Shown: positions 1 to 64,000 of the stretch, piece by piece
Position numbering within the stretch: position 1 is the first letter of the stretch
Layout: each line of letters starts with the position of its first letter
Source: Echinarachnius parma
Taxonomy: Eukaryota; Echinodermata; Echinoidea; Clypeasteroida; Echinarachniidae
Assembly: GCA_037951105.1 (NCBI GenBank)
Contig: JBAMJV010002084.1
Span: 62,001 to 126,000, forward strand
DNA: 64,000 nt
Reading direction: 5' to 3'
Program-made: the position numbers and the translations under genes
The notes under the pieces: generated by a model
Databases searched by the model: none
What the model was told of the DNA's origin: nothing
Seen by the model: the letters and a program-made list of their open reading frames with translations, nothing else

Positions 1-154
1 CAAATATACTGCGCATACCCTGTAATACGGATTGGTACCATTTTAAAGAGTAATACACACCCTTTCAAGTGATACCAAACATAACCAGCATGATTTCATA
101 TGAAAAGAGATTTACTCAATCAAAGTTGAGTTTCCACAAAATTTTTGAGGGGTT
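1..154. mobile_element. Right-end fragment of TA-type element (AACCCCTC family)
   Basis: The stretch ends TCAAAGTTGAGTTTCC... TTTTTGAGGGGTT followed by TA. This matches the right end of the complete element at 11244-12828, including the TTTCAAGTGATACCAA internal motif. Only the right end lies inside the window. Confidence 0.7.
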
Positions 155-261
155 TAATTTGTGGTGAATTGTATGATGCTTTAACATTATGCACTCCATG
201 CCAAAGAGAAAATACAAATGAAAGACTCTGGCTAGAAGCACCAAATACAACTGATGTTTAA

Positions 262-980
262 CCCTAAAAAGGCCGGGCTATTTGAGGTCTTCCTACGGCC
301 GGAGGGGGGCCATAATGGCCCCCCCTTAAGATCTCGGCCGCAAAGCGGCCGATCGCCGTGAAAATTTGCATGCATGATGAGTGAAGTGTATAGAATACAA
401 TGGTAATTTCAATTTTTTGAAAAATGTATTAATTTGCATATTTATGGTAATTTATGCAAATAAGGTCATAAAATTCATATTTTTACCCATAAATCATATA
501 TTCTTCTTAATCAAACTCTGGTTTTCACTACATATATTCTTTAGAGCATTTGGAATAATAATACGACAACAAATTTGGAAGAGCCAGGTTCTTCCTTATG
601 TTTTCTATTGTTTTTAAAATTTCTTATGTATTTCTTTGTTTTTGTTTACTTATGTATTTTATTGTTTTTGTTGATTATTTTATTTCTAACTATAATTCAA
701 CTATTTTGAACCCCAAAACAAACATATAAAATGTAAACAGGACCAAATAACCAATGATATACCTCCTTTTACGAAAAGTGATATTTCCATATATGTTTTG
801 TACACAAATCACGAAATTGAGCGATTTTCGGGCTGACATGCATAGACAAAAAAAGGTCACGTGACTTCGTAACGGTAGGTCAGATTTTCAAAAATTTTGT
901 TTTAAAATATGCGCAAGACCCAAAAGAAAAAATTCACCAAGCAGCGGCGCGTCATCTTACCGCGTTTTGGAGCAATAAAA
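262..980 (+). mobile_element. TTAA-type (piggyBac-like) MITE, copy 1, lacks right end
   Basis: It begins right after TTAA at 258-261 with CCCTAAAAAGGCCGGGC, then a G-rich run, GGCCATAATGGCC and the palindrome CGGCCGCAAAGCGGCCG. It matches the complete copies at 20655-21394 and 39657-40447. TTAA target sites and CCC-starting termini are the rule in the piggyBac superfamily. The right end is replaced at about 981 by the head of a DR1-array element. No transposase is present. Confidence 0.75.
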
Positions 981-1070
981 ACTAGATGGATCTTCGACTG
1001 CGCGCAGTCGAAAATTATGCCTCCGCTATCACGCAATTTTTATATCGAGCCAAAATCAACATGCACTGAA
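981..1070 (+). mobile_element. Head fragment of DR1-array element
   Basis: It starts with CTAGATGGATC and the perfect 20-bp palindrome TTCGACTGCGCGCAGTCGAA, then ATTATGCCTCCGCTATCACGC. The same head begins the complete copies at 19159 and 34541. The match stops after about 90 bp. Confidence 0.75.
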
Positions 1071-1129
1071 TACTGTAAACTCAATTTTGATGGTAATTTT
1101 ATATCACAATTACGAGCTATTTTGTGGCT

Positions 1130-1590
1130 CATACTTATATGGATTTACGGAAAATATAAGTTATATAAAGAAAACATGCACTGTATTTCGCGGTAATAAA
1201 GACATTGGACATTGGTATTACCGCTCCATCGACTAAAGCAAAGTTGCATATTAAATGATTATTGCAACTTAATAACCTTGGTAGCCAAAATGAGCCTTTT
1301 TAACAGAGAGAATAAACTTTTTTAATGAATAAGTTAAAGAATGATTCAACAATTAATGTGGCTCATAAAAAGGTCATATTTATGTAGATATATAATAAAA
1401 ATATATTACGTAATTATGAGTTATACGAAGTAAACATGCTTTGTTCTACATGTTTCGCGATAATAAAGGAATTTGGCATTAGTATTACCGCTCCCTCGAC
1501 TATTTATGATAAGACCCAGACAGTGTAAAATGGCAAGGAACAATACTAAAGCGAAGTTGCATATCAACTTATTGCAACCTATTGAACAGA
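1130..1590. repeat. Diverged direct repeat around TATTACCGCTCC
   Basis: About 65-160 bp around 1165-1290 recurs diverged at 1430-1590. Shared words are TTCGCGRTAATAAAG, TATTACCGCTCC-TCGAC and AAGTTGCATATYAA. No coding sequence or family was recognised. Confidence 0.5.
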
Positions 1591-1776
1591 GAGAATACAA
1601 TTTGACTTTAAAAGGAAAAGGAATGCAGGAAAAGGTGAAAGAATGGCAGCATCTTTGACACTAGATGGCAGACTGTTCCACACTCTAGGCAAACGACGTG
1701 ATGGCGAACAAAAAAGAGATTGTGTTCTAGAAGTTAGATGCTGAAACGTCAAACTGTCAGGGTGTCGAGGATTCAC
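1579..1776 (-). mobile_element. LINE (non-LTR retrotransposon) fragment, C-terminal reverse-transcriptase end
   Basis: The minus strand encodes 65 residues including RRLPRVWNSLPSSVKDA. A small block followed by (V/I)WNSLP and hydrophobic residues is typical of the C-terminal tail of CR1/Jockey/RTE-type reverse transcriptases in animals. No catalytic domain is present: upstream sequence (higher coordinates) is an unrelated TTAA-type element. It is a dead 5'-truncated LINE copy; the clade cannot be assigned. Confidence 0.5.
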
Positions 1777-3023
1777 AATTATGTTTCCAGAGTGTTTTGA
1801 AAGAGCATGCAGCTTTAATGGCAGAATAAACGTTATTTGATCAAAATTGGTTCAGAAATGGCTGAAAGCCTGAAATATCAATAAATATCTCCGATCGGTA
1901 AACCCCCACTTGGTCTAAACCCGCTTCGTCTAATATCCACTTCGTCTAATCCTACATAGTCTAAACCCATTTCGTCTATAACCACTTGGTCCAATAGCCG
2001 GTTCGTCTAATAACCATTTGGGCTATACCCTTATCGTCTAATATCCACTTGGTCCAAACCCACTTAGTCTAATGCCATTTCGTCTAATCACCAGATTGTC
2101 TAATATTCTATTGGTCTAATACTACAACGTCTAATATCCATTAGGGCTATACCCACTTCGGCTATATCCAGATGGGCAGTTTCTCACTTCGTCTAATCAC
2201 CATTTCATCAACTTCCCGTTTGGTCTAATTGACAGTTGGGCTACTCCCACTTGGGCTAATGTCCCACTTGGGCTAATGCCCACATGGTCTAATGCCCACA
2301 TGGTCTAATGCCCATTTGGTCTAATGACCATTTGGTCTAATGACCATTTGGTCTAATGGAAGTTTGATATGATATGTAGGTGTTGAAAGAGGGGGTCTGA
2401 CCACATTTTAATTGTTATATAGTGTGTTATTTTATGTTTATGTATTTCAGGGGCTGCACCCCCATGCACCCGTACGAAACTAGACAATTTAAAATTACCA
2501 CTAAAATAACGAGTGTAATACAATTATATTTTGTGAAAGCATAATGTTATAAATGCCTGTGAAATATCTTAATGTTAACCTGTGATTCATGTTTGCTCCT
2601 CTCTGTAGTCAATAAGTCAAATTGTCTCTTTAAGTCTTAGCATACAACGAATGTTTTCTTTCCCACTCGTATACAAATACAAAAAGGGGGGGGGGATAAT
2701 TGTACATGTCATCCCCCACCTTGTGAGGCGGGATGTATCCCACTCATCCTCCCGTTGCCTGTTTGACGATATACCATTTTATGGAACCTGTTTTTTTTTA
2801 AAGGTACCTGATTATAACGCCCACTTGTTTTCTTTTAGGTGGTCAATATCCACCGTTTGATGAATAGTGGGAAAATAGATAAAATAGATATTATCTATTA
2901 TAGATATTATCTATTTTCTCTTGGGTGGTGTATGAAGGTCACCTGATTGTAATGGCCAATTATTTTTCTTTTATACACAGGTTTCGTCTCACTGTGGCTA
3001 AATATCCATAGAGCTATAATTAC

Positions 3024-3942
3024 GGGTGCGCTTCGTTATTCCGAAGGTTCTCTATTCCTAAAATGAAATCGGGTTCGTTATTCCGAAGGTTCGGTACTCC
3101 TAAAATGAATTAGGGTTCGTTAATCCGAAAATGAAATTGGGGGTGTTTCATGAGCCCCCTCCCAAATCAATTTAAATCATGGCTTTTATCTAATTTGTTT
3201 GGAAAAGAGAGTAAAACAAGATAACTCCGATTGCTCAATTTCAATTAAAACAATGCAAAAGCTCCTTAACGGGGGGGGGGGGGGGGGGGGGGGGGCACCC
3301 CCTCCCACACCCCCTTTAGCAAAAAGCTAGATCCGCCCCTGCCCTTACTATAGTTGCTATTTATGATGAAATACATACAATTCAGACAAATACAATGTTA
3401 GAATTAAGATATTTTGGACTGATATCAAGCAGCAAAATCTAACTTTATGACATAATTATAATTATATAATATCAAATCGATTGTGGTTTAATTTCATGTT
3501 TTTTTTTACATGAGAAAGATATAAATGTATCTCAAATATCTCATTCTTATTGCACTCTTTTACAAAGAAAAAGAAAATAATTTTTGAGGAAATTCATTTC
3601 AGTTTATAACAACATATTACAAATGATTCTTATACAATTTTACTAGAATTTTAAAGCCACTCTTTGCCCCCTCCCCTTCTCCCCCACCCCCATGCAGCCA
3701 CGGCAATTAGAATAAGATTGATCCCCTTTCCCAAGACCACACTGCTCAAAATCATTTTTTTAGGCAACATTCAAATTCAAAAAATCAAATTCTTTTCTAC
3801 GTCGTATTTTTTAATATCCCTAATTTCATTTTAGGACTAACGAACCTTCAGAATAACGAACCCGATTTTATTTTCGGATCAACGAACCTTCGGAATAACA
3901 AACCTTCCGAATAACGAACCTTCCGAATAACGGACTGTAACC
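3024..3942. mobile_element. Nested foldback element, TTCGTTATTCCGAAGG repeats, 8-bp target duplication
   Basis: The left arm carries direct units TTCGTTATTCCGAAGGTT (3031-3130); the right arm (3815-3935) has the same units inverted (AACCTTCGGAATAACGAA). The 8-mer ATAATTAC flanks it exactly at 3016-3023 and 3943-3950. It lies between the arms of the 1899-4474 foldback, so it arrived later. It contains a 25-G run (3271-3295) and AT-rich filler, no gene. Confidence 0.8.
3271..3295 (+). repeat. Poly-G run of 25
   Basis: Uninterrupted run of 25 G followed by a C-rich stretch. Similar G or C runs recur at 6386-6440, 6485-6500, 39699-39740 and 48060-48170, mostly inside MITEs. Confidence 0.9.
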
Positions 3943-4905
3943 ATAATTACAGCCTTATGGAATCGTTCATACGGTATACGCTATACAGGCGGTGGCCACC
4001 ACACAGGCCAGTGTGGGCGATCGTTAGACCAAATGGGAATTAGACTAAATGGTCATTAGACCAAATGGGAATTAGACTAATGGTCATTAGACCAAATGGG
4101 AATTAGACTAAATGGTCATTAGACGAACTGCTTTTAGACCAAGTGGAAAATAGACCTGATGGTATTAGACGAAATGGTATTGGACCAAATGGTTATAGAC
4201 AAAACGGTAATTAGACCAATTGCATATGGACCAAGTGAAGAGTAGCCTAACTGAGAATTAGACGAACTGGTATTAGACGAAGTGATAATAGACGAAACGA
4301 GGAAAAAAAAAAGTAGACGAAGTGACAATTAGACCATTTGGTGATTAGACGAAACGGCAGTTGCCTAAATGGGCATTAGACCTAGTGATGATTAGACCAA
4401 ATAGGTTTAGCCGAAGTGAAGTTAGACGAACTGATGATTGGACCAAGTGGTATTAGACCAAGTGAATATAAACCCTCCGATCGGAGTAAATCTGGGCCCC
4501 AGATTTATTTGATTTTTTTTTTAATTATAAAAATGCTTCCACTTTTTTAAAAATTTTCAAAAGAGGTTCTTGAATAGTTGTTGATGATCTCTCTATTAAA
4601 TCATTATATCAAAAAAACATCACATGCATAATTTTGTATGAAAATGGTTGAAACCAATGCTTTTTCAGAGAGCACCCTCTCATGTTTTAATGGCTCTTTT
4701 TGATTAATAACAGGCTTTTTACTTAGTCATTTGTAATTTTCTATACCTTTCGAGCATGGTGGAGTTATAACTTTTAGTTTGTAATGTTATTGTGTAGGTT
4801 TTGGTTACTAAAGCTCAGCCTTACCAAAACGGGGGCCCATGACTTTGTTCCAATATCAGAACAAATAAACTGCAGCTCTTAAAATTATAATGACACTATA
4901 CTTAC

Positions 4906-5036
4906 TTGGCGAGATCAGCAGGAGTCTGCCCCTCTGCATCTAATGCACCTGGGTCTGCACCATAAACTATCAGCAGCTCACACTGAAGCATCTGCCCCTC
5001 CTTTGCTGCTACATGTAATGGGGTGTTACACTTCTC
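4906..5036 (-). CDS. GIT: GIT exon: second ankyrin repeat
   Basis: A 131-bp exon with acceptor GGGTACAG and donor GTAAGT. It reads EKCNTPLHVAAKEGQMLQCE, then LLIVYGADPGALDAEGQTPADLA, and ends two bases into the next codon. TPLHVAA is the ankyrin consensus, and LLxVYGADPG is characteristic of GIT1/GIT2. The next exon (RQAGHHELAERL-like in vertebrates) should lie at lower coordinates. It was not found between 1 and 4905, which is filled with nested repeats, so it is probably outside the window. Confidence 0.95.
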
Positions 5037-5068
5037 CTGTACCCATCAATCGATATATTAATAATAGC

Positions 5069-5095
5069 AATAATAATAATAATAATAATAATAAT
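5069..5095. repeat. (AAT)n microsatellite
   Basis: Tandem TAA/AAT triplets just upstream (gene sense) of the acceptor of the second GIT ankyrin exon; length-variable simple sequence. Confidence 0.9.
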
Positions 5096-5152
5096 CAATA
5101 AGAGATGATAAATTGATTTCCATCCTTTGGGTTTATGTCATCCCCAAGTGGA

Positions 5153-5228
5153 TTTCTATAGCTCAGGTGGTAGAGCACCGGTCTGGCTGTCTAGAGGTAT
5201 CTAGTTCGAATCCCGGAGGAATCCCATT
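5153..5228 (+). pseudogene. tRNA-like sequence (tRNA pseudogene or SINE head)
   Basis: The stretch holds an A-box-like TAGCTCAGGTGGTAGAGCA and a B-box-like GTTCGAATCCC in correct order and spacing. The ends GGATTTC and GGAATCC can pair as a 7-bp acceptor stem. The anticodon arm does not pair (CCGGT has no partner) and the T-stem is mismatched, so it is not a working tRNA. A short T run follows about 10 bp downstream. Polymerase III promoter boxes with a decayed fold suit a SINE head or an old tRNA pseudogene. Confidence 0.45.
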
Positions 5229-5514
5229 TTCTTTGCTTTTTTTTTCATTTATATTATACAGAGTGTCCCAGATAAAACGAAACCGGATTTCATGGCAGAA
5301 ATTTTCTGTCATAATGAATAATTTCTTTGATGAGATATACATGAATGAAAAGCTCTGTTTCTTTTCTTTCATTTGATGTACAACTTATGGCACATATCTC
5401 ATGCATGACTAAATTAGAACAATGGAAATTAGTGTTACCAAAATTCCATTTGCACTCAGAAATTACAGGTTTGGATGAGTTTTTAGGGTTGTAAACGTAC
5501 TTATTTTGAAAAAG

Positions 5515-5885
5515 GACAAACACCGCATAAAAATTCATATTTTTTTCTTTTATATGACACCTCATGATTAAAAAATAAACGATTTATGTCAGAGAACGAG
5601 TACAATGAAAACATTCTTGATTTCAGCCCAAATGAGTAACTTTCCTGATCTAGCATGTTTCCTATGTTTTCCCTGATCCTCATGTTTGTGTATGTTCACT
5701 CATGCATCAAGTCCATTGTCAGCTGCTAAGTCAGGAAAGCTGAGCGACTTCTTTCTTAACTATCTACTCATTTGGGCAAATCAGGATATGTTTTCATTGT
5801 ACTTGTTCTCTGGCATACATCGTTTATTTTTTGTGCATGAGGTGTCATATAACAGATAAACATATGAATTGTTATGCAGTATGCA
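5515..5885. mobile_element. Small foldback (MITE-like), ~110-bp inverted arms
   Basis: ATATGACACCTCATGA, AATAAACGATTTATGTCAGAG and GTACAATGAAAACAT (5553-5615) recur inverted and in mirror order at 5770-5850. A motif AGAGTGTCC lies outside both arms (5260s and 5885-5893), reminiscent of mariner-type termini, but both copies are in the same orientation. No target duplication was identified. Confidence 0.55.
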
Positions 5886-6183
5886 GAGTGTCCAGTGATA
5901 CTTCATTGAGATACATGTCTATTATTGATATTACTCATCTATACTTTGTGATACATTATTGTACTATTCATCATTGTTCTGATTATTGTCAATAAAGCAA
6001 GAACACTATATATACTTTGATGAACCAGTGTTTATCTTGGATTGAACTTGTGTCATCTTGAACAGTTAACACTCGCCTATATCTACCACACTACCCTATT
6101 CCAGCCAGTCACCCTTCAGGTGCACACAGCTCTAAGGAACCACGTTTCCACAAATGCATACTTTCATGCAACATGTGACTTAC

Positions 6184-6270
6184 CGCATGATAGAAGTTTG
6201 CCAGTGCTCCTAGTGACAGCAGTCTCAGACATGTCTCTAGGTTACCTGTCCGCACACTGGAGTGCAGTTG
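6184..6270 (-). CDS. GIT: GIT exon: first ankyrin repeat
   Basis: An 87-bp exon with acceptor TTTCCATAG and donor GTAAGT, exactly 29 codons in phase 0 at both ends. It reads QLHSSVRTGNLETCLRLLSL followed by GALANFYHA. QLHSSVRTGNLETCLRLLSLGA is identical to the vertebrate GIT sequence over that stretch, so the residues are under strong constraint. The upstream intron (6271-9406) holds a foldback element that a hAT-type element has split. Confidence 0.97.
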
Positions 6271-6384
6271 CTATGGAAACAAAAACAATTAAGATAAAGA
6301 ACAAATTAAAATCATTGTATATTTACAATCCACAATTTGTTGCCCACCACACTGTCATCCATTGTACTGAAAGCAAAGGCGTAC

Positions 6385-6500
6385 CGGGGGGGGGGGGGGG
6401 GGGGGGGGGGTGAACCCCCAAGTGAACCCCCAACCCCCCCCCCCCCCCGACCTTTTGATGAAAAAATTACTGTTTTGGGCCCAAGGGGGGGGGGGGGGGA
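6385..6500. repeat. Poly-G/poly-C low-complexity cluster
   Basis: Runs of G (6386-6410), C (6435-6450) and G (6485-6500) separated by short unique sequence. Open frames across it are poly-Gly/poly-Pro artefacts. Confidence 0.85.
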
Positions 6501-6979
6501 GGTTTGAACCCTTACAACTTTTTAACAGGTCTTGAGTCCACTTTTTAGCGGTCCCGACCATCATAACCAATGGTCTCGGCCCCCAAGCCCAAGGACACAA
6601 CTTAAAGGGCAATGAAACCCAAGCAAACTGTTGCTTTCATAGACTTGAAGAGATTAAGAGGAATAATCTCTGAAAGTTAAGAGCATAATCGGGGCCATAA
6701 ACAAGAAATCTATGGCTCTTTGAAGATGCCCATTTATTCCTATGGGAAACTCAAATTGGCAACGCACTCTGATAAGTTTGTGGACTACTTCCCATACGAT
6801 TTGTACACAATTTTTCCCATTTTTACAGTTTTCTTCATAGTCACACTTTACCATTCCCCAAACTCACAATATGTTGTGTATAAATGTATTATAAAAAACA
6901 TATGTTGAACTCAACATATTTTGAGAAAATTGAACAAAATTGAAATTGTGTACAAACCCACTTTTGCCATTTTCAAAGA

Positions 6980-7345
6980 GCCATATTTTTCTTATTTCTT
7001 GACCGATTGTGCTCAAATTTTCAGGGACTATTCATCCTATTTAGTGTCTTGAGTATTGGTAAAACTTAAATTAAGTAACCAAAACCTGCATCATTACAGT
7101 ACAAACTAATATTTATAACTCCACCATGCTCGAAAGGTATACACAATTACAAACGACTAAGTTAAAACCCTGTTATTATTTTAAAAGAGCTGTTACAATT
7201 CAAGAGGGCGCTCTCTAAAACTCATTGGTTTAAGCCATTTTTTCATACAAAATTGTGCATTTGCTGTTTTGTTAAAATAAGGATTCAATAGAGATCATCA
7301 ACAACTATTTAAAAACCTATTTAGATTTTTTTTCAAAGTAGTCTA
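6980..7345 (-). mobile_element. Inverted fragment of the AGGGGTAGTTCAG TTAA-type family
   Basis: Inverted match to about 4600-4830 and 39000-39210: AACCAAAACCTG, CTCCACCATGCTCGAAAGG, the AAGAGGGCGCTCTC region, and CAACAACTATTTAA. Both ends are decayed. Confidence 0.6.
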
Positions 7346-7584
7346 TAAGCATTTTTTGCATTTTTCTAAAAAGTCATAATGTCCCCCAGCCGGTAGACTT
7401 ATGAATAAATATCTTGAAATCAAACTTATCAACTATGAGAGCATTTGAAAGGGAATGATTCTCATTTTACATGTTTTATTCTTGAAAGGAACTTTAAAAA
7501 ATATTAGGAGTTGCCAATTTGTAGAGGAAAATAATGTTCAATTTTGCCTTAAAATAGCTCACGTCCTTGATGGGTCCACCATCA

Positions 7585-9215
7585 ATTTTCTTTTGATTTT
7601 GATTTTGTTCTCTACATACATGTATTAAAACATAATTTCATGCAAATGTGTCCCAACGTTTGCCCTCTGAATGAAGGAGGGTCATCATTTTAAGTCACTT
7701 GCTGTATAGGCTAATAGGGCATAACCGATGTGGGATTTCACTGCCGATCCGATGTCCGATTTTTTCCCCCCCGTATCAGCCGATCCGATCCTATGCACTG
7801 ATGTGTTTTTTCAAAAAATGTTGCCTTATGTTTTCTATTGTTTTTTGGCAACGCGGATTTGCCAAGAGCAAGGCACACGTAATGCATGCATGCGCGCGCG
7901 GGGCGAGAGCAGAGAGAACAATGCAGAACGATCATGAGCTGCACAAGCACTCACAAAAATGCAGTGTTTTAAGCTTAAATTCATCTTTTTATATGGCAAT
8001 AAAATAACAAGCGTCGATGCTTTGAGGGATTTATGTAACAAGATTTACAGAAATATAGTTACAGAATATACAGAATTACCTCGGTTATGGGCAAAACATT
8101 AGTTTTCCCGAAGTAGAGGAACGAAAACTCAAGCGATGGCGAAGCTTTTGATAAGCGATTGAATAAAGCAACTAGCAAGTAAAAAATGTCCACGTTTTCG
8201 ATCGTTGCCAATTTGTAGACTTTGTAGACTTTGGAAATTTATGCGGCTATGTTTTTTATATGCAGTTCGAGCGAGTTATCAGTAAAATCTTCCGAGATTG
8301 TCAGCGCATTTGTTTGCTGTTTTTTTTTGGCTGTTTTTGTAGGCATTTGTTCTCATATTTAAAAAACCATGCAAACATGTAAGTAAATTAACAAATCGTC
8401 TGGCGTAGGTTCGATGAATCTTTCATTTTCGTTTTTTTTTGTTTTTGTGCAAGGCAGCTGGCGCTAGCTTTTTCTAGTGCAATTCATAACCCAGTCCCGT
8501 GCGGCCGCCGAGACTCTGGGGGCCGGTGTTCCATATAACGTTCCACAGACGGGCAATTTTTTTGCATTCTGTTCAATTTCCGTCTGTAAATTTGTCAAAC
8601 AAATCAATAATTTTGCGAAAATAACCACTCATACGGATGATACCGTACAATATACACTGAACAGTTAATAGTGGGCAATTTTCTAGATTTTTTTTTTTTT
8701 TCATTTCCGATGTTGCAAATCATTTCACTTTTCAGTTCACATTGAATCAGTAGCGCATCGGCACATTCAGCAAAATATTGCCGATCCGGTGTGTAACTGT
8801 TGCCCATGTGGCCAAATATCGGCCCGATACGATGTCCGATCCGATTATCGGTTATGCCCTATAGGCTAATCCCATTCATCATTTACAGCATGGAGGCTGC
8901 TATTGATGTTTTTGATTTGTTCGCGCTAAAATGTTGCATCAAACCCAAACAAACAAGCTATGCCTCTTTTTGTTAGCTCTCGCAGCTCACAGGGTTTGTG
9001 CACAAACAAAAAATGAGCCAACAAAAAGAGTTAGAGCGAACAATTCCAAAACCAAGTTTCATAAACATCAATGGCAGCCTCCATGTTGTACGCCATGAAT
9101 GTGATTAGCCTGTACAGCAAGTGACTTTGAATGATGCTCATTCTTTGCCCAGAGGGCCAATGTTGGACGTATTGTAGAGAAATTGATCAAAAGTAAATAT
9201 ATGGTAGGGAACTTC
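7585..9215. mobile_element. Foldback element split by a hAT-type insertion
   Basis: Left arm sequence (7585-7714 continuing at 8870-8930) returns inverted at about 9040-9215: CTTGCTGTATAGGCTAAT, CATGGAGGCTGC, GCCCTCTG and ATTGATGTTT all have mirror partners. The hAT-type element 7715-8861 sits inside the left arm, so the foldback is older. Centre near 8990. No coding content. Confidence 0.7.
7715..8861. mobile_element. Non-autonomous hAT-type element, TIR TAGGGCATAACCGAT
   Basis: The termini are perfect inverted TAGGGCATAACCGAT. An exact 8-bp duplication TAGGCTAA flanks it (7707-7714 and 8862-8869). Subterminal clusters of GCCGATCCGATGTCCGA occur at both ends, inverted. Eight-bp duplications and short TA-starting termini fit the hAT superfamily. 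At 1147 bp with no transposase it needs a helper. It lies in the intron between GIT exons 6184-6270 and 9407-9506. Confidence 0.85.
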
Positions 9216-9406
9216 TGGTTTAAATGATATTTCAAAACAATTTGATATCAAACTATTTTTAATATCAAATATACCTTATCACTGGCTGAGTTAAAAGGTT
9301 GTAATTTCATAAGAACATTACACCCCCCAAAAATAAAAATCCCTATTTTACTGGATTCACCATTAATAATCAAAGCAACTGTTACAAAAAATAAAAGGCA
9401 TCTTAC

Positions 9407-9506
9407 TCTGCTCAGGTCTTTGATAGTAGTCTCATCACCATCCTTTAGGCGGTGAACAAAGTCTAACTTCTGGTACTTGGCACGGATGAATTCTGACTTG
9501 AATGGG
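9407..9506 (-). CDS. GIT: GIT exon: linker between ArfGAP and ankyrin repeats
   Basis: A 100-bp exon with acceptor TTCACCAG and donor GTAAGA. The first base completes the preceding His codon; 33 codons follow, reading PFKSEFIRAKYQKLDFVHRL and KDGDETTIKDLSR. SEFIRAKYQ and KDLS are strongly conserved in GIT1/GIT2. It ends in phase 0 and joins QLHSS of the next exon, as KDLSKQLHSS does in vertebrate GIT. Compared with vertebrates the segment between HRL and KDL is slightly shorter and more acidic. Confidence 0.95.
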
Positions 9507-10249
9507 CTGGTGAACAGAGAGAAAAATAAGGAAATTACCAAAGATTTATTTTTGTGATATAAATGGGCAAAAAAAAAGAGGAAAACACCTTTGTCATTCC
9601 TAAAGTGAGAAGAATAGTTGGGTTATTCTGATTGTTGGATAATTCAATGTGGACTGATGGATCAGAATAATAACTCTGCGACTCATGAATCCCCTAAATG
9701 ATTGGCAAACACGTACACAAAGGCCAAGGAGAACAAAAAAGAAACCTTCATGATATGATTGAAATCAACATGCAAACTTAAGGCAAGCTATTAGCTTTTT
9801 AAATAAATGAAACATCATGCTGACACAGGGAAAGAACTCATGGGACAAATAACCCTCTTTTAGAGAAAACTCATCTGATCTGTACAATAACCTTGAACAA
9901 TTGGAATCAAATTTCCCAATTTGATACAGAGTACATGTATATCATATTCTAGTATTTGACTCTGCCAAAGAATGTCATAGCTGCCAACATTTGGAATTTT
10001 AAATTAGTAACATTTAAGCAAAACTGAATATCATGTGCGCGAAGCACACATCACGAGCGCGAAGTCCCTTTAGCCGGGGTCCAGGGGTCGCTTTAGGGCT
10101 CTGGAGCGTGAAGCGCAGAGTCCATTGCGGCCGGAGTCCATTGCGGCCGGCGTCCATGGCCCTATTTTTCATAATTTTTGCACAATTACTAGGTATGATT
10201 TGGTCAGATTTACGTTTAAACGTTGTCTCTATACGTTTAAAAACGTGAA
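9507..10249. other. Intron sequence without recognised element
   Basis: AT-rich GIT intron. A short GC-rich patch at 10035-10165 has repeated GCGCGAAG and TCCATTGCGGCCGG units just before a DR1-array element; nothing else was recognised. Confidence 0.5.
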
Positions 10250-11020
10250 AACGAAAATTATGCCTCCGCTATCACACGATTTTAATATCAAGCCCAAATT
10301 AACATGTACTGAATTAATTTTTTTAAAATATTTTTCATATATTTTGAGTCCTGTGACTATGACCATATGACCCCAAACTTTGATGGCTACATTGGCTCCC
10401 TAAAAAACATTCAGGTACCAAGTTTGATTGAAAGCCTACATTTAGTTCTTGAGATTTTGCCATTACAAGCTTTTTTGCATGTATAATGAGTCCTATGACC
10501 TTGACCTTTGACCTCATGACCCTTAAATCTAATCAGATCATTGCTACCCCGATATGTACACTCATACCAAGTTTGAAATTGATCCGTTAACCAGTTCTTG
10601 AGATATCGCAAGAACGAGGCAATTTTTGCACATATATTGAGTCCTGTGACCTTGACCTTTGATCTCATGAACCCCAAAATCTAATCAGATCATTGCCATC
10701 CCAAAATGTACACACATACCAAGTTTGAAATTGATAAGTCAACCGGTTCTTGAGATATCGCAAGAACGAGGCATTTTTGCATATATATTGAGTCCTATGA
10801 CCTTGACCTTTGACCTCATGAACCCTTAAATATAATCAGATCATTGTCACCCCAATATGTACACTCATACCAAGTTTGAAATTGATCCATCAACCGGTTC
10901 TTGAGATATCGCGAGAACGAAAACGGGACGTACGTACGGACGTACGTACGTACGGACGGACGGACGGACGGACAACCCGAAAACATAATGCCTCCGGCCA
11001 CTTCGTTGGAGGAGGCATAA
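10250..11020 (+). mobile_element. DR1-array element, copy without the head palindrome
   Basis: Starts AATTATGCCTCCGCTATCAC. It carries degenerate ~150-bp tandem units, each with a TGACCTTGACCTTTGACCT-type block (10496, 10648, 10797 regions) and CAAGTTTGAAATTGAT. It then has an ACGT/GGAC microsatellite (10928-10972) and the terminal hairpin ATGCCTCCG...CGGAGGCATAA. Same layout as 19159-20094. Confidence 0.8.
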
Positions 11021-11243
11021 AGAGAGTTACACTAAAGACTATTAGTATTATCATTATTTGTTAATTTGTTTTACTTCTTCTTATTATGTTCAGATTAACT
11101 TGCATTGTACGTTTTGTTTCCAACTTGTCAATTTTCAAAACAGATTTCGAGGACATTAGAAATATGATCACAATACATGGAAATGGATAAACTGTCGGAT
11201 AAAAGCTTAACTGAAAATCCATACTTGTCTCAGAATTATAATA

Positions 11244-12828
11244 AACCCCTCAAAAAAAGTTCGGAAACTCAAGTTTGATCGATTATATCTATTTTATTAA
11301 GAAATCATAATGGTTATATTTGGTATCACTTGAAAAGGGTGTGTATACCTCTTTAAAATGATACCAAATTCGTAAGCATCACGAGCACGAGGTATCCGCA
11401 GTATACTTGAGAATGGGGGAAAGTCAGAAGTGAAATGTCACAAAATGCGCCAACAAACTTCAGTTGGAAGGTCTGACACCCATATCACGGTCTCAAGTTC
11501 AAATTTTTTCGACGATGAATATCTTGTCAATGAAGACATACTGTTGAATATGGTATCAGACAAAAGCCTGTTTAATTATCTTTCCAATGACACTCACTTG
11601 GAATAATTATGAAAGCCGGGTAGGTACAATTAAGGTGAATATTTGGGAGGATCGATGGCAAAATGTAAGCAAAATGCATTTGATTGTGTGAAATTGAAGG
11701 CGTTGCATCCAAAAACGACTTTTGTGGGGATATCTTAGTACTTTACTTTACATAATCATTATGAAATTCAACATTATGTTAAAGCGTGTTAATTTGTCAA
11801 TGAAATAATGCCCCATTCATAGTGGTTATGTGCTTGAGGTGTGTGTAGTACCTCTAAATGTATGGGGCTCAAAATGACACGTTGCTAGGTCGACTTTCTA
11901 CCGTTTGATACGTGGTAATAAGGGCATACCTACACGGTCGAAGAGGGCGCTAATATGCCAGTTCTGGCCAGTTTGCGTAGGTTTAGAGAAATTTGAAGCA
12001 TTTTCAATACATCAAGTTTGTGAGTTTCCTGTATTACACACTCACATTCAGCATAATCATTGCAAATGAGACATCATATTAAAGGTAAATTAACGAGCTT
12101 TCCGATAGTGCAAAACGTAATGATGATAGAGTTATGATTAATACAATATCTTACCGGAATCTTGAAACAAAAAGCCATGGTCTTAAATTCATAGCATTTA
12201 TAGACCCCCATATCCGGTTTTACTGCACACACCCCAATAGCATAATTATTACAGGTGAGACATGATTTTAAAGAAAAATAAACACGCTTTCACATGATAC
12301 TAAATTTACTGAGGATTATGCAATTTAAAACCCTAAAACATCCCTCCAATAGTCGTTTTTCGATGCAACGCCCTCAATTTCACAAAAAGAAATGCATTTT
12401 GCAACATTTCCCTTTCGGCCCTCCCCATGTTCAGCTGTACCATACTTAACCTGTTAATAAAATTGTTACGGACATAACCGTAATGAAAAGATAGACACAT
12501 GGGCTTTAAAATGATACCAAATTTGATAAGTTTAAATCATTTGAACACGCTACAATCTTCGATACAACTTGAACATTAAAAAATACGGCACAAGAGTCAA
12601 ATTTCCCAACTGAATACTTTCGGCCCGTTTTGCGACATTTTACTTCTGACCGTCCTCCATTCTGAAACGCACTGCGTATTCCCTGATTTGAAATGAATGA
12701 CAAATAATGTACCATTTCAAAGGGAAATCATCATGCATTGCAATGACACTAAAAGGAAAAAATACAATTTGACAATAAAAGTGACACAATCGATCAAAGT
12801 TGAGTTTCCGAACTTTTTTTGAGGGGTT
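11244..12828. mobile_element. TA-type element, TIR AACCCCTCAAAAAAAGTTCGG
   Basis: Inverted termini about 40 bp long: AACCCCTCAAAAAAAGTTCG, then GAAACTCAA-TTTGATCGATT at both ends. TA stands at both junctions (11242-11243, 12829-12830), as in Tc1/mariner-like transposition. The 1.6-kb interior holds diverged blocks built on GATACCAAATT and ACGCTTT, and no transposase frame. Another right end is at 1-154. Confidence 0.75.
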
Positions 12829-12845
12829 TAGTAAAATATAACAAT

Positions 12846-13301
12846 GCTTGAAAATAGCACAGGCCTACTGGCCCTGGGCCACTAAAAATTAGATTTGGGC
12901 CACCAAAAGTCATAGATGCTCAATTCCACTGACCTAAATGGGCAACCAAATATAACAGAATGTTTTCTTGGTTTGGGGCCACCAGATTTAGGTTCAGGTC
13001 ACTAGAACTTGCACAATTTAGTTTTTACTTGCAGCAAGGAAAAACAGTTCACGTCTAGCATTGAATGTATACATACAGCAAATATACACTTCCCAGTATG
13101 AACAACAAAAATGTACACATATACATGTATATATGCCAATAATTGCCTTTTCTTTCTTTGTGGTCCAATCCAAGCAAGTAAAATCAAGATTAAGTCCTAA
13201 GATATTGGTGACCCAAAAATGGAATCTGGTGGCCCAATACAAAGGACATGAAAAAGTATGTTATAATTGGAGGGCCAGTGGGCCAGTGCCTATTTCAAGC
13301 C
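12846..13301. mobile_element. MITE with GGGCTTGAAATAG-type ends, probable hAT type
   Basis: Left GCTTGAAAATAGCACAGGCC and inverted right GGGCTTGAAATAGGCACTGG are partners, with TGGCCC repeats inside each end and GGGCCACCA blocks between. Termini of GGGCTTGAAA type are known from hAT MITEs. No clear target duplication was found. Confidence 0.5.
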
Positions 13302-13629
13302 CTTACACTTGGCCATTTAGCCATTGAGCAACACTAACACACAGTAAATATGTGTAATTCAATATTCTTAATTAAACTTCCTGCTTGGTAAATTGAAGAC
13401 TCATTTTTTAGCCAGAACTCTGTGCATACAAAAATTACATGATTGTTTTTGTAATGTTCCTCACAAGAACCTTCATACACAACAAGTATTTAAATAAAGT
13501 AAGCATGTTTATTAAAATATTTACAAACAGCTGAACTAATAACTTATCATGGACAACTATTTTGAATAAACATTTGACTAACACAGTAACAGTAACTAAT
13601 TATGAGGTTGTGTTAAATGTTATTCTCCT

Positions 13630-16600
13630 GGGCAATTCCACCATAACGGAATTACATTCAGAGACGTTTTTTGCTCATTATTTCATTCCCTGCGCAATAT
13701 TCTCATGACTTAAGTAAATTTTGATACTTATATAAGTTGCACGGGTAGCCAGGCTACAACATGATAGGGAAATGGTTATATATCTTCCATGTGTTGTTGC
13801 ACACTAGACCAATATGTGTGACCGTAACGGAATTACCGGAGAATGGAGTTTTTTTTTTGCTACAAGTTTGCGTTGAGTTTCTCTGAAATATAAGACACTT
13901 TGAAACTGATTTTATGTATTTTTTCTATCTTGATAATGTCAACTTCATTTTGGAACAAGTACGTGCATAAACAACACAATGATAAGTTCACAAATTCACT
14001 TTTTTGAAAAAAGACCACTGTAACGGAATTACACAAATTTGTAACGGAATTACATCTCTGAAAGTTACAAGGAAAACTCAATTATTTTGCACTCAACTTT
14101 TCTTACATGCTAATGCAAACATCAAGGCTATCTAGCACTTGAATATAAACCATAATTTGACATATCTGTAAAGCAATTTTTGAACTTGTTGTGTAAAATA
14201 AATGAAAATATGGCCAAAATACAAATAAGAGTGAAATTTGAAGAAAAAAAATTGCTAAAATCCAGCTTTATTTCGGTTTATTTTCAGCTTCATATTAGTA
14301 GGCAAGAAATTAAAAAGGATTGCATCAATTTAATGAAAGAAAAATCCTAGGAAATATGTCCACTAATGTGTGTAACGGAATTACACAACTTAAGCAGTGA
14401 AATCAATTTTTCCACAAATCGGTACATGAACAACAAAGAATTCACATTTTAGCTTCAATACTTTTCAAAAATCAATAATTTGACAATAATAACCATATTT
14501 GAAGAAAAAAAAAGCAACATTTTAGAATTTTTCCTTTACTTCAAGAAAAATGGTTAAATTGTGAAAAAAAATGTACTACATTATGTGACATGCTAAATAA
14601 CTGCACATAATCAATATCAAGCAACATTTAAACAATTACAAATCACAAACAGGTCAAATCATTCAACTTTCAATGCTATAAAGCCTCGTAAACTTCCTGA
14701 ATATTGGAAATCTGTGTGAATGGAAATGCATTGTGAATGGGTAATTCCACTGTTACAGAATGACAAATAAGTGATTTTTAGCTCTGTTTTCTTAATCATA
14801 TTTAAAATCCTTTCACTTTCACAGTTTTTAAAACTTTAATAACTGGCAGGGGTACTAGAGGTACAACAGAACCCAAGATTGTTACAAATCTATAACACTG
14901 TAGCGTCCAGAGACCAAAATACAATCATAACGGAAAGGGGTCTTTCATTCAACACTAAATATGTAATGATTTTCTTCAAAAGTTACCACAAAAAATTCTT
15001 CATTGGTAATAAAAACTTACAATTTTAAGTTACAAACTTGAATTTGGTACATCTTTTTTTCCAGAAATGATCTATTTTAACCTCTGAAATTACCTTAAGA
15101 CAAACGAATGTCACTGTAACGGAATTACGCCTGTGAAATCCACCCATGAAAATGCAATTTCTTGGTTACATTTTTCTGCTTTTCTGCTTATAGTCATTAG
15201 TAAAGAATGTGTATGCATTGTTCATCACAAGCTCTTACATAAGGACCAGAACAAATCCTGAAGTTATGTGTGTGCGTAACATTATATAAACTCTTGTTAT
15301 ATTCTAAAATTATTCTTTAAAAAATTCATCCTAAATTGATCTTAATTTACTCTCAAATCAATTTGGAATGCGTTTTCATCCATTCCATGAAATACGAGAT
15401 GTATATCGGATATAAACGTGTATGATCCTCAAACAAAAAGTTGGCATATAAAATATAAATATGGAATTGCCAAAAATGAAAGACACCTTTAGGAATTCCC
15501 ATTTGAAAATGCAAATACTTTGTACATCATTCTTCTTTGATCTGCATACAGAAGCACACTGAACACTCAATGTATTCTGACTTTATGATAATGAATAAAA
15601 CATGTGTATCTTAGCCTGTATTATGTTTAGTTTTGAATATCTTGAAGCCTATTCTGTATTTATGTTTAATTTTATATGCTTCAGTTTAATACAAATTTAC
15701 ATAATTAATGATGAGTTATGAGCCTTTAACTGATCAATGATATTCAAATCTACATACAATTACAAAATTATTAATATTAAATCTCCTTGAAACATGAAGG
15801 TATGATTTATATCTTAAAATACATGAATGTAAATTAATGTGAGAAAATAAATGTAGCACCAGTGTCATACTAATCACTGGATATTTTGTAAAAAAATTGT
15901 ATTGTTTTTGTTTTTCCCTTTCTAAAGTACAAACATGAATCTGCTGCATCTTCATAATTTCAGTCAAGTGGTTCTTGCTGGAAACTAATTTAATGATAGA
16001 ACATTATCATCTCTATTATGTTCATGGAGAGATTAGAGAAATTATCTATCGTATATCAATTTAGTTAAATCACCATTGATGCAATATGAAGCATGTGGGT
16101 ACAATGAGTCACATAAAGTAACATTGTACAGTACTTGTATAATGACTTATTGTCTACATGGCTACAGTTCATGCTATTTAAAGGGTATTTCTACATTGAG
16201 AACAAGAATTTTTTTAATTTTCAGTAATATCATTCAATACCTTACAAACCATGTGCGTGTAATTCCGTTACGTAACGGAATTACTAATACCGTTACGCCA
16301 ATTTTGGAAAAAATAGTGACATTATTTCAGAAAATTATGTTGGAAGTTCTTAGGACTGTGGTGAAGGAAGAGAATTCACAATGACATGACTAAAGAACAA
16401 GTAATAAGATATTGAGAAAAACTTATTACGTTTTATCGTAACGGAATTACGATCAAATATGCATAGATTTCAAAAATTTCTCCAAAAAAAAATGCAATGA
16501 AGTTACTGCCCATGCTTTACAATTTGTGATTGTTACTACATTGTATGGAAAATATGACAAAAAGAGCAGAAACAATCATTGAATTCAAAGATTCACTTCA

Positions 16601-16810
16601 TTTTCATGAAATGAAGCTGATTTATGAATAAAAGGTCATAAATTTCTGTTCAATTCAAGCAGAAATATTTGCAAAACCAATAGAGCTATACACAAATGGT
16701 TTTCAGTTTCCTAAAATTAAAGTTTTCCTCTATCGATAACAGTTTGATTTAGGGAAGATTGCTCAACTTTGAGATGTGGTGTTTTTGCCTTCTCTCATAC
16801 GGAATTGCCC
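13630..16810. mobile_element. Word-type element A: GGGCAATTCC ends, GTAACGGAATTAC words
   Basis: Inverted ends GGGCAATTCC (13630-13639 and 16801-16810) enclose 3.2 kb of AT-rich, gene-free sequence. The 13-mer GTAACGGAATTAC recurs at 13824, 14020, 14041, 14372, 15116, 16272 and 16438, inverted at 16259, with near matches at 13643 and 14741. The pair at 16259-16284 makes a perfect 26-bp palindrome. A 13-mer repeated this often in AT-rich DNA is far beyond chance. The flanks (TCCT/TACT) give only a 3-of-4 target duplication. Superfamily unknown; see elements B and D. Confidence 0.8.
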
Positions 16811-17687
16811 TACTTTTAAAAATATCTGTCCCTTAGAAGCATTCACAACATACCGAGTGAAGGCTGGTATGGACATGTATATTCAGTTACAGTTCGACAT
16901 TTGAGTATGGCTCAGTCCAAATGTTACATGCCTACAGGAGATGAAATCCCTTCACTAATGGACCCTATGTGACTGTCTAAATTTAGGAATGCAATTTGCA
17001 GAAGCTCAGGATAACTGCTTAACTGGCATGTCTGATCAGTTTAGGGGGCATTCCTTTTATATGACTTGAGCCACAGTAACGATGCTCTGCTGCGGCAGGA
17101 AAAAACATGTTTATGGGTAATGGCTATTTAGTAAATCTATTATACAGCTCTGTACTGTTATGAAATTCAGTTCACAAGCAGTACTTTTCTACATGAACAT
17201 ATTGCTTTTAAAAGATCTAGGTGTGGTTTGTAATAAATTTTACCCTTTCGACACTGTTTTAAAATCCTTCTGAATGGAAAGAATGTTATTACATTTTAAA
17301 TCAAATCTATGTTGGTATTTTTGCCCTTCGCTGATGAAGGTTACTAGGTTTTCCACTGGATGTTCAGTGCAAGTTTGTGTCATTGTGACAAAAATCACAA
17401 GTAGACTCTTAAGGATGGAACCCATGACTTCATGATTTCTTCTACTGGCAAACTAGACCTTTTGGATCAGGCGTCAAGCCCTGGAGAGGGGGTTTAATAT
17501 CAGGTTCTTGATAACCAAATAGTAGCACACACTGCTAGAAGAGTTAGAATAATAATTAAATTTTGTCTGGTACATAAATATTGGTAATTTTGCCCTTCAC
17601 CGAGAGTGGTTTATCACTAGATGCTCAGTTCAAGTTTGAGTAATTGTGACAAAGTATCATTTATAAATGAAAATTTAAATGAGCCAA
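16811..17687. other. Intron sequence, weak internal repeat
   Basis: No element recognised. TTTGCCCTTC-CxGA...GTTCA(G)TxCAAGTTTG recurs at about 17320-17380 and 17580-17640, a diverged direct repeat. Confidence 0.4.
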
Positions 17688-17807
17688 GTGGGGAGAAAAA
17701 GTGCATGGCGACAGCTCGACTAAAATTAGCGATCACGTTAGAAGTGAATGATCGCTAATTACAGTCAAGGTTCAAGCTGTCGCCGCACACATTTTTTCTC
17801 TACTCAC
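17688..17807. mobile_element. 120-bp MITE with ~45-bp inverted ends
   Basis: Ends GTGGGGAGAAAAAGTG and, inverted, GTGAGTAGAGAAAAAATGTG; the inner arms share GGCGACAGCT and AATTAGCGATCA. It folds into one hairpin. No clear target duplication. Confidence 0.65.
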
Positions 17808-19158
17808 AAGTTAAGATTGCATTTTTTGATCCCCCAAAATATCTTAGAATTTACTGTTTTCATGGGTAGATTCAACAAAACTTACTTGTAAGAAGGAATA
17901 ACAAATCAAGGTACAGTTTTTTTATCTCCGTTTTGATTAATTTTTTCACAGTTTGGGTGGAATTTTAGCACAAAAACAAGTGATTGTTAATAGGGCTGAG
18001 TCCGTTTGAATATGACAAATGTGAGGTTGCTAGGTAAAATAGTGTTGCTAGGCAGCATGCCAGTGCCCAACTGTCACTGTCGGGGCCCGGTTGCATTTTC
18101 TTTAAACTGTTTGGAGGAGCATTTATCAATATATATACACATTTCTCATCTTCAAAAAAGTAGTTACAGAATGGTTACATAGCAATAAACTTTTGGAATG
18201 AAGTGCAACCAATTAACCAATCTTCACAATCAGCATGTGAAAATACCAAATAATTACCCCTTAATCAACCTCAAAACTCATTCTTTTAGCCGTCATGTAG
18301 TTATGGTGATTTAATTAATATATTAATATGAAAATTACAAAACATAAATTTTACCTGAGAAGTAATTTATTAAATTTGACTTAGTTCCCAGTGGTACTGG
18401 TGTGGGTGAAAAGGATCATTCATAAAGAAGTTTTGTGGCTGGTAGGACAAAAAGAATAGCAAAAATTGTCTGCAATGTCACATCGTTATCACATGGAATT
18501 GCCTGTATGCTTTTGATATTTGAATGTGTCCTAAATTGTCACTGTAAGTCTTTCATGCTATCTTTTAAAACACCAAATTTGTTTTACTTTTATGCTGAAA
18601 TATTGTCTGATAGTGTACATGACACATTTCCAACAACATTCATATTCAGATATCATCAGGTGAGAGTGAGAAGGGCGTTAAATTGATATTTGGCTTACGT
18701 AAGTTCCTGTACGCTGGAGCCTTCTGTATTTAAAGGGATCTAGTAACTTTGTTGACATGTGCAAAAAGTGATGAATGGTTGATGCAATGTATATTATTGT
18801 TATCTCATTTGTCCACAGGGTATTGTGTGAAAATTCAAATGGACATTGCATTGCCAAGTAATGAGCGAAAATGCAAAGTGATATTCAATAACTCCCTGCA
18901 CTCACTTTGTACACAGAAGAAAAACTCGCCCAGAGTTTTTCTTATCTGAATACTTTGATCGTACATATCATTGTAACGAAAGGGAAATTTGAAAAACCAA
19001 AACCTGTCCCATGATTTTATTGTTAATACGAATACAACAAGGTATGAGGGAACCGCTAGAATTAAAAATTTATTTTGAGGATTTGGACAATGTTACTAAG
19101 TCCCTTTAATGCCAATTTTCAGATAATTATTATTTCTTATTTAAATAATATTTATAAA
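17808..19158. other. Intron sequence without recognised gene
   Basis: AT-rich. A lone TAGGGCTGAGTCC at about 17994 matches the terminus of the hAT-type element at 53887-54491 and may be a solo end. No coding sequence seen. Confidence 0.4.
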
Positions 19159-20094
19159 CTAGATGGATCTTCGACTGCGCGCAGTCGAAAATTATGCCTC
19201 CGCTATGACGCAATTTTCAATATCAAGCCCAAAATAACGTGCACTGAAAAAAAAAAAAAATTTCATATATATATTTTGAGTTCTGTGACCTTGACCTATG
19301 TAGACCCCAAACTTTGATGGCTACATTGGCTCCCAAGAATATTCAGGTACCAAGTTAGATTGAAATCTGACATTCAGGTCTTGAGATTTTGTCATTACAA
19401 GCCATATTTGCATATATATTGAGTCATGTGACCTTGACCTTTGACCTCATGGCCCCCAAAACCAAATCCAATCATTGCCACCCGATGTGTATGTAACTCA
19501 TTCCAAGTTCGAAATTGATCCGTCAAACGGTTCTTGAGATATCGTGAGAAGGATGCTTTTTTGCACATATATTGAGTCCTGCGACCTTGACCTTTCACCT
19601 CATGAACCCCAACATCTAATCAGATCATTGTCACCCCAATATGTACACTCATACCAAGTTTGAAATTGATCCATCAACCGGTTCTAGAGATATCGCGAGA
19701 ATAAGGCATTTTTGCACATATATTGAGTCCTGTGACCTTGACCTTTGACCTCATGAACCCCAACATCTAATCAGATCATTGTCTCCCCAATATATACACT
19801 CATACCAAGTTTGAATTTGATCTGTCAACTGGTTCTGGAGATATCGCGAGAACGAGGCATTTTAAAACATATATTGAGTCATGTGACCTTGACCTTTGAC
19901 CTCATGAACCCCCAAATCTAATCAGATCATTGTCACCCCAATATGTACACTCATACCAAGTTTGAAATTGATCCGTCAACCGGTTCTTGAGATATCGCGA
20001 GAACAAAAACGGGACGAACGTACGTACGGACGGACGGACGGACGGACAACCCGAAAACATAATGCCTCCGGCCACTTCGTTGGCGGAGGCATAA
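19159..20094 (+). mobile_element. DR1-array element, complete copy
   Basis: Head: CTAGATGGATC, palindrome TTCGACTGCGCGCAGTCGAA, then AATTATGCCTCCGCTATGACGC. Body: about five ~150-bp units, each with TTGAGTC-TGTGACCTTGACC, TTTGACCTCATG, ATCAGATCATTG and CAAGTTTGAAATTGATCC. Tail: GGAC microsatellite (20014-20045) and terminal hairpin ATGCCTCCGGCC-ACTTCGT-TGGCGGAGGCATAA. Head and tail share inverted TTATGCCTCCGC. Short inverted ends, a tandem-repeat core and a 3' stem-loop resemble non-autonomous Helentron/HINE or pearl-type elements, but membership is inference. Every unit carries AGGTCAAAGGTCA (DR1) or a close variant on the minus strand. Confidence 0.85.
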
Positions 20095-20227
20095 AAATAA
20101 AAGAAAGATACATTTGGTTTCTACAAAGACACTAAACTGTAAACATGATTATCTACAAAATACAAAAAGTGACTTTAATTAGCTTCCTTCTCTTTCTCAA
20201 CCGATGCTATGGTTTTGAAGAACTTAC

Positions 20228-20340
20228 TGGACTGAATCCTTTGGGTGTGGTTTGCGTTTGCCGCTGCGCACCTGTGATGGGTCTAGGAGGGAGTGCTCCC
20301 AGATGGAGTTCGCACCATTACTGACCAGAGCATGAACCAT
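20228..20340 (-). CDS. GIT: GIT exon: C-terminal part of ArfGAP domain
   Basis: A 113-bp exon with acceptor TTTTTCAG and donor GTAAGT. It reads MVHALVSNGANSIWEHSLLD followed by PSQVRSGKRKPHPKDSV and two bases (CA) that form His with the first base of the next exon. NGANSIWEHSLLDP is close to a signature of the GIT1/GIT2 ArfGAP domain, and the KDSV-H-PFK junction matches the family's DKVHPIK. It lies between a complete DR1-array element (19159-20094) and a TTAA-type MITE (20655-21394), so it is a 113-bp coding island in about 30 kb of repeat-rich intron. Confidence 0.95.
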
Positions 20341-20654
20341 CTGAAAAACAAACCACAATCAAAACAGTCAGTACGTTATCCTTTGAACAATTATCTGCTC
20401 TCTATCCACAAGTATAAATGGGTTCTTGGTCAGTTGTTATTTAACCTCAATCGCCCGAGAGCAGCTTGGATAAGTATGCTCCGCAGGAAGATGAGATTGT
20501 GCGCAAGATAATTTGTGCGGGTTTGAAGTGTACCTGATGACCAAGGATAATAGCATACCAAGACACATGGCGCTCTATAAGTGTTCTTATCATACATAGG
20601 TACGTAATATAGTGCAAAATTAATGAGAGTCAAATCCTAGCAGAATCTTCTTAA

Positions 20655-21394
20655 CCCTGTAAATAAGGCCGGGGGGGGGCCATTATGGCCCCCCCCCCCC
20701 CGCGATTTTTTTTATTGCTCCGGAACGCGTAAAGATGACGCCCCGCTGCTTGGTGACTTTTTTCTCTTGGGTCTTGCGCATCTTTTGAAAGAACATTTTT
20801 GAAAATCGGACCTACCGTTACAAAGTCACCTTGACCTTTTGTCTATGCATGTCAGCCCAATTTCGTGATTTGTGTACAAAACATATGGAAATATCAGTTT
20901 TCGTAAAAAGAGGTATATCATTGGTTATTTGGTCTTGTTTACATTTTAGGTGTTTGTTTTGGTGTTCAAAATACTTGAATTATAGTTATAAATTAAATAA
21001 ACAACAAAAACAATAAAATACATAAGTAAAAAAACAACAAAGAAATACATTAGACATTACAAAAACAATAGAAAACATAAGGAAGAACCTGGCTGTTGTA
21101 ATATTATTCCAAATGTAGTGAAAACCAATGTTAAATTATGAAGATAATATGATTTATGGGTAAAAATATGAATGTTATGACTTTATTTGCATAAATTTCC
21201 ATAAATATGCAAATTAATGAATTGACAAAATTAAAATTACCATTGTATTCCATACATGTACACTTCACTTAACATGCATGCAAATTTTCATGGCGATCGG
21301 CCGCTTTGCGGCCGAGATCTTAAGGGGGGCCATAATGGCCCCCCCCCTCCCCCCCGGCCGTAGAAAGACCTCAAATAGCCCGGCCTTTTTAGGG
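20655..21394 (-). mobile_element. TTAA-type (piggyBac-like) MITE, complete copy 2
   Basis: TTAA at 20651-20654 and 21395-21398. Ends CCCTGTAAATAAGGCCGGG and inverted CCCTAAAAAGGCCGGGC. G/C runs sit near both ends around GGCCATTATGGCC, plus the palindrome CGGCCGCTTTGCGGCCG. Inverted relative to copies 1 and 3. It lies just upstream (gene sense) of the GIT exon at 20228-20340. No transposase. Confidence 0.85.
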
Positions 21395-21859
21395 TTAAAG
21401 GAACTAAAGAATACAACGTACTTTGGCACTTATTCCATAGTTGATGACTTGTAAACTAGGTCTGCCGAAAAAAACTTCATAAAAATAAACATAGTAGTGA
21501 TTGTAGGCTAATTTTCGGATGCCAAATCTCACTTAGCAGCCAGTTTACGCCCCACCCACATTTAGGGTCTAAAATCAGCAGCGTGATTGACATGTGATTG
21601 ACAATTCATCGGCTTACGTCATCTACAGAATTTAGATAGGCGTTGTGTACGGGGCGAAGTTCTTTAGATGACGTCACATTTTGGCGATTTAAAAGGGGCA
21701 TTCCCAGGACAATTAGATATTTACTAATTACCCAAAAATGTATTGATTTCATGGGAAATAACTGCCAAATTCCTTTTCTTGAGGAAAAATTACTTATACT
21801 ATAGAGAGCCTAATTGTGAACTTTAGGCCATCTACTCTACTTTAGGCCATCTAGACGCT

Positions 21860-22395
21860 GTACTGTATGTCCCCAAAAAAATTACAATCAGACTTTCTGC
21901 AACGATAACTTTAAAAATAGTAGATCAATCATAATGCTATTTCAGGGTATGAAAATATAACTTATTATCGTAAACCAGGGTGACTTTGGCCGCCGGGGTG
22001 ACTTTTGCAACCCTGTGAGGAAAATGTATTTTCATTGAGGCTCTGTTACTTGAACAAATTTCTGAAAATATTTGTATACATTCTTATCTATAGGCTAATG
22101 TATGAACATTATAAAAATTCATAATTTTCTTTCATAACGGCTTACCTTCTTTGCTTTTGTTGTTGTTGTGTGTATAACAAATAAAGTGCATGAGTAATAT
22201 GGTGGTCAAACTTTTGAGTCTCGACAGAAAACAGAAAATGGAAAATCAAGCAAATATGTCAGATTGGGAAAACTAAGGGCGTACCAAACTGCCTATGCAC
22301 TAACTTTATCGACCCTCCCTCTATTTTTTCAAAATGGCCGTGGCAAAAGTCACCCTAGGCTATTTGCTGCAAGCTCGGGGTGACTTTGGCCGGGA
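21860..22395. repeat. Word-type region E: GTGACTTTTGCC words
   Basis: GGGTGACTTTGGCC at 21978-21991 and 22378-22391, GGGTGACTTTTGC at 21996-22008, inverted GGCAAAAGTCACCC at 22342-22355. The left block (TTACAATCAGACTTTCTGC, ATAACTTTAAAxATAGTAGATC) recurs near 35930-36000 and inverted near 36880-36965. Element ends were not identified. Confidence 0.6.
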
Positions 22396-23066
22396 TAGAA
22401 TTACCAATGTTTTGGGTTACAGAGTTGTAAATAGGAAACAAAATGTTTAGTAATTATTACTTTATATACAGCGCATATCAAGCAAGCTCTAAAAATCGCA
22501 TCTAGGCTATTGCGCCTTCAAAGTTCACACAAAAAATTAAAATTTAATAATGTGATCATGGCTCATATTTAAAGGGGACTTTCATACGAATTCAAGCTTC
22601 TAATGATTGAAAGATTGAAATGATTGATATTCTAGGTCACTAAACACAATTTTGTATGAAAAAAGTATGATTGTGGGTTCTTATAATTGGTTTTGAAATT
22701 CTAATGACACAAATTCACGAGCGAGCTTGTTCTCTCCCACAATGCACCAATTTGTGACGTGCAAGATTCACTATGCCCCTATTTATGTTTTCTCACTGCA
22801 GCGTATGTGTTCTTTTGATCGGACCAATACAATTGTGCTCGGTCATGAATAGTTTAGTCCACGCTGCGCCACTGACCGTGCCTTTGAGCATTACTGCATT
22901 GTTGAACCGTTTGAAAATACTTGCCTGCCCGATATTGTAACACGTTTGGCTTTCATTGGAATTTGAATAGACACAAAGTTCTGTAAACGTGGTTATTGAA
23001 TTTGCTGGCTCTGCATGACTGGCTATTATGAATGACACATGCAGTGATCACAATGCAGTGGCACCG

Positions 23067-23231
23067 GATTCTACTTCGTATGGCCTAATGAATCGGAATC
23101 AGGTAGGACGCACATCTGTTGCGGCCGAAATAGCACCACATTTTTGTAGACAATAGGTTTTCTATTGATATGCAAATGAGCTCTCGCTCCCCCGTGTATA
23201 TATACGCCGCGGTTTCGTGACAACGCCATTG
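23067..23231 (+). repeat. Left inverted terminal repeat of the DIRS-like element
   Basis: It starts GATTCTACTTCGTATGGCC and runs to CGTGACAACGCCATT. It carries the octamer-type ATGCAAAT and, about 30 bp on, the TATA-type GTATATATAC, so it looks like an inward-facing promoter. It is about 95% identical to the right repeat from AATCAGGTAGGACGCAC inward. Confidence 0.8.
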
Positions 23232-25826
23232 TATATTTGTGTGTAGCCGAGTAGCACCGGTTATTCTACACGCTCGTCTGGGCGAATCCTCGTACTTCAA
23301 CTCAAGCTTTTTCTACTACAAGCTAACTACGCCAGTTTGAAGTTTCTCTTTCACCGCATACTTACCAGCACACCCTAATGCGCCGTCAGGCGACCGGGTG
23401 GATAGGCCTGTATACCCCGCGAGGGGACCAGGTTTACTATCAGCTGAAGCTCCCTATTGTGCCATCAGGCGGCCGGGGAGAGACGGCCAACCGCTACCTG
23501 TATGCCCTGTCAAGGGACCAGGCGAGAATCTGTACGCCGAAATCGGCCATCGAATACACCCGCTGATGATGCCTGAATCTCCCGTCGCTGATGCCGGATC
23601 TAACCGTCGCTGGGTGCTGGATTTACCCGCCACTGATGATAGGTCTGCCCGCTGCAGGGGCCTTAGCCGATCGAGACAGCAGGAGCTTGGATGGAGATGG
23701 AGCCGACATGGAGGGTTTTATCTACCTTGTTGTTATAAAGGCCAGCATATACACAGCTCCCTTTGAGGTAGAGCCATGAAGCCGCTTTGGGCCTCTTTCG
23801 ATTGAGCCGGCTACTGTATTAGTCTAGGCTGTATATTGGTATGAGAAGCCATGGAATGGCTACTAGATGAGGGTTATCTGAGATATATCCCGGCCTGAAA
23901 TAAGGCGATGTTATATACATGCAGGTGGACTCGAATGGGCTCTTACATTCTGTGTGATTTTTATCCCACACACCATAGTTATCGACCGAAAGGAATAATG
24001 GTAATGTATTTGATGTTACATGATGTCACATGCCATGTTACAACCCCACTTGGTCGACGTGTGATCAGATGGTTCTATGAACCGGGGCCCATATCCACGG
24101 TATACTCGCGGCAAGTGGCCGCTGCAGTCGTGAGATGGAGACAGTTCGGTCGCTTCGATGCAACGATGAAGCGGAGTCTATACGGATAGGGAATGGTCGT
24201 GAATGATTATACTACATTATGGCCATTTGTGCCTGAATTGGTATTGGTTATTCTAGAACCGATAATGATACATAGTGCCTTATTTTATATACTGGCTATG
24301 CCCAACTTACACATGGTGGTGTAATGGATGAATTTTAGCACGGCCAAGTACTAAATATTTACAGTTTGACGCATTTGCGCTGACCATGATATACGTGCGG
24401 AAAGGTATCTGATTACCCAAACCTGAATTTTAGCCCAGCCGCCATCTTGATTATCATGTTTTCGTTTAAACATACTGTCATGGGAAATGCGGTATATGAC
24501 CACCACAGATTGTTAAGGTTTTTTGGTATGCAGTTCAGTATTCATTTTATGCACCATATCTAATTTGGTGCTGTCATCGTTACCGTCGTTCAGCTTAACG
24601 ACGCTCCATCCTTTGATTAGTCATTTGTCGACATGTCGACCATTTCAAGGAGCCTTTATTTGGGCGGTTCGTGGTATGTCCACGCGGATTATGACGGGTC
24701 ATTTGTTTGGCTTGAAGACGGATAATTTTACTCGTCTAAATTGTAAGAGGAATTACAATACAAGGGCGTTTGGCTGTGAGCCAATGCCCGCCCTGGGCGC
24801 GTGTCAGTCTATTGCTCGCTTTTTGGCGCACGTAGCCATGGATACTTGCTATTGAATGCTATCAATGGGGCGCCTCTTTAATAGTATGAATGCAAAAGCT
24901 CCCGGCCCGGTATGTGCGGTCTTGATGTTCGTGCAGTTGTATTGTGTGAAGGTGTACAGTTTTATCTCCGGTCATCCGTGCCTAGTATCACGATATGAGT
25001 ACAGGGGTCATCCCCTTATATCGTACGATGTAAATTGTTCTCATGTCTTAGTGGAATTACACACTATTCTTATGCCTTTTGACTTTGCCAGAATTAGGCA
25101 AGCCATTGTCAAGGGTAAACCGGACGGTTTTCATTACCAAACAATGCAAAGCAGAGCTGACTAAGTGGTTCCGGAAAGGATACCTCTCTGAAGACAGTAC
25201 GGCAGAGAGCTCATGTTCTAGTGCCAAGACATTATGGTGGACCCGTCTGGCTTAACCTTATGAAGCGGTGGCGTGCTAAGCACAACACATTCCACCGCAT
25301 TTGTCTTATAGTTGTCGCCTTCCAGGTCAGTTCATCAGGCGAGAGGATTATCACCATACCACTCCTTTTATTCGTGTTGCTTCGCCCTGTTGTGTTCCGA
25401 TTTGAAAGGATGTATATCCGAGTAGGTGGATATTTTAGCTTGAGAACACATCATTATTTGTTCTGCATGATAACAGTATCGTTCATTTCTATAGCAATAC
25501 AAAGTGGACATGACAATACAGAGTGAACAATGTTCAAGGTGTGAACATACTTTGTTGCCCCTATATCATAGGTTGCGACAATTGACAGTCGAATCTGAAC
25601 AATGCGTTCTGTTTAGGCACGGTAATGCCGACACGTATCTGTATTGACGGTTGCGTGCTATCGCCCCGCTATAATGGATTGAGTGTTGCAGTATTTGATT
25701 CATACTAACGTTGACGGAGATTATAGGCAGTCGTTCATACTAATCTATTTGCGGAACTAGATTATTTGCCGTGATCTATTGATTGGCGTTTTTGACGCCA
25801 GGTGATCGATCTATATATATATAGTA

Positions 25827-26050
25827 CAGGGAAACCCCGTTATAACGAGCTCGCTTATAACGAGGTACCGCTTATAACGAGGCAAACCATTCAGTCCCGA
25901 GTATTTCAATGTGTGTTTCTATGGCACAATGCCCCTCTTATAACGAGCTCGGATATAGCGAGATTCCGGTTATAACGAGCACATTCTGCTCACGCACACT
26001 CAAAGAAAAGCATAAGATATTAACCCACTTATAACGAGGTTTCAAAAAAA
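25827..26050 (+). mobile_element. Fragment with pogo/Tigger-like TTATAACGAG repeats
   Basis: It starts TACAGGGAAACCCCGTTATAACGAG and repeats CTTATAACGAGxT or GGTTATAACGAG six or more times to about 26040. CAGTG/CAGGGxAACC...GTTATAACGA termini are typical of pogo/Tigger-type mariner relatives. No matching right end was found. Confidence 0.5.
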
Positions 26051-26489
26051 TGAAAGAGACTTTGTTTTCCATGATTATTTTTTCCATCTGGGAAGTGTTT
26101 TTCCGTGATTTTTTTTTTGTGATTTTTTGTTTTGTTTGTTTAACAGTAGGGGAGCGGACTAGAAATCGAAGGCGCCCGTGAATTCACGTGTGAACATGGG
26201 AAAAAAATGCTGCCTCACACCCTTGAATTCATGGGTGTTGTACATGTTCGACCATAGCGCAAGAACGATTCATATTCGCAATTTCTAATTAGGACAGTTG
26301 TTTTCAGCACAACATCAAAAATCGTCAGGTGAATGAGTTTGAACAAACTTCATCGTTGCAATTTTAAACTTGGAGACTCTTGCAATTACGTTTGTTTATT
26401 CACAGTACACAATTACAAGCCATTGTTTATACAACACACAACACATTACTCGTAACACATGTTGCTTTTATCACTGTGTGTATTTTAAT

Positions 26490-27301
26490 GATGGGTGGAT
26501 TGGTAAGCCCTGAAAAGGACTATGGTAGTCCTAGAAAGGACTGTTGGTGTAGTTCTGAAAAGAACTATTGGTATTCTTTCTAGGAGAGTTCTAAAAAGAA
26601 CTGTTGGTAGTCCTAGAAAGGACTGTTGATAGTCCTAGAAAGGACTGTTGGTAGTCCTATAAAGGACTGTTGGGATAGTCCTGAAAAAGACTGTTGGTAT
26701 TCTTTCTAGGAGAGTCCTAAAAAGGACAATTGGTAGTCCTAGAAAGGACTGTTGTTAGTCCTAGAAAGGACTGTTGGGATAGTCCTGAAAAGGAGGGACT
26801 CTTACCATCCACCCTCTCCTCGCAATACCAACAGTCCTTTCTAGGACTATCAACAGTCCTTTCTAGGACTAACAACTGTCCTTTTTAGGACTCTCCTAGA
26901 AAGAATACCAACAGTCCTTTTCAGGACTATCCCAACAGTCCTTTCTAGGACTAACAACAGTCCTTTCTAGGACTACCAATTGTCCTTTTTAGGACTCTCC
27001 TAGAAAGAATACCAACAGTCTTTTTCAGGACTATCCCAACAGTCCTTTATAGGACTACCAACAGTCCTTTCTAGGACTATCAACAGTCCTTTCTAGGACT
27101 ACCAACAGTTCTTTTTAGAACTCTCCTAGAAAGAATACCAACAGTTCTTTTCAGAACTACACCAACAGTCCTTTCTAGGACTACCAACAGTTCTTTTTAG
27201 AACTCTCCTAGAAAGAATACCAACAGTTCTTTTCAGAACTACACCAACAGTCCTTTCTAGGACTACCATAGTCCTTTTCAGGGCTTACCAATCCACCCAT
27301 C
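26490..27301. mobile_element. Foldback element of AGTCCT-AGAA-AGGACT units
   Basis: Perfect inverted ends GATGGGTGGATTGGTAAGCC. The arms (26508-26790 and 26823-27285) are tandem ~21-bp units TAGTCCTAGAAAGGACTGTTG, with AGTTCT-AAAA-AGAACT variants. Each unit is itself a small hairpin, so the arms can fold locally or pair over their whole length. The order of variant units is mirrored between arms, and the right arm has more. The 30-40-bp loop has CTCTTACCATCCACC. No target duplication or gene seen. Confidence 0.8.
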
Positions 27302-28096
27302 TCACATGGTGTACCCGTAAACCACACGTATTATATACACCACCATGGAAACCGATACTTACAAGCAACATTTAAGTATTATACTATACGTGTTGGGTCA
27401 ATGGCATTATTGTCTTATCCCGTTCATGACTGGTTCCGTATACTCGGGCTAGGGTCGTCGGAGAATATAGATGTATAAAGTGGATTGATCAATCCTTACG
27501 GACAGGCGGAGAAACCGCCTGAAAGAGCTTTCGCTGATAGGGCCATCCAAACGTTAAGTGTTGATTGTCACTATGATGGTACGGATAAAATCATTATAAT
27601 TGTTTCGTTGAAGAGTGTTTTTCCGCTAGGAATCGCAGAACTAGGTTCCCCGCCCCCGGAAGTAGCGCCCCCGGAAGTAGTTTTCGTTTATTGCGCAATA
27701 GTTAGAACGCCAATAATACAAGCCAAGAAAGGTGTTTCTCAACGCTAGCATGACAGAAAACGTCAAAGATTCAGAGTTCTGAGGGAATCCTGACTTAAGC
27801 TGCAAAGTTATAATATTGGGCAAGAAGTGAGTGTTAAATTCATGTAATTTGTTGAAGAAAATATAAATTCATAGTTAAGATGTTTAATGATGAAATTCAT
27901 ACGCAAAATCTGCGAACGCTGTAGAAATGGTAATTTGTGATAACATACTAGTATTATAACGCCGTACTCGGTACATGTATTACTGTAGGGCTATTGTGTG
28001 GAATGTAACGTATGTGTGTTTGCACAAAAACCAAAGTTGTGAGAATTAAAGGTCCTTAAGACAATTATTCAGAAGCTTGAATAATAATTATAAGTG

Positions 28097-28253
28097 CAGT
28101 GAAGTCTTGTTATAACAGACCTTTTGGGTATTTTTTGTATCAGGGATTTATGTCAAGATTTAAAGACAGAAAAAAGAGGAAATTTCAGCCAGTCATATGG
28201 CCATGTTATAAGAGATGTTTTGTAACTGGCTTTGGTATAACAAGATTCCACTG
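28097..28253. mobile_element. 157-bp pogo/Tigger-like MITE
   Basis: Ends CAGTGAAGTCTTGTTATAAC and inverted CAGTGGAATCTTGTTATACC, the usual pogo/Tigger terminus style. The target duplication is unclear. It lies within the tentative 5' LTR, so either that LTR carries it or the LTR is shorter. Confidence 0.6.
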
Positions 28254-29093
28254 AAGGATAATTTACCTATCAAAGTTTACCTAAAGTCGATAAATGTGTG
28301 GAGAGTTGAGCGCATTGATATTGCTGGTTTTTAGCAAGATTTATAATCCCCAGAGTGTAAATAGAAATTAGATGATTTTAGAGACAAAATAAGGTGTAAG
28401 ATAAACACCAGGTATCAAGTTGATACTTATAGCCTGTGTTTGGTGCACAAGGAATATTTTAGTGCAGATGATACATTTGCGTGCAGAATAAAGCACAATT
28501 GAGTCATGCTGAATCAGTCAATGATATTTGACAATTTTATGGATTTAATTTAAATTAGAAAATACTGAGAAGAAATTCTATAGGTTATGAATTATCAAAG
28601 TAAGATAATTTATGCATAAAGTAATGCAATTCTGTGGGGATTATAAAAGCTGCTTTAATGATTGAGATGACAATAATGACACAAGCAAACATTGTTATTT
28701 AACTGTCACATGATGATTATTGACTTATAGAAATTGCAGAATAACAATTAACACACAGTGTATTGTCAAAACAGGTTGCTTGTAATAATGTTGCTACATA
28801 TTTACACAATGTAAACAGTGCATGTAGAATTTAGACTAAGGATTTTTTCCTTTGTTTTTTTGCTCTCTGCAGACTGAATAAATACGTGACGATGGTCCTG
28901 CATCTCGTCGCTATATCCAAACCAATATTATCTGGCCTGAGTACTATTCTGGGATGTCTTCTTGGGTGAACCATCCATTCAGTTTCTGAGCTGTTGCAGA
29001 CAAGCATCCGGCATCGCTGCAACCCGGGGTCACTTCGAGCGAGACATCTAATAGACATTTCCAGACTTCCAGTCAGTTTTCAAGACATTCAAG

Positions 29094-32000
29094 ATGGCCG
29101 ACAAGCCCGACACTAAGGTTGGTCTAAAGCATAAGCGTCGTGCCTGCAAGGGCAGCTACACGAGAAAGGCAAAGGCGCTAGAGAGTATGATAGAAGCAGA
29201 GCGGCCCGCAGGAGAACTGGAGGAGGCGTTCAAACAGGCTCAGTCATCATTCCAGATGGTGACCGAGGTGCACGAGACATTTACGCTAGAGATCGAAGAT
29301 GATGAAGAGTTCGATACTGAAGAGCAGTGGATGCAGGCTCTGAGCGAGGAGTTTACCAGGCTGCAAATAGAATACAATCAGTTTATCAGTCCGCAGTCGC
29401 AGTCTGGTCGAACAGCCGGTAGTTCAGCATCTTCAATAGCAGAAGATTCACAGTCGCCTACACAAGCGTCTCACAGTCAACATGATTCGCGAGCAATGTT
29501 TAAAGTGGAAAAACTCAAACTTCCCAAATTCAAAGGAGACTTGAGAGACTATAATATATTCCGTAAAGACCTGTCGCGCGTTACAACGGGGTACAGTAGC
29601 GGTGATGCGGTGACGCTACTACGATCGTGTCTAGAAGGGAAACCATCTGACTTGATTCGCGGAATTAGCGAAATCGATGCAGCGTGGAAGGTACTTGATG
29701 CTATCTACGGGGACCGCAGACTACTAAGCGACGCAATCATGAATGACATCGGTGCATTTCGACCGTTGAAGGACAATGAGGATAGCCGATTTTGTGAGCT
29801 GGCGCAGTTAGTGCTCCGGAGTTACAACAATCTAAAGGAAGTAGGCCGTATCGCAGACATAGAGAACGCTCAAATGTTAGCCTTGATTGAGAAAAAGCTG
29901 AATGCAGAAGACAAGAAAATGTGGTTTCGCCACTTATCATCAAAGGACATGGATCCGTCTGTCAAGGAGATGATAGATTGGCTGTTCTCGGAAATGACAA
30001 CAAGACTACGAGCGATGGCACCGGTTCGCTCCAAGGGCACATCTCTCCATGTAGCGTATGTAGAGACAAGTCAGCAGCCAGCAAAGAGACAAGTAAGCAG
30101 TCCTATGCACAAGTGTTGGATTTGTGAATCCAATGACCATTGGATAGACCAGTGTAAAAAACTAATCAGCATGTCGGGTCCGGATAGACTACAACTTATG
30201 CGGAGCAACAGAGCATGTTACAGCTGCCTGAAGAAGGGAAGCAGTGAGCATCGGATGTCCAACTGTAGGAGGCGCAAGTTATGTGTAGAAGCGAATTGCA
30301 ACTACTATCATCATCCGCTTCTTCACTTCGATCAGCCACAATTGACATTGAACACTGGCAGCAAAGTCGCGACAATGTTGGGAGGGGATACTCTCCTGCC
30401 GATTCTTCGAGCAGAGTTCATCGGGACATCAATCATCGAGGGCAATGTTCTGCTAGATACAGGGTCCCAAACAAGTATCATCCGGGACTCGATGGCACAG
30501 TCGTTGGGTCTTAAAGGCAAGAACATCACAGTGGTCGTGACAAAGGTGGGAGGTGATGAAGAGGAAATCCGAACACTCACATACAGAGTACCTGTGCGCG
30601 ATGTCACAACACAACAACGTTTTACGATACCCGCTATAGGACTGCCGTGTATTAGTGAGGACATAGCACATGTAACCCTAATCGATGAAGCCAAACAGTT
30701 GGGGTTACCGATACAAGATATCCACAGAGGAGGAGGTGAAGTAGATCTACTAATAGGCATTGACCAATGCAAGATGCACACGGGAGAGACGATAAATGGT
30801 GAGACATGTGTAGCCCGAAAGTCGCCACTCGGATGGGTAGTGTTTGGAGGTAGCAGTCGTTCGTCATCCGCAAGAAAAGTTCTTCACGTAAAAGTAGCCG
30901 CGGATGTAGATCTGTCAGACTTTTGGAGCACAGAAGCAATGGGTGTGCAAGCCAGCAATTGTACATGTGAGCCATCAACACTGAGCAAAGTTGAGAAAGA
31001 AGAATATGAAGTAATAAAGCAGTCATGCAAGAAACAAGATGATCAGTGGATGGTGAGCTATCCATGGAGGAAGGATCCAGCACTTCTTCCGGACAACAAG
31101 GACCAGGCGAAGCAGATGCTAATAGGAACAGAGAAAAAGTTAGCCCGAGATCCAGAGCACGCTGAAGCCTACTGCAAGAAAATCGATGAAATGGTGGAGA
31201 TGGGCTTCGCTAAGAAATTAACTGAGTCAGAAATGAAAGCCCATCAAGGGCCTGTTCACTACATCGGACATCATGCGGTTATTCGACCGGAGAGCAAGTC
31301 AACGCCGCTTCGAGTAGTGTTCAACTCGTCATCAGTCTACAAGGGTCATCGCTTGAACGATTACTGGATGAAGGGCCCCGATTTACTCAATGACCTGTTC
31401 GGGGTGTTGCAGCGCTTCAGGGACAAGCCAGTCGCGATCTGCGGTGACATTTCGAAAATGTATCATCGCGTCCTCATCCCTGAGTCAGATCGTCATGTAC
31501 ATCGTTTCCTCTGGCGCGATATGGAGACCGACAGGGAGCCAGACGTGTACGTGATGCGTGTAGTAACTTTCGGCGACAAGCCAGCACCAGCGATGGCACA
31601 AATCGCGCTGAAGCTGACCGCAGAGGAATCAGCAGACACGCACCCAGAAGCATCGAAGGTCTTGCAGAACAGTGTCTACATGGACGACATCTGCTCATCT
31701 GTAGATACAGCCGAGGAAGCTAAGCAGCTCACCGAAGATATCGATACAGTGTTGAAAAGTGGAGGGTTCAAAGTGAAAGAATGGCATTCTAATGTGCCAC
31801 TTAAAGAGGTAGAAGTAGGTGAAAATCACGAAGAAAAAAGCATTCTAAATGATCAATCTGAAGAAAAAGTCTTAGGGGTTGTTTGGAATCAGCAGGATGA
31901 CTCCTGTTCATACCGAGTCAAAGGAGTAAGCAGTGATCAAGAGGGCAAGAAACAGAAATGGACAAAGAGAACCATTCTCAGTAGGATTGCAAAAATCTTT

Positions 32001-32156
32001 GATCCCATAGGTTTCGCGGCAGCATTTCTCACAAAGGCAAAAATAGGAATGCAACGCCTTTGGGAGTTAGGAGTAGAATGGGATGAGCAATTACCAGATC
32101 ATGTAGAATTTAGACTAAGGATTTTTTCCTTTGTTTTTTTGCTCTCTGCAGACTGA
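29094..32156 (+). CDS. BEL/Pao Gag-protease-reverse transcriptase region
   Basis: Fossil coding region of a BEL/Pao retrotransposon. It starts at ATG in GACATTCAAGATGG, 120 bp after the 5' LTR. Parts in order: basic N-terminus and acidic helical Gag (about 1-120); DUF1759-type Gag core (about 140-300, LPKFKGDLRDYNIF); zinc-knuckle region (about 340-420, CWICESNDHWIDQC); aspartic protease with DTGS near 456; reverse transcriptase (about 700-880) with YMDD near 861; and the start of the Pao-specific region (FDPIGFAA) near 965. In intact members one polyprotein is cut by its own protease. The codons are more GC-rich than the surrounding introns. The copy is incomplete; integrase and RNase H are not seen. 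Confidence 0.9.
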   Translation: MADKPDTKVGLKHKRRACKGSYTRKAKALESMIEAERPAGELEEAFKQAQSSFQMVTEVHETFTLEIEDDEEFDTEEQWMQALSEEFTRLQIEYNQFISPQSQSGRTAGSSASSIAEDSQSPTQASHSQHDSRAMFKVEKLKLPKFKGDLRDYNIFRKDLSRVTTGYSSGDAVTLLRSCLEGKPSDLIRGISEIDAAWKVLDAIYGDRRLLSDAIMNDIGAFRPLKDNEDSRFCELAQLVLRSYNNLKEVGRIADIENAQMLALIEKKLNAEDKKMWFRHLSSKDMDPSVKEMIDWLFSEMTTRLRAMAPVRSKGTSLHVAYVETSQQPAKRQVSSPMHKCWICESNDHWIDQCKKLISMSGPDRLQLMRSNRACYSCLKKGSSEHRMSNCRRRKLCVEANCNYYHHPLLHFDQPQLTLNTGSKVATMLGGDTLLPILRAEFIGTSIIEGNVLLDTGSQTSIIRDSMAQSLGLKGKNITVVVTKVGGDEEEIRTLTYRVPVRDVTTQQRFTIPAIGLPCISEDIAHVTLIDEAKQLGLPIQDIHRGGGEVDLLIGIDQCKMHTGETINGETCVARKSPLGWVVFGGSSRSSSARKVLHVKVAADVDLSDFWSTEAMGVQASNCTCEPSTLSKVEKEEYEVIKQSCKKQDDQWMVSYPWRKDPALLPDNKDQAKQMLIGTEKKLARDPEHAEAYCKKIDEMVEMGFAKKLTESEMKAHQGPVHYIGHHAVIRPESKSTPLRVVFNSSSVYKGHRLNDYWMKGPDLLNDLFGVLQRFRDKPVAICGDISKMYHRVLIPESDRHVHRFLWRDMETDREPDVYVMRVVTFGDKPAPAMAQIALKLTAEESADTHPEASKVLQNSVYMDDICSSVDTAEEAKQLTEDIDTVLKSGGFKVKEWHSNVPLKEVEVGENHEEKSILNDQSEEKVLGVVWNQQDDSCSYRVKGVSSDQEGKKQKWTKRTILSRIAKIFDPIGFAAAFLTKAKIGMQRLWELGVEWDEQLPDHVEFRLRIFSFVFLLSAD

Positions 32157-32794
32157 ATAAATACGTGACGATGGTCCTGCATCTCGTCGCTATATCCAAA
32201 CCAATATTATCTGGCCTGAGTACTATTCTGGGATGTCTTCTTGGGTGAACCAATAATGCAGGATAACACTGCTTTTCTCACATAAATAATATATGGATTC
32301 CGTGTGCAATGGCACTGCATGTTCCGTTGGGATCGTGAACATTCGGAATTGTTGAATCATACTGTCTTTTTTCCTTGTTATTTGGTACACCGTACTTAGA
32401 TCTCGTAGTTTTATATTTGAGTTTAGACTCTCCCTCACTCTCGACTTCAGTGAGTGATAACAACCAGAGGAAGAGAAATATGTTGGCTCAATTTAGATGA
32501 TAAAGCTTTTTTTATTTGGATTTCTAGCTCCTTATTCCGGGGATCGTATTATTCGATCCCGAGATTACTGTACAGGTATGCAGGATCACGCGGACACATG
32601 CACACGTCGCATTTGTCCGTTCGTGGAATATGTTTACGCGGACATCATGACTGTATATTATTGATATACCTGTATTCTTACGGGCACTGATTTAGAATGG
32701 ATTTTATTTGGCCGTCCGCGTGACTTGTCTATCGGGCATGACAATTCTGGCTACTGTCGTGCGTAGTATTAGCTCCCCAACTCTGGCTTTGAAG

Positions 32795-32850
32795 GTCCTA
32801 CCTGATTCTGATTCATTAGGCCATACGAAGTAGAATCGGAAAATTAAACA
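32795..32850 (-). repeat. Internal complementary region of the DIRS-like element
   Basis: On the minus strand it reads TTGTTTAATTTTCC directly followed by GATTCTACTTCGTATGGCC and AATCAGGTAGGAC. The first part copies the outer right end (33160-33175) and the second copies the outer left end (23067 on), that is, the joined circle junction. Confidence 0.7.
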
Positions 32851-32964
32851 AGCTTATCGAAGATTCTTTACACTTTGAGTGCCAGGGATTCGTATACTCT
32901 ATCACGTCTATGGCGTTATAAGACCTGTACCCTTGTGGAGTTGGGCGAGCCTTTTCTTTGAAAA

Positions 32965-33175
32965 ATGGCGTTGTCACGAAATCGCGGCGTATATATACAC
33001 GGGGGAGCGAGAGCTCATTTGCATATCAATAGAAAACCTATTGTCTACAAAAATGTGGTGCTATTTCGGCCGCAACAGATGTGCGTCCTACCTGATTCCT
33101 CATATTAGGCCTATCCTTCGTAGAATCATAATTAAACTTCAATCTAAATTTCATTTAAATCTCGTTTAATTTTCC
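32965..33175 (-). repeat. Right inverted terminal repeat of the DIRS-like element
   Basis: Inverse of 23067-23231 with the same ATGCAAAT and TATATATAC block, plus a ~45-bp outer extension ending CTCGTTTAATTTTCC. A longer right terminus is known in DIRS elements. Confidence 0.75.
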
Positions 33176-34340
33176 AATTCAAGCCTACTCAAGAAATTGA
33201 GCAAAGTGAGGGTGCTACGTAAGGGTCTCATGATTGTGTGCGGTAAATTTAATTATTTCCTCAGAGTTAATGACATTAGAAAATCTCTTAGAAATCAACC
33301 AAAGTGAGTCAAATCCTGAAAATATTCAAGCACATCCCTAGATTTATTTCCAATATACTGTATTTTTTTTTAAATCGTCCGGAATTCTTCTTTAAGATTT
33401 TTTGAAAATTTGTGCATTTTGAATGCAGCGAGATCAGAAATTTACAGTGGCCTTGTAATTAATTGGAATAATGTTTCATGAACAATTTTCAGTTTGCTTT
33501 GATATATAAACAAATATAAACAGTATATTCACTGTTCAACACAAAAAAACACATGTATGCTTAACCCAGGTGTGTTGTAGTCATCCTGATGAGAAGACAA
33601 GTTTGAGACAAATTTGATAAGGTGTGAATAGACATTCTTGGGACTATGTATCTCCATGATCTAGTCTAGATTTGTGAAATATATGTCATGAATATAATGT
33701 TTTGGGATAATTAGCTGGTACTAACAAATATTTTTGATACATGTTACATGTTACACATGTATTACAGTTTGTGGGCACATGATAACAAATTTGTTTTAAT
33801 CTAAATTGGTGAGAGAAAAATAAGTTTATCAACCTTTATTAATTAAGCCAGTATGATCACATCCTTTTATAAATAATGGTATAGACTGAGTAGTACCGAA
33901 GGACAAACATTTGTGCAAATCTTTGCAGATAAATTTACTTAATATAAAATATTTCCTGATCAAATGAATCCTACTGAAAATAAATTGCCTTGTATGATCT
34001 TTCTAATTTAGGTGTGCTAAAATATATTTTTCCCTTGTATTTTTTACTCTGAACATATTTATGAAGAAATTACAGTAATGTTCACTGATATACTTTAACT
34101 AGTGATATGAAGAAGAATTTAACTTCCTAACTGCTGTCAGAGATAGGGGAAACAATGTACATTTTAAGTTCAAAAGAAGCATGTTAATTACATCTTTTTA
34201 TGATAGTATTTAAAAAACTAAAATCATGTATTTTAAAAGTATTTATACTGTATAACAATAGGAGAAAGAGGTTCAGTGTTTTTTAAGAACATTGATGAAG
34301 GTAAATATTGGAAATAAAATATCGTATTAAAAACAACAAC
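33176..34340. other. AT-rich intron, nothing recognised
   Basis: No open frame of note, inverted repeat or known family was seen in this part of the 19-kb GIT intron. Confidence 0.5.
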
Positions 34341-34349
34341 ATGTGTGCT

Positions 34350-35347
34350 GGCAAAAGTCACCCCGACACCCGGGGTGACTTTTGCCAGACTTCGACCAAC
34401 AAAAAGAAGACAAATGAAAATCAAGAAGGGAAGAATATATATGCAGTGGATAGACCTTTACTAGTACACCCTTATTACAGATAAAGAAGAAATTTTTGAA
34501 AACCAGTCATTATGAAAAAATTATCGAAAGAAATATTTAACTAGATGGATCTTCGACTGAGCGCAGTCGAAAATTATGCCTCCGCTATGACGCGATTTTT
34601 AATATCAAGCCCAAAATAACGTGTGCACTGAAAAAAAGAAATGTTTGTATATATTTTGAGTTCTGTGACCTTGACCATAGACTCCAAATGTTGATGGCTA
34701 CATTGGCTCCCAAGAAATATTCAGGTACCAAGTTAGATTGAAATCTGACGTTCAGTTCTTGAGATTTTGCCATAACAAGCCATTTTTGCATATATATTGA
34801 GTCATGTGACCTTGACCTTTGACCTCATGACCCCCAAATATAATCCAATCATTGCCACCCCGATGTGTATGTAACTCATCCCAAGTTTGAAATTGATCCA
34901 TCAAATGGTTCTTGAGATATCGCGAGAAGGATGCTTTTTTGCACATATATTGAGTCCTGCGACCTTGACCTTTCACCTCATGAACCCCAAAATCTAATCA
35001 GATCATTGTGACCCCAATATGTACACTCATACCAAGTTTGAAATAGATCAATCAACTGCTTCTAGAGATATCGCGAGAACAAGGCATTTTTGCACATATA
35101 TTGAGTCCTGTGACCTTGACCTTTGACCTCATGAACCCCAAAATCTAATCAGATCATTGTCACCCCAATATGTACACTCATACCAAGTTTGAAAGTGATT
35201 AGTCAAGCGGTTCTTGAGATATCGCGAGAACGAAAACGGGACGTACTTACGGACGGACGTACATGTACGGAGGGACGGACAACCCCAAAAAATAATGCCT
35301 CCGGCCACTTCGTTGGCGGAGGCATAAAAAGTGGCAAAAGTCACCCC
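34350..35347. repeat. Word-type region E, second copy, split by a DR1-array element
   Basis: GGCAAAAGTCACCCC (34350-34364) faces GGGGTGACTTTTGCC (34372-34386) 7 bp away; GTGGCAAAAGTCACCCC follows at 35331-35347. Between them sits the DR1-array element 34541-35326, which arrived later. Confidence 0.6.
34541..35326 (+). mobile_element. DR1-array element, complete copy
   Basis: Head CTAGATGGATCTTCGACTG with one mismatch in the palindrome, then ATTATGCCTCCGCTATGACG. Three to four ~150-bp units with TGACCTTGACCTTTGACCT (34808, 35112; variant with TTTCACCT at 34961), a GGAC-rich tract (35240-35280) and the terminal hairpin ATGCCTCCG...CGGAGGCATAA. About 90% identical to 19159-20094 by eye. Confidence 0.85.
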
Positions 35348-35359
35348 AGTTTACGGTAC

Positions 35360-36300
35360 CTACATCTTGCAGAAAGCCCTATTCGATTTGCTTCAGTGGT
35401 CATGGAGAATGGGGATCTTTGTAAATCATGTCAGATGTCCTTCCCTCCAGGTTTTGTAAGGAGACGCGTTGTCCATATTGAGTTCACGCCTTACAAATAC
35501 GAAGTTGTTCATTGTGTTCTCGCACAAAAATATCTTTTGAGAAAGTGACTGCTTGTTTCCTTTCATTTTCAACTAACAAAATAAATAATGAATGAAATGA
35601 AGATCAAGGGAATCATATTTTGTAGTTTTACAAACATTGGTAAGGCCATTCTGACAACTTTAACTGCCTTTGTCCCCTTTCATTTATATCATTTATTGAA
35701 TCAATCAAGCATTAATTTTTATATATGGAGACTAGTAAAACTAATTACTAGCAATAGTTGACCAAATTTTCAAGTTTCAAAATTAATTATGCTAATTAGG
35801 GCGTGTCCAAAATGCTATGTCCCGTACGTCACAAAAATTAGTACATTTTTAAATATTTCAGTATGAAACAGTTAATTTTTCTCTATCATATTCAATGAAG
35901 TTCTAATTTATCATACCATATGTCCCAACAAAAATTACAATCAGACTTTCTGCAACGATAACTTTAAAGATAGTAGATCAATCATAATGCCCTTTCAGGG
36001 TATGAAACTATAACGTATTACCTACATCTTGCAGAAAACCCTATTCGATTTGCTTCAGTGGTCATGGAGAATGGGGATCTTGGTAAATCATGTCAGATGT
36101 CCCTTCCCTCCAGGTTTTGTAAGGAGACGCGTTGTCCATTGTGTTCATGCCTTACAAATACGAAGTTGTTCATTGTGCTCTCGCACAAAAATATCTTTTG
36201 AGAAAGTGACTGCTAGTTTCCTTTCATTTTCAACTAACGAAATAAATAATAAATTAAATGAAGTAAAAGGGAATCATATTTCTGAGTTTGCAAACATTGG
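35360..36300. repeat. Direct duplication of ~280 bp
   Basis: TACCTACATCTTGCAGAAA...CCTATTCGATTTGC through TTTTGTAAGGAGACGCGTTG to about 35640 recurs at 36020-36300 with about 90% identity. Part returns inverted at 36815-36900. It also contains the junction motif of region E. Probably parts of one degraded mobile family. Confidence 0.65.
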
Positions 36301-38150
36301 TAAGGTGTGAAAATGAATGATTAAATAAAGAAATTAAATCAGTAACTCATGGAAGACTTGATTTGAGCTATTCCTCCTTTATGGCTTTCTCTTATCGTTT
36401 TTTTTCTTTCTAACAGATCAATATATCTTTCAACAACAAAACCTCACACAAGTACAAACCATTGATGTAAAGGTATGCACATAATTTCAATTAATTCGTT
36501 AGTTGCCTTGACAGTTGTGAGCAAAATATTTCCATTCATATGGGTGCCAAGAGCATCCAAAGCCCGGCACAGACAGAGCCGACTCGTCCCGATCCGACAG
36601 GTTTTCAGTCAGGCTACAGTCATTTTCTCTCAGTCGGAGCCGATTCAACATGTTTAATCGGCCTCAAATGACCTCTGACTGGCTCTTGATTGGCAAAACC
36701 GGAGTCCTGAGGCAACGCATACTGAGTAAATCAGGCTGAAAACCAGTCGGATCGGGTCAAGTCGGCTCTGTCTGCGCCGGGCTTAAGTGTCAGACTTGGA
36801 AGAAACGGACCCATGACATGATTTACAAAGATCCCCATTTTCCATGACCACTGAAGCAAATCGAAAAGGATTTTCTGCAAAATGTAGTTTCATACCCTGA
36901 AATATCATTATGATTGATCTACTATCTTTAAAGTTATCGTTGCAGAAAGTCTGATTGTAATTCTTTGGGGGACATACGGTACTCCTGACCTGCTAGCTAA
37001 GTTTTATGAAAAAAACATTTTTTGTTTTAATTTTATTAGCTAATTAACACATGTGACGTACAGGACATTTTCAGTGTTAAAGCAATGGCAAGACAGGTAA
37101 AAATTATTTGTATGTATTTCAACCGCTGCTCATCATCTGAATACTTGCTTTGATAGTCTCCAGAAGTTCAGAATAAATAGGTCTTCATAGGATTTCATGT
37201 AAGTTGCCACATTTTTGATGATTCGGTTTAATTTAGTCATATTTCTCTCTTTTTGGGCAAATTTAAAAGTAATTTAGATCAGAAGAATGTAACCTACACA
37301 TTTTGAAGCCAAATTAAGTAATGGGCAATTCCAAGCAAACGCCGTGACGGTCAAAGGGTGTTTCTCACAATGAAAGTCCAAATAACTCATAAAATCTAAA
37401 TATCTAGAACCAACTTTTGATATGCATATGTTACCACTCTCCTACCAATGTACTACAAGTATTCAGACAATGGTTTGAATAGGTGCTATTGAAGTGCATT
37501 AATGTATGAGGTCCGTACAAACCTAATAATGGCGGCCTCCAGTGTTCGCGTAAATAGCGGTAAAGCCGATAGAGTTTTCACATTTTTCTTCCAAAGCAGA
37601 AATCTGAGTCGGAGTAATGTTACATATAATAAACAGGAATATTACGATGTATAAAGTATTATAAACTCTTTTCTTGAGTTGCATTGCCCTTTAAGTTTGA
37701 CCAATACTCAACTATCCCTTTAAATAATAATAATATCTTACATTTATATAGCGCTTAATACAATGTTTCTAAGCACATTATTATTACCCTTGGTCATCAG
37801 GTGCAGGTCAAACCCGCACAATTATCTTGCGCACTGTAACTCCCTGGGGAGCATACTAGCCCAGCTCTGGCTACTTCGTTGGGGAGGCATACAAACTTGT
37901 TAAAACAATTATTTAACTAATAATAATGGAGAAAAGAAGGAATAAGTTTGATGAAATGTAGCGTGACAGACGGGACGTGACAGACAGGACATAATTGAAT
38001 CGAACATAATTATCTTCATAATGCGTTCTTTGACCAAAATATGGTATGATTGTTTAGATATTGGATATCAGAACACCATGTTTGACAGAACTTCATCATT
38101 TGTTCTCTTGGTATATAAAAAATATCAAATAAAACGTGACAGATGGGACA
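35818..38150. repeat. Word-type region F: GTGAC-GTACGGGACA words
   Basis: TGTCCCGTACGTCAC at 35818-35832, GTGACGTACAGGACA at 37053-37067, GTGACAGACGGGAC at 37963-37976, GTGACAGACAGGACA at 37977-37991 and GTGACAGATGGGACA at 38136-38150. A possible left end GGGCGTGTCC lies just before the first word, and a GGGCAATTCC end at 37323-37332 is followed by GCCGTGACGG. Element borders are unresolved. Confidence 0.55.
36560..36784. mobile_element. 225-bp MITE, ends AAGCCCGGCRCAGACAGAGC
   Basis: Inverted ends of about 60 bp sharing AAGCCCGGC, CAGACAGAGCCGACT, CCCGATCCGAC and GGTTTTCAG. It folds into one long hairpin. No certain target duplication. Confidence 0.75.
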
Positions 38151-38296
38151 AATAATAATAATAATAATATAATAATATTGGAAGGTGCTGCAAACATGAC
38201 TGAATATGAATAACTTAATAGGAAAGTTTTGGTCTTGAGAAATTACTTTATTCTAGAACCAAGTTAATTACACCAACATCTTGTTCTACCCATTAA

Positions 38297-39236
38297 AGGG
38301 GTAGTTCAGTTTTGGTAAAGAGGGCACTGCACAAAATAATGAAAAACTGAGTGTAAAATTTGAAAGAGCAAACAAGTTTAATGGCAGAATAAACTTTATT
38401 TGATCAAAATCAGTTCAGAAATGGCGAGAATATCAACAAATATATCCGATCGTAATAAATCTGGGGCCCAGATTTATTTGATGATTTAAAACAAAACAAA
38501 AAAAATGCCTACTTTTTCAAAAATTTTCAAGAGAGGTTCTTAAAGGGGACCACCAGGCAAAGGACAACACATTATTATATGTTTTGGTACCGTTTTGTGA
38601 TATCAAATAGATACCCAACATTTTGCAAAGGGTTGTGTAATTCATAAACAAAGCAATTCATTTCCACCACTTACGGAACCACTGCTTTTTCCTGGTTCCA
38701 TACGGGCCAAGCATTTGCGAGTGCGCCAATGCTTTCACGCGTACGTCAATAGATTCCCGGATGATTCATTCGCTCTGCACAGTGCGCTCTGGCTCTGCAC
38801 GCATATAGTCTACGCAATTCAGACCGCATGAACGCATGGTTGAGAATGGTGATGCGTTTTCCAATTTTTTTTTTTTTTTGTGAACTTGTTGAAGGAATGG
38901 AATACTAAAGATGGTACCTTTCTATAATAAGAATATTATTTTTGGGTGGTGGTACCCTTTAAATACTCGTTGATGATCTCTCTATCTGGTAATCATTATT
39001 TCAACAAAACATCACATGCATAATTTTGTATGAAAAATGGTTGAAACCAATGCTTTTTTTAGAAAGCACCCTCTTGTGTTTTAATGGCTCTTTTTGAATA
39101 ATAACAGGCTTTTTTATTAGTCGTTTGTAATTTTATATACCTTTCGAGCATGGTGGAGTAATAACTATTAGTTTGTAGTGTTATTGACCAGGTTTTGGTT
39201 ACTAAAGCTCAGCCTTACCAAAACTGTACTACCCCT
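38297..39236 (+). mobile_element. TTAA-type element AGGGGTAGTTCAG, complete copy
   Basis: TTAA at 38293-38296 and 39237-39240. Ends AGGGGTAGTTCAGTTTTGG and inverted AGGGGTAGTACAGTTTTGG. Interior matches 1793-1898/4485-4833 and, inverted, 6980-7345. A second TTAA-type element (38544-38958) lies inside. No transposase. It sits 113 bp from the GIT exon at 39350. Confidence 0.8.
38544..38958. mobile_element. Nested 415-bp TTAA-type MITE, ends AGGGGACCACC
   Basis: TTAA at 38540-38543 and 38959-38962. Ends AGGGGACCACC and inverted AGGGTACCACCACCC. The related unsplit sequence at 4560-4590 (GAGGTTCTT-GAATAGTTG) shows the site before insertion. Confidence 0.7.
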
Positions 39237-39349
39237 TTAAGCACAGTGTAATTACTCATTATCACCATAACATACATTCTTGTCACAGAGTTGTTAAATT
39301 AAGTAAGATAAACTAATATTGTGAAATGAATAACCAAGAGGACTCTGAC

Positions 39350-39486
39350 TTCATATAGACTCCTTGGCCAAGGTGGTCCATGGTGTAGGGCTCTGATCTG
39401 TGAGATATGGCGACCAAGACTCCGATGTACACTACAGCACTCATCACAGATCAACACTCCACGATTCAACGATGCCCAGCCAGGAT
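39350..39486 (-). CDS. GIT: GIT exon: second half of ArfGAP zinc finger with arginine finger
   Basis: A 137-bp exon. The acceptor ends CATAG just above 39486. The first two bases complete an Asp codon, followed by 45 codons that read [17 protein letters not shown] and then [15 protein letters not shown] is the second cysteine pair of the ArfGAP zinc finger, and the Arg of HRSLG corresponds to the catalytic arginine finger of GIT proteins. The exon ends ...WPRSLYE in phase 0, at a non-standard but usable donor GTCAGA. The tail [14 protein letters not shown] has one residue more than the vertebrate equivalent and is the least conserved part. The next exon in transcription order starts with MVHAL, exactly as in GIT1/GIT2. 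The preceding exon should supply the first CxxC pair and was not found in the 24.5 kb upstream. Confidence 0.92.
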
Positions 39487-39656
39487 CTATGCAATTAAGA
39501 AAATATTCAAATTTAAGGATTAAGTAAATTTAAAATATTCAGACTTTTGCAATTAGTGACAAAGTATAAAATTGCATAGATCTCTGTTTGATTGAATTTG
39601 CTAGTGTGTGAAAATAACACGAGTTAAAAATCAAGTTACATGTATACGTTATTTAA

Positions 39657-40447
39657 CCCTAAAAGGGCCGGGCTATTTGAGGTCTTCAGCAGGCCGGGGG
39701 GGGGGGGGGGGGGGGGGGGCCATTATGGCCCCCCCCCCCCTAAGATCTCGGCCACGGAGCGGCCGATCGCCGTAAAATTTTGCACGCATGATAAGTGAAG
39801 TGTATAGAATACAATGGTAATATTTTTAACATTTTTAAAATTCATTAATTTGCATATTTATGGTAATTTATGCAAATAAGTCATGAAATTCATATTTTTA
39901 CCCATAAATCATATATTCTTCATAATTAAACTCTGGTTTTCACTACATATATTCATTAGAGCATTTGGAATGATAATACGACAAAAAAATTTGGAAGAGC
40001 CCGGTTCTTCCTAATGTTTTCTATTGTTTTGTTAATTTCTTATGTATTTCTTTGTTTTTTTTTACTTATGTATTTTATTGTTTTTGTTGTTTATTTTATT
40101 TCTAACTATAATTTAACTATTTTGAATCCCAAAACCAACATATAACATGTTAACAACACCAAATAACTAATGATACACCTCATTTTACGAAAATTGATAT
40201 TTCCATATGTTTTGTACACAAATCACGAAATTGAGCGATTTTCGGGCTGACATGCATAGACAAAAGGTCACGTGACTGTAACGGTAGGTCCGATTTTCAA
40301 AATTTTTGTTTTAAAATGTGCGCAAGACCAGATAAAAAAAGCCACCAAACCGCGGCGCGTCATCGTACAGCGTTTTGGAGTATGGACCAATAAAAAAAAA
40401 TCGCGGAGGGGGGGGCCATTATGGCCCCCCCCCCGGCCTTATTAGGG
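39657..40447 (+). mobile_element. TTAA-type (piggyBac-like) MITE, complete copy 3
   Basis: TTAA at 39653-39656 and 40448-40451. Ends CCCTAAAAGGGCCGGGC and inverted CCCTAATAAGGCCGGG. G/C runs at both ends around GGCCATTATGGCC, and CGGCC-ACGGA-GCGGCCG. The 791 bp hold no gene. It lies 170 bp upstream of the GIT exon at 39350-39486. Confidence 0.85.
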
Positions 40448-41243
40448 TTAAGAATTTGATGGCATGACGCATCCCACAACTATGATTGTGGAAAAAAGTC
40501 TGAATTTGTTTGAGTTTCTAACAATTTTGCCAAACTTGAAAGTGATAAGATTTTCTCTCATACACTTTTTATGGACAATTATTCTAACTTCGCACATCAT
40601 ATCGGCGGTACGCAAAAATTAGAACACGGACACGGCGACAGAAATTTCTGACGCCAAATGAAAGAGCACACATTACTTACTAATCAACCAAAAACTTAGC
40701 AAACAAAGATCGATATTTCTTGAGAAAAAACTTACTTTTTGTGTGTTTTTTCGTGTATAAATTATGGACAAGGGAAAATCATCAAATTAAATCGAAATCC
40801 TTCCAGTAGAACAGACTTGTTGTTATCGAAATGCTGCGCAAAATGCTCCTTTATTCGACCTTCCTTTCAAATTTACTTTCGGATCGCGCAATCTCCGTAG
40901 AAAGCTTGACAACGCGCGCGTGCCAAGATGCTAATACGCGCAAAAGTTTGCATCTTCACACACCCATTGACATGCGTGTTAAAGTTTGCTACACGGGAAT
41001 GCATGTTAAGTCAATGGTTCGCGAAGTTTCAAGACTACCGTACTCGGCGAAGAATTTCTTGTTGGTTACGGAATTGGGCCAATATCACATGAATTGTGAG
41101 TTTAAATCAAAAATGTTTTACATACATCAAATCCTCAGAATAGAGGGAGTATTTGAATGCTTGTTTCATTGAGATTACAGTAATTTTGTTGATCCTACGA
41201 CACTTTGAAAAAGTTCAAAATTTTCGTGCGCGAAGTTACAATA
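40448..41243. other. Unassigned sequence
   Basis: No element or conserved coding sequence recognised. The longest open frame (40831-41172, 113 codons) matches nothing known to me. A missing first GIT exon with a CxxC pair was looked for here and not seen. Confidence 0.4.
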
Positions 41244-41997
41244 GGGCAATTCCACGCCAAATGAGCCAAAAGTGGAAAAATCCAATGAGGATTATTTCTG
41301 ATCTTGTTTATTTTTTCTGGATTATTTTTTCGTAAATCATGATCACATAATGATATCTTTCAGTTTACATGATAAAAAAAAATATTGGGCGTCTCCTGAA
41401 ACAGACACCATACATGAACCTATACACATGGGACTACACAGTGCCTATTTCTAGAATATCTTTATTTTTTGCATTCCTTTCTAGTATTTTTCTGTTTTAA
41501 GGTACCAAATTGGATGATTGAATATCACATTATGTATTCAGATTAAAAATTCAGTCTTTTGAGAGCCCTAAAGTATATTTTTAATGACAAAAAAACTCTG
41601 TCCTTCCGTTACCGAACAGTGAAGCAATTAACTTTTTGTAATTAATATACCAATAGACATATTTTTTTCAAATAAGTGTTGTAATACTCTTAGAACATTA
41701 GGGAATGGACTATGTGCCAATATTACATGAAAGTCCTCTTAACTTCACAGGGTTGGATCATAACTAAAGGACTTGAAAATCCATGTCCATTTTGCCGTCC
41801 TTCCGTTACCGGCCTCATTAGTCTCCATATCTAATAAACGTAATGTAAAAAAAATAGGAAATAGGAAATCAAAGGTGTTCCACCAAGAGTCTCAGAAATG
41901 TAATTTACAATGATAAATCATAAGCAGGATTCCAGAATTATTTGATTTAATTTCAAAAATTGCATCTGAATGTCCTTCCGTTACCGTGGAATTGCCC
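41244..41997. mobile_element. Word-type element B: GGGCAATTCCACG ends, GTCCTTCCGTTAC words
   Basis: Inverted ends GGGCAATTCCACG, exact 4-bp duplication AATA (41240-41243 and 41998-42001). GTCCTTCCGTTAC occurs at 41600, 41797 and 41972, all one way; inverted it reads GTAACGGAAGGAC, which differs from the word of element A only in its last third. No coding sequence in 754 bp. Confidence 0.85.
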
Positions 41998-42228
41998 AAT
42001 ACACCTTCATAATGCTTGCCCTGCAAGGTCAAGGGTACATTTGACGCAGTATGTCAGGTGTTACATTTGTTTATGCTTGGTCATCTCTCTGGAGCATAAT
42101 TTAGGGCTTACATCTCCAGTTAAAACTCCTATGGAGTATTTTGGAGGATTAAACTACATGTACCAAGTACCAATAGGCATTATTGGCATTGCAGAAATGG
42201 CCTTGATTTTAAGCCATGGACACTTCTA

Positions 42229-43999
42229 CCGTATTTGTCGGTGTATTACCCGCTCCGATGTATTAACCGCACCCCCAACTTTGGCCGTTTTTCCATGAAA
42301 AAAAAAAAAATTTGATAGTATAATTCTTGATTTTTAGTCTTTAGATGGTCAGCATTTTCTTAGGAAAGGTACCAAAAATAGCTTATCTATCAGAGAATTT
42401 TTGCCTATGAATTTTGTTTTATTTACTGAAGCCTCCGAAGTAAATAAAGAAAATTATCAGGCCTTCTTCACAGCAGAAGAATCTATAACTTCTGTTGAAT
42501 TTGCCACACGGATCACTACACATGGGACTACATAAAACGAAGATTTCACCAATAATACAATCAGAACAGAGATTTTTAAAAAAATGTACCTTAATGTTAT
42601 TCCTTCTTTCTAGTTCAAATTATGTTGAATCTACTCTTGAAAACTGTTTCAGGGGATAAGAAATTACGATCGTTACTTGCGAGTGCATTGTCTGAAGACA
42701 TGGCGAAAGCTGGTATTCTTTGACTGAATCATATCAACGTATCGCGCGTGTACTGTACTGATATAGGATCACGATGTTGTCATGTCAGCTCACATGTTTT
42801 GAAGGGTGGATTCAACACATCCTTAGGTAAGGGTTACGATTATAAAAGAACTATAAAGAAGGAAATAAATATCATGGTACTATTTTTCATCCCCGTTTTG
42901 TTACATTTATTGGAATTATCTTGTCTGTTTGGAAATATTTAACACGAATCTGCTAAATATTAGAGAAAGTTTTTCTGCAAATATTTGAGCACCCCTACAT
43001 ACGAATTGACTCTTCCAATTATTGGAAATTCACTAATATTAAATTGGATTGGTACCGGTAAACTCTATTCATTTTCAAGCAGGGGTGTGAGAAAATCTGA
43101 TTGAAAATTATGTCGAGTTTTTAGCAAATTATTGTTGTAAGAATCTGCAATATAAGTGATCATGAATATATATTATTTAGTAATTTTCTACATATTTGTT
43201 AAATCATCATATAACTTATCTTGTTTTTTTTTTGTTTTATTTCAGATTCCTTTTCAAGTTGACACGCATACCTTTCCAGTTTGGTCGTAGCCAACAGTCC
43301 GGACTTTTTACCTCAAACAGCAACCTTCATTTTCCGCTTATTTTTAATTTCTAATTTCCGATTATTTTTAATTTCCGATTATTTTGAGTATTAGCACTCA
43401 ATGGTTTAGCATAATTTTGATGACATATCGAGTGCTACAGTGTACAACGTACCAATTTCTTATTTAGCACATGCGGAAATCGCACACGTGTGTGTATTCA
43501 GCGGCGTGGCCTTTCACCTGAACGAACGCGCGCCTGTGCTACCCGCAGCGCTAGCATGCACACCGCCAGCGCGCACCGGCGGGGCGGCGGCCGGGGGTCG
43601 CGTCGGGAAAGAGAATTCCCGCCTGAGCTGCTCGGCCAGTCGCGCGGGTGCATGTTAGGATTCGTACTAAGATCGTGAATCTTCCAAGCCGCTTTCGCAG
43701 CAACAACGAGCAATATTTAGGAAGAGGTAAAAGAGAAACATAAAAGACACTGCATGACTTGTTTTGGGGGGAATATGCTTGTATTTTCCGTGCATCGTAT
43801 GAGTATGAATGCCTTGCTGAGGTGGACTTTGGTCACTTGTGAATCTTATCTCCGTGTATTAACCGCATCGTAATTAAGGCCCGGCGCTGGCTAGGCAATT
43901 TGCATGTACAATTTTCCTATCTCCGTGTATTAACCGCTCCCCCCATTTTGAAGCTTTTTTTGGAGAAAAAAGGTGCGGGTAATACACCGACAAATACGG
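42229..43999. mobile_element. TA-type element, ends CCGTATTTGTCGGTGTATTA
   Basis: Inverted ends CCGTATTTGTCGGTGTATTA, then CCCGC. TA at both junctions (42227-42228, 44000-44001). The word GTATTAxCCGC recurs at 42242, 42258, 43856 and 43928 and inverted at 43975. A GC-rich, CpG-rich patch lies at 43500-43650. No transposase; the frames at 43440-43713 come from this GC-rich patch. Confidence 0.7.
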
Positions 44000-44039
44000 T
44001 ATTTTGTAATGGATCGCCATGTTTACTATGTTTTTTTTC

Positions 44040-44861
44040 CTCACCAGTCTGACATCGGCAAAAATTCATCTTGCCTCATTTGATGGAACTTTTCGATGGA
44101 TTTTCGAGTCCTCAAAATGAAGCAAAATCAATGAGTATTCATCAATTAAATAATTAACGTAATTGCGCTAATTAAAATGAAAAAATTGACGTACGATGAA
44201 TTAGTTCCGTAATTTTACCAAATGGGTCTTCAAATTTGAAGCAAAGTCATTAAAATGACTATATTAGTCAATAAAATAATCAAAGTATTTGCACTAATTT
44301 AATAACTCTGACAGAGAATCAAATGAGTCGAAATCAGTTCCGTAATTTTATCGAACAGGTCCTCAAAATGAAGCAAAATTGTTATGCATTAAATCAAAGT
44401 CGAAATTATACGAGCAGCTGCATAAACTCATAAAGAACACATTTGATGCTAGAAATGAGGGAGAAGAAGCAATTTTTGTTATTTTTGGAATAAATTTGCA
44501 CAAATTACCATAATTAATTAATGGAGACAAATTTCAAAATTCGGTGTACAAGTTTAGTGTACCAAAGTTAGCTCTACCAGATAAAGCAAACTAAATCAAA
44601 ATCGGTCGAGAAATGAAGGAGAAGAAGCATTTTTTGTGATTTCGAATAAATTTGCATAAATTACCATAGATAATGAATTTCACGATTCTGTGTAGAAGTT
44701 TTAAATCCCCCTCCTAGCCCTATATGAAACAATCAGAATCAAAATCGGTTGAAAAATAACGAAGAAGAAGCATTTTGAAAACTGTGGACGGACGGAAGGA
44801 CGGACGACGGACGCCACGCCATGGCATAAGCTCATCGGGCCCTTCGGGCCGGATGAGCTAA
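44040..44861 (+). mobile_element. Element with tandem core, GGAC tract and 3' hairpin
   Basis: Diverged direct units of ~150 bp (CCTCAAAATGAAGCAAAAT..., then AAATCGGTCGAGAAATGAAG with GAGAAGAAGCATTTTT, 44440-44780), a GGACGGAC tract (44787-44815) and the terminal hairpin AGCTCATCGGGCCCTTCGGG-CCGGATGAGCT. It has the same plan as the DR1-array elements. The hairpin followed by CTAA resembles a Helitron 3' end (hairpin plus CTRR). The left end was not fixed. Confidence 0.55.
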
Positions 44862-45239
44862 AAATGTAGAAAAAATCCAATGCTCATAGTAAATATGATA
44901 TCATAAATGTATCTATGCACTGTAACGGCGTGACTGTAATGCCGTGACCTTTGAATTGTACATGTTATATATATGGGAGATATTAAAGAGATGAATAATA
45001 TGATATAATTTTAATGTAGTGATCCAGAATCAATAAAGAACTAGATGAATGGGTGATAACCAAGATGCTATTAAATGATCATCCGCATGACACAAATTTG
45101 CAGCACAGCGCCTCTATTGATCAAAAAATCTTTTAGGACATAACTGAAATTCTTATCTATTTTAGAAGTTAGTTAATGGAACCATCAAATATTAAAACCA
45201 AAATACATACTTAAATGTAACAATGAAATATGAGATCTT

Positions 45240-45860
45240 TGACATCTAACCTTTGACCTTGTTTCTCAAAATAACATACAAATGTTTAATTTTTTGTCTG
45301 CACAGTGCATATTTGCAAGTGAATTGTTTCATGTAACATGATTTCAGAGTTAGTAAATGTTTGTTTTTGAATTGGTAATTATCCGAGTGACCTTTGACCT
45401 GTGCCCCAAACAGTTTCAGAAAATTGTCTTTTACCTACAGTTCTCTTTCTAACATTGATTTTGGAACTCAATTGTGAGAACAAAAAGCAACAACAATATT
45501 TTGACCTGTTGACCTATGACCTCCCATGACCCCATTCCCTAATCAGGTAATATACTTCACTGGACGCATACCAGTAATACTGGTATGCGTTAACCCTTGA
45601 AGGATAACATGATAATAATACTGGCAGTATTATTATCATGTTATCCTTCAAGGGTTCTCAAACTATCTTGATAATAATATAATTTTTGCATATTTGTTAG
45701 CTATGTGACCTTTGACATTTGACCTCATGGACCAAAATCATATCCAATAATCTGTACCTCTAAATACATGGATTGTACAAAGTTTGAACGAAATCCATCC
45801 AACGATTCTTGAGATATTGCAAAAAAAAGAACACTGATGTACAGATGCACATACAGACAG
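45240..45860 (+). repeat. Diverged DR1-array element remnant
   Basis: Repeated TTTGACCT/TGACCTTTGACCT-type blocks (45245, 45390, 45505, 45708), CAAAGTTTGAACGAAATCC, GATTCTTGAGATATTGC and a degraded GACGGACGTACAACCCC tail. Same plan as 19159-20094 but much older. It lacks head palindrome and terminal hairpin. Confidence 0.6.
45564..45656. repeat. Two adjacent perfect palindromes
   Basis: 45564-45590: 12-bp arms ACGCATACCAGT around AAT. 45592-45656: 32-bp perfect arms starting AACCCTTGAAGGATAACATG around a single G. Both can extrude as hairpins. Confidence 0.9.
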
Positions 45861-47736
45861 ACGGACGTACAACCCCTACACATACATGACTCGGGTAACT
45901 TTGAGATGGAAACATTATCAACTGACCCTATTCATATAATTATAGCATGAGCAATGCCCAAGCATACCTACAAAAAATATCTTACACTATTTGATTATGT
46001 CTACTGTATTATGTCAATGGGAATCCAGTAGGTAGCGTCACGGCGTTACACAAAACGTAACGCCGTGACCAAATTGATATTGATTAGATTAGTAAGTGGT
46101 AAAAGATAATGCTGCTATTCAGCATCCATATTATAGCCCTATGGGCTAATACAGAGAAAACAACAAATTATTTAATTCCCATTCATATTTTTCCAGAAAT
46201 ATTAAAAATATCTGTTTTTAGTGTAACGCCGTGACATATTGATGACTGTAAATGAGACAGTCACTGAAGCGGAACGAAGAGCGAAAATGATGAAATTGAT
46301 ATTTATCTGAAAAATTGAAGCAATGATCCTATCAACACTGAAATAAAATTTTATGAAAACTCCTTTTCGCAGTTCTTTTATGCTTAATATTTAATTGAAT
46401 GTTTTGTGAAAATAACTGAAAATTAATTTATGCTATATATTAACAATAATATAAATGCTTTTTTGGAAAGTTCAATCTTTTAGCTTTCATTTGATACCAA
46501 ATTTGTTATGGTACCATACAAGCTTTGGCATCCGCGCGCCCTTTTCTCCCATCCCGAGGCAGATTATGGGCAAGTCCAAGATAACGAGCGTGTTACGTAT
46601 GGGACATTTCAGAGACTTTCACTCCAAAAAAAATAATGTAGAGGGACATCGATTTTATTCTTTTACCATCTCCATCACTGGTATCTATAAGAAGAATAAC
46701 CTTGGTAAAGATGGTGAACTTTGACCTTTGCAATAATATTTTATTATATAAAATGTATGGCGTTACGTATGGGACCAGAAGAAATTAGGTTTTTTATAAA
46801 TAATTTTTAAGTTATAAACTCTGTGAAAGTAATTTAGAGGACAGGTTGTAATTCAATGTGGTAGAGGGTACATTGCTCAGGTTTGTTGAGGCATAGTTTC
46901 ATTTCATTCCGAAGAACGCTTTTCTTGTAGGCTCTAATTAATTTTGGTAAAGACGTGTTACGTATGGGACATTTTGTCCCCATTCGTTTAATGTAGGGAA
47001 ATTAATATTTAAGGCAAATTGAGGATATTTGGTTAAAATAACGAGTTGCCATGGTGATTGGTGTAAATAAGTATCAGAAATAGTTATGTCATTCCTTAAA
47101 ACCCTATAAAAGAGGTATCACTCATTAATTTAGCGTTCCTAGATCAGAATCTATACAATTTTACAGGAATTTGGGGAATATGCAAATTAGGTAAATATCT
47201 TAATTATGCAAATCATATGCTATGTATAATGTTTTTGAAGTCAAAGTAAATAAACAAATCTTAAATACATAATAGAACATGATTAAATTAAATTAGTACA
47301 TTTTGTGTGTTTGTAAGCCACTGTTTAACAGTAATATTCATAAATATGCAAATTAGGGGCAGCCATCTTGGATTTCAGGGCTTTGCTCAAGTGATACATG
47401 CAAATGAGAAGCAGAAATGGCTTAATTTGCCCCAAATACCTTAAATGAAATGTTGGAACATTTCACACTACATTCCTGAATACAAATAAACATCTTGCTC
47501 TAATTCATGAATATGCAAATTAGCTAATTATCTTTAAAAATGCCTGCCGAGCATAAATTATTGTTTTGGCTCCACTTCTAAAAAAAGTTTATGGACCTAA
47601 TTACTTTCTCTATACTCATTAACATTGATATATCATGACAATATCACTCCAAAATAAATATTTGCCTATCTGCCACAAAGGCTCCCAGTAGCTACATTGA
47701 CTTTGTATGTGAATTATGTCCCATACGTAACACAAT

Positions 47737-49684
47737 GGGTGATTTCAAGTATGGCGTTGGGGTTACAAATAATCATCATGAATCACAATGTTTCAAATAT
47801 AAACTAATGACAACAAGATTCTGATCTTTTTCATTCTCATCATCGAACTGAAAAGATGTAAACTAATTTTTGTTTTAAAGTAGTAGTCATTCATAGGCTT
47901 TTTTAAAACATAGAAGCTAGAACGTATAATTATTTAGAAAAAACATTATGGTTTTGAAAATAAGCTGCCTCAAAAGTGAGTAACAATTTTGCATGAATCA
48001 CAGGAATTAACCACCTCTGTATGATATTGTACATGTGGCTCGACAAGGCTGGGGGGCATTATTTCCCCCCCCCCCCCTCCGAGATTTGTTTTATCGCTCC
48101 TGACAGTAAAGCTCACGCCCCACTGCTTAGTGACTTTTTTTTCGGGGGCGAGGGGGGGGGGGGGGGGTCACGCAAGTATAAAAACAAGAAATACATAAAA
48201 TAATTAATTATAACAACAATATAAAACATAAGGAAGAACCTGGCTATTCCAATTTGTTTTGTTGTATTATTATTCCAAATGGTCTAAAGAATTTATGTAA
48301 GGTAGTGAAAACTAATGTTTGATTATAAAGAACATATCAGATTTATGGGTAAAAATATGAATTGTATGACCTTATTTCTGTAAATTACTATAGATATTCA
48401 AATTAATACATTCTTTAAAAAATAAATTTCCATTTTTGTTTCATACACTTCACAGAGATAGTTGAGTTGTGGTAGAGAGGGCGCTACACATAACAAAGTT
48501 TGTGTGAGATAATAAAAAACTGAGTGTAACATTTGAAAGAGCATAATATTTTAGTGACAGAATAAACTTCATTTAATCAAAATCGGTTCAGAAACGGCTG
48601 AAATATCCATAAACATAACCATTTGTTACAAATATTAGCTAATTTTGAACCAACCGTTACAAAATTTTAAAAAATGCTTCCTCTTTTTAAAAATTAAAAA
48701 AAAAGTTGTTTAATAGTTGTTGATTATCTCTCTATCTAATCACTATTTTTACGAACCTTCACATGCACAATATTTTATTTTAAATGGTTTAAACCAATGT
48801 GTTTTTAGAGAGCGCCATCTTGAGTTTGAACGCCTCTGTTTGAATGATAAAAGGCTTTTTACTCAGTCGTTTGTGATTTTGAATTCCTTTCAAGCATGGT
48901 AGAGTTAAGACTATTAGTCTGTAATTTAATGGTGCAGGTTTCGGTTGACCAAAACTGTACTCTCTTTACCAGAACTCAACTATCCATCTAACATGGGTGC
49001 AAATTTTCACGACGATCGGCTGCTTCGCGGCCGAGATCTTAAGGGGGCCATAATGTGTCCCCCCCCCCGGCAGTACAAAGACCTAAAATAGCCCGACCTG
49101 TTTAGGGTTAAGCATATTGTTGGCATACGACAAGTCAAATTTCACAAATTATCTAGGTTGATACATTTTTACATGCTCAAACAAACGAAAACACCACCAT
49201 TTCAGTTCGGAATTGTGATTTTAATGCCCACTTTAACAGTAACACTAACACCAACTCGATCTGAACTTGAAATGACTTTCATTTCGATCCATACGGGAGT
49301 TGTTATCTCTATGGAGTTTTGCGTATACAGGGTCAACACTAACACTACTGGGCAGATTAGCAGACGACGCTAAACACCAGCAACTATGTGGCACTGCCGG
49401 AAGTACGAGGTCAAACCTCTAACACCAACTCATTTCAAGTACGGTGTTAAGGCTGCAGTTAGTGTTTAATAAACATTAACACTAGCTCAACACCATCTAC
49501 GATAGTATATTGCCATATCAATAAACACCGCCTGTCGGAAACGGAAGTTTGTACAACGGTGAAATCAGAGGTCATCATGTTAACACCATCCTAACACTAA
49601 GTCATTTCAAGTATGGTGTTTAAGCCCGATTTAGTGTTTAATAAACACTAACACCAGCTTTAAACACCATACTTGAAATCACCC
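47737..49684. mobile_element. Nested element, ends GGGTGATTTCAAGTATGG, TAACACxAACACC words
   Basis: Inverted ends GGGTGATTTCAAGTATGGYG with GTTTAAAGC-type continuation. CATTTCAAGTAYGGTGTTWA and TAACACTAACACC-type words recur (49245, 49330, 49420, 49590, 49650 regions), inverted and direct. No clear target duplication. It carries the TTAA-type MITE 48007-49107. Confidence 0.65.
48007..49107 (-). mobile_element. TTAA-type (piggyBac-like) MITE copy 4, split
   Basis: Right end CCCTAAACAGGTCGGGC before TTAA at 49108-49111; left end near 48007 is decayed. It matches copy 2 on both sides of a nested AGGGGTAG-family element (about 48457-48987, inverted ends GATAGTTGAGTTSTGGTARAG). In copy 2 the interrupted position reads CACTTCAC-TTAA-CATG, so the nested element also chose TTAA. 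Confidence 0.7.
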
Positions 49685-50226
49685 ACTGTCCAATACATAA
49701 CACTTTCTATAAATTCTATAATTTTCTTATAAAACAAAAGTTCTAATGAAAAATTCCCAGCTTATTATAGTATTTTACTTTTAAAATGCATAAATTAGAA
49801 CTTCCCAAAGTTGCACTAGAATAACTATTAAATTATTTGAAAAAAATGAAAAAAAGTTCCTCATTTTGTTACGTATGGGACATTTCATGCTAAGACATGA
49901 CCTAATTTGCATAATTAATTAGGTCATGACTTAATGTTTATGTAAAATTTATACAGATGATTGAGTGGTCATGTCTATATATTAATAAAATATCATATCA
50001 TTCCCTATGATTTGTTATGAATTTTTATAATTGTCCCATACGTAACGCTCTATTTCACATTTATGCAAATGAGGCCCTTCAAATTTGCATAAATTTACAT
50101 AAATTTTAATTTCTTTTTATGGAATTCAAAACTTCAACTCATGGGCTTCAATATGATGTGAAACATGTCATCAGTAAATCAAGATGAAATTTCAACAGCT
50201 AGGTTGACATTACCTTGGACTTGCCC

Positions 50227-50640
50227 TTATGCACAACATTCACCCCTGAAAAGTGACCTACTTCCTTACTGCGCGCGGTGCAAGCGTATGCGCGATGTTT
50301 TATATTTTCGGAATGCAACCCCAAAAGTTCAAGTCATTGCCTTAAATTTAAAGGGGAAAAAAGACAGTTTTTTGCACCAAGACGAATGTAGCTCGCGGAT
50401 ATCTTGTTTTTAGAAATTTGCGTCACTTTTTTAGACCATCTTCTGATTTGTGTCGGAAATATCACCTATTGATTTTAGAGGCGGAATGGAATCACGGCGT
50501 GGTAGCTCAGGATCTTAGCACGACACTAGTAAGTAAAACGCGAGAGAGGTCACACATGTACAAAGTCAATGGCGAGCCTAACCGAGCGGACACAGGCATA
50601 GAAAAGGCCAATTTTCGTGGCGCTTAAAATCGTATAATTT
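50227..50640. repeat. Unclassified repeat, right part (left part 46508-46567)
   Basis: TTATGCACAACATTCACCCC through GGCCAATTTTCGTGGCGC is about 95% identical to 63477-64000; the left part CAAGCTTTGGCATCCGCGC lies across element D. It may end at the GGAATTGCCC terminus at 50829-50838. No gene recognised. Confidence 0.7.
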
Positions 50641-50838
50641 CATCCCAATGACCAGTGTCTTCAAAATATTATGTAAACAAGTATTGGGGCGTTTGATTAT
50701 TGCATAAATCAGTCCATGAAAATGTCAACTTTTAGCTGTGTTGTCATTCAATCAAAGAAGTGAGCGAGTGTCAACACCTGTATGGTACAACGAATTTGAA
50801 AAATCAGTGGTTATGTCAATGTTTGTTTGGAATTGCCC

Positions 50839-53800
50839 TGTAGGCCTACACATGGAAGAAGCAAACTATTGTCATTTATTATTCAAGTCTATTATAGAAT
50901 GACGTTGATTAATTCAAAATCTAAGCCCGATTTTGTTTCTGAAAATCGAGGCAGCGAATTAACCTCGGTACTTTGTCAAAGTTTCGCCTCGTCGCAGTCG
51001 GCTACGCTAGTCTATCAAAACAGACCTTTCTAGAACGAACAAAATATCAAAATATATCATCGCAAATGTTGTTCAAATTGTACTCACGGTACTTGATATG
51101 TGATATTTTCTGTCATGTACATCCACAAACACGCGATTGTTCCATAAAAAAAGATTTTAGGAAGGCTTCCGAAGCAAGCAAAATATTTTGTGACGGAAAT
51201 CAACACGAAGTTGCATTGCAGTCAAAACTAAGTCTTACTTTAGATGGCCGTTTCATCAAATATATCCAATGTGTTAGCAAATCCTCCAGTCAACTTAAAG
51301 GGACAGGTCCACTTTTACAAAACGTCTGAACAGCTTTCAGTTGACGGATGGGGATCAATGTAACACGCAAAAAAAAATCAGAGCGAACAGCCCTCTAATT
51401 TGGATTCTACGAATGAAAAACGAATGCGTCCCTCCATTTAAACTATATATCGGTCAATAAAGGAGTTCAACTGATTTAGCATAACATTACAACAATAGTA
51501 CTAATTCTCGTAAAGGTATTGTGAAGCCGACATTTGTTAACGTATGTCACGGAAAAAGATCTCAAAAAGAAAGAATATATAATTACATGTAGTCAGTTTA
51601 AGCGATGTTTGGGTATTTTGCTTGGTAAACGCTAACACATTAGTACTTATGCGCGGGTCACGTTGCTAGCGCGGGTCACGTAGGGGTCATGCACACCGAT
51701 CTGGCACTCCGTGAAATCTATGTACGAACTTACTCACCGGCCGAAAATACGTATGTACCTAATTAACCGACGTCCCTCAGTTTATTCAGTTTTAGGTCTA
51801 TAACTCCACGAAAAAGAGATTTCAAGCCCTAATTTTTTCAGGCATGCTATTAAATGACATTTCCTTTCATATAAATAAGACAATAACCTCGCAACTTTTG
51901 AATTTGGGCTTGCAAAAGTGGATCTCTCCCTTTAAAGCTATGTTTCATTAAAAAACAAATATTTACCAAATTATATCTTTACAGAGGGTTGAGATCATAC
52001 AGAATATGAAAATAATACTTTCCAAGTACTCGCACATCCTAAAATTGAAAAAAAAGTGAAAATATTGAACACTGCCTCAAAACCCCAATCCAGCGACTTG
52101 CGGAGTCATATAGCTGTGTATGTTGTACTGACGTCATCAAAGGGGTTATCCAATAGGAAGCTTCGGTATCTACCACATAATATACCAGGATTATACCCCT
52201 TTATTCCGAGGCTTCCGTGGTCGTTTAAACTATTTTCTGTATAATTATGGTGGTTTAAACTTTTTGAACTAATGAAACAACAACTTATATTGTATGGTTA
52301 TTCTTTTATTCATTAATGTGTCTGATAAGGTAAAAATGGGTAAATCAATCGCCGAATCTGCGAGTGAAATCATGATTCAATTGCACTGCACTATACGTGC
52401 TGTAGCTATACGATGGACGGTGCGAGAGCAGCGCGACGTGCAATACGAATAGCGGTTAGCTAGCTCGCTCCAGCTAGCGCTACTCTGGCGTCACCCCTGC
52501 CCGGCGCGGCCAGCCCACGGATACCCATGCAAGCCGATAGGCCGAAGCGGAGCCGACGAAGCCTCGATCGCGCTGGTGATGTAAATATTGGATGTAAAAT
52601 CATCACAGCTCAGCTAGCTACAGTACAAGCCCCATGTGACATCAATAACGTTTAGTACACTCCCATATCATTGATCCATGTGTGATGTTGTTTGCGGAAT
52701 TGCGTGCTGATCAACACTGGCAAAGTTATTTCTCAAGATATTTCAGTAGCTCGAGCGAAGTAACGAGATTATTGTAACAGCAGTGCGCGCGCAGCGATCT
52801 GGCTCATGTACAGTACATCGGAAACAGGCCGCGGGAGGTACAGGCATCGGCTCGATCTCGAGCTCATCTTCTGCAACGTCTCCTAAATCCCCCTCATCCT
52901 CATCGGAACTTGAGGAGCTGTTCTCTGTCTCATCTAACTCATATTTTACTTCAAAACTCAAATCTAAATTCAGGTCGTCCGCAATTCGAGTTGATTCAGT
53001 CGAAACAGAGCGAGTCAAAACGAGCGAGCGATGGTTGTTGTAAACAAAATACTGCATGCAAACTGTATACCGCGGCGACCTCGCATGCACAGCAGAGAAT
53101 CCATACCCCCTTGGTATACGTCATCGATCTAAGCGGCGAAATCGGGGTGACTTTGGGCCTGGTTTGGAGGGTGAATTTGTCTCATTTTCAATTTCGATAA
53201 AAAAATATATAACAATTTGTTAAAAATCTGAATTGCTCGAGGCTTGTAAAGTACAAGATTACCTTCACAATCATACCAAATTCGACTCAATTCATTATCA
53301 ATGAGACATAGCTTTAAATATTAAAAACTTCTCCGTAATTTGATATGAATCATTCACTAAAAATTTGAATCAAATACTAATTTTGGCCATAAAACAAATT
53401 GAAAACGTCAACGAACGAGCGTCGCCCGAAAATGTTGCACAAAGCCAAATGTAACCCACTGGTATGTGCAGTAAAATAATTATCACACGGTTCACAACAT
53501 GGCCACACAAGTTACGCCACTCAACTCCGTTTGTATTGAGTTGAATGAGGCCAGGACGCATCTATATTATTCAAATTGTTGGTCAAGATCGCGCGATTAC
53601 TATGCGCGATAAAAAAACAATGAAAATAACCACCAATCAGCTTGGAAGATATCGCGTATATTAGCGCGTTAGTAGCGCCCTGACGCGTGTAAATGCGCAA
53701 TAACAAAGGCCAGCGCGCGCAGGGGAATTTTCCTTTCTCTCTTTATGTGTTATAATGTATTACACATGTTATAGCTATAGCGCAGTACGCGACCGTATGC

Positions 53801-53878
53801 ATTATGCATTCTGGGGCGCACAGACTACCGATATACTTATGGAGTTAAGCCAGTGCAAAAAGACCTATTTAGTAGTAA
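50839..53878. other. Unassigned sequence, CpG-rich patch at 52.4-52.9 kb
   Basis: No repeat family or conserved exon identified. 52420-52560 and 52780-52900 are CpG-rich relative to the rest, which in an intron-rich locus could mark a promoter or another mobile element. Confidence 0.4.
52743..53090 (-). CDS. Acidic open frame, unassigned (possible exon of a mobile-element protein)
   Basis: A 115-codon frame on the minus strand. Its middle is strongly acidic and serine-rich (DETENSSSSSDEDEGDLGDV) and is followed by EDELEIEPMPVPPAACF. Acidic/serine N-terminal regions ending in a short E-I-x-P-type motif occur in many invertebrate uncharacterised and transposon-linked proteins, but I recognise no domain. 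No partner exon was identified. It lies in the CpG-rich patch and may be a chance frame. Confidence 0.2.
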   Translation of the reverse strand: MHARSPRYTVCMQYFVYNNHRSLVLTRSVSTESTRIADDLNLDLSFEVKYELDETENSSSSSDEDEGDLGDVAEDELEIEPMPVPPAACFRCTVHEPDRCARTAVTIISLLRSSY

Positions 53879-53886
53879 GTTTTGAT

Positions 53887-54491
53887 TAGTGCCGAGTCAA
53901 ATCGAATATTTTGAAAACCGAGTCATCGAATATATCTGAGGAAAAAAATATAAAAAAATAAAATAAATATATATATATTTTTTTTTTATTTTTATTTTTT
54001 AATCCGATATAAATATTCTGTCCGTTTTTTCAATTAAAATCGGCAGGACAGTGCGATGTAAGTGTACAAACTGCTGTCAAGATGAAAGATTTCGATATCT
54101 CTTCATGTATTCTTCTAAATTTGGCTCTCACTTGTATATTAATCCTCTTACCTTTGGTTTATTATTTGTTTTGTTTATTTGTAATTTATGTAAAATACCT
54201 TTATTTTTAACTTTAGCAATAGATAAGCAGGGTTCAATGTGCCATTTTCTGATCGAATCTATCGCATGGGGATTTTTAAAAAATTCTATTTTTTAAAAAA
54301 ATGTAAAAATTAAAATTAAAAAAAAAATAAATAAATAAAAAATATAAATAAATGTAAAAAATATAAATAAATTTTAAAAATATTGTTTTTTGTTTTTTTT
54401 CGGATACTCGTATCCGAAAATTTGTATCCGGTATCAGTATCCGACCTTCACGGTCGGATATCGGATATCCATCCGTTTGGACTCAGCCCTA
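53887..54491. mobile_element. Non-autonomous hAT-type element, ends TAGKGCYGAGTC
   Basis: Ends TAGTGCCGAGTC and inverted TAGGGCTGAGTCC; exact 8-bp duplication GTTTTGAT (53879-53886, 54492-54499). Subterminal TATCCG/CGGATA clusters near the right end. Interior is very AT-rich low-complexity DNA. No transposase in 605 bp. Confidence 0.85.
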
Positions 54492-54843
54492 GTTTTGATT
54501 GTGTTAAGATGTATTTAAAATTATATTTAGATGATGTCATCTGTAGAACTAGAGTAGACGTAGCAAATTCTACAGATTGACATGTATAGTTGTCATTGCC
54601 ATAGGTAGTCATAACTTATATGGAACAATTTAATTTCGCCCGAAAGTTGTAATTTGTGCCTTTCCTTGATCAATTTTACGTGCAATGTCTATGGGCAGTG
54701 GGATGGCAAAACTATACTTTAGTACTACTAGGCTAGCAGAATTTTGGTTGCTAACTTCAATTTTCGTACTGCCCAATAAATCTAACTAGTTATAGCCACT
54801 AAATCTAACCATAGCCACTAAATCTGGGCTATAGCCACCAAAT

Positions 54844-54861
54844 TTAGGGTTAGGGTTAGGG
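54844..54861 (+). repeat. Telomere-like (TTAGGG)3
   Basis: Three exact TTAGGG units just outside the tandem duplication. Complementary CCCTAA runs are at 56646-56663 and 58926-58943, and a TTAGGG run is near 62217-62240. Confidence 0.9.
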
Positions 54862-54897
54862 CACACATACACCCATTGCCATTCACTTACGTGGTAT

Positions 54898-57177
54898 GAA
54901 CGTAACGTTCACGTTCACTCAATTATGGACAAATTACCGCTACTGAAGAAAGCAAAATCATGAAAATGATGCTTCACCTTCTAAGTCTCAGACATATGTT
55001 TAATGCATATACTCACCATTTTACTCCAGATGCCACTTTAAAACTCCAACATTTTGGCAAAAGGGGCAAAATTAGCCCAATTTCAAAGAAACGTCAACGT
55101 TTCTAGCATGCTTGCTGTGTTGTAATGGCGGCTCAGTATTTTTCTGGTCCGAGTCAGAGTGCGCTCTCTACGCCACAATTACGTACATGCGACACAATGC
55201 ATTGCATAGCGATGTTTAGTTACGAGACGCTGCTACTGTGCACTCTCTTCGAGTGTCGACCATTCGAGATCGGATGTTAATCTTCCATCAAGACGTTGAC
55301 TATTAACGCCGTAATTATGTCAAGCCTGTCATCACGCTCTGCTACCAACATACATTCAAGTACGCTTTGTAAAAGACTAGTAAACAAACTTTCATGTTTA
55401 CATGTTACACGCGCTATGCCATAGCCAGCCATAGGTGGCGTGTGTACGCGGCCATTTCCTGCCAGTTCCCGAAGGAAGCCCGACTGACAAATTTTTCCCG
55501 CTGAAAATGCAGATTTGGTGAGTATAGCAGAAAATTTTTTAGTCAGAATAGAGAAAGAAAAAAAAGGAAAAAAGGGGCACAATCCATTCATGGATTGCTG
55601 GAGCACAAAAGAAGTAAGAAAGAGAAGGAATGTGAGAGTGGAAAAAAGTGAAACCTACTTCGACCACGAAGTGGATGACTGTAAGGTAAATGGTTCTACC
55701 AGAACCATTTACAGTGTAGATGTGGGTTAGGGGTAAGGTTAGGGTTGAAGTTAGCGACCGTAATTCTGCTAGCCTACTAAAGTATAGTTTTGCCGTGGGA
55801 TTATGCAGCGACTTTTTTAACGATGCATTTTGTTTGGGTTTGTACCGCCGCCCTTTTTTTTCCGTACTAACAGTAACACACTCCCCAGTCGGGCGAATAG
55901 TTGGTACTGAATAAGTAACTTTTAAACTTAACATTTTCCAAGTGGCTTTAAAATCCGCACCGGTTATTACGCACGATAGCAAAGAATCGAAAGCTTGTTT
56001 GGCAGTTTCTGCCCCGTCGCCCCAAACGTAAAGTTCTCATGGTTGTCCTGCGTAATCGGTAGCGCAGTGCGCAGTAGGATCGTCTTTACGATACCGACCA
56101 AACACACAGTTTGAAAGCCAATATTCTCAAGTTTTATGTGTGCGATTCTCGTGTGTTTTTTGCGAGTATTTTTTGAGAAGGAGTAGTTTGACTTTGAAGG
56201 ACGCGAGGTTGAAAATGGTCATCGTAATCGCGGCGGCGAAATTAGGCAGTCGCTCGGTAACCGTGCAAAGTACAGCGCCTGGCATACTGTAGTGTGTATA
56301 CCGTGAGGATAACGGCAAACACACTAATAAAAACAAACATTACCTTAGTTAAAATTATATATCTGGGTTCATAGTATTCATACTTACAAATTATGTTATG
56401 CATGGACTTCAATGTTCCAAATGGTGAAATGACTGAGGCTAAAAAGAAGGATAACTTACTTCAAATTGATGATTTTGGGGCGCTAGTTCACTATTGTACC
56501 CGCACTCCGGTGTCGGCACGCTAGGCCGCTAGCTGCCCGTGACGCGCTCGTGAAGAGTACCCTTCGAAACAAAAATATAACGCACCCAAAATCAACTAAA
56601 TCTTTGACAATTGTTAGTCCTAACCCTATATAACCCTAACTAAACCCCTAACCCTAACCCTAATTTGGTGGCTAGCCTATAGGTCAGATTAATGGCTATA
56701 GATAGGTCAGATTTAGTGGCTATAGGTCACACAAGGGAGCAGAGCTATGCTGCCCTGTGCGGGAACAATGTGGGCCAGTACAGAAAAAGTTTGTCAAATT
56801 TTCACACAAAATTCTGAACTTAATTTCAGCAAAATCAATCATAACTGGCCCTAAAAATGATACAAGTATTATTTGAACTTACCAAAATGGTCCAAATTAT
56901 TCTTCAAATGTCGAAAAAAGGGAAAATCTGCAGTTTTGGAAAATCAAAAAGGAGAGGAGTGCTCTCCTCGGAAGTGTTGCTGCTATCTGGATGACTGTCA
57001 TGTAATTCCCGCAAGCTTCCCACACCACGCGTGGTACCGTATCCGAATTCTGACACGGGCGTATCCGAAATCGGATACGGCGGGCATGCTTGCACATTGT
57101 GAGTGCGCTTGTTTTGGACAATAATAAGCGGCCTCCGCACGTTGTGGGCGTAACGTTCACGTTCACGTTCACGTTGC
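54898..57177 (+). repeat. Tandem duplication, unit 1 (2280 bp)
   Basis: Starts GAACGTAACGTTCACGTTC. Nearly identical to the next 2.26 kb. It contains a palindrome AAATGGTTCT-ACC-AGAACCATTT region (55690-55712), TTAGGG-type runs at 55727-55746 and, inverted, 56636-56663, and GGTCAGATTxAxTGGCTATAG repeats (56690-56730). The junction to unit 2 is an ACGTTC microsatellite (57151-57177). The open frames on either strand match no known protein. Confidence 0.95.
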
Positions 57178-59436
57178 GAACGTAACGTTCACGTTCACTC
57201 AATTATGGACAAATTACCGCTACTGAAGAAAGCAAAATCATGAAAATGATGCTTCACCTTCTAAGTCTCAGACATATGTTTAATGCATATACTCACCATT
57301 TTACTCCAGATGCCACTTTAAAACTCCAACATTTTGGCAAAAGGGGCAAAATTAGCCCAATTTCAAAGAAACGTCAACGTTTCTAGCATGCTTGCTGTGT
57401 TGTAATGGCGGCTCAGTATTTTTCTGGTCCGAGTCAGAGTGCGCTCTCTACGCCACAATTACGTACATGCGACACAATGCATTGCATAGCGATGTTTAGT
57501 TACGAGACGCTGCTACTGTGCACTCTCTTCGAGTGTCGACCATTCGAGATCGGATGTTAATCTTCCATCAAGACGTTGACTATTAACGCCGTAATTATGT
57601 CAAGCCTGTCATCACGCTCTGCTACCAACATACATTCAAGTACGCTTTGTAAAAGACTAGTAAACAAACTTTCATGTTTACATGTTACACGCGCTATGCC
57701 ATAGCCAGCCATGGGTGGCGTGTGTACGCGGCCATTTCCTGCCAGTTCCCGAAGGAAGCCCGACTGACAAATTTTTCCCGCTGAAAATGCAGATTTGGTG
57801 AGTATAGCAGAAAATTTTTTAGTCAGAATAGAGAAAGAAAAAAAAGGAAAAAAGGGGCACAATCCATTCATGGATTGCTGGAGCACAAAAGAAGTAAGAA
57901 AGAGAAGGAATGTGAGAGTGGAAAAAAGTGAAACCTACTTCGACCACGAAGTGGATGACTGTAAGGTAAATGGTTCTACCAGAACCATTTACAGTGTAGA
58001 TGTGGGTTAGGGGTAAGGTTAGGGTTGAAGTTAGCGACCGTAATTCTGCTAGCCTACTAAAGTATAGTTTTGCCGTGGGATTATGCAGCGACTTTTTTAA
58101 CGATGCATTTTGTTTGGGTTTGTACCGCCGCCCTTTTTTTTCCGTACTAACAGTAACACACTCCCCAGTCGGGCGAATAGTTGGTACTGAATAAGTAACT
58201 TTTAAACTTAACATTTTCCAAGTGGCTTTAAAATCCGCACCGGTTATTACGCACGATAGCAAAGAATCGAAAGCTTGTTTGGCAGTTTCTGCCCCGTCGC
58301 CCCAAACGTAAAGTTCTCATGGTTGTCCTGCGTAATCGGTAGCGCAGTGCGCAGTAGGATCGTCTTTACGATACCGACCAAACACACAGTTTGAAAGCCA
58401 ATATTCTCAAGTTTTATGTGTGCGATTCTCGTGTGTTTTTTGCGAGTATTTTTTGAGAAGGAGTAGTTTGACTTTGAAGGACGCGAGGTTGAAAATGGTC
58501 ATCGTAATCGCGGCGGCGAAATTAGGCAGTCGCTCGGTAACCGTGCAAAGTACAGCGCCTGGCATACTGAAGTGTGTATACCGTGAGGATAACGGCAAAC
58601 ACACTAATAAAAACAAACATTACCTTAGTTAAAATTATATATCTGGGTTCATATTATTCATACTTACAAATTATGTTATGCATGGACTTCAATGTTCCAA
58701 ATGGTGAAATGACTGAGGCTAAAAAGAAGGATAACTTACTTCAAATTGATGATTTTTGGGCGCTAGTTCACTATTGTACCCGCACTCCGGTGTCGGCACG
58801 CTAGGCCGCTAGCTGCCCGTGACGCACTCGTGAAGAGTACCCTTCGAAACAAAAATATAACGCACCCAAAATCAACTAAGTCTTTGACAATTGTTAGTCC
58901 TAACCCTATATAACCCTAACTAAACCCCTAACCCTAACCCTAATTTGGTGGCTAGCCTATAGGTCAGATTAATGGCTATAGATAGGTCAGATTTAGTGGC
59001 TATACATGTAGGTCACACAAGGGAGCAGAGCTATGCTGCCCTGTGCGGGAACAATGTGGGCCAGTACAGAAAAAGTTTGTCAAATTTTCACACAAAATTC
59101 TGAACTTAATTTCAGCAAAATCAATCATAACTGGCCCTAAAAATGATACAAGTATTATTTGAACTTACCAAAATGGTCCAAATTATTCTTCAAATGTCGA
59201 AAAAAGGGAAAATCTGCAGTTTTGGAAAATCAAAAAGGAGAGGAGTGCTCTCCTCGGAAGTGTTGCTGCTATCTGGATGACTGTCATGTAATTCCCGCAA
59301 GCTTCCCACACCACGCGTGGTACCGTATCCGAATTCTGACACGGGCGTATCCGAAATCGGATACGGCGGGCATGCTTGCACATCGTGAGTGCGCTTGTTT
59401 TGGACAATAATAAGCGGCCTCCGCACGTTGCGGGCG
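57178..59436 (+). repeat. Tandem duplication, unit 2 (2259 bp)
   Basis: Offset of 2280 bp from unit 1, then 2286 after a 6-bp insertion TACATG near 59005. About eight further single-base differences were seen by eye, so about 99.6% identity, a recent event or an assembly-scale tandem allele. Confidence 0.95.
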
Positions 59437-59669
59437 GGCTATCTTTGTTTACGATGGGACATCGAGCAGGAAGAGAAACAAATGGAACTTATTTGTAAGT
59501 ATGACTTATCATTTTGAAAATGAAATTTTGTACAATCAATCATAAAATCAGCTTCAATCTAGGTATGGATTTCTTGACTTTAGTTAGGCTGTTCTTTTCT
59601 GTCTGTTTGTAGTTCAAATTGTGTCCCATAGATTTTACCACTCTGGGCAGTAAATGGTCCTATCAGGAC

Positions 59670-60742
59670 TAAGCCTGAGTCATGTCGGAATTTTTTTGTT
59701 CCGGAATCCGCCGGTGTTGTGCCGGTCGGAATCCGGTATTCCGATAAAAAAAAAAACCTGCCAATGAATGATACGGAACGAACACGCACTAGAAGGTCTG
59801 CCATAGCTTCGGCGGCAGGCCCCGCGCTGCGAGACAGGCCAACTCAACTGCCTCGCGGAAAATTTTGTAGTAGAAAACTATCAGAAGAAAACAAATGACA
59901 AAAAAGTACAAGAAAGACGATGTCGAATGCAACTTACAACGACAAGAAATCCGCTGCGTTTATTATGAAAGCCGATCTAGACTAGTAGGCTACTAGTACT
60001 AGTACTAGTAGCTACCCGGCCCGGCGCGCCCCGCACAGTCATGCGCTATGCAGCTGCTACCATAGCGCTCAGCTCGAGCTGCACATGTACTGTTAGATCA
60101 AACGATAATTTTTAATTAAACGTTGACATCCAGTCCGCCCTCTTTCGGTTACTAAAGCTCAATACAACCCGCCATATCACTCGTATACTTTTGCGTGCAG
60201 GTTACGGGTCTATTTTCTTACGCAAGAATCCATCCGCCGGGAATTGGGGAAGTCCCGGCGGATGGATTCTTGCGTAAGAAAATAGACCCGTAACCTGCAC
60301 GCAAAGTATACGAGTGATATGGCGGGTTGTATCGAGCATTATTAGTAACCGAAATAGGGCGGACTGGATGTCAACGTTTAATTGAGAATCGTTAACAGTA
60401 CGTACATGTGTGCAGCTAGCTCGTGCTGAGCGCTATGGTAGCAGCTGCAATATAGCGCATGACTGTGCGGGGCGCGCCGGGCCGGGTAGCTACTAGTACT
60501 AGTCTAGATCGGCTTTCATAATAAACGCAGCGGATTTCTTGTCGTTGTAAGTTGCATTCGACATCGTCTTTCTTGTACTTTTTTGTCATTTGTTTTCTTC
60601 TGATAGTTTTCTACTACAAAATATATAAGATATTATTTATGTATTACATTGTTTCATCGGAATACCGGAATGGAGAAAACAAAACCGGAACACGCACACA
60701 CCGGACGGATTCCGGTCTTCCGACCGTTCCGACCCAGGCTTA
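59670..60742. mobile_element. hAT-type element with a giant internal hairpin
   Basis: Ends TAAGCCTGAGTC and inverted TAAGCCTGGGTC; exact 8-bp duplication ATCAGGAC (59662-59669, 60743-60750). Subterminal TCCGG/CCGGAAT clusters at both ends. Its target is the spacer of a palindrome GTAAATGGTCC...GGACCATTTAC. The interior is a 759-bp near-perfect palindrome. No coding capacity. Confidence 0.88.
59863..60621. repeat. 759-bp near-perfect palindrome
   Basis: Arms of about 370 bp, roughly 95% identical by eye, centred near 60242 on CCGCCGGG-AATTGGGGAAGT-CCCGGCGG. Outer arm words TTTTGTAGTAGAAAAC and AAAGACGATGTCGAATGC have exact inverted partners. Differences include one or two small indels (extra ACTAGTACTAGT-type units in the left arm). 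Confidence 0.92.
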
Positions 60743-60891
60743 ATCAGGACCATTTACAATACATTGTAGATGTGCTATAGGTCAGATTTAGTGGCTATAA
60801 CTTGGCTACATAAGACAAACAGTATAGCATTAGCAGTGGTGGGGCCTAATATACACGATATAGCCATTAATCTGACCTATAGCCATTAATC

Positions 60892-62155
60892 TAATGCTGT
60901 TATCCGATCCGGGAACGATCCGATTTCCCGGCGATAATCGCTTCTGAGCCGGATCCGAGACGGATCCGAGAAATACATTTTCTCGGTAGAAAATATCGGA
61001 AGATTTTGCCGACCCATTTTCTCCAGTAATTATTGAAAATGTGTATGTTTGACAGTCCATTAAGTAGTGTAATTTAAATAAAGAATGGGGGAATCAATAT
61101 TGTTTACTTTATGAGTGGTTATTTTGGAGAAATTCTTGGTTCATTAATTCGTTTCGCAGTCGAAAATTGAACAGGATGCGCAAAATTGCTAGTCATTTGA
61201 ACGATATTGCCGACGGAAATGCACACAAAGTTAGGCCGACACTCTCGGGGAGACTTCAGATGTATATCTGTATGATCGAGCTGATCAGCCAGTGCATTTT
61301 AAAAGTGGCTCAAAATACGTATTTTGGTTATTTGCACCATGTTTAAATGTTTTGATATTCTACTTACATGATTGCATGGAGTTTAAAAGCTGAACAGAAA
61401 AAAACTGTGCAAACAACTACTTAAAAAATCGGTAAATAACAACTACATGTATAATACATAACAGATTGCGGATGAATCCGGCGTATGAAACAAAGACCCG
61501 TACACGAGCGAATATGCGTGAAACATGCCAGCAGTGCGCAGCGGCCCGAAAACTTGCTGCTACCGGTACCGTAACTACTTCAACCTTCCCTCACGAACGT
61601 GCTTTAGAAATTTATCGATATATTCAGCCCAGTTTTTCATTGTTTTGGGGGTATTTTTAAAAATCTGTTCAGCTTTCAAATGCCATGTTATCATGTAAGT
61701 AGACTACCAAAATTGTGTTGATCACAAAAAGGCTAATTTATAGCCACTTTTTGAAGGCTCTCACCAAGAAGATCGTACATATTTTCATGTGATGTTTCCC
61801 CGTGACTGGCCGGCTGAGTTCTGTGAATGTGTGGCGCGATGCTGAACAAACGATCGATTTCTAGGCCCAATTCACTTCGGGAAAAATACTTTTCTTGCGA
61901 AACTTAGTTAATTCTGAATAGTCTGTAACTGTTTTTCTGTAAAGGTTGATATGTGCATGCCTCAAAGCGTCAACATTGTTAATATTATTGGCATATAAAA
62001 CAAGAAAGATAAGTCTACAACGCTGCATTTTTTTCAGAGCAAATTGCAATATTATTTTTTTTCGAGATCCGATCCGATCCGAGAATCTCGTTAGCGATTT
62101 TGAATTCTACCGATCCGAGATCGATCCGGGATTTTTTCTTTACCTAACAGCATTA
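60892..62155. mobile_element. Non-autonomous hAT-type element, ends TAATGCTGTTA
   Basis: Perfect 11-bp inverted ends TAATGCTGTTA; exact 8-bp duplication CATTAATC (60884-60891, 62156-62163) inside a tandem CCATTAATCTGACCTATAG repeat. Subterminal GATCCGA/TCGGATC clusters at both ends, like 7715-8861. 1264 bp, no transposase. Confidence 0.85.
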
Positions 62156-62216
62156 CATTAATCTGACCTATAGCCATTAATCTGACCTATAGCCATTAAT
62201 CTGACCTATAGCCACC

Positions 62217-62414
62217 AAATTAGGGTTAGGGTTAGGGGTTTAGTTAGGGTTATATAGGGTTAGGACTAACAATTGTCGAAGATTTAGTTGATTTTGGGTG
62301 CCTTATATTTTTGTTTCGAAGCCTTCGAAGGGTACTCTGCACGAGCGCGTCACGGGCAGCTAGCGGCCTAAGCGTGCCGACACCGGAGTGCGGGTACAAT
62401 AGTGAACTAGCGCC
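62217..62414 (-). repeat. Inverted copy of part of the tandem-duplication unit
   Basis: Inverse of 56478-56665 (and of 58758-58945) at about 95% identity: CTAGCGGCCTA, GACACCGGAGTGCGGGTAC and the TTAGGG run. It shows that the duplicated unit belongs to a dispersed family with copies in both orientations. Confidence 0.85.
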
Positions 62415-62603
62415 GATTTTTGACGGTAGTCCCTGTAATATTCCATTTGATCGCTGCAATGATGACCCCGGCCGAAAGCTCGTCAGCTATGCATGCTGGG
62501 ATAGCATGCATGCATGCAGCGGCCAGCGCATAGCCGACTAGCTTCCGGGGTCATCATTGCAGCGCGATCAGTTGGAATATCAGCACGGACTACCGTAAAA
62601 AAT
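62415..62603. mobile_element. ~185-bp MITE, ends ACGGTAGTCC
   Basis: Inverted ends (GATTTTT)xACGGTAGTCC and about 50-bp arms sharing ATATTCCA, GATCGC-TGCAATGATG and ACCCCGG. It interrupts the inverted copy of the duplication unit between AGCGCC and ATCATCAATTT, where the unit reads without a break. Confidence 0.75.
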
Positions 62604-63427
62604 CATCAATTTTGGGTAAGTTATCATTCTTTTTCAACAAATTAAATATCATGCAAGGTAGGTTGAAGGTTAAATTAATTGCTAGAACTAAAACAAATTA
62701 ATAAATAATGAAAGGAAAGTTGATAAATCACCTCGTCGCAAAATCACCCAAACATTTTGAGCGACGTCGCGTCACAGCGCTGTGCTATAGCACAGCGCTG
62801 AGACACAGTTAGTCGCACGGTAGATATGGATTTGGCGACTTTAGGCGACTTTGGCTGTTCTTTTCTCTCTGTTTGTAGTTCAAATTGTGTCCATTATAAG
62901 TTGCCACTGTGTGCAGTATAGGACCATAATAATACATAACCTAACCAGGCGCCACCCCTGGAATATGGGGCTGATCACACATAGGTACATTACAGTAGCA
63001 TTGTGTGGAGATCAACCTCTTCCGCTAGATCGACAAATCTATCGCTTTCATGGCCTTTTTGACATTTATTATTGTTATTTTCACTGTCTGCATTCTAGCG
63101 ATAGACGCTACCCATACACTGTGCCTTGCGCGGCAAGAACACCGTAACTCTGCAGTAAAAGTTACTTACGGAAAATCAGTTGCATTCAAATACAAAACAC
63201 CACATTCTCACACTTTGAGCGACATTTGTAGCCCTATCAATATATTTAGGGCTACTATAATACTTTAACTCACCGATCTCGTGTGTCGCTGTACGTGTCA
63301 TTCCATAATTCCGGCGATTTTTACAATTTTAAAACGATTTTCCATCACTCTTCTTCGGTCTTTCGCGGTACTTTTTGTTCAAACTGCAAAATGCGCGAAC
63401 ACTTTTTCAGAAACTTAGGCAGCTAGG

Positions 63428-64000
63428 TACATACAAGTTTTGGCATCCGCGCACCCTTTTCTCTCATCCCGAGGCAGATTATGCACAACGTTCACCCCTG
63501 AAAAGTGACCTACTTCCTTACTGCGCGCAGTACGCGCGCTGTGCAAGCGTATGCGCGGTGTTTTCTATTTTCGGAATGTAACCCCAAAAGTTCAATTCAT
63601 TACGTTAAATTTAAAGGGGAAAAAGGACAGTTCTTTGCACCAAGATGAATTTAGCTCACGGATATCTTGTTTTTAGAAATTTGCGACACTTTTTTAGACC
63701 ATCTTCTGATTTGTGTCGGAAATATCACCTATTGATTTTAGAGGCGGAATGGAATCACGGCGTGGTAGCCCAGGATCTTAGCGCGACACTAGTAAGTATC
63801 GTTTATAACAAATAATCCCGGAAACGGGACAACTAATGATTTTAAGGGAGGCTTGCGTAGTTGCTATGTATCCTGGTATCCGCTCAGTATTGACTTTGCA
63901 CGTAATCGACAGAAAACGCGAGACAGGTCACACATGTACAAAGTCAATGGCGAGCCTAACCGAGCGGACACAGGCATTGAAAAGGCCAATTTTCGTGGCG
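63428..64000. repeat. Unclassified repeat holding the empty site of element D
   Basis: Matches 46508-46567 joined to 50231-50640, and reads GGCAGATTATGCACAACG without interruption. It has its own ~115-bp insertion (about 63797-63910) relative to the other copy. It continues past the window end. Confidence 0.8.

Follow-up and report, generated by a model that had tools for sequence, protein, structure and literature searches.

Private subterminal words at set distances from common termini in three putative non-autonomous transposons of Echinarachnius parma

In plant CACTA transposons (En/Spm, Tgm and Tam1), subterminal repeat motifs are bound by TNPA-type proteins, and these motifs are described as diversifying between conserved termini that carry CACTA ends and are accompanied by a 3-bp duplication (PMC2613891). 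In Arabidopsis VANDAL elements, VANC proteins recognise short non-coding motifs specific to each family and clear silencing marks from them (PMC5735166). The VANC motifs are described as dense, of the same orientation and contained within tandem repeats, and the function of the protein as anti-silencing (PMC5735166, PMC10398659). In Sleeping Beauty, outer and inner direct repeats in an end of ~220 bp are brought together with HMGB1 (PMC7827188), and Galileo is reported to carry THAP sites at about 70, 561–577 and 701–718 bp of each end, the inner ones lying in direct repeats (PMC3688188).

In this study, we analysed a 64,000-nt stretch of Echinarachnius parma DNA (assembly GCA_037951105.1, contig JBAMJV010002084.1, forward strand 62,001–126,000; hereafter the window), which contains one copy each of three families, A, B and D. 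As in CACTA elements, short conserved terminal repeats are combined with a private subterminal motif in both orientations, and the motif diversifies between families of one species. An array of private subterminal motifs, typical of CACTA/EnSpm, was found in A, B and D as words at set offsets, and this points to a likeness of working rather than to membership. The termini are GGGCAANTCC and the duplications 4 bp long, in place of CACTA and 3 bp, and the sites are few and mostly ~165–205 bp apart, unlike the dense arrays described for CACTA. As in VANDAL, related elements each carry a short motif of their own in non-coding DNA, but the motifs here are sparse, lie in both orientations and have unrelated flanks; dense tandem arrangement was not found. 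Outer and inner sites at an end are also known from Sleeping Beauty (PMC7827188); however, that element belongs to Tc1/mariner, with its TA duplications, and has two sites per end, whereas ends of A, B and D have three or more, with family-specific words. Galileo likewise has several spaced sites per end but is described as a P-superfamily element with long inverted repeats (PMC3688188). No description of the present end type was found in the accessible parts of the open-licence literature.

Private words, common termini and the insertion of D

Words were counted on both strands of the entire window, allowing ≤1 mismatch. Word A occurs nine times, every copy lying inside 13643–16450; word B occurs three times (41600–41984), C five times (44922–46235), D six times (46592–50046), E five times (21998, 22340, 34348, 34375 and 35331) and F twice (35818 and 37053). 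In 20 dinucleotide-preserving shuffles, complex 11-, 12- or 13-mers formed clusters of at most 3 copies per 4.5 kb, compared with 9 for A and 6 for D. The 13–15-letter words are thus real and private to each region, as an earlier note on this DNA had claimed. Two details of that claim need qualification. The single F word holds at 35818 and 37053, but the copies at 37963, 37977 and 38136 are a different variant, 3 mismatches away; the ending AC or ACA attributed to most words appears as AC in just two of the four E copies that fully match GGGTGACTTTTGCCA.

The termini of A, B and D have 10–13 bp in common. Nine GGGCAATTCCA-like ends are present in the window (≤1 mismatch), whereas 100 mononucleotide shuffles contained 0.46 on average, and exact 4-bp duplications flank B (AATA) and D (TTAT), so that the common ends and both duplications proposed earlier were recovered; the flanks of A (TCCT/TACT) agree at three of four bases. 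These three elements look like non-autonomous DNA transposons, and the insertion of D is shown by its empty site and duplication (Table 1). Two of its words, otherwise ~21–22 bp apart, are separated by a nested insertion (47737–49684), at whose edges, placed by eye, no clear duplication was seen. Similarly, the F1 words are ~179 bp apart once the MITE-like element nested between them is subtracted by hand. The end search of the window (≤1 mismatch) detected no paired GGGCAATTCCA-like ends at C, E or F. The proposal that six regions form one set of elements is supported for A, B and D; C, E and F are at most candidate members, and C is connected to the group only through the lone end at 37323.

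Table 1. Positions of elements, words and ends in the window
Feature	Position	Strand	Details
Element A, non-autonomous	13630..16810	+	ends GGGCAATTCC; flanks TCCT/TACT (3/4)
A left end module	13630..14053	+	words at offsets 13, 194, 390, 411
Decayed copy of A left module	14739..15128	+	GGGTAATTCCA; words 13 (10/13), 188 (8/13, weak), 377 (13/13)
A words near right end	16259..16450	.	16259-, 16272+, decayed 16284-, 16438+
E words, first place	21978..22392	.	without paired ends
E words, second place	34349..35346	.	divided by nested dispersed repeat (about 34541/34571-35328)
F1 words	35818..37067	.	35818-, 37053+; MITE-like element 35921-36974 nested between
Lone end GGGCAATTCCAAG	37323..37348	+	C-like word (2 mismatches) at offset 13
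F2 words GTGACAGA(C/T)(G/A)GGAC	37963..38150	+	at 37963, 37977, 38136; 3 mismatches from F word
Element B, 754 bp	41244..41997	-	13-bp inverted repeats GGGCAATTCCACG; AATA duplication
Element B, word offsets	41244..41997	-	offsets 13, 188, 385 counted from right end
C words	44922..46235	.	without paired ends
Element D	46568..50226	+	13-bp inverted repeats GGGCAAGTCCAAG; TTAT duplication
Element D, word offsets	46568..50226	+	24, 194, 389 from left end; 180, 344, 525 from right end
Insertion nested in D	47737..49684	.	~1.95 kb; termini GGGTGATTTCAAGTATGG; boundaries by eye
Lone right end GGGCAATTCCAAAC	50809..50838	-	without known word
D empty site	63426..63798	+	two D flanks adjoining, single TTAT; site at about 63479

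The Repbase rule for a common superfamily is that the first 11 terminal bases align, with 1 mismatch permitted, and that the duplications are of equal length (PMC4455052). Under the first part of this rule, A, B and the 37323 end (GGGCAATTCCA) align with D (GGGCAAGTCCA); compared with the right end of A (GGGCAATTCCG), D would differ at 2 positions. The duplications are exactly 4 bp in B and D and agree at 3/4 bases in A, and the 37323 end is without a partner end. Duplications of 4 bp differ from the TA of Tc1/mariner and from the 7–8 bp of the P superfamily (PMC5199201), the D empty site having TTAT only; AATA (B) and TTAT (D) also differ from the TTAA of Kolobok/piggyBac (PMC9587614). For Sola2 elements of Dictyostelium fasciculatum, terminal repeats of 12–13 bp are described together with 4-bp duplications rich in AT (PMC3627910), a combination also found here (AATA and TTAT, with 13-bp repeats in B and D); this likeness concerns the duplication and the repeat length.

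Layout of the end modules

At one end of each element, the words begin at 13, 194 and 390 bp in A, 13, 188 and 385 bp in B, and 24, 194 and 389 bp in D, and word-to-word spacing is mostly 165–205 bp. Seven cross-family coincidences of offsets within 6 bp were observed versus 0.76 expected, a number reached in 3 of 20,000 random placements and in 24 of 20,000 when each element's own spacing was kept. A-left, B-right and the lone end at 37323 all have their terminal word beginning at offset 13. No word adjoins the terminus at A-right or B-left, and the D words begin at 24, not 13. The second module in A (14739) shows the same layout as the left module. The words are not randomly scattered, since most of those in A, B and D keep a set distance to an end or to an end-like site. 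The earlier description of words that run through the element is misleading, given word-free stretches (≤1 mismatch) of 760 bp in D and 1143 bp in A and the ~1.95-kb insertion nested in D, and the contrast drawn with the near-end sites of ordinary transposons is not supported, since these words form end modules.

The regular spacing, together with the one duplicated module that A does hold, could also be explained if the words were relics of an ancient array, tandem or satellite-like, with units of about 180 bp, decayed except for the words and functionless in these copies. Word flanks within one element are unrelated and align no better than shuffles; therefore, the word array is not the debris of tandem repeats. 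Furthermore, the words lie in both orientations and their offsets recur between families, and we regard such an origin as quite improbable. Tandem duplication was rejected as the origin of the words inside one module, where the word flanks are not alike, but is accepted for the second module of A.

Comparison of A-left with B-right, with words and terminus masked, gave gapped z values of 4.7 and 4.2. Because the local alignment score of 40 is inside its shuffle range (maximum 45) and the unrelated control pair B-left/B-right reaches a gapped z of 3.2, the homology suggested for the two ends is modest. The flanks match at 22 of 27 positions at site 1, 13 of those 27 being terminus, and at 14 of 28 at site 2, and are unlike at site 3 (8 of 28); non-corresponding pairs reach up to 12 of 28. 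All three words differ in concert between A and B (GGAATTAC versus GGAAGGAC), which is some evidence that the words at corresponding sites changed together.

A candidate binding protein and alternative roles of the words

The window has 395 stop-to-stop frames that are 50 aa or longer, and among the 20 proteins scanned with Pfam no transposase or other binding protein was revealed. In the first set of 10 there were two matches, one to a BEL/Pao frame and one to an ArfGAP exon; the second set of 10, which came from regions A, C and D, gave one match (DUF5030, E 0.025, below its cut-off). Rfam gave no matches at gathering scores. The single D word matched 53 stretches of viral contigs once each, which we read as chance; the viral contigs contained neither paired words of D, A or B nor an end pattern, and the prokaryote genome contigs neither paired D words nor an end pattern. 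Neither collection is expected to contain the host, so these zeros say little.

We consider it fairly likely that A, B and D represent one non-autonomous group and that the words are family-specific sites at which a DNA-binding protein encoded by the transposon, probably its transposase, is recognised. We infer the protein and the order of events and, because the transposase was not found, also the binding to the words, the superfamily and what the spacing does. One such site would adjoin the terminus and at least two more would lie subterminally, mostly about 165–205 bp apart, a spacing that could set the sites between nucleosomes or allow the DNA to fold into one end complex. When the specificity of a lineage shifts, its word sites would shift together, and the termini would stay constant as they are read by a conserved catalytic part of the protein.

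The words may instead be targets of a transposon-encoded anti-silencing protein, such as VANC of Arabidopsis VANDAL, with no role in cutting or joining. Private non-coding motifs that differ between related elements are described for VANDAL (PMC5735166), and 14 of the 38 CpGs of element A fall in its words, which occupy 129 of its 3181 bases. However, VANC motifs are described as dense, tandem and of one orientation, whereas the present words are sparse, lie in both orientations, have unrelated flanks and are tied to element ends, and this explanation appears unlikely. Binding of host factors, for example at enhancer-like sites for germline expression, appears very improbable. D does contain a second array: its 1.7-kb core has 8 of the 23 ATGCAAAT octamers of the window, the octamer being a POU-factor site, and three of the 8 occur as ATGCAAATTAG at 166–167 bp intervals. 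However, the word is different in each family, and in A, B and the 37323 end it adjoins the terminus, a position that binding by a host factor would not call for.

A family-specific, transposon-encoded protein agrees in part with the earlier suggestion of a transposase whose specificity diversifies between fixed termini. The common termini, the private words and the concerted A/B differences favour that suggestion, but its contrast with ordinary transposons is unsupported and its principle is not new, being already known from plant CACTA (PMC2613891). A wider reading, which we offer tentatively as doubtful, is an animal transposon group in which the end complex is built on nucleosome-phased sites and the recognition word is replaced in concert everywhere when the specificity of the protein shifts; the GTNAC half-site would stay constant and the other half-site would vary. 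Families with common termini would then not be movable by each other's protein, resulting in a lock-and-key radiation, and the ATAACG followed by a new word in D might be a snapshot of such a switch.

It is a puzzle how the DNA-binding protein of a transposon can change specificity and still keep the ends of its element, because several sites must change together. The 64-kb window contains three related families with an equal end layout and different words at corresponding sites, so that the question becomes a direct comparison of the binding domains of the autonomous partners with the words. In addition, the regular spacing allows one to test whether nucleosomes underlie the construction of transposon ends.

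Termini and insertion sites of elements A, B, and D

The sequence GGGCAANTCC, in inverted orientation, bounds three of the word-bearing regions, elements A, B, and D. Ends of this type occur nine times in the window at ≤1 mismatch, compared with 0.46 in shuffled sequences (13 versus 4.79 at the looser ≤2 mismatches). The exact 4-bp duplications reported earlier for B and D were confirmed, and D has an uninterrupted target copy in which 46510-46568 and 50227-50535 are adjacent with one TTAT in common, showing that D was inserted. From these features, A, B, and D look like transposons; the claim of mobility is carried by the two exact duplications and the one empty site, and A rests on its ends and layout. 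The earlier note had described common ends for these three elements. For regions C, E, and F, the end search of the window found no paired ends of this type.

A BEL/Pao retroelement frame and an ArfGAP-match exon mark the window as eukaryotic. The BEL/Pao retroelement has identical 153-bp direct repeats flanking a single 1020-aa frame, which stops just inside the right repeat and matches protease and reverse transcriptase; no integrase match was found in this frame. The identical repeats and the frame without an integrase match suggest that this copy is possibly young and internally shortened. The wording of the ArfGAP-match exon resembles that for GIT proteins, and some elements may therefore sit in introns of a host gene.

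Features of the window, with word offsets (counted inward from the outer end; ≤3 mismatches) and the bases at offset 13
Feature	Position	Word offsets	Bases at offset 13	Details
Element A	13630-16810			10-bp end repeats; flanks TCCT/TACT
A, left end		13, 194, 390, 411	ATAACG	just inside terminal word: ATTCAGAGAC
A, right end		360, 514, 526, 539	TGAGAG	
End-like site inside A	14739	13 (10/13), 188 (8/13), 377 (13/13)	GTTACA	
Element B	41244-41997			minus; 13-bp end repeats; AATA both sides
B, left end		356 (same word as right 385)	CCAAAT	
B, right end		13, 188, 225 (three mismatches), 385	GTAACG	just inside terminal word: ATTCAGATGC
Element D	46568-50226			13-bp end repeats; TTAT both sides
D, left end		24, 194, 389	ATAACG	just inside terminal word: TTTCAGAGAC
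D, right end		180, 344, 525	GTAATG	
Uninterrupted D target	63426-63798			
Lone end	37323	13 (C-like word)	CAAACG	
Lone end	50838	none among words scored	CAAACA	
F variant GTGACGTACGGGACA	35818; 37053 (one mismatch)			
F variant GTGACAGA...	37963, 37977, 38136			
Octamer ATGCAAAT in D core	47180-47523, 49905, 50063, 50083			
BEL/Pao retroelement	28821-32252			frame 29094-32156
ArfGAP-match exon	39302-39529			minus
Dispersed repeats	10472-10920, 19397-20006, 34755-35231			3-4 head-to-tail 151-bp units with TGACCTTGACCTTTGACC; third copy nested between E words
Large inverted repeat	26506-27301			22-bp units (AGTCCTAAAAAGGACTGTTGGT); 272-bp arms, fully complementary
Near-perfect palindrome	45592-45656			65 bp; in C region
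Recent tandem duplication	54898-57150 and 57178-59436			~2.26 kb; 99.4% identical
Larger inverted repeat	59862-60622			126-bp arms, fully complementary

Arrangement of the private words

Each word had been described as private, and every copy with ≤1 mismatch indeed falls inside the region named for it (A 9, B 3, C 5, D 6, E 5, and F 2; both strands, whole window). The clustering is also genuine, because no complex 11-, 12-, or 13-mer clustered more than three times within 4.5 kb in any of 20 shuffles, as against nine for A and six for D. A GTNAC start with an AC or ACA end is common to words A-D and F, the last in two variants, whereas E starts with GTGAC and has the AC end in only two of its four full copies. 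This pattern would be compatible with binding by a dimer whose site has a constant half and a variable half, although the limits of the words were partly chosen in the earlier note. The octamer ATGCAAAT forms a second array in the middle of D and is enriched there, the 1.7-kb core holding 8 of the 23 window copies; three of these occur as ATGCAAATTAG, spaced 166-167 bp.

When words <60 bp apart were merged (≤3 mismatches; ≤2 for E), 11 of the 21 distances were 164-206 bp, four were 342-380 bp, six were longer, and none was 60-150 bp. By a scan statistic, 11 distances in one such band were reached by 1 of 5000 random placements, the tests being designed after the data were seen and A, B, and D being non-independent through shared descent. 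Manual removal of nested insertions changed the F1 spacing from 1235 to ~179 bp and that of E from 959 to ~172-202 bp, and placed two D words ~21-22 bp apart. A link to nucleosomes, from length alone, is only a guess. The array does not look like debris of tandem repeats, because the 85 bp beside the words, aligned within each element, scored like shuffled sequence (observed/shuffled means: A 15.1/15.2, B 14.8/14.6, C 16.0/15.8, D 15.6/14.9, F1 13.5/15.6, and F2 15.2/16.4).

Seven cross-family offset coincidences within 6 bp were found (0.76 expected; words at ≤1 mismatch), a number matched by 3 of 20000 random placements and by 24 of 20000 with each element's own spacing kept. A narrower count at three ends, selected after being seen, gave 1 of 200000. 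At offset 13, the core, or the core with one change, is present in four of the six A, B, and D ends and absent from two. This layout indicates that the words are parts of end modules.

For the end-like site 14739, the three word scores were reached by 0.018%, 8.9%, and 0% of background placements (n = 17108), respectively; the middle word is therefore weak. With words masked, gapped z was 5.7 against the left module of A, compared with 0.4 for B-right and 0.0 for D-left, and blastn aligned it with the former (60.6% over 132 bp, E 2.4e-4) in a stretch that takes in the terminus and first word. These comparisons identify the site as a diverged duplicate of the left module of A itself. The nine A words thus comprise four in the left module, one in this second module, and three near the right end, plus 14372, which belongs to none of these.

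Concerted differences between families and their possible function

Outside the terminus and words, A-left and B-right show some likeness, with a gapped z of 4.7 (4.2 in another analysis) and an ungapped z of 3.8. Three points count against this likeness: the shuffles were mononucleotide, the local score of 40 fell inside their range (maximum 45), and the comparison pair B-left/B-right also reached a gapped z of 3.2. Flank matches at successive word sites 1/2/3 of A-left, B-right, and D-left were 22/27, 14/28, and 8/28 for A-B (site 1 counts 13 terminus bases), 14/27, 11/28, and 5/28 for A-D, and 11/27, 10/28, and 6/28 for B-D, compared with 5-12, 4-10, and 4-8, respectively, for non-corresponding pairs. 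By this measure, the families appear related at sites 1 and 2 but not at site 3. Each of the three A sites terminates in GGAATTAC, and each of the three B sites in GGAAGGAC. D retains ATAACG at offset 13 with its own word directly inside, a layout from which we infer that it may record a switch.

With one copy beside the terminus and repeats at set subterminal places, the words look like sites recognized by a DNA-binding protein that a transposon encodes; an absent autonomous partner would supply this protein. In Sleeping Beauty, HMGB1 is described as helping to bring outer and inner sites together (PMC7827188). Galileo is reported to have several spaced THAP sites (PMC3688188), and the private motifs of VANDAL, in the accounts cited, serve anti-silencing and are arranged in dense tandem arrays (PMC5735166, PMC10398659). 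The agreement with Sola2, as far as the account available describes it (PMC3627910), is in duplication and repeat length only. The elements did not match CACTA, Kolobok/piggyBac, Tc1/mariner, or P in the features tested for each, and no description of this end type was found in the portions of the open-licence literature searched.

In plant CACTA elements, termini are constant and subterminal motifs differ among families of one species, and co-evolution of motifs and binding proteins has been suggested (PMC2613891). The principle of fixed termini with family-specific subterminal motifs is the same here, as argued from one copy per family in these 64 kb and from the papers. By this analogy, and given the CACTA features that the elements lack, the words appear to work like CACTA subterminal motifs, yet in elements that are not CACTA.
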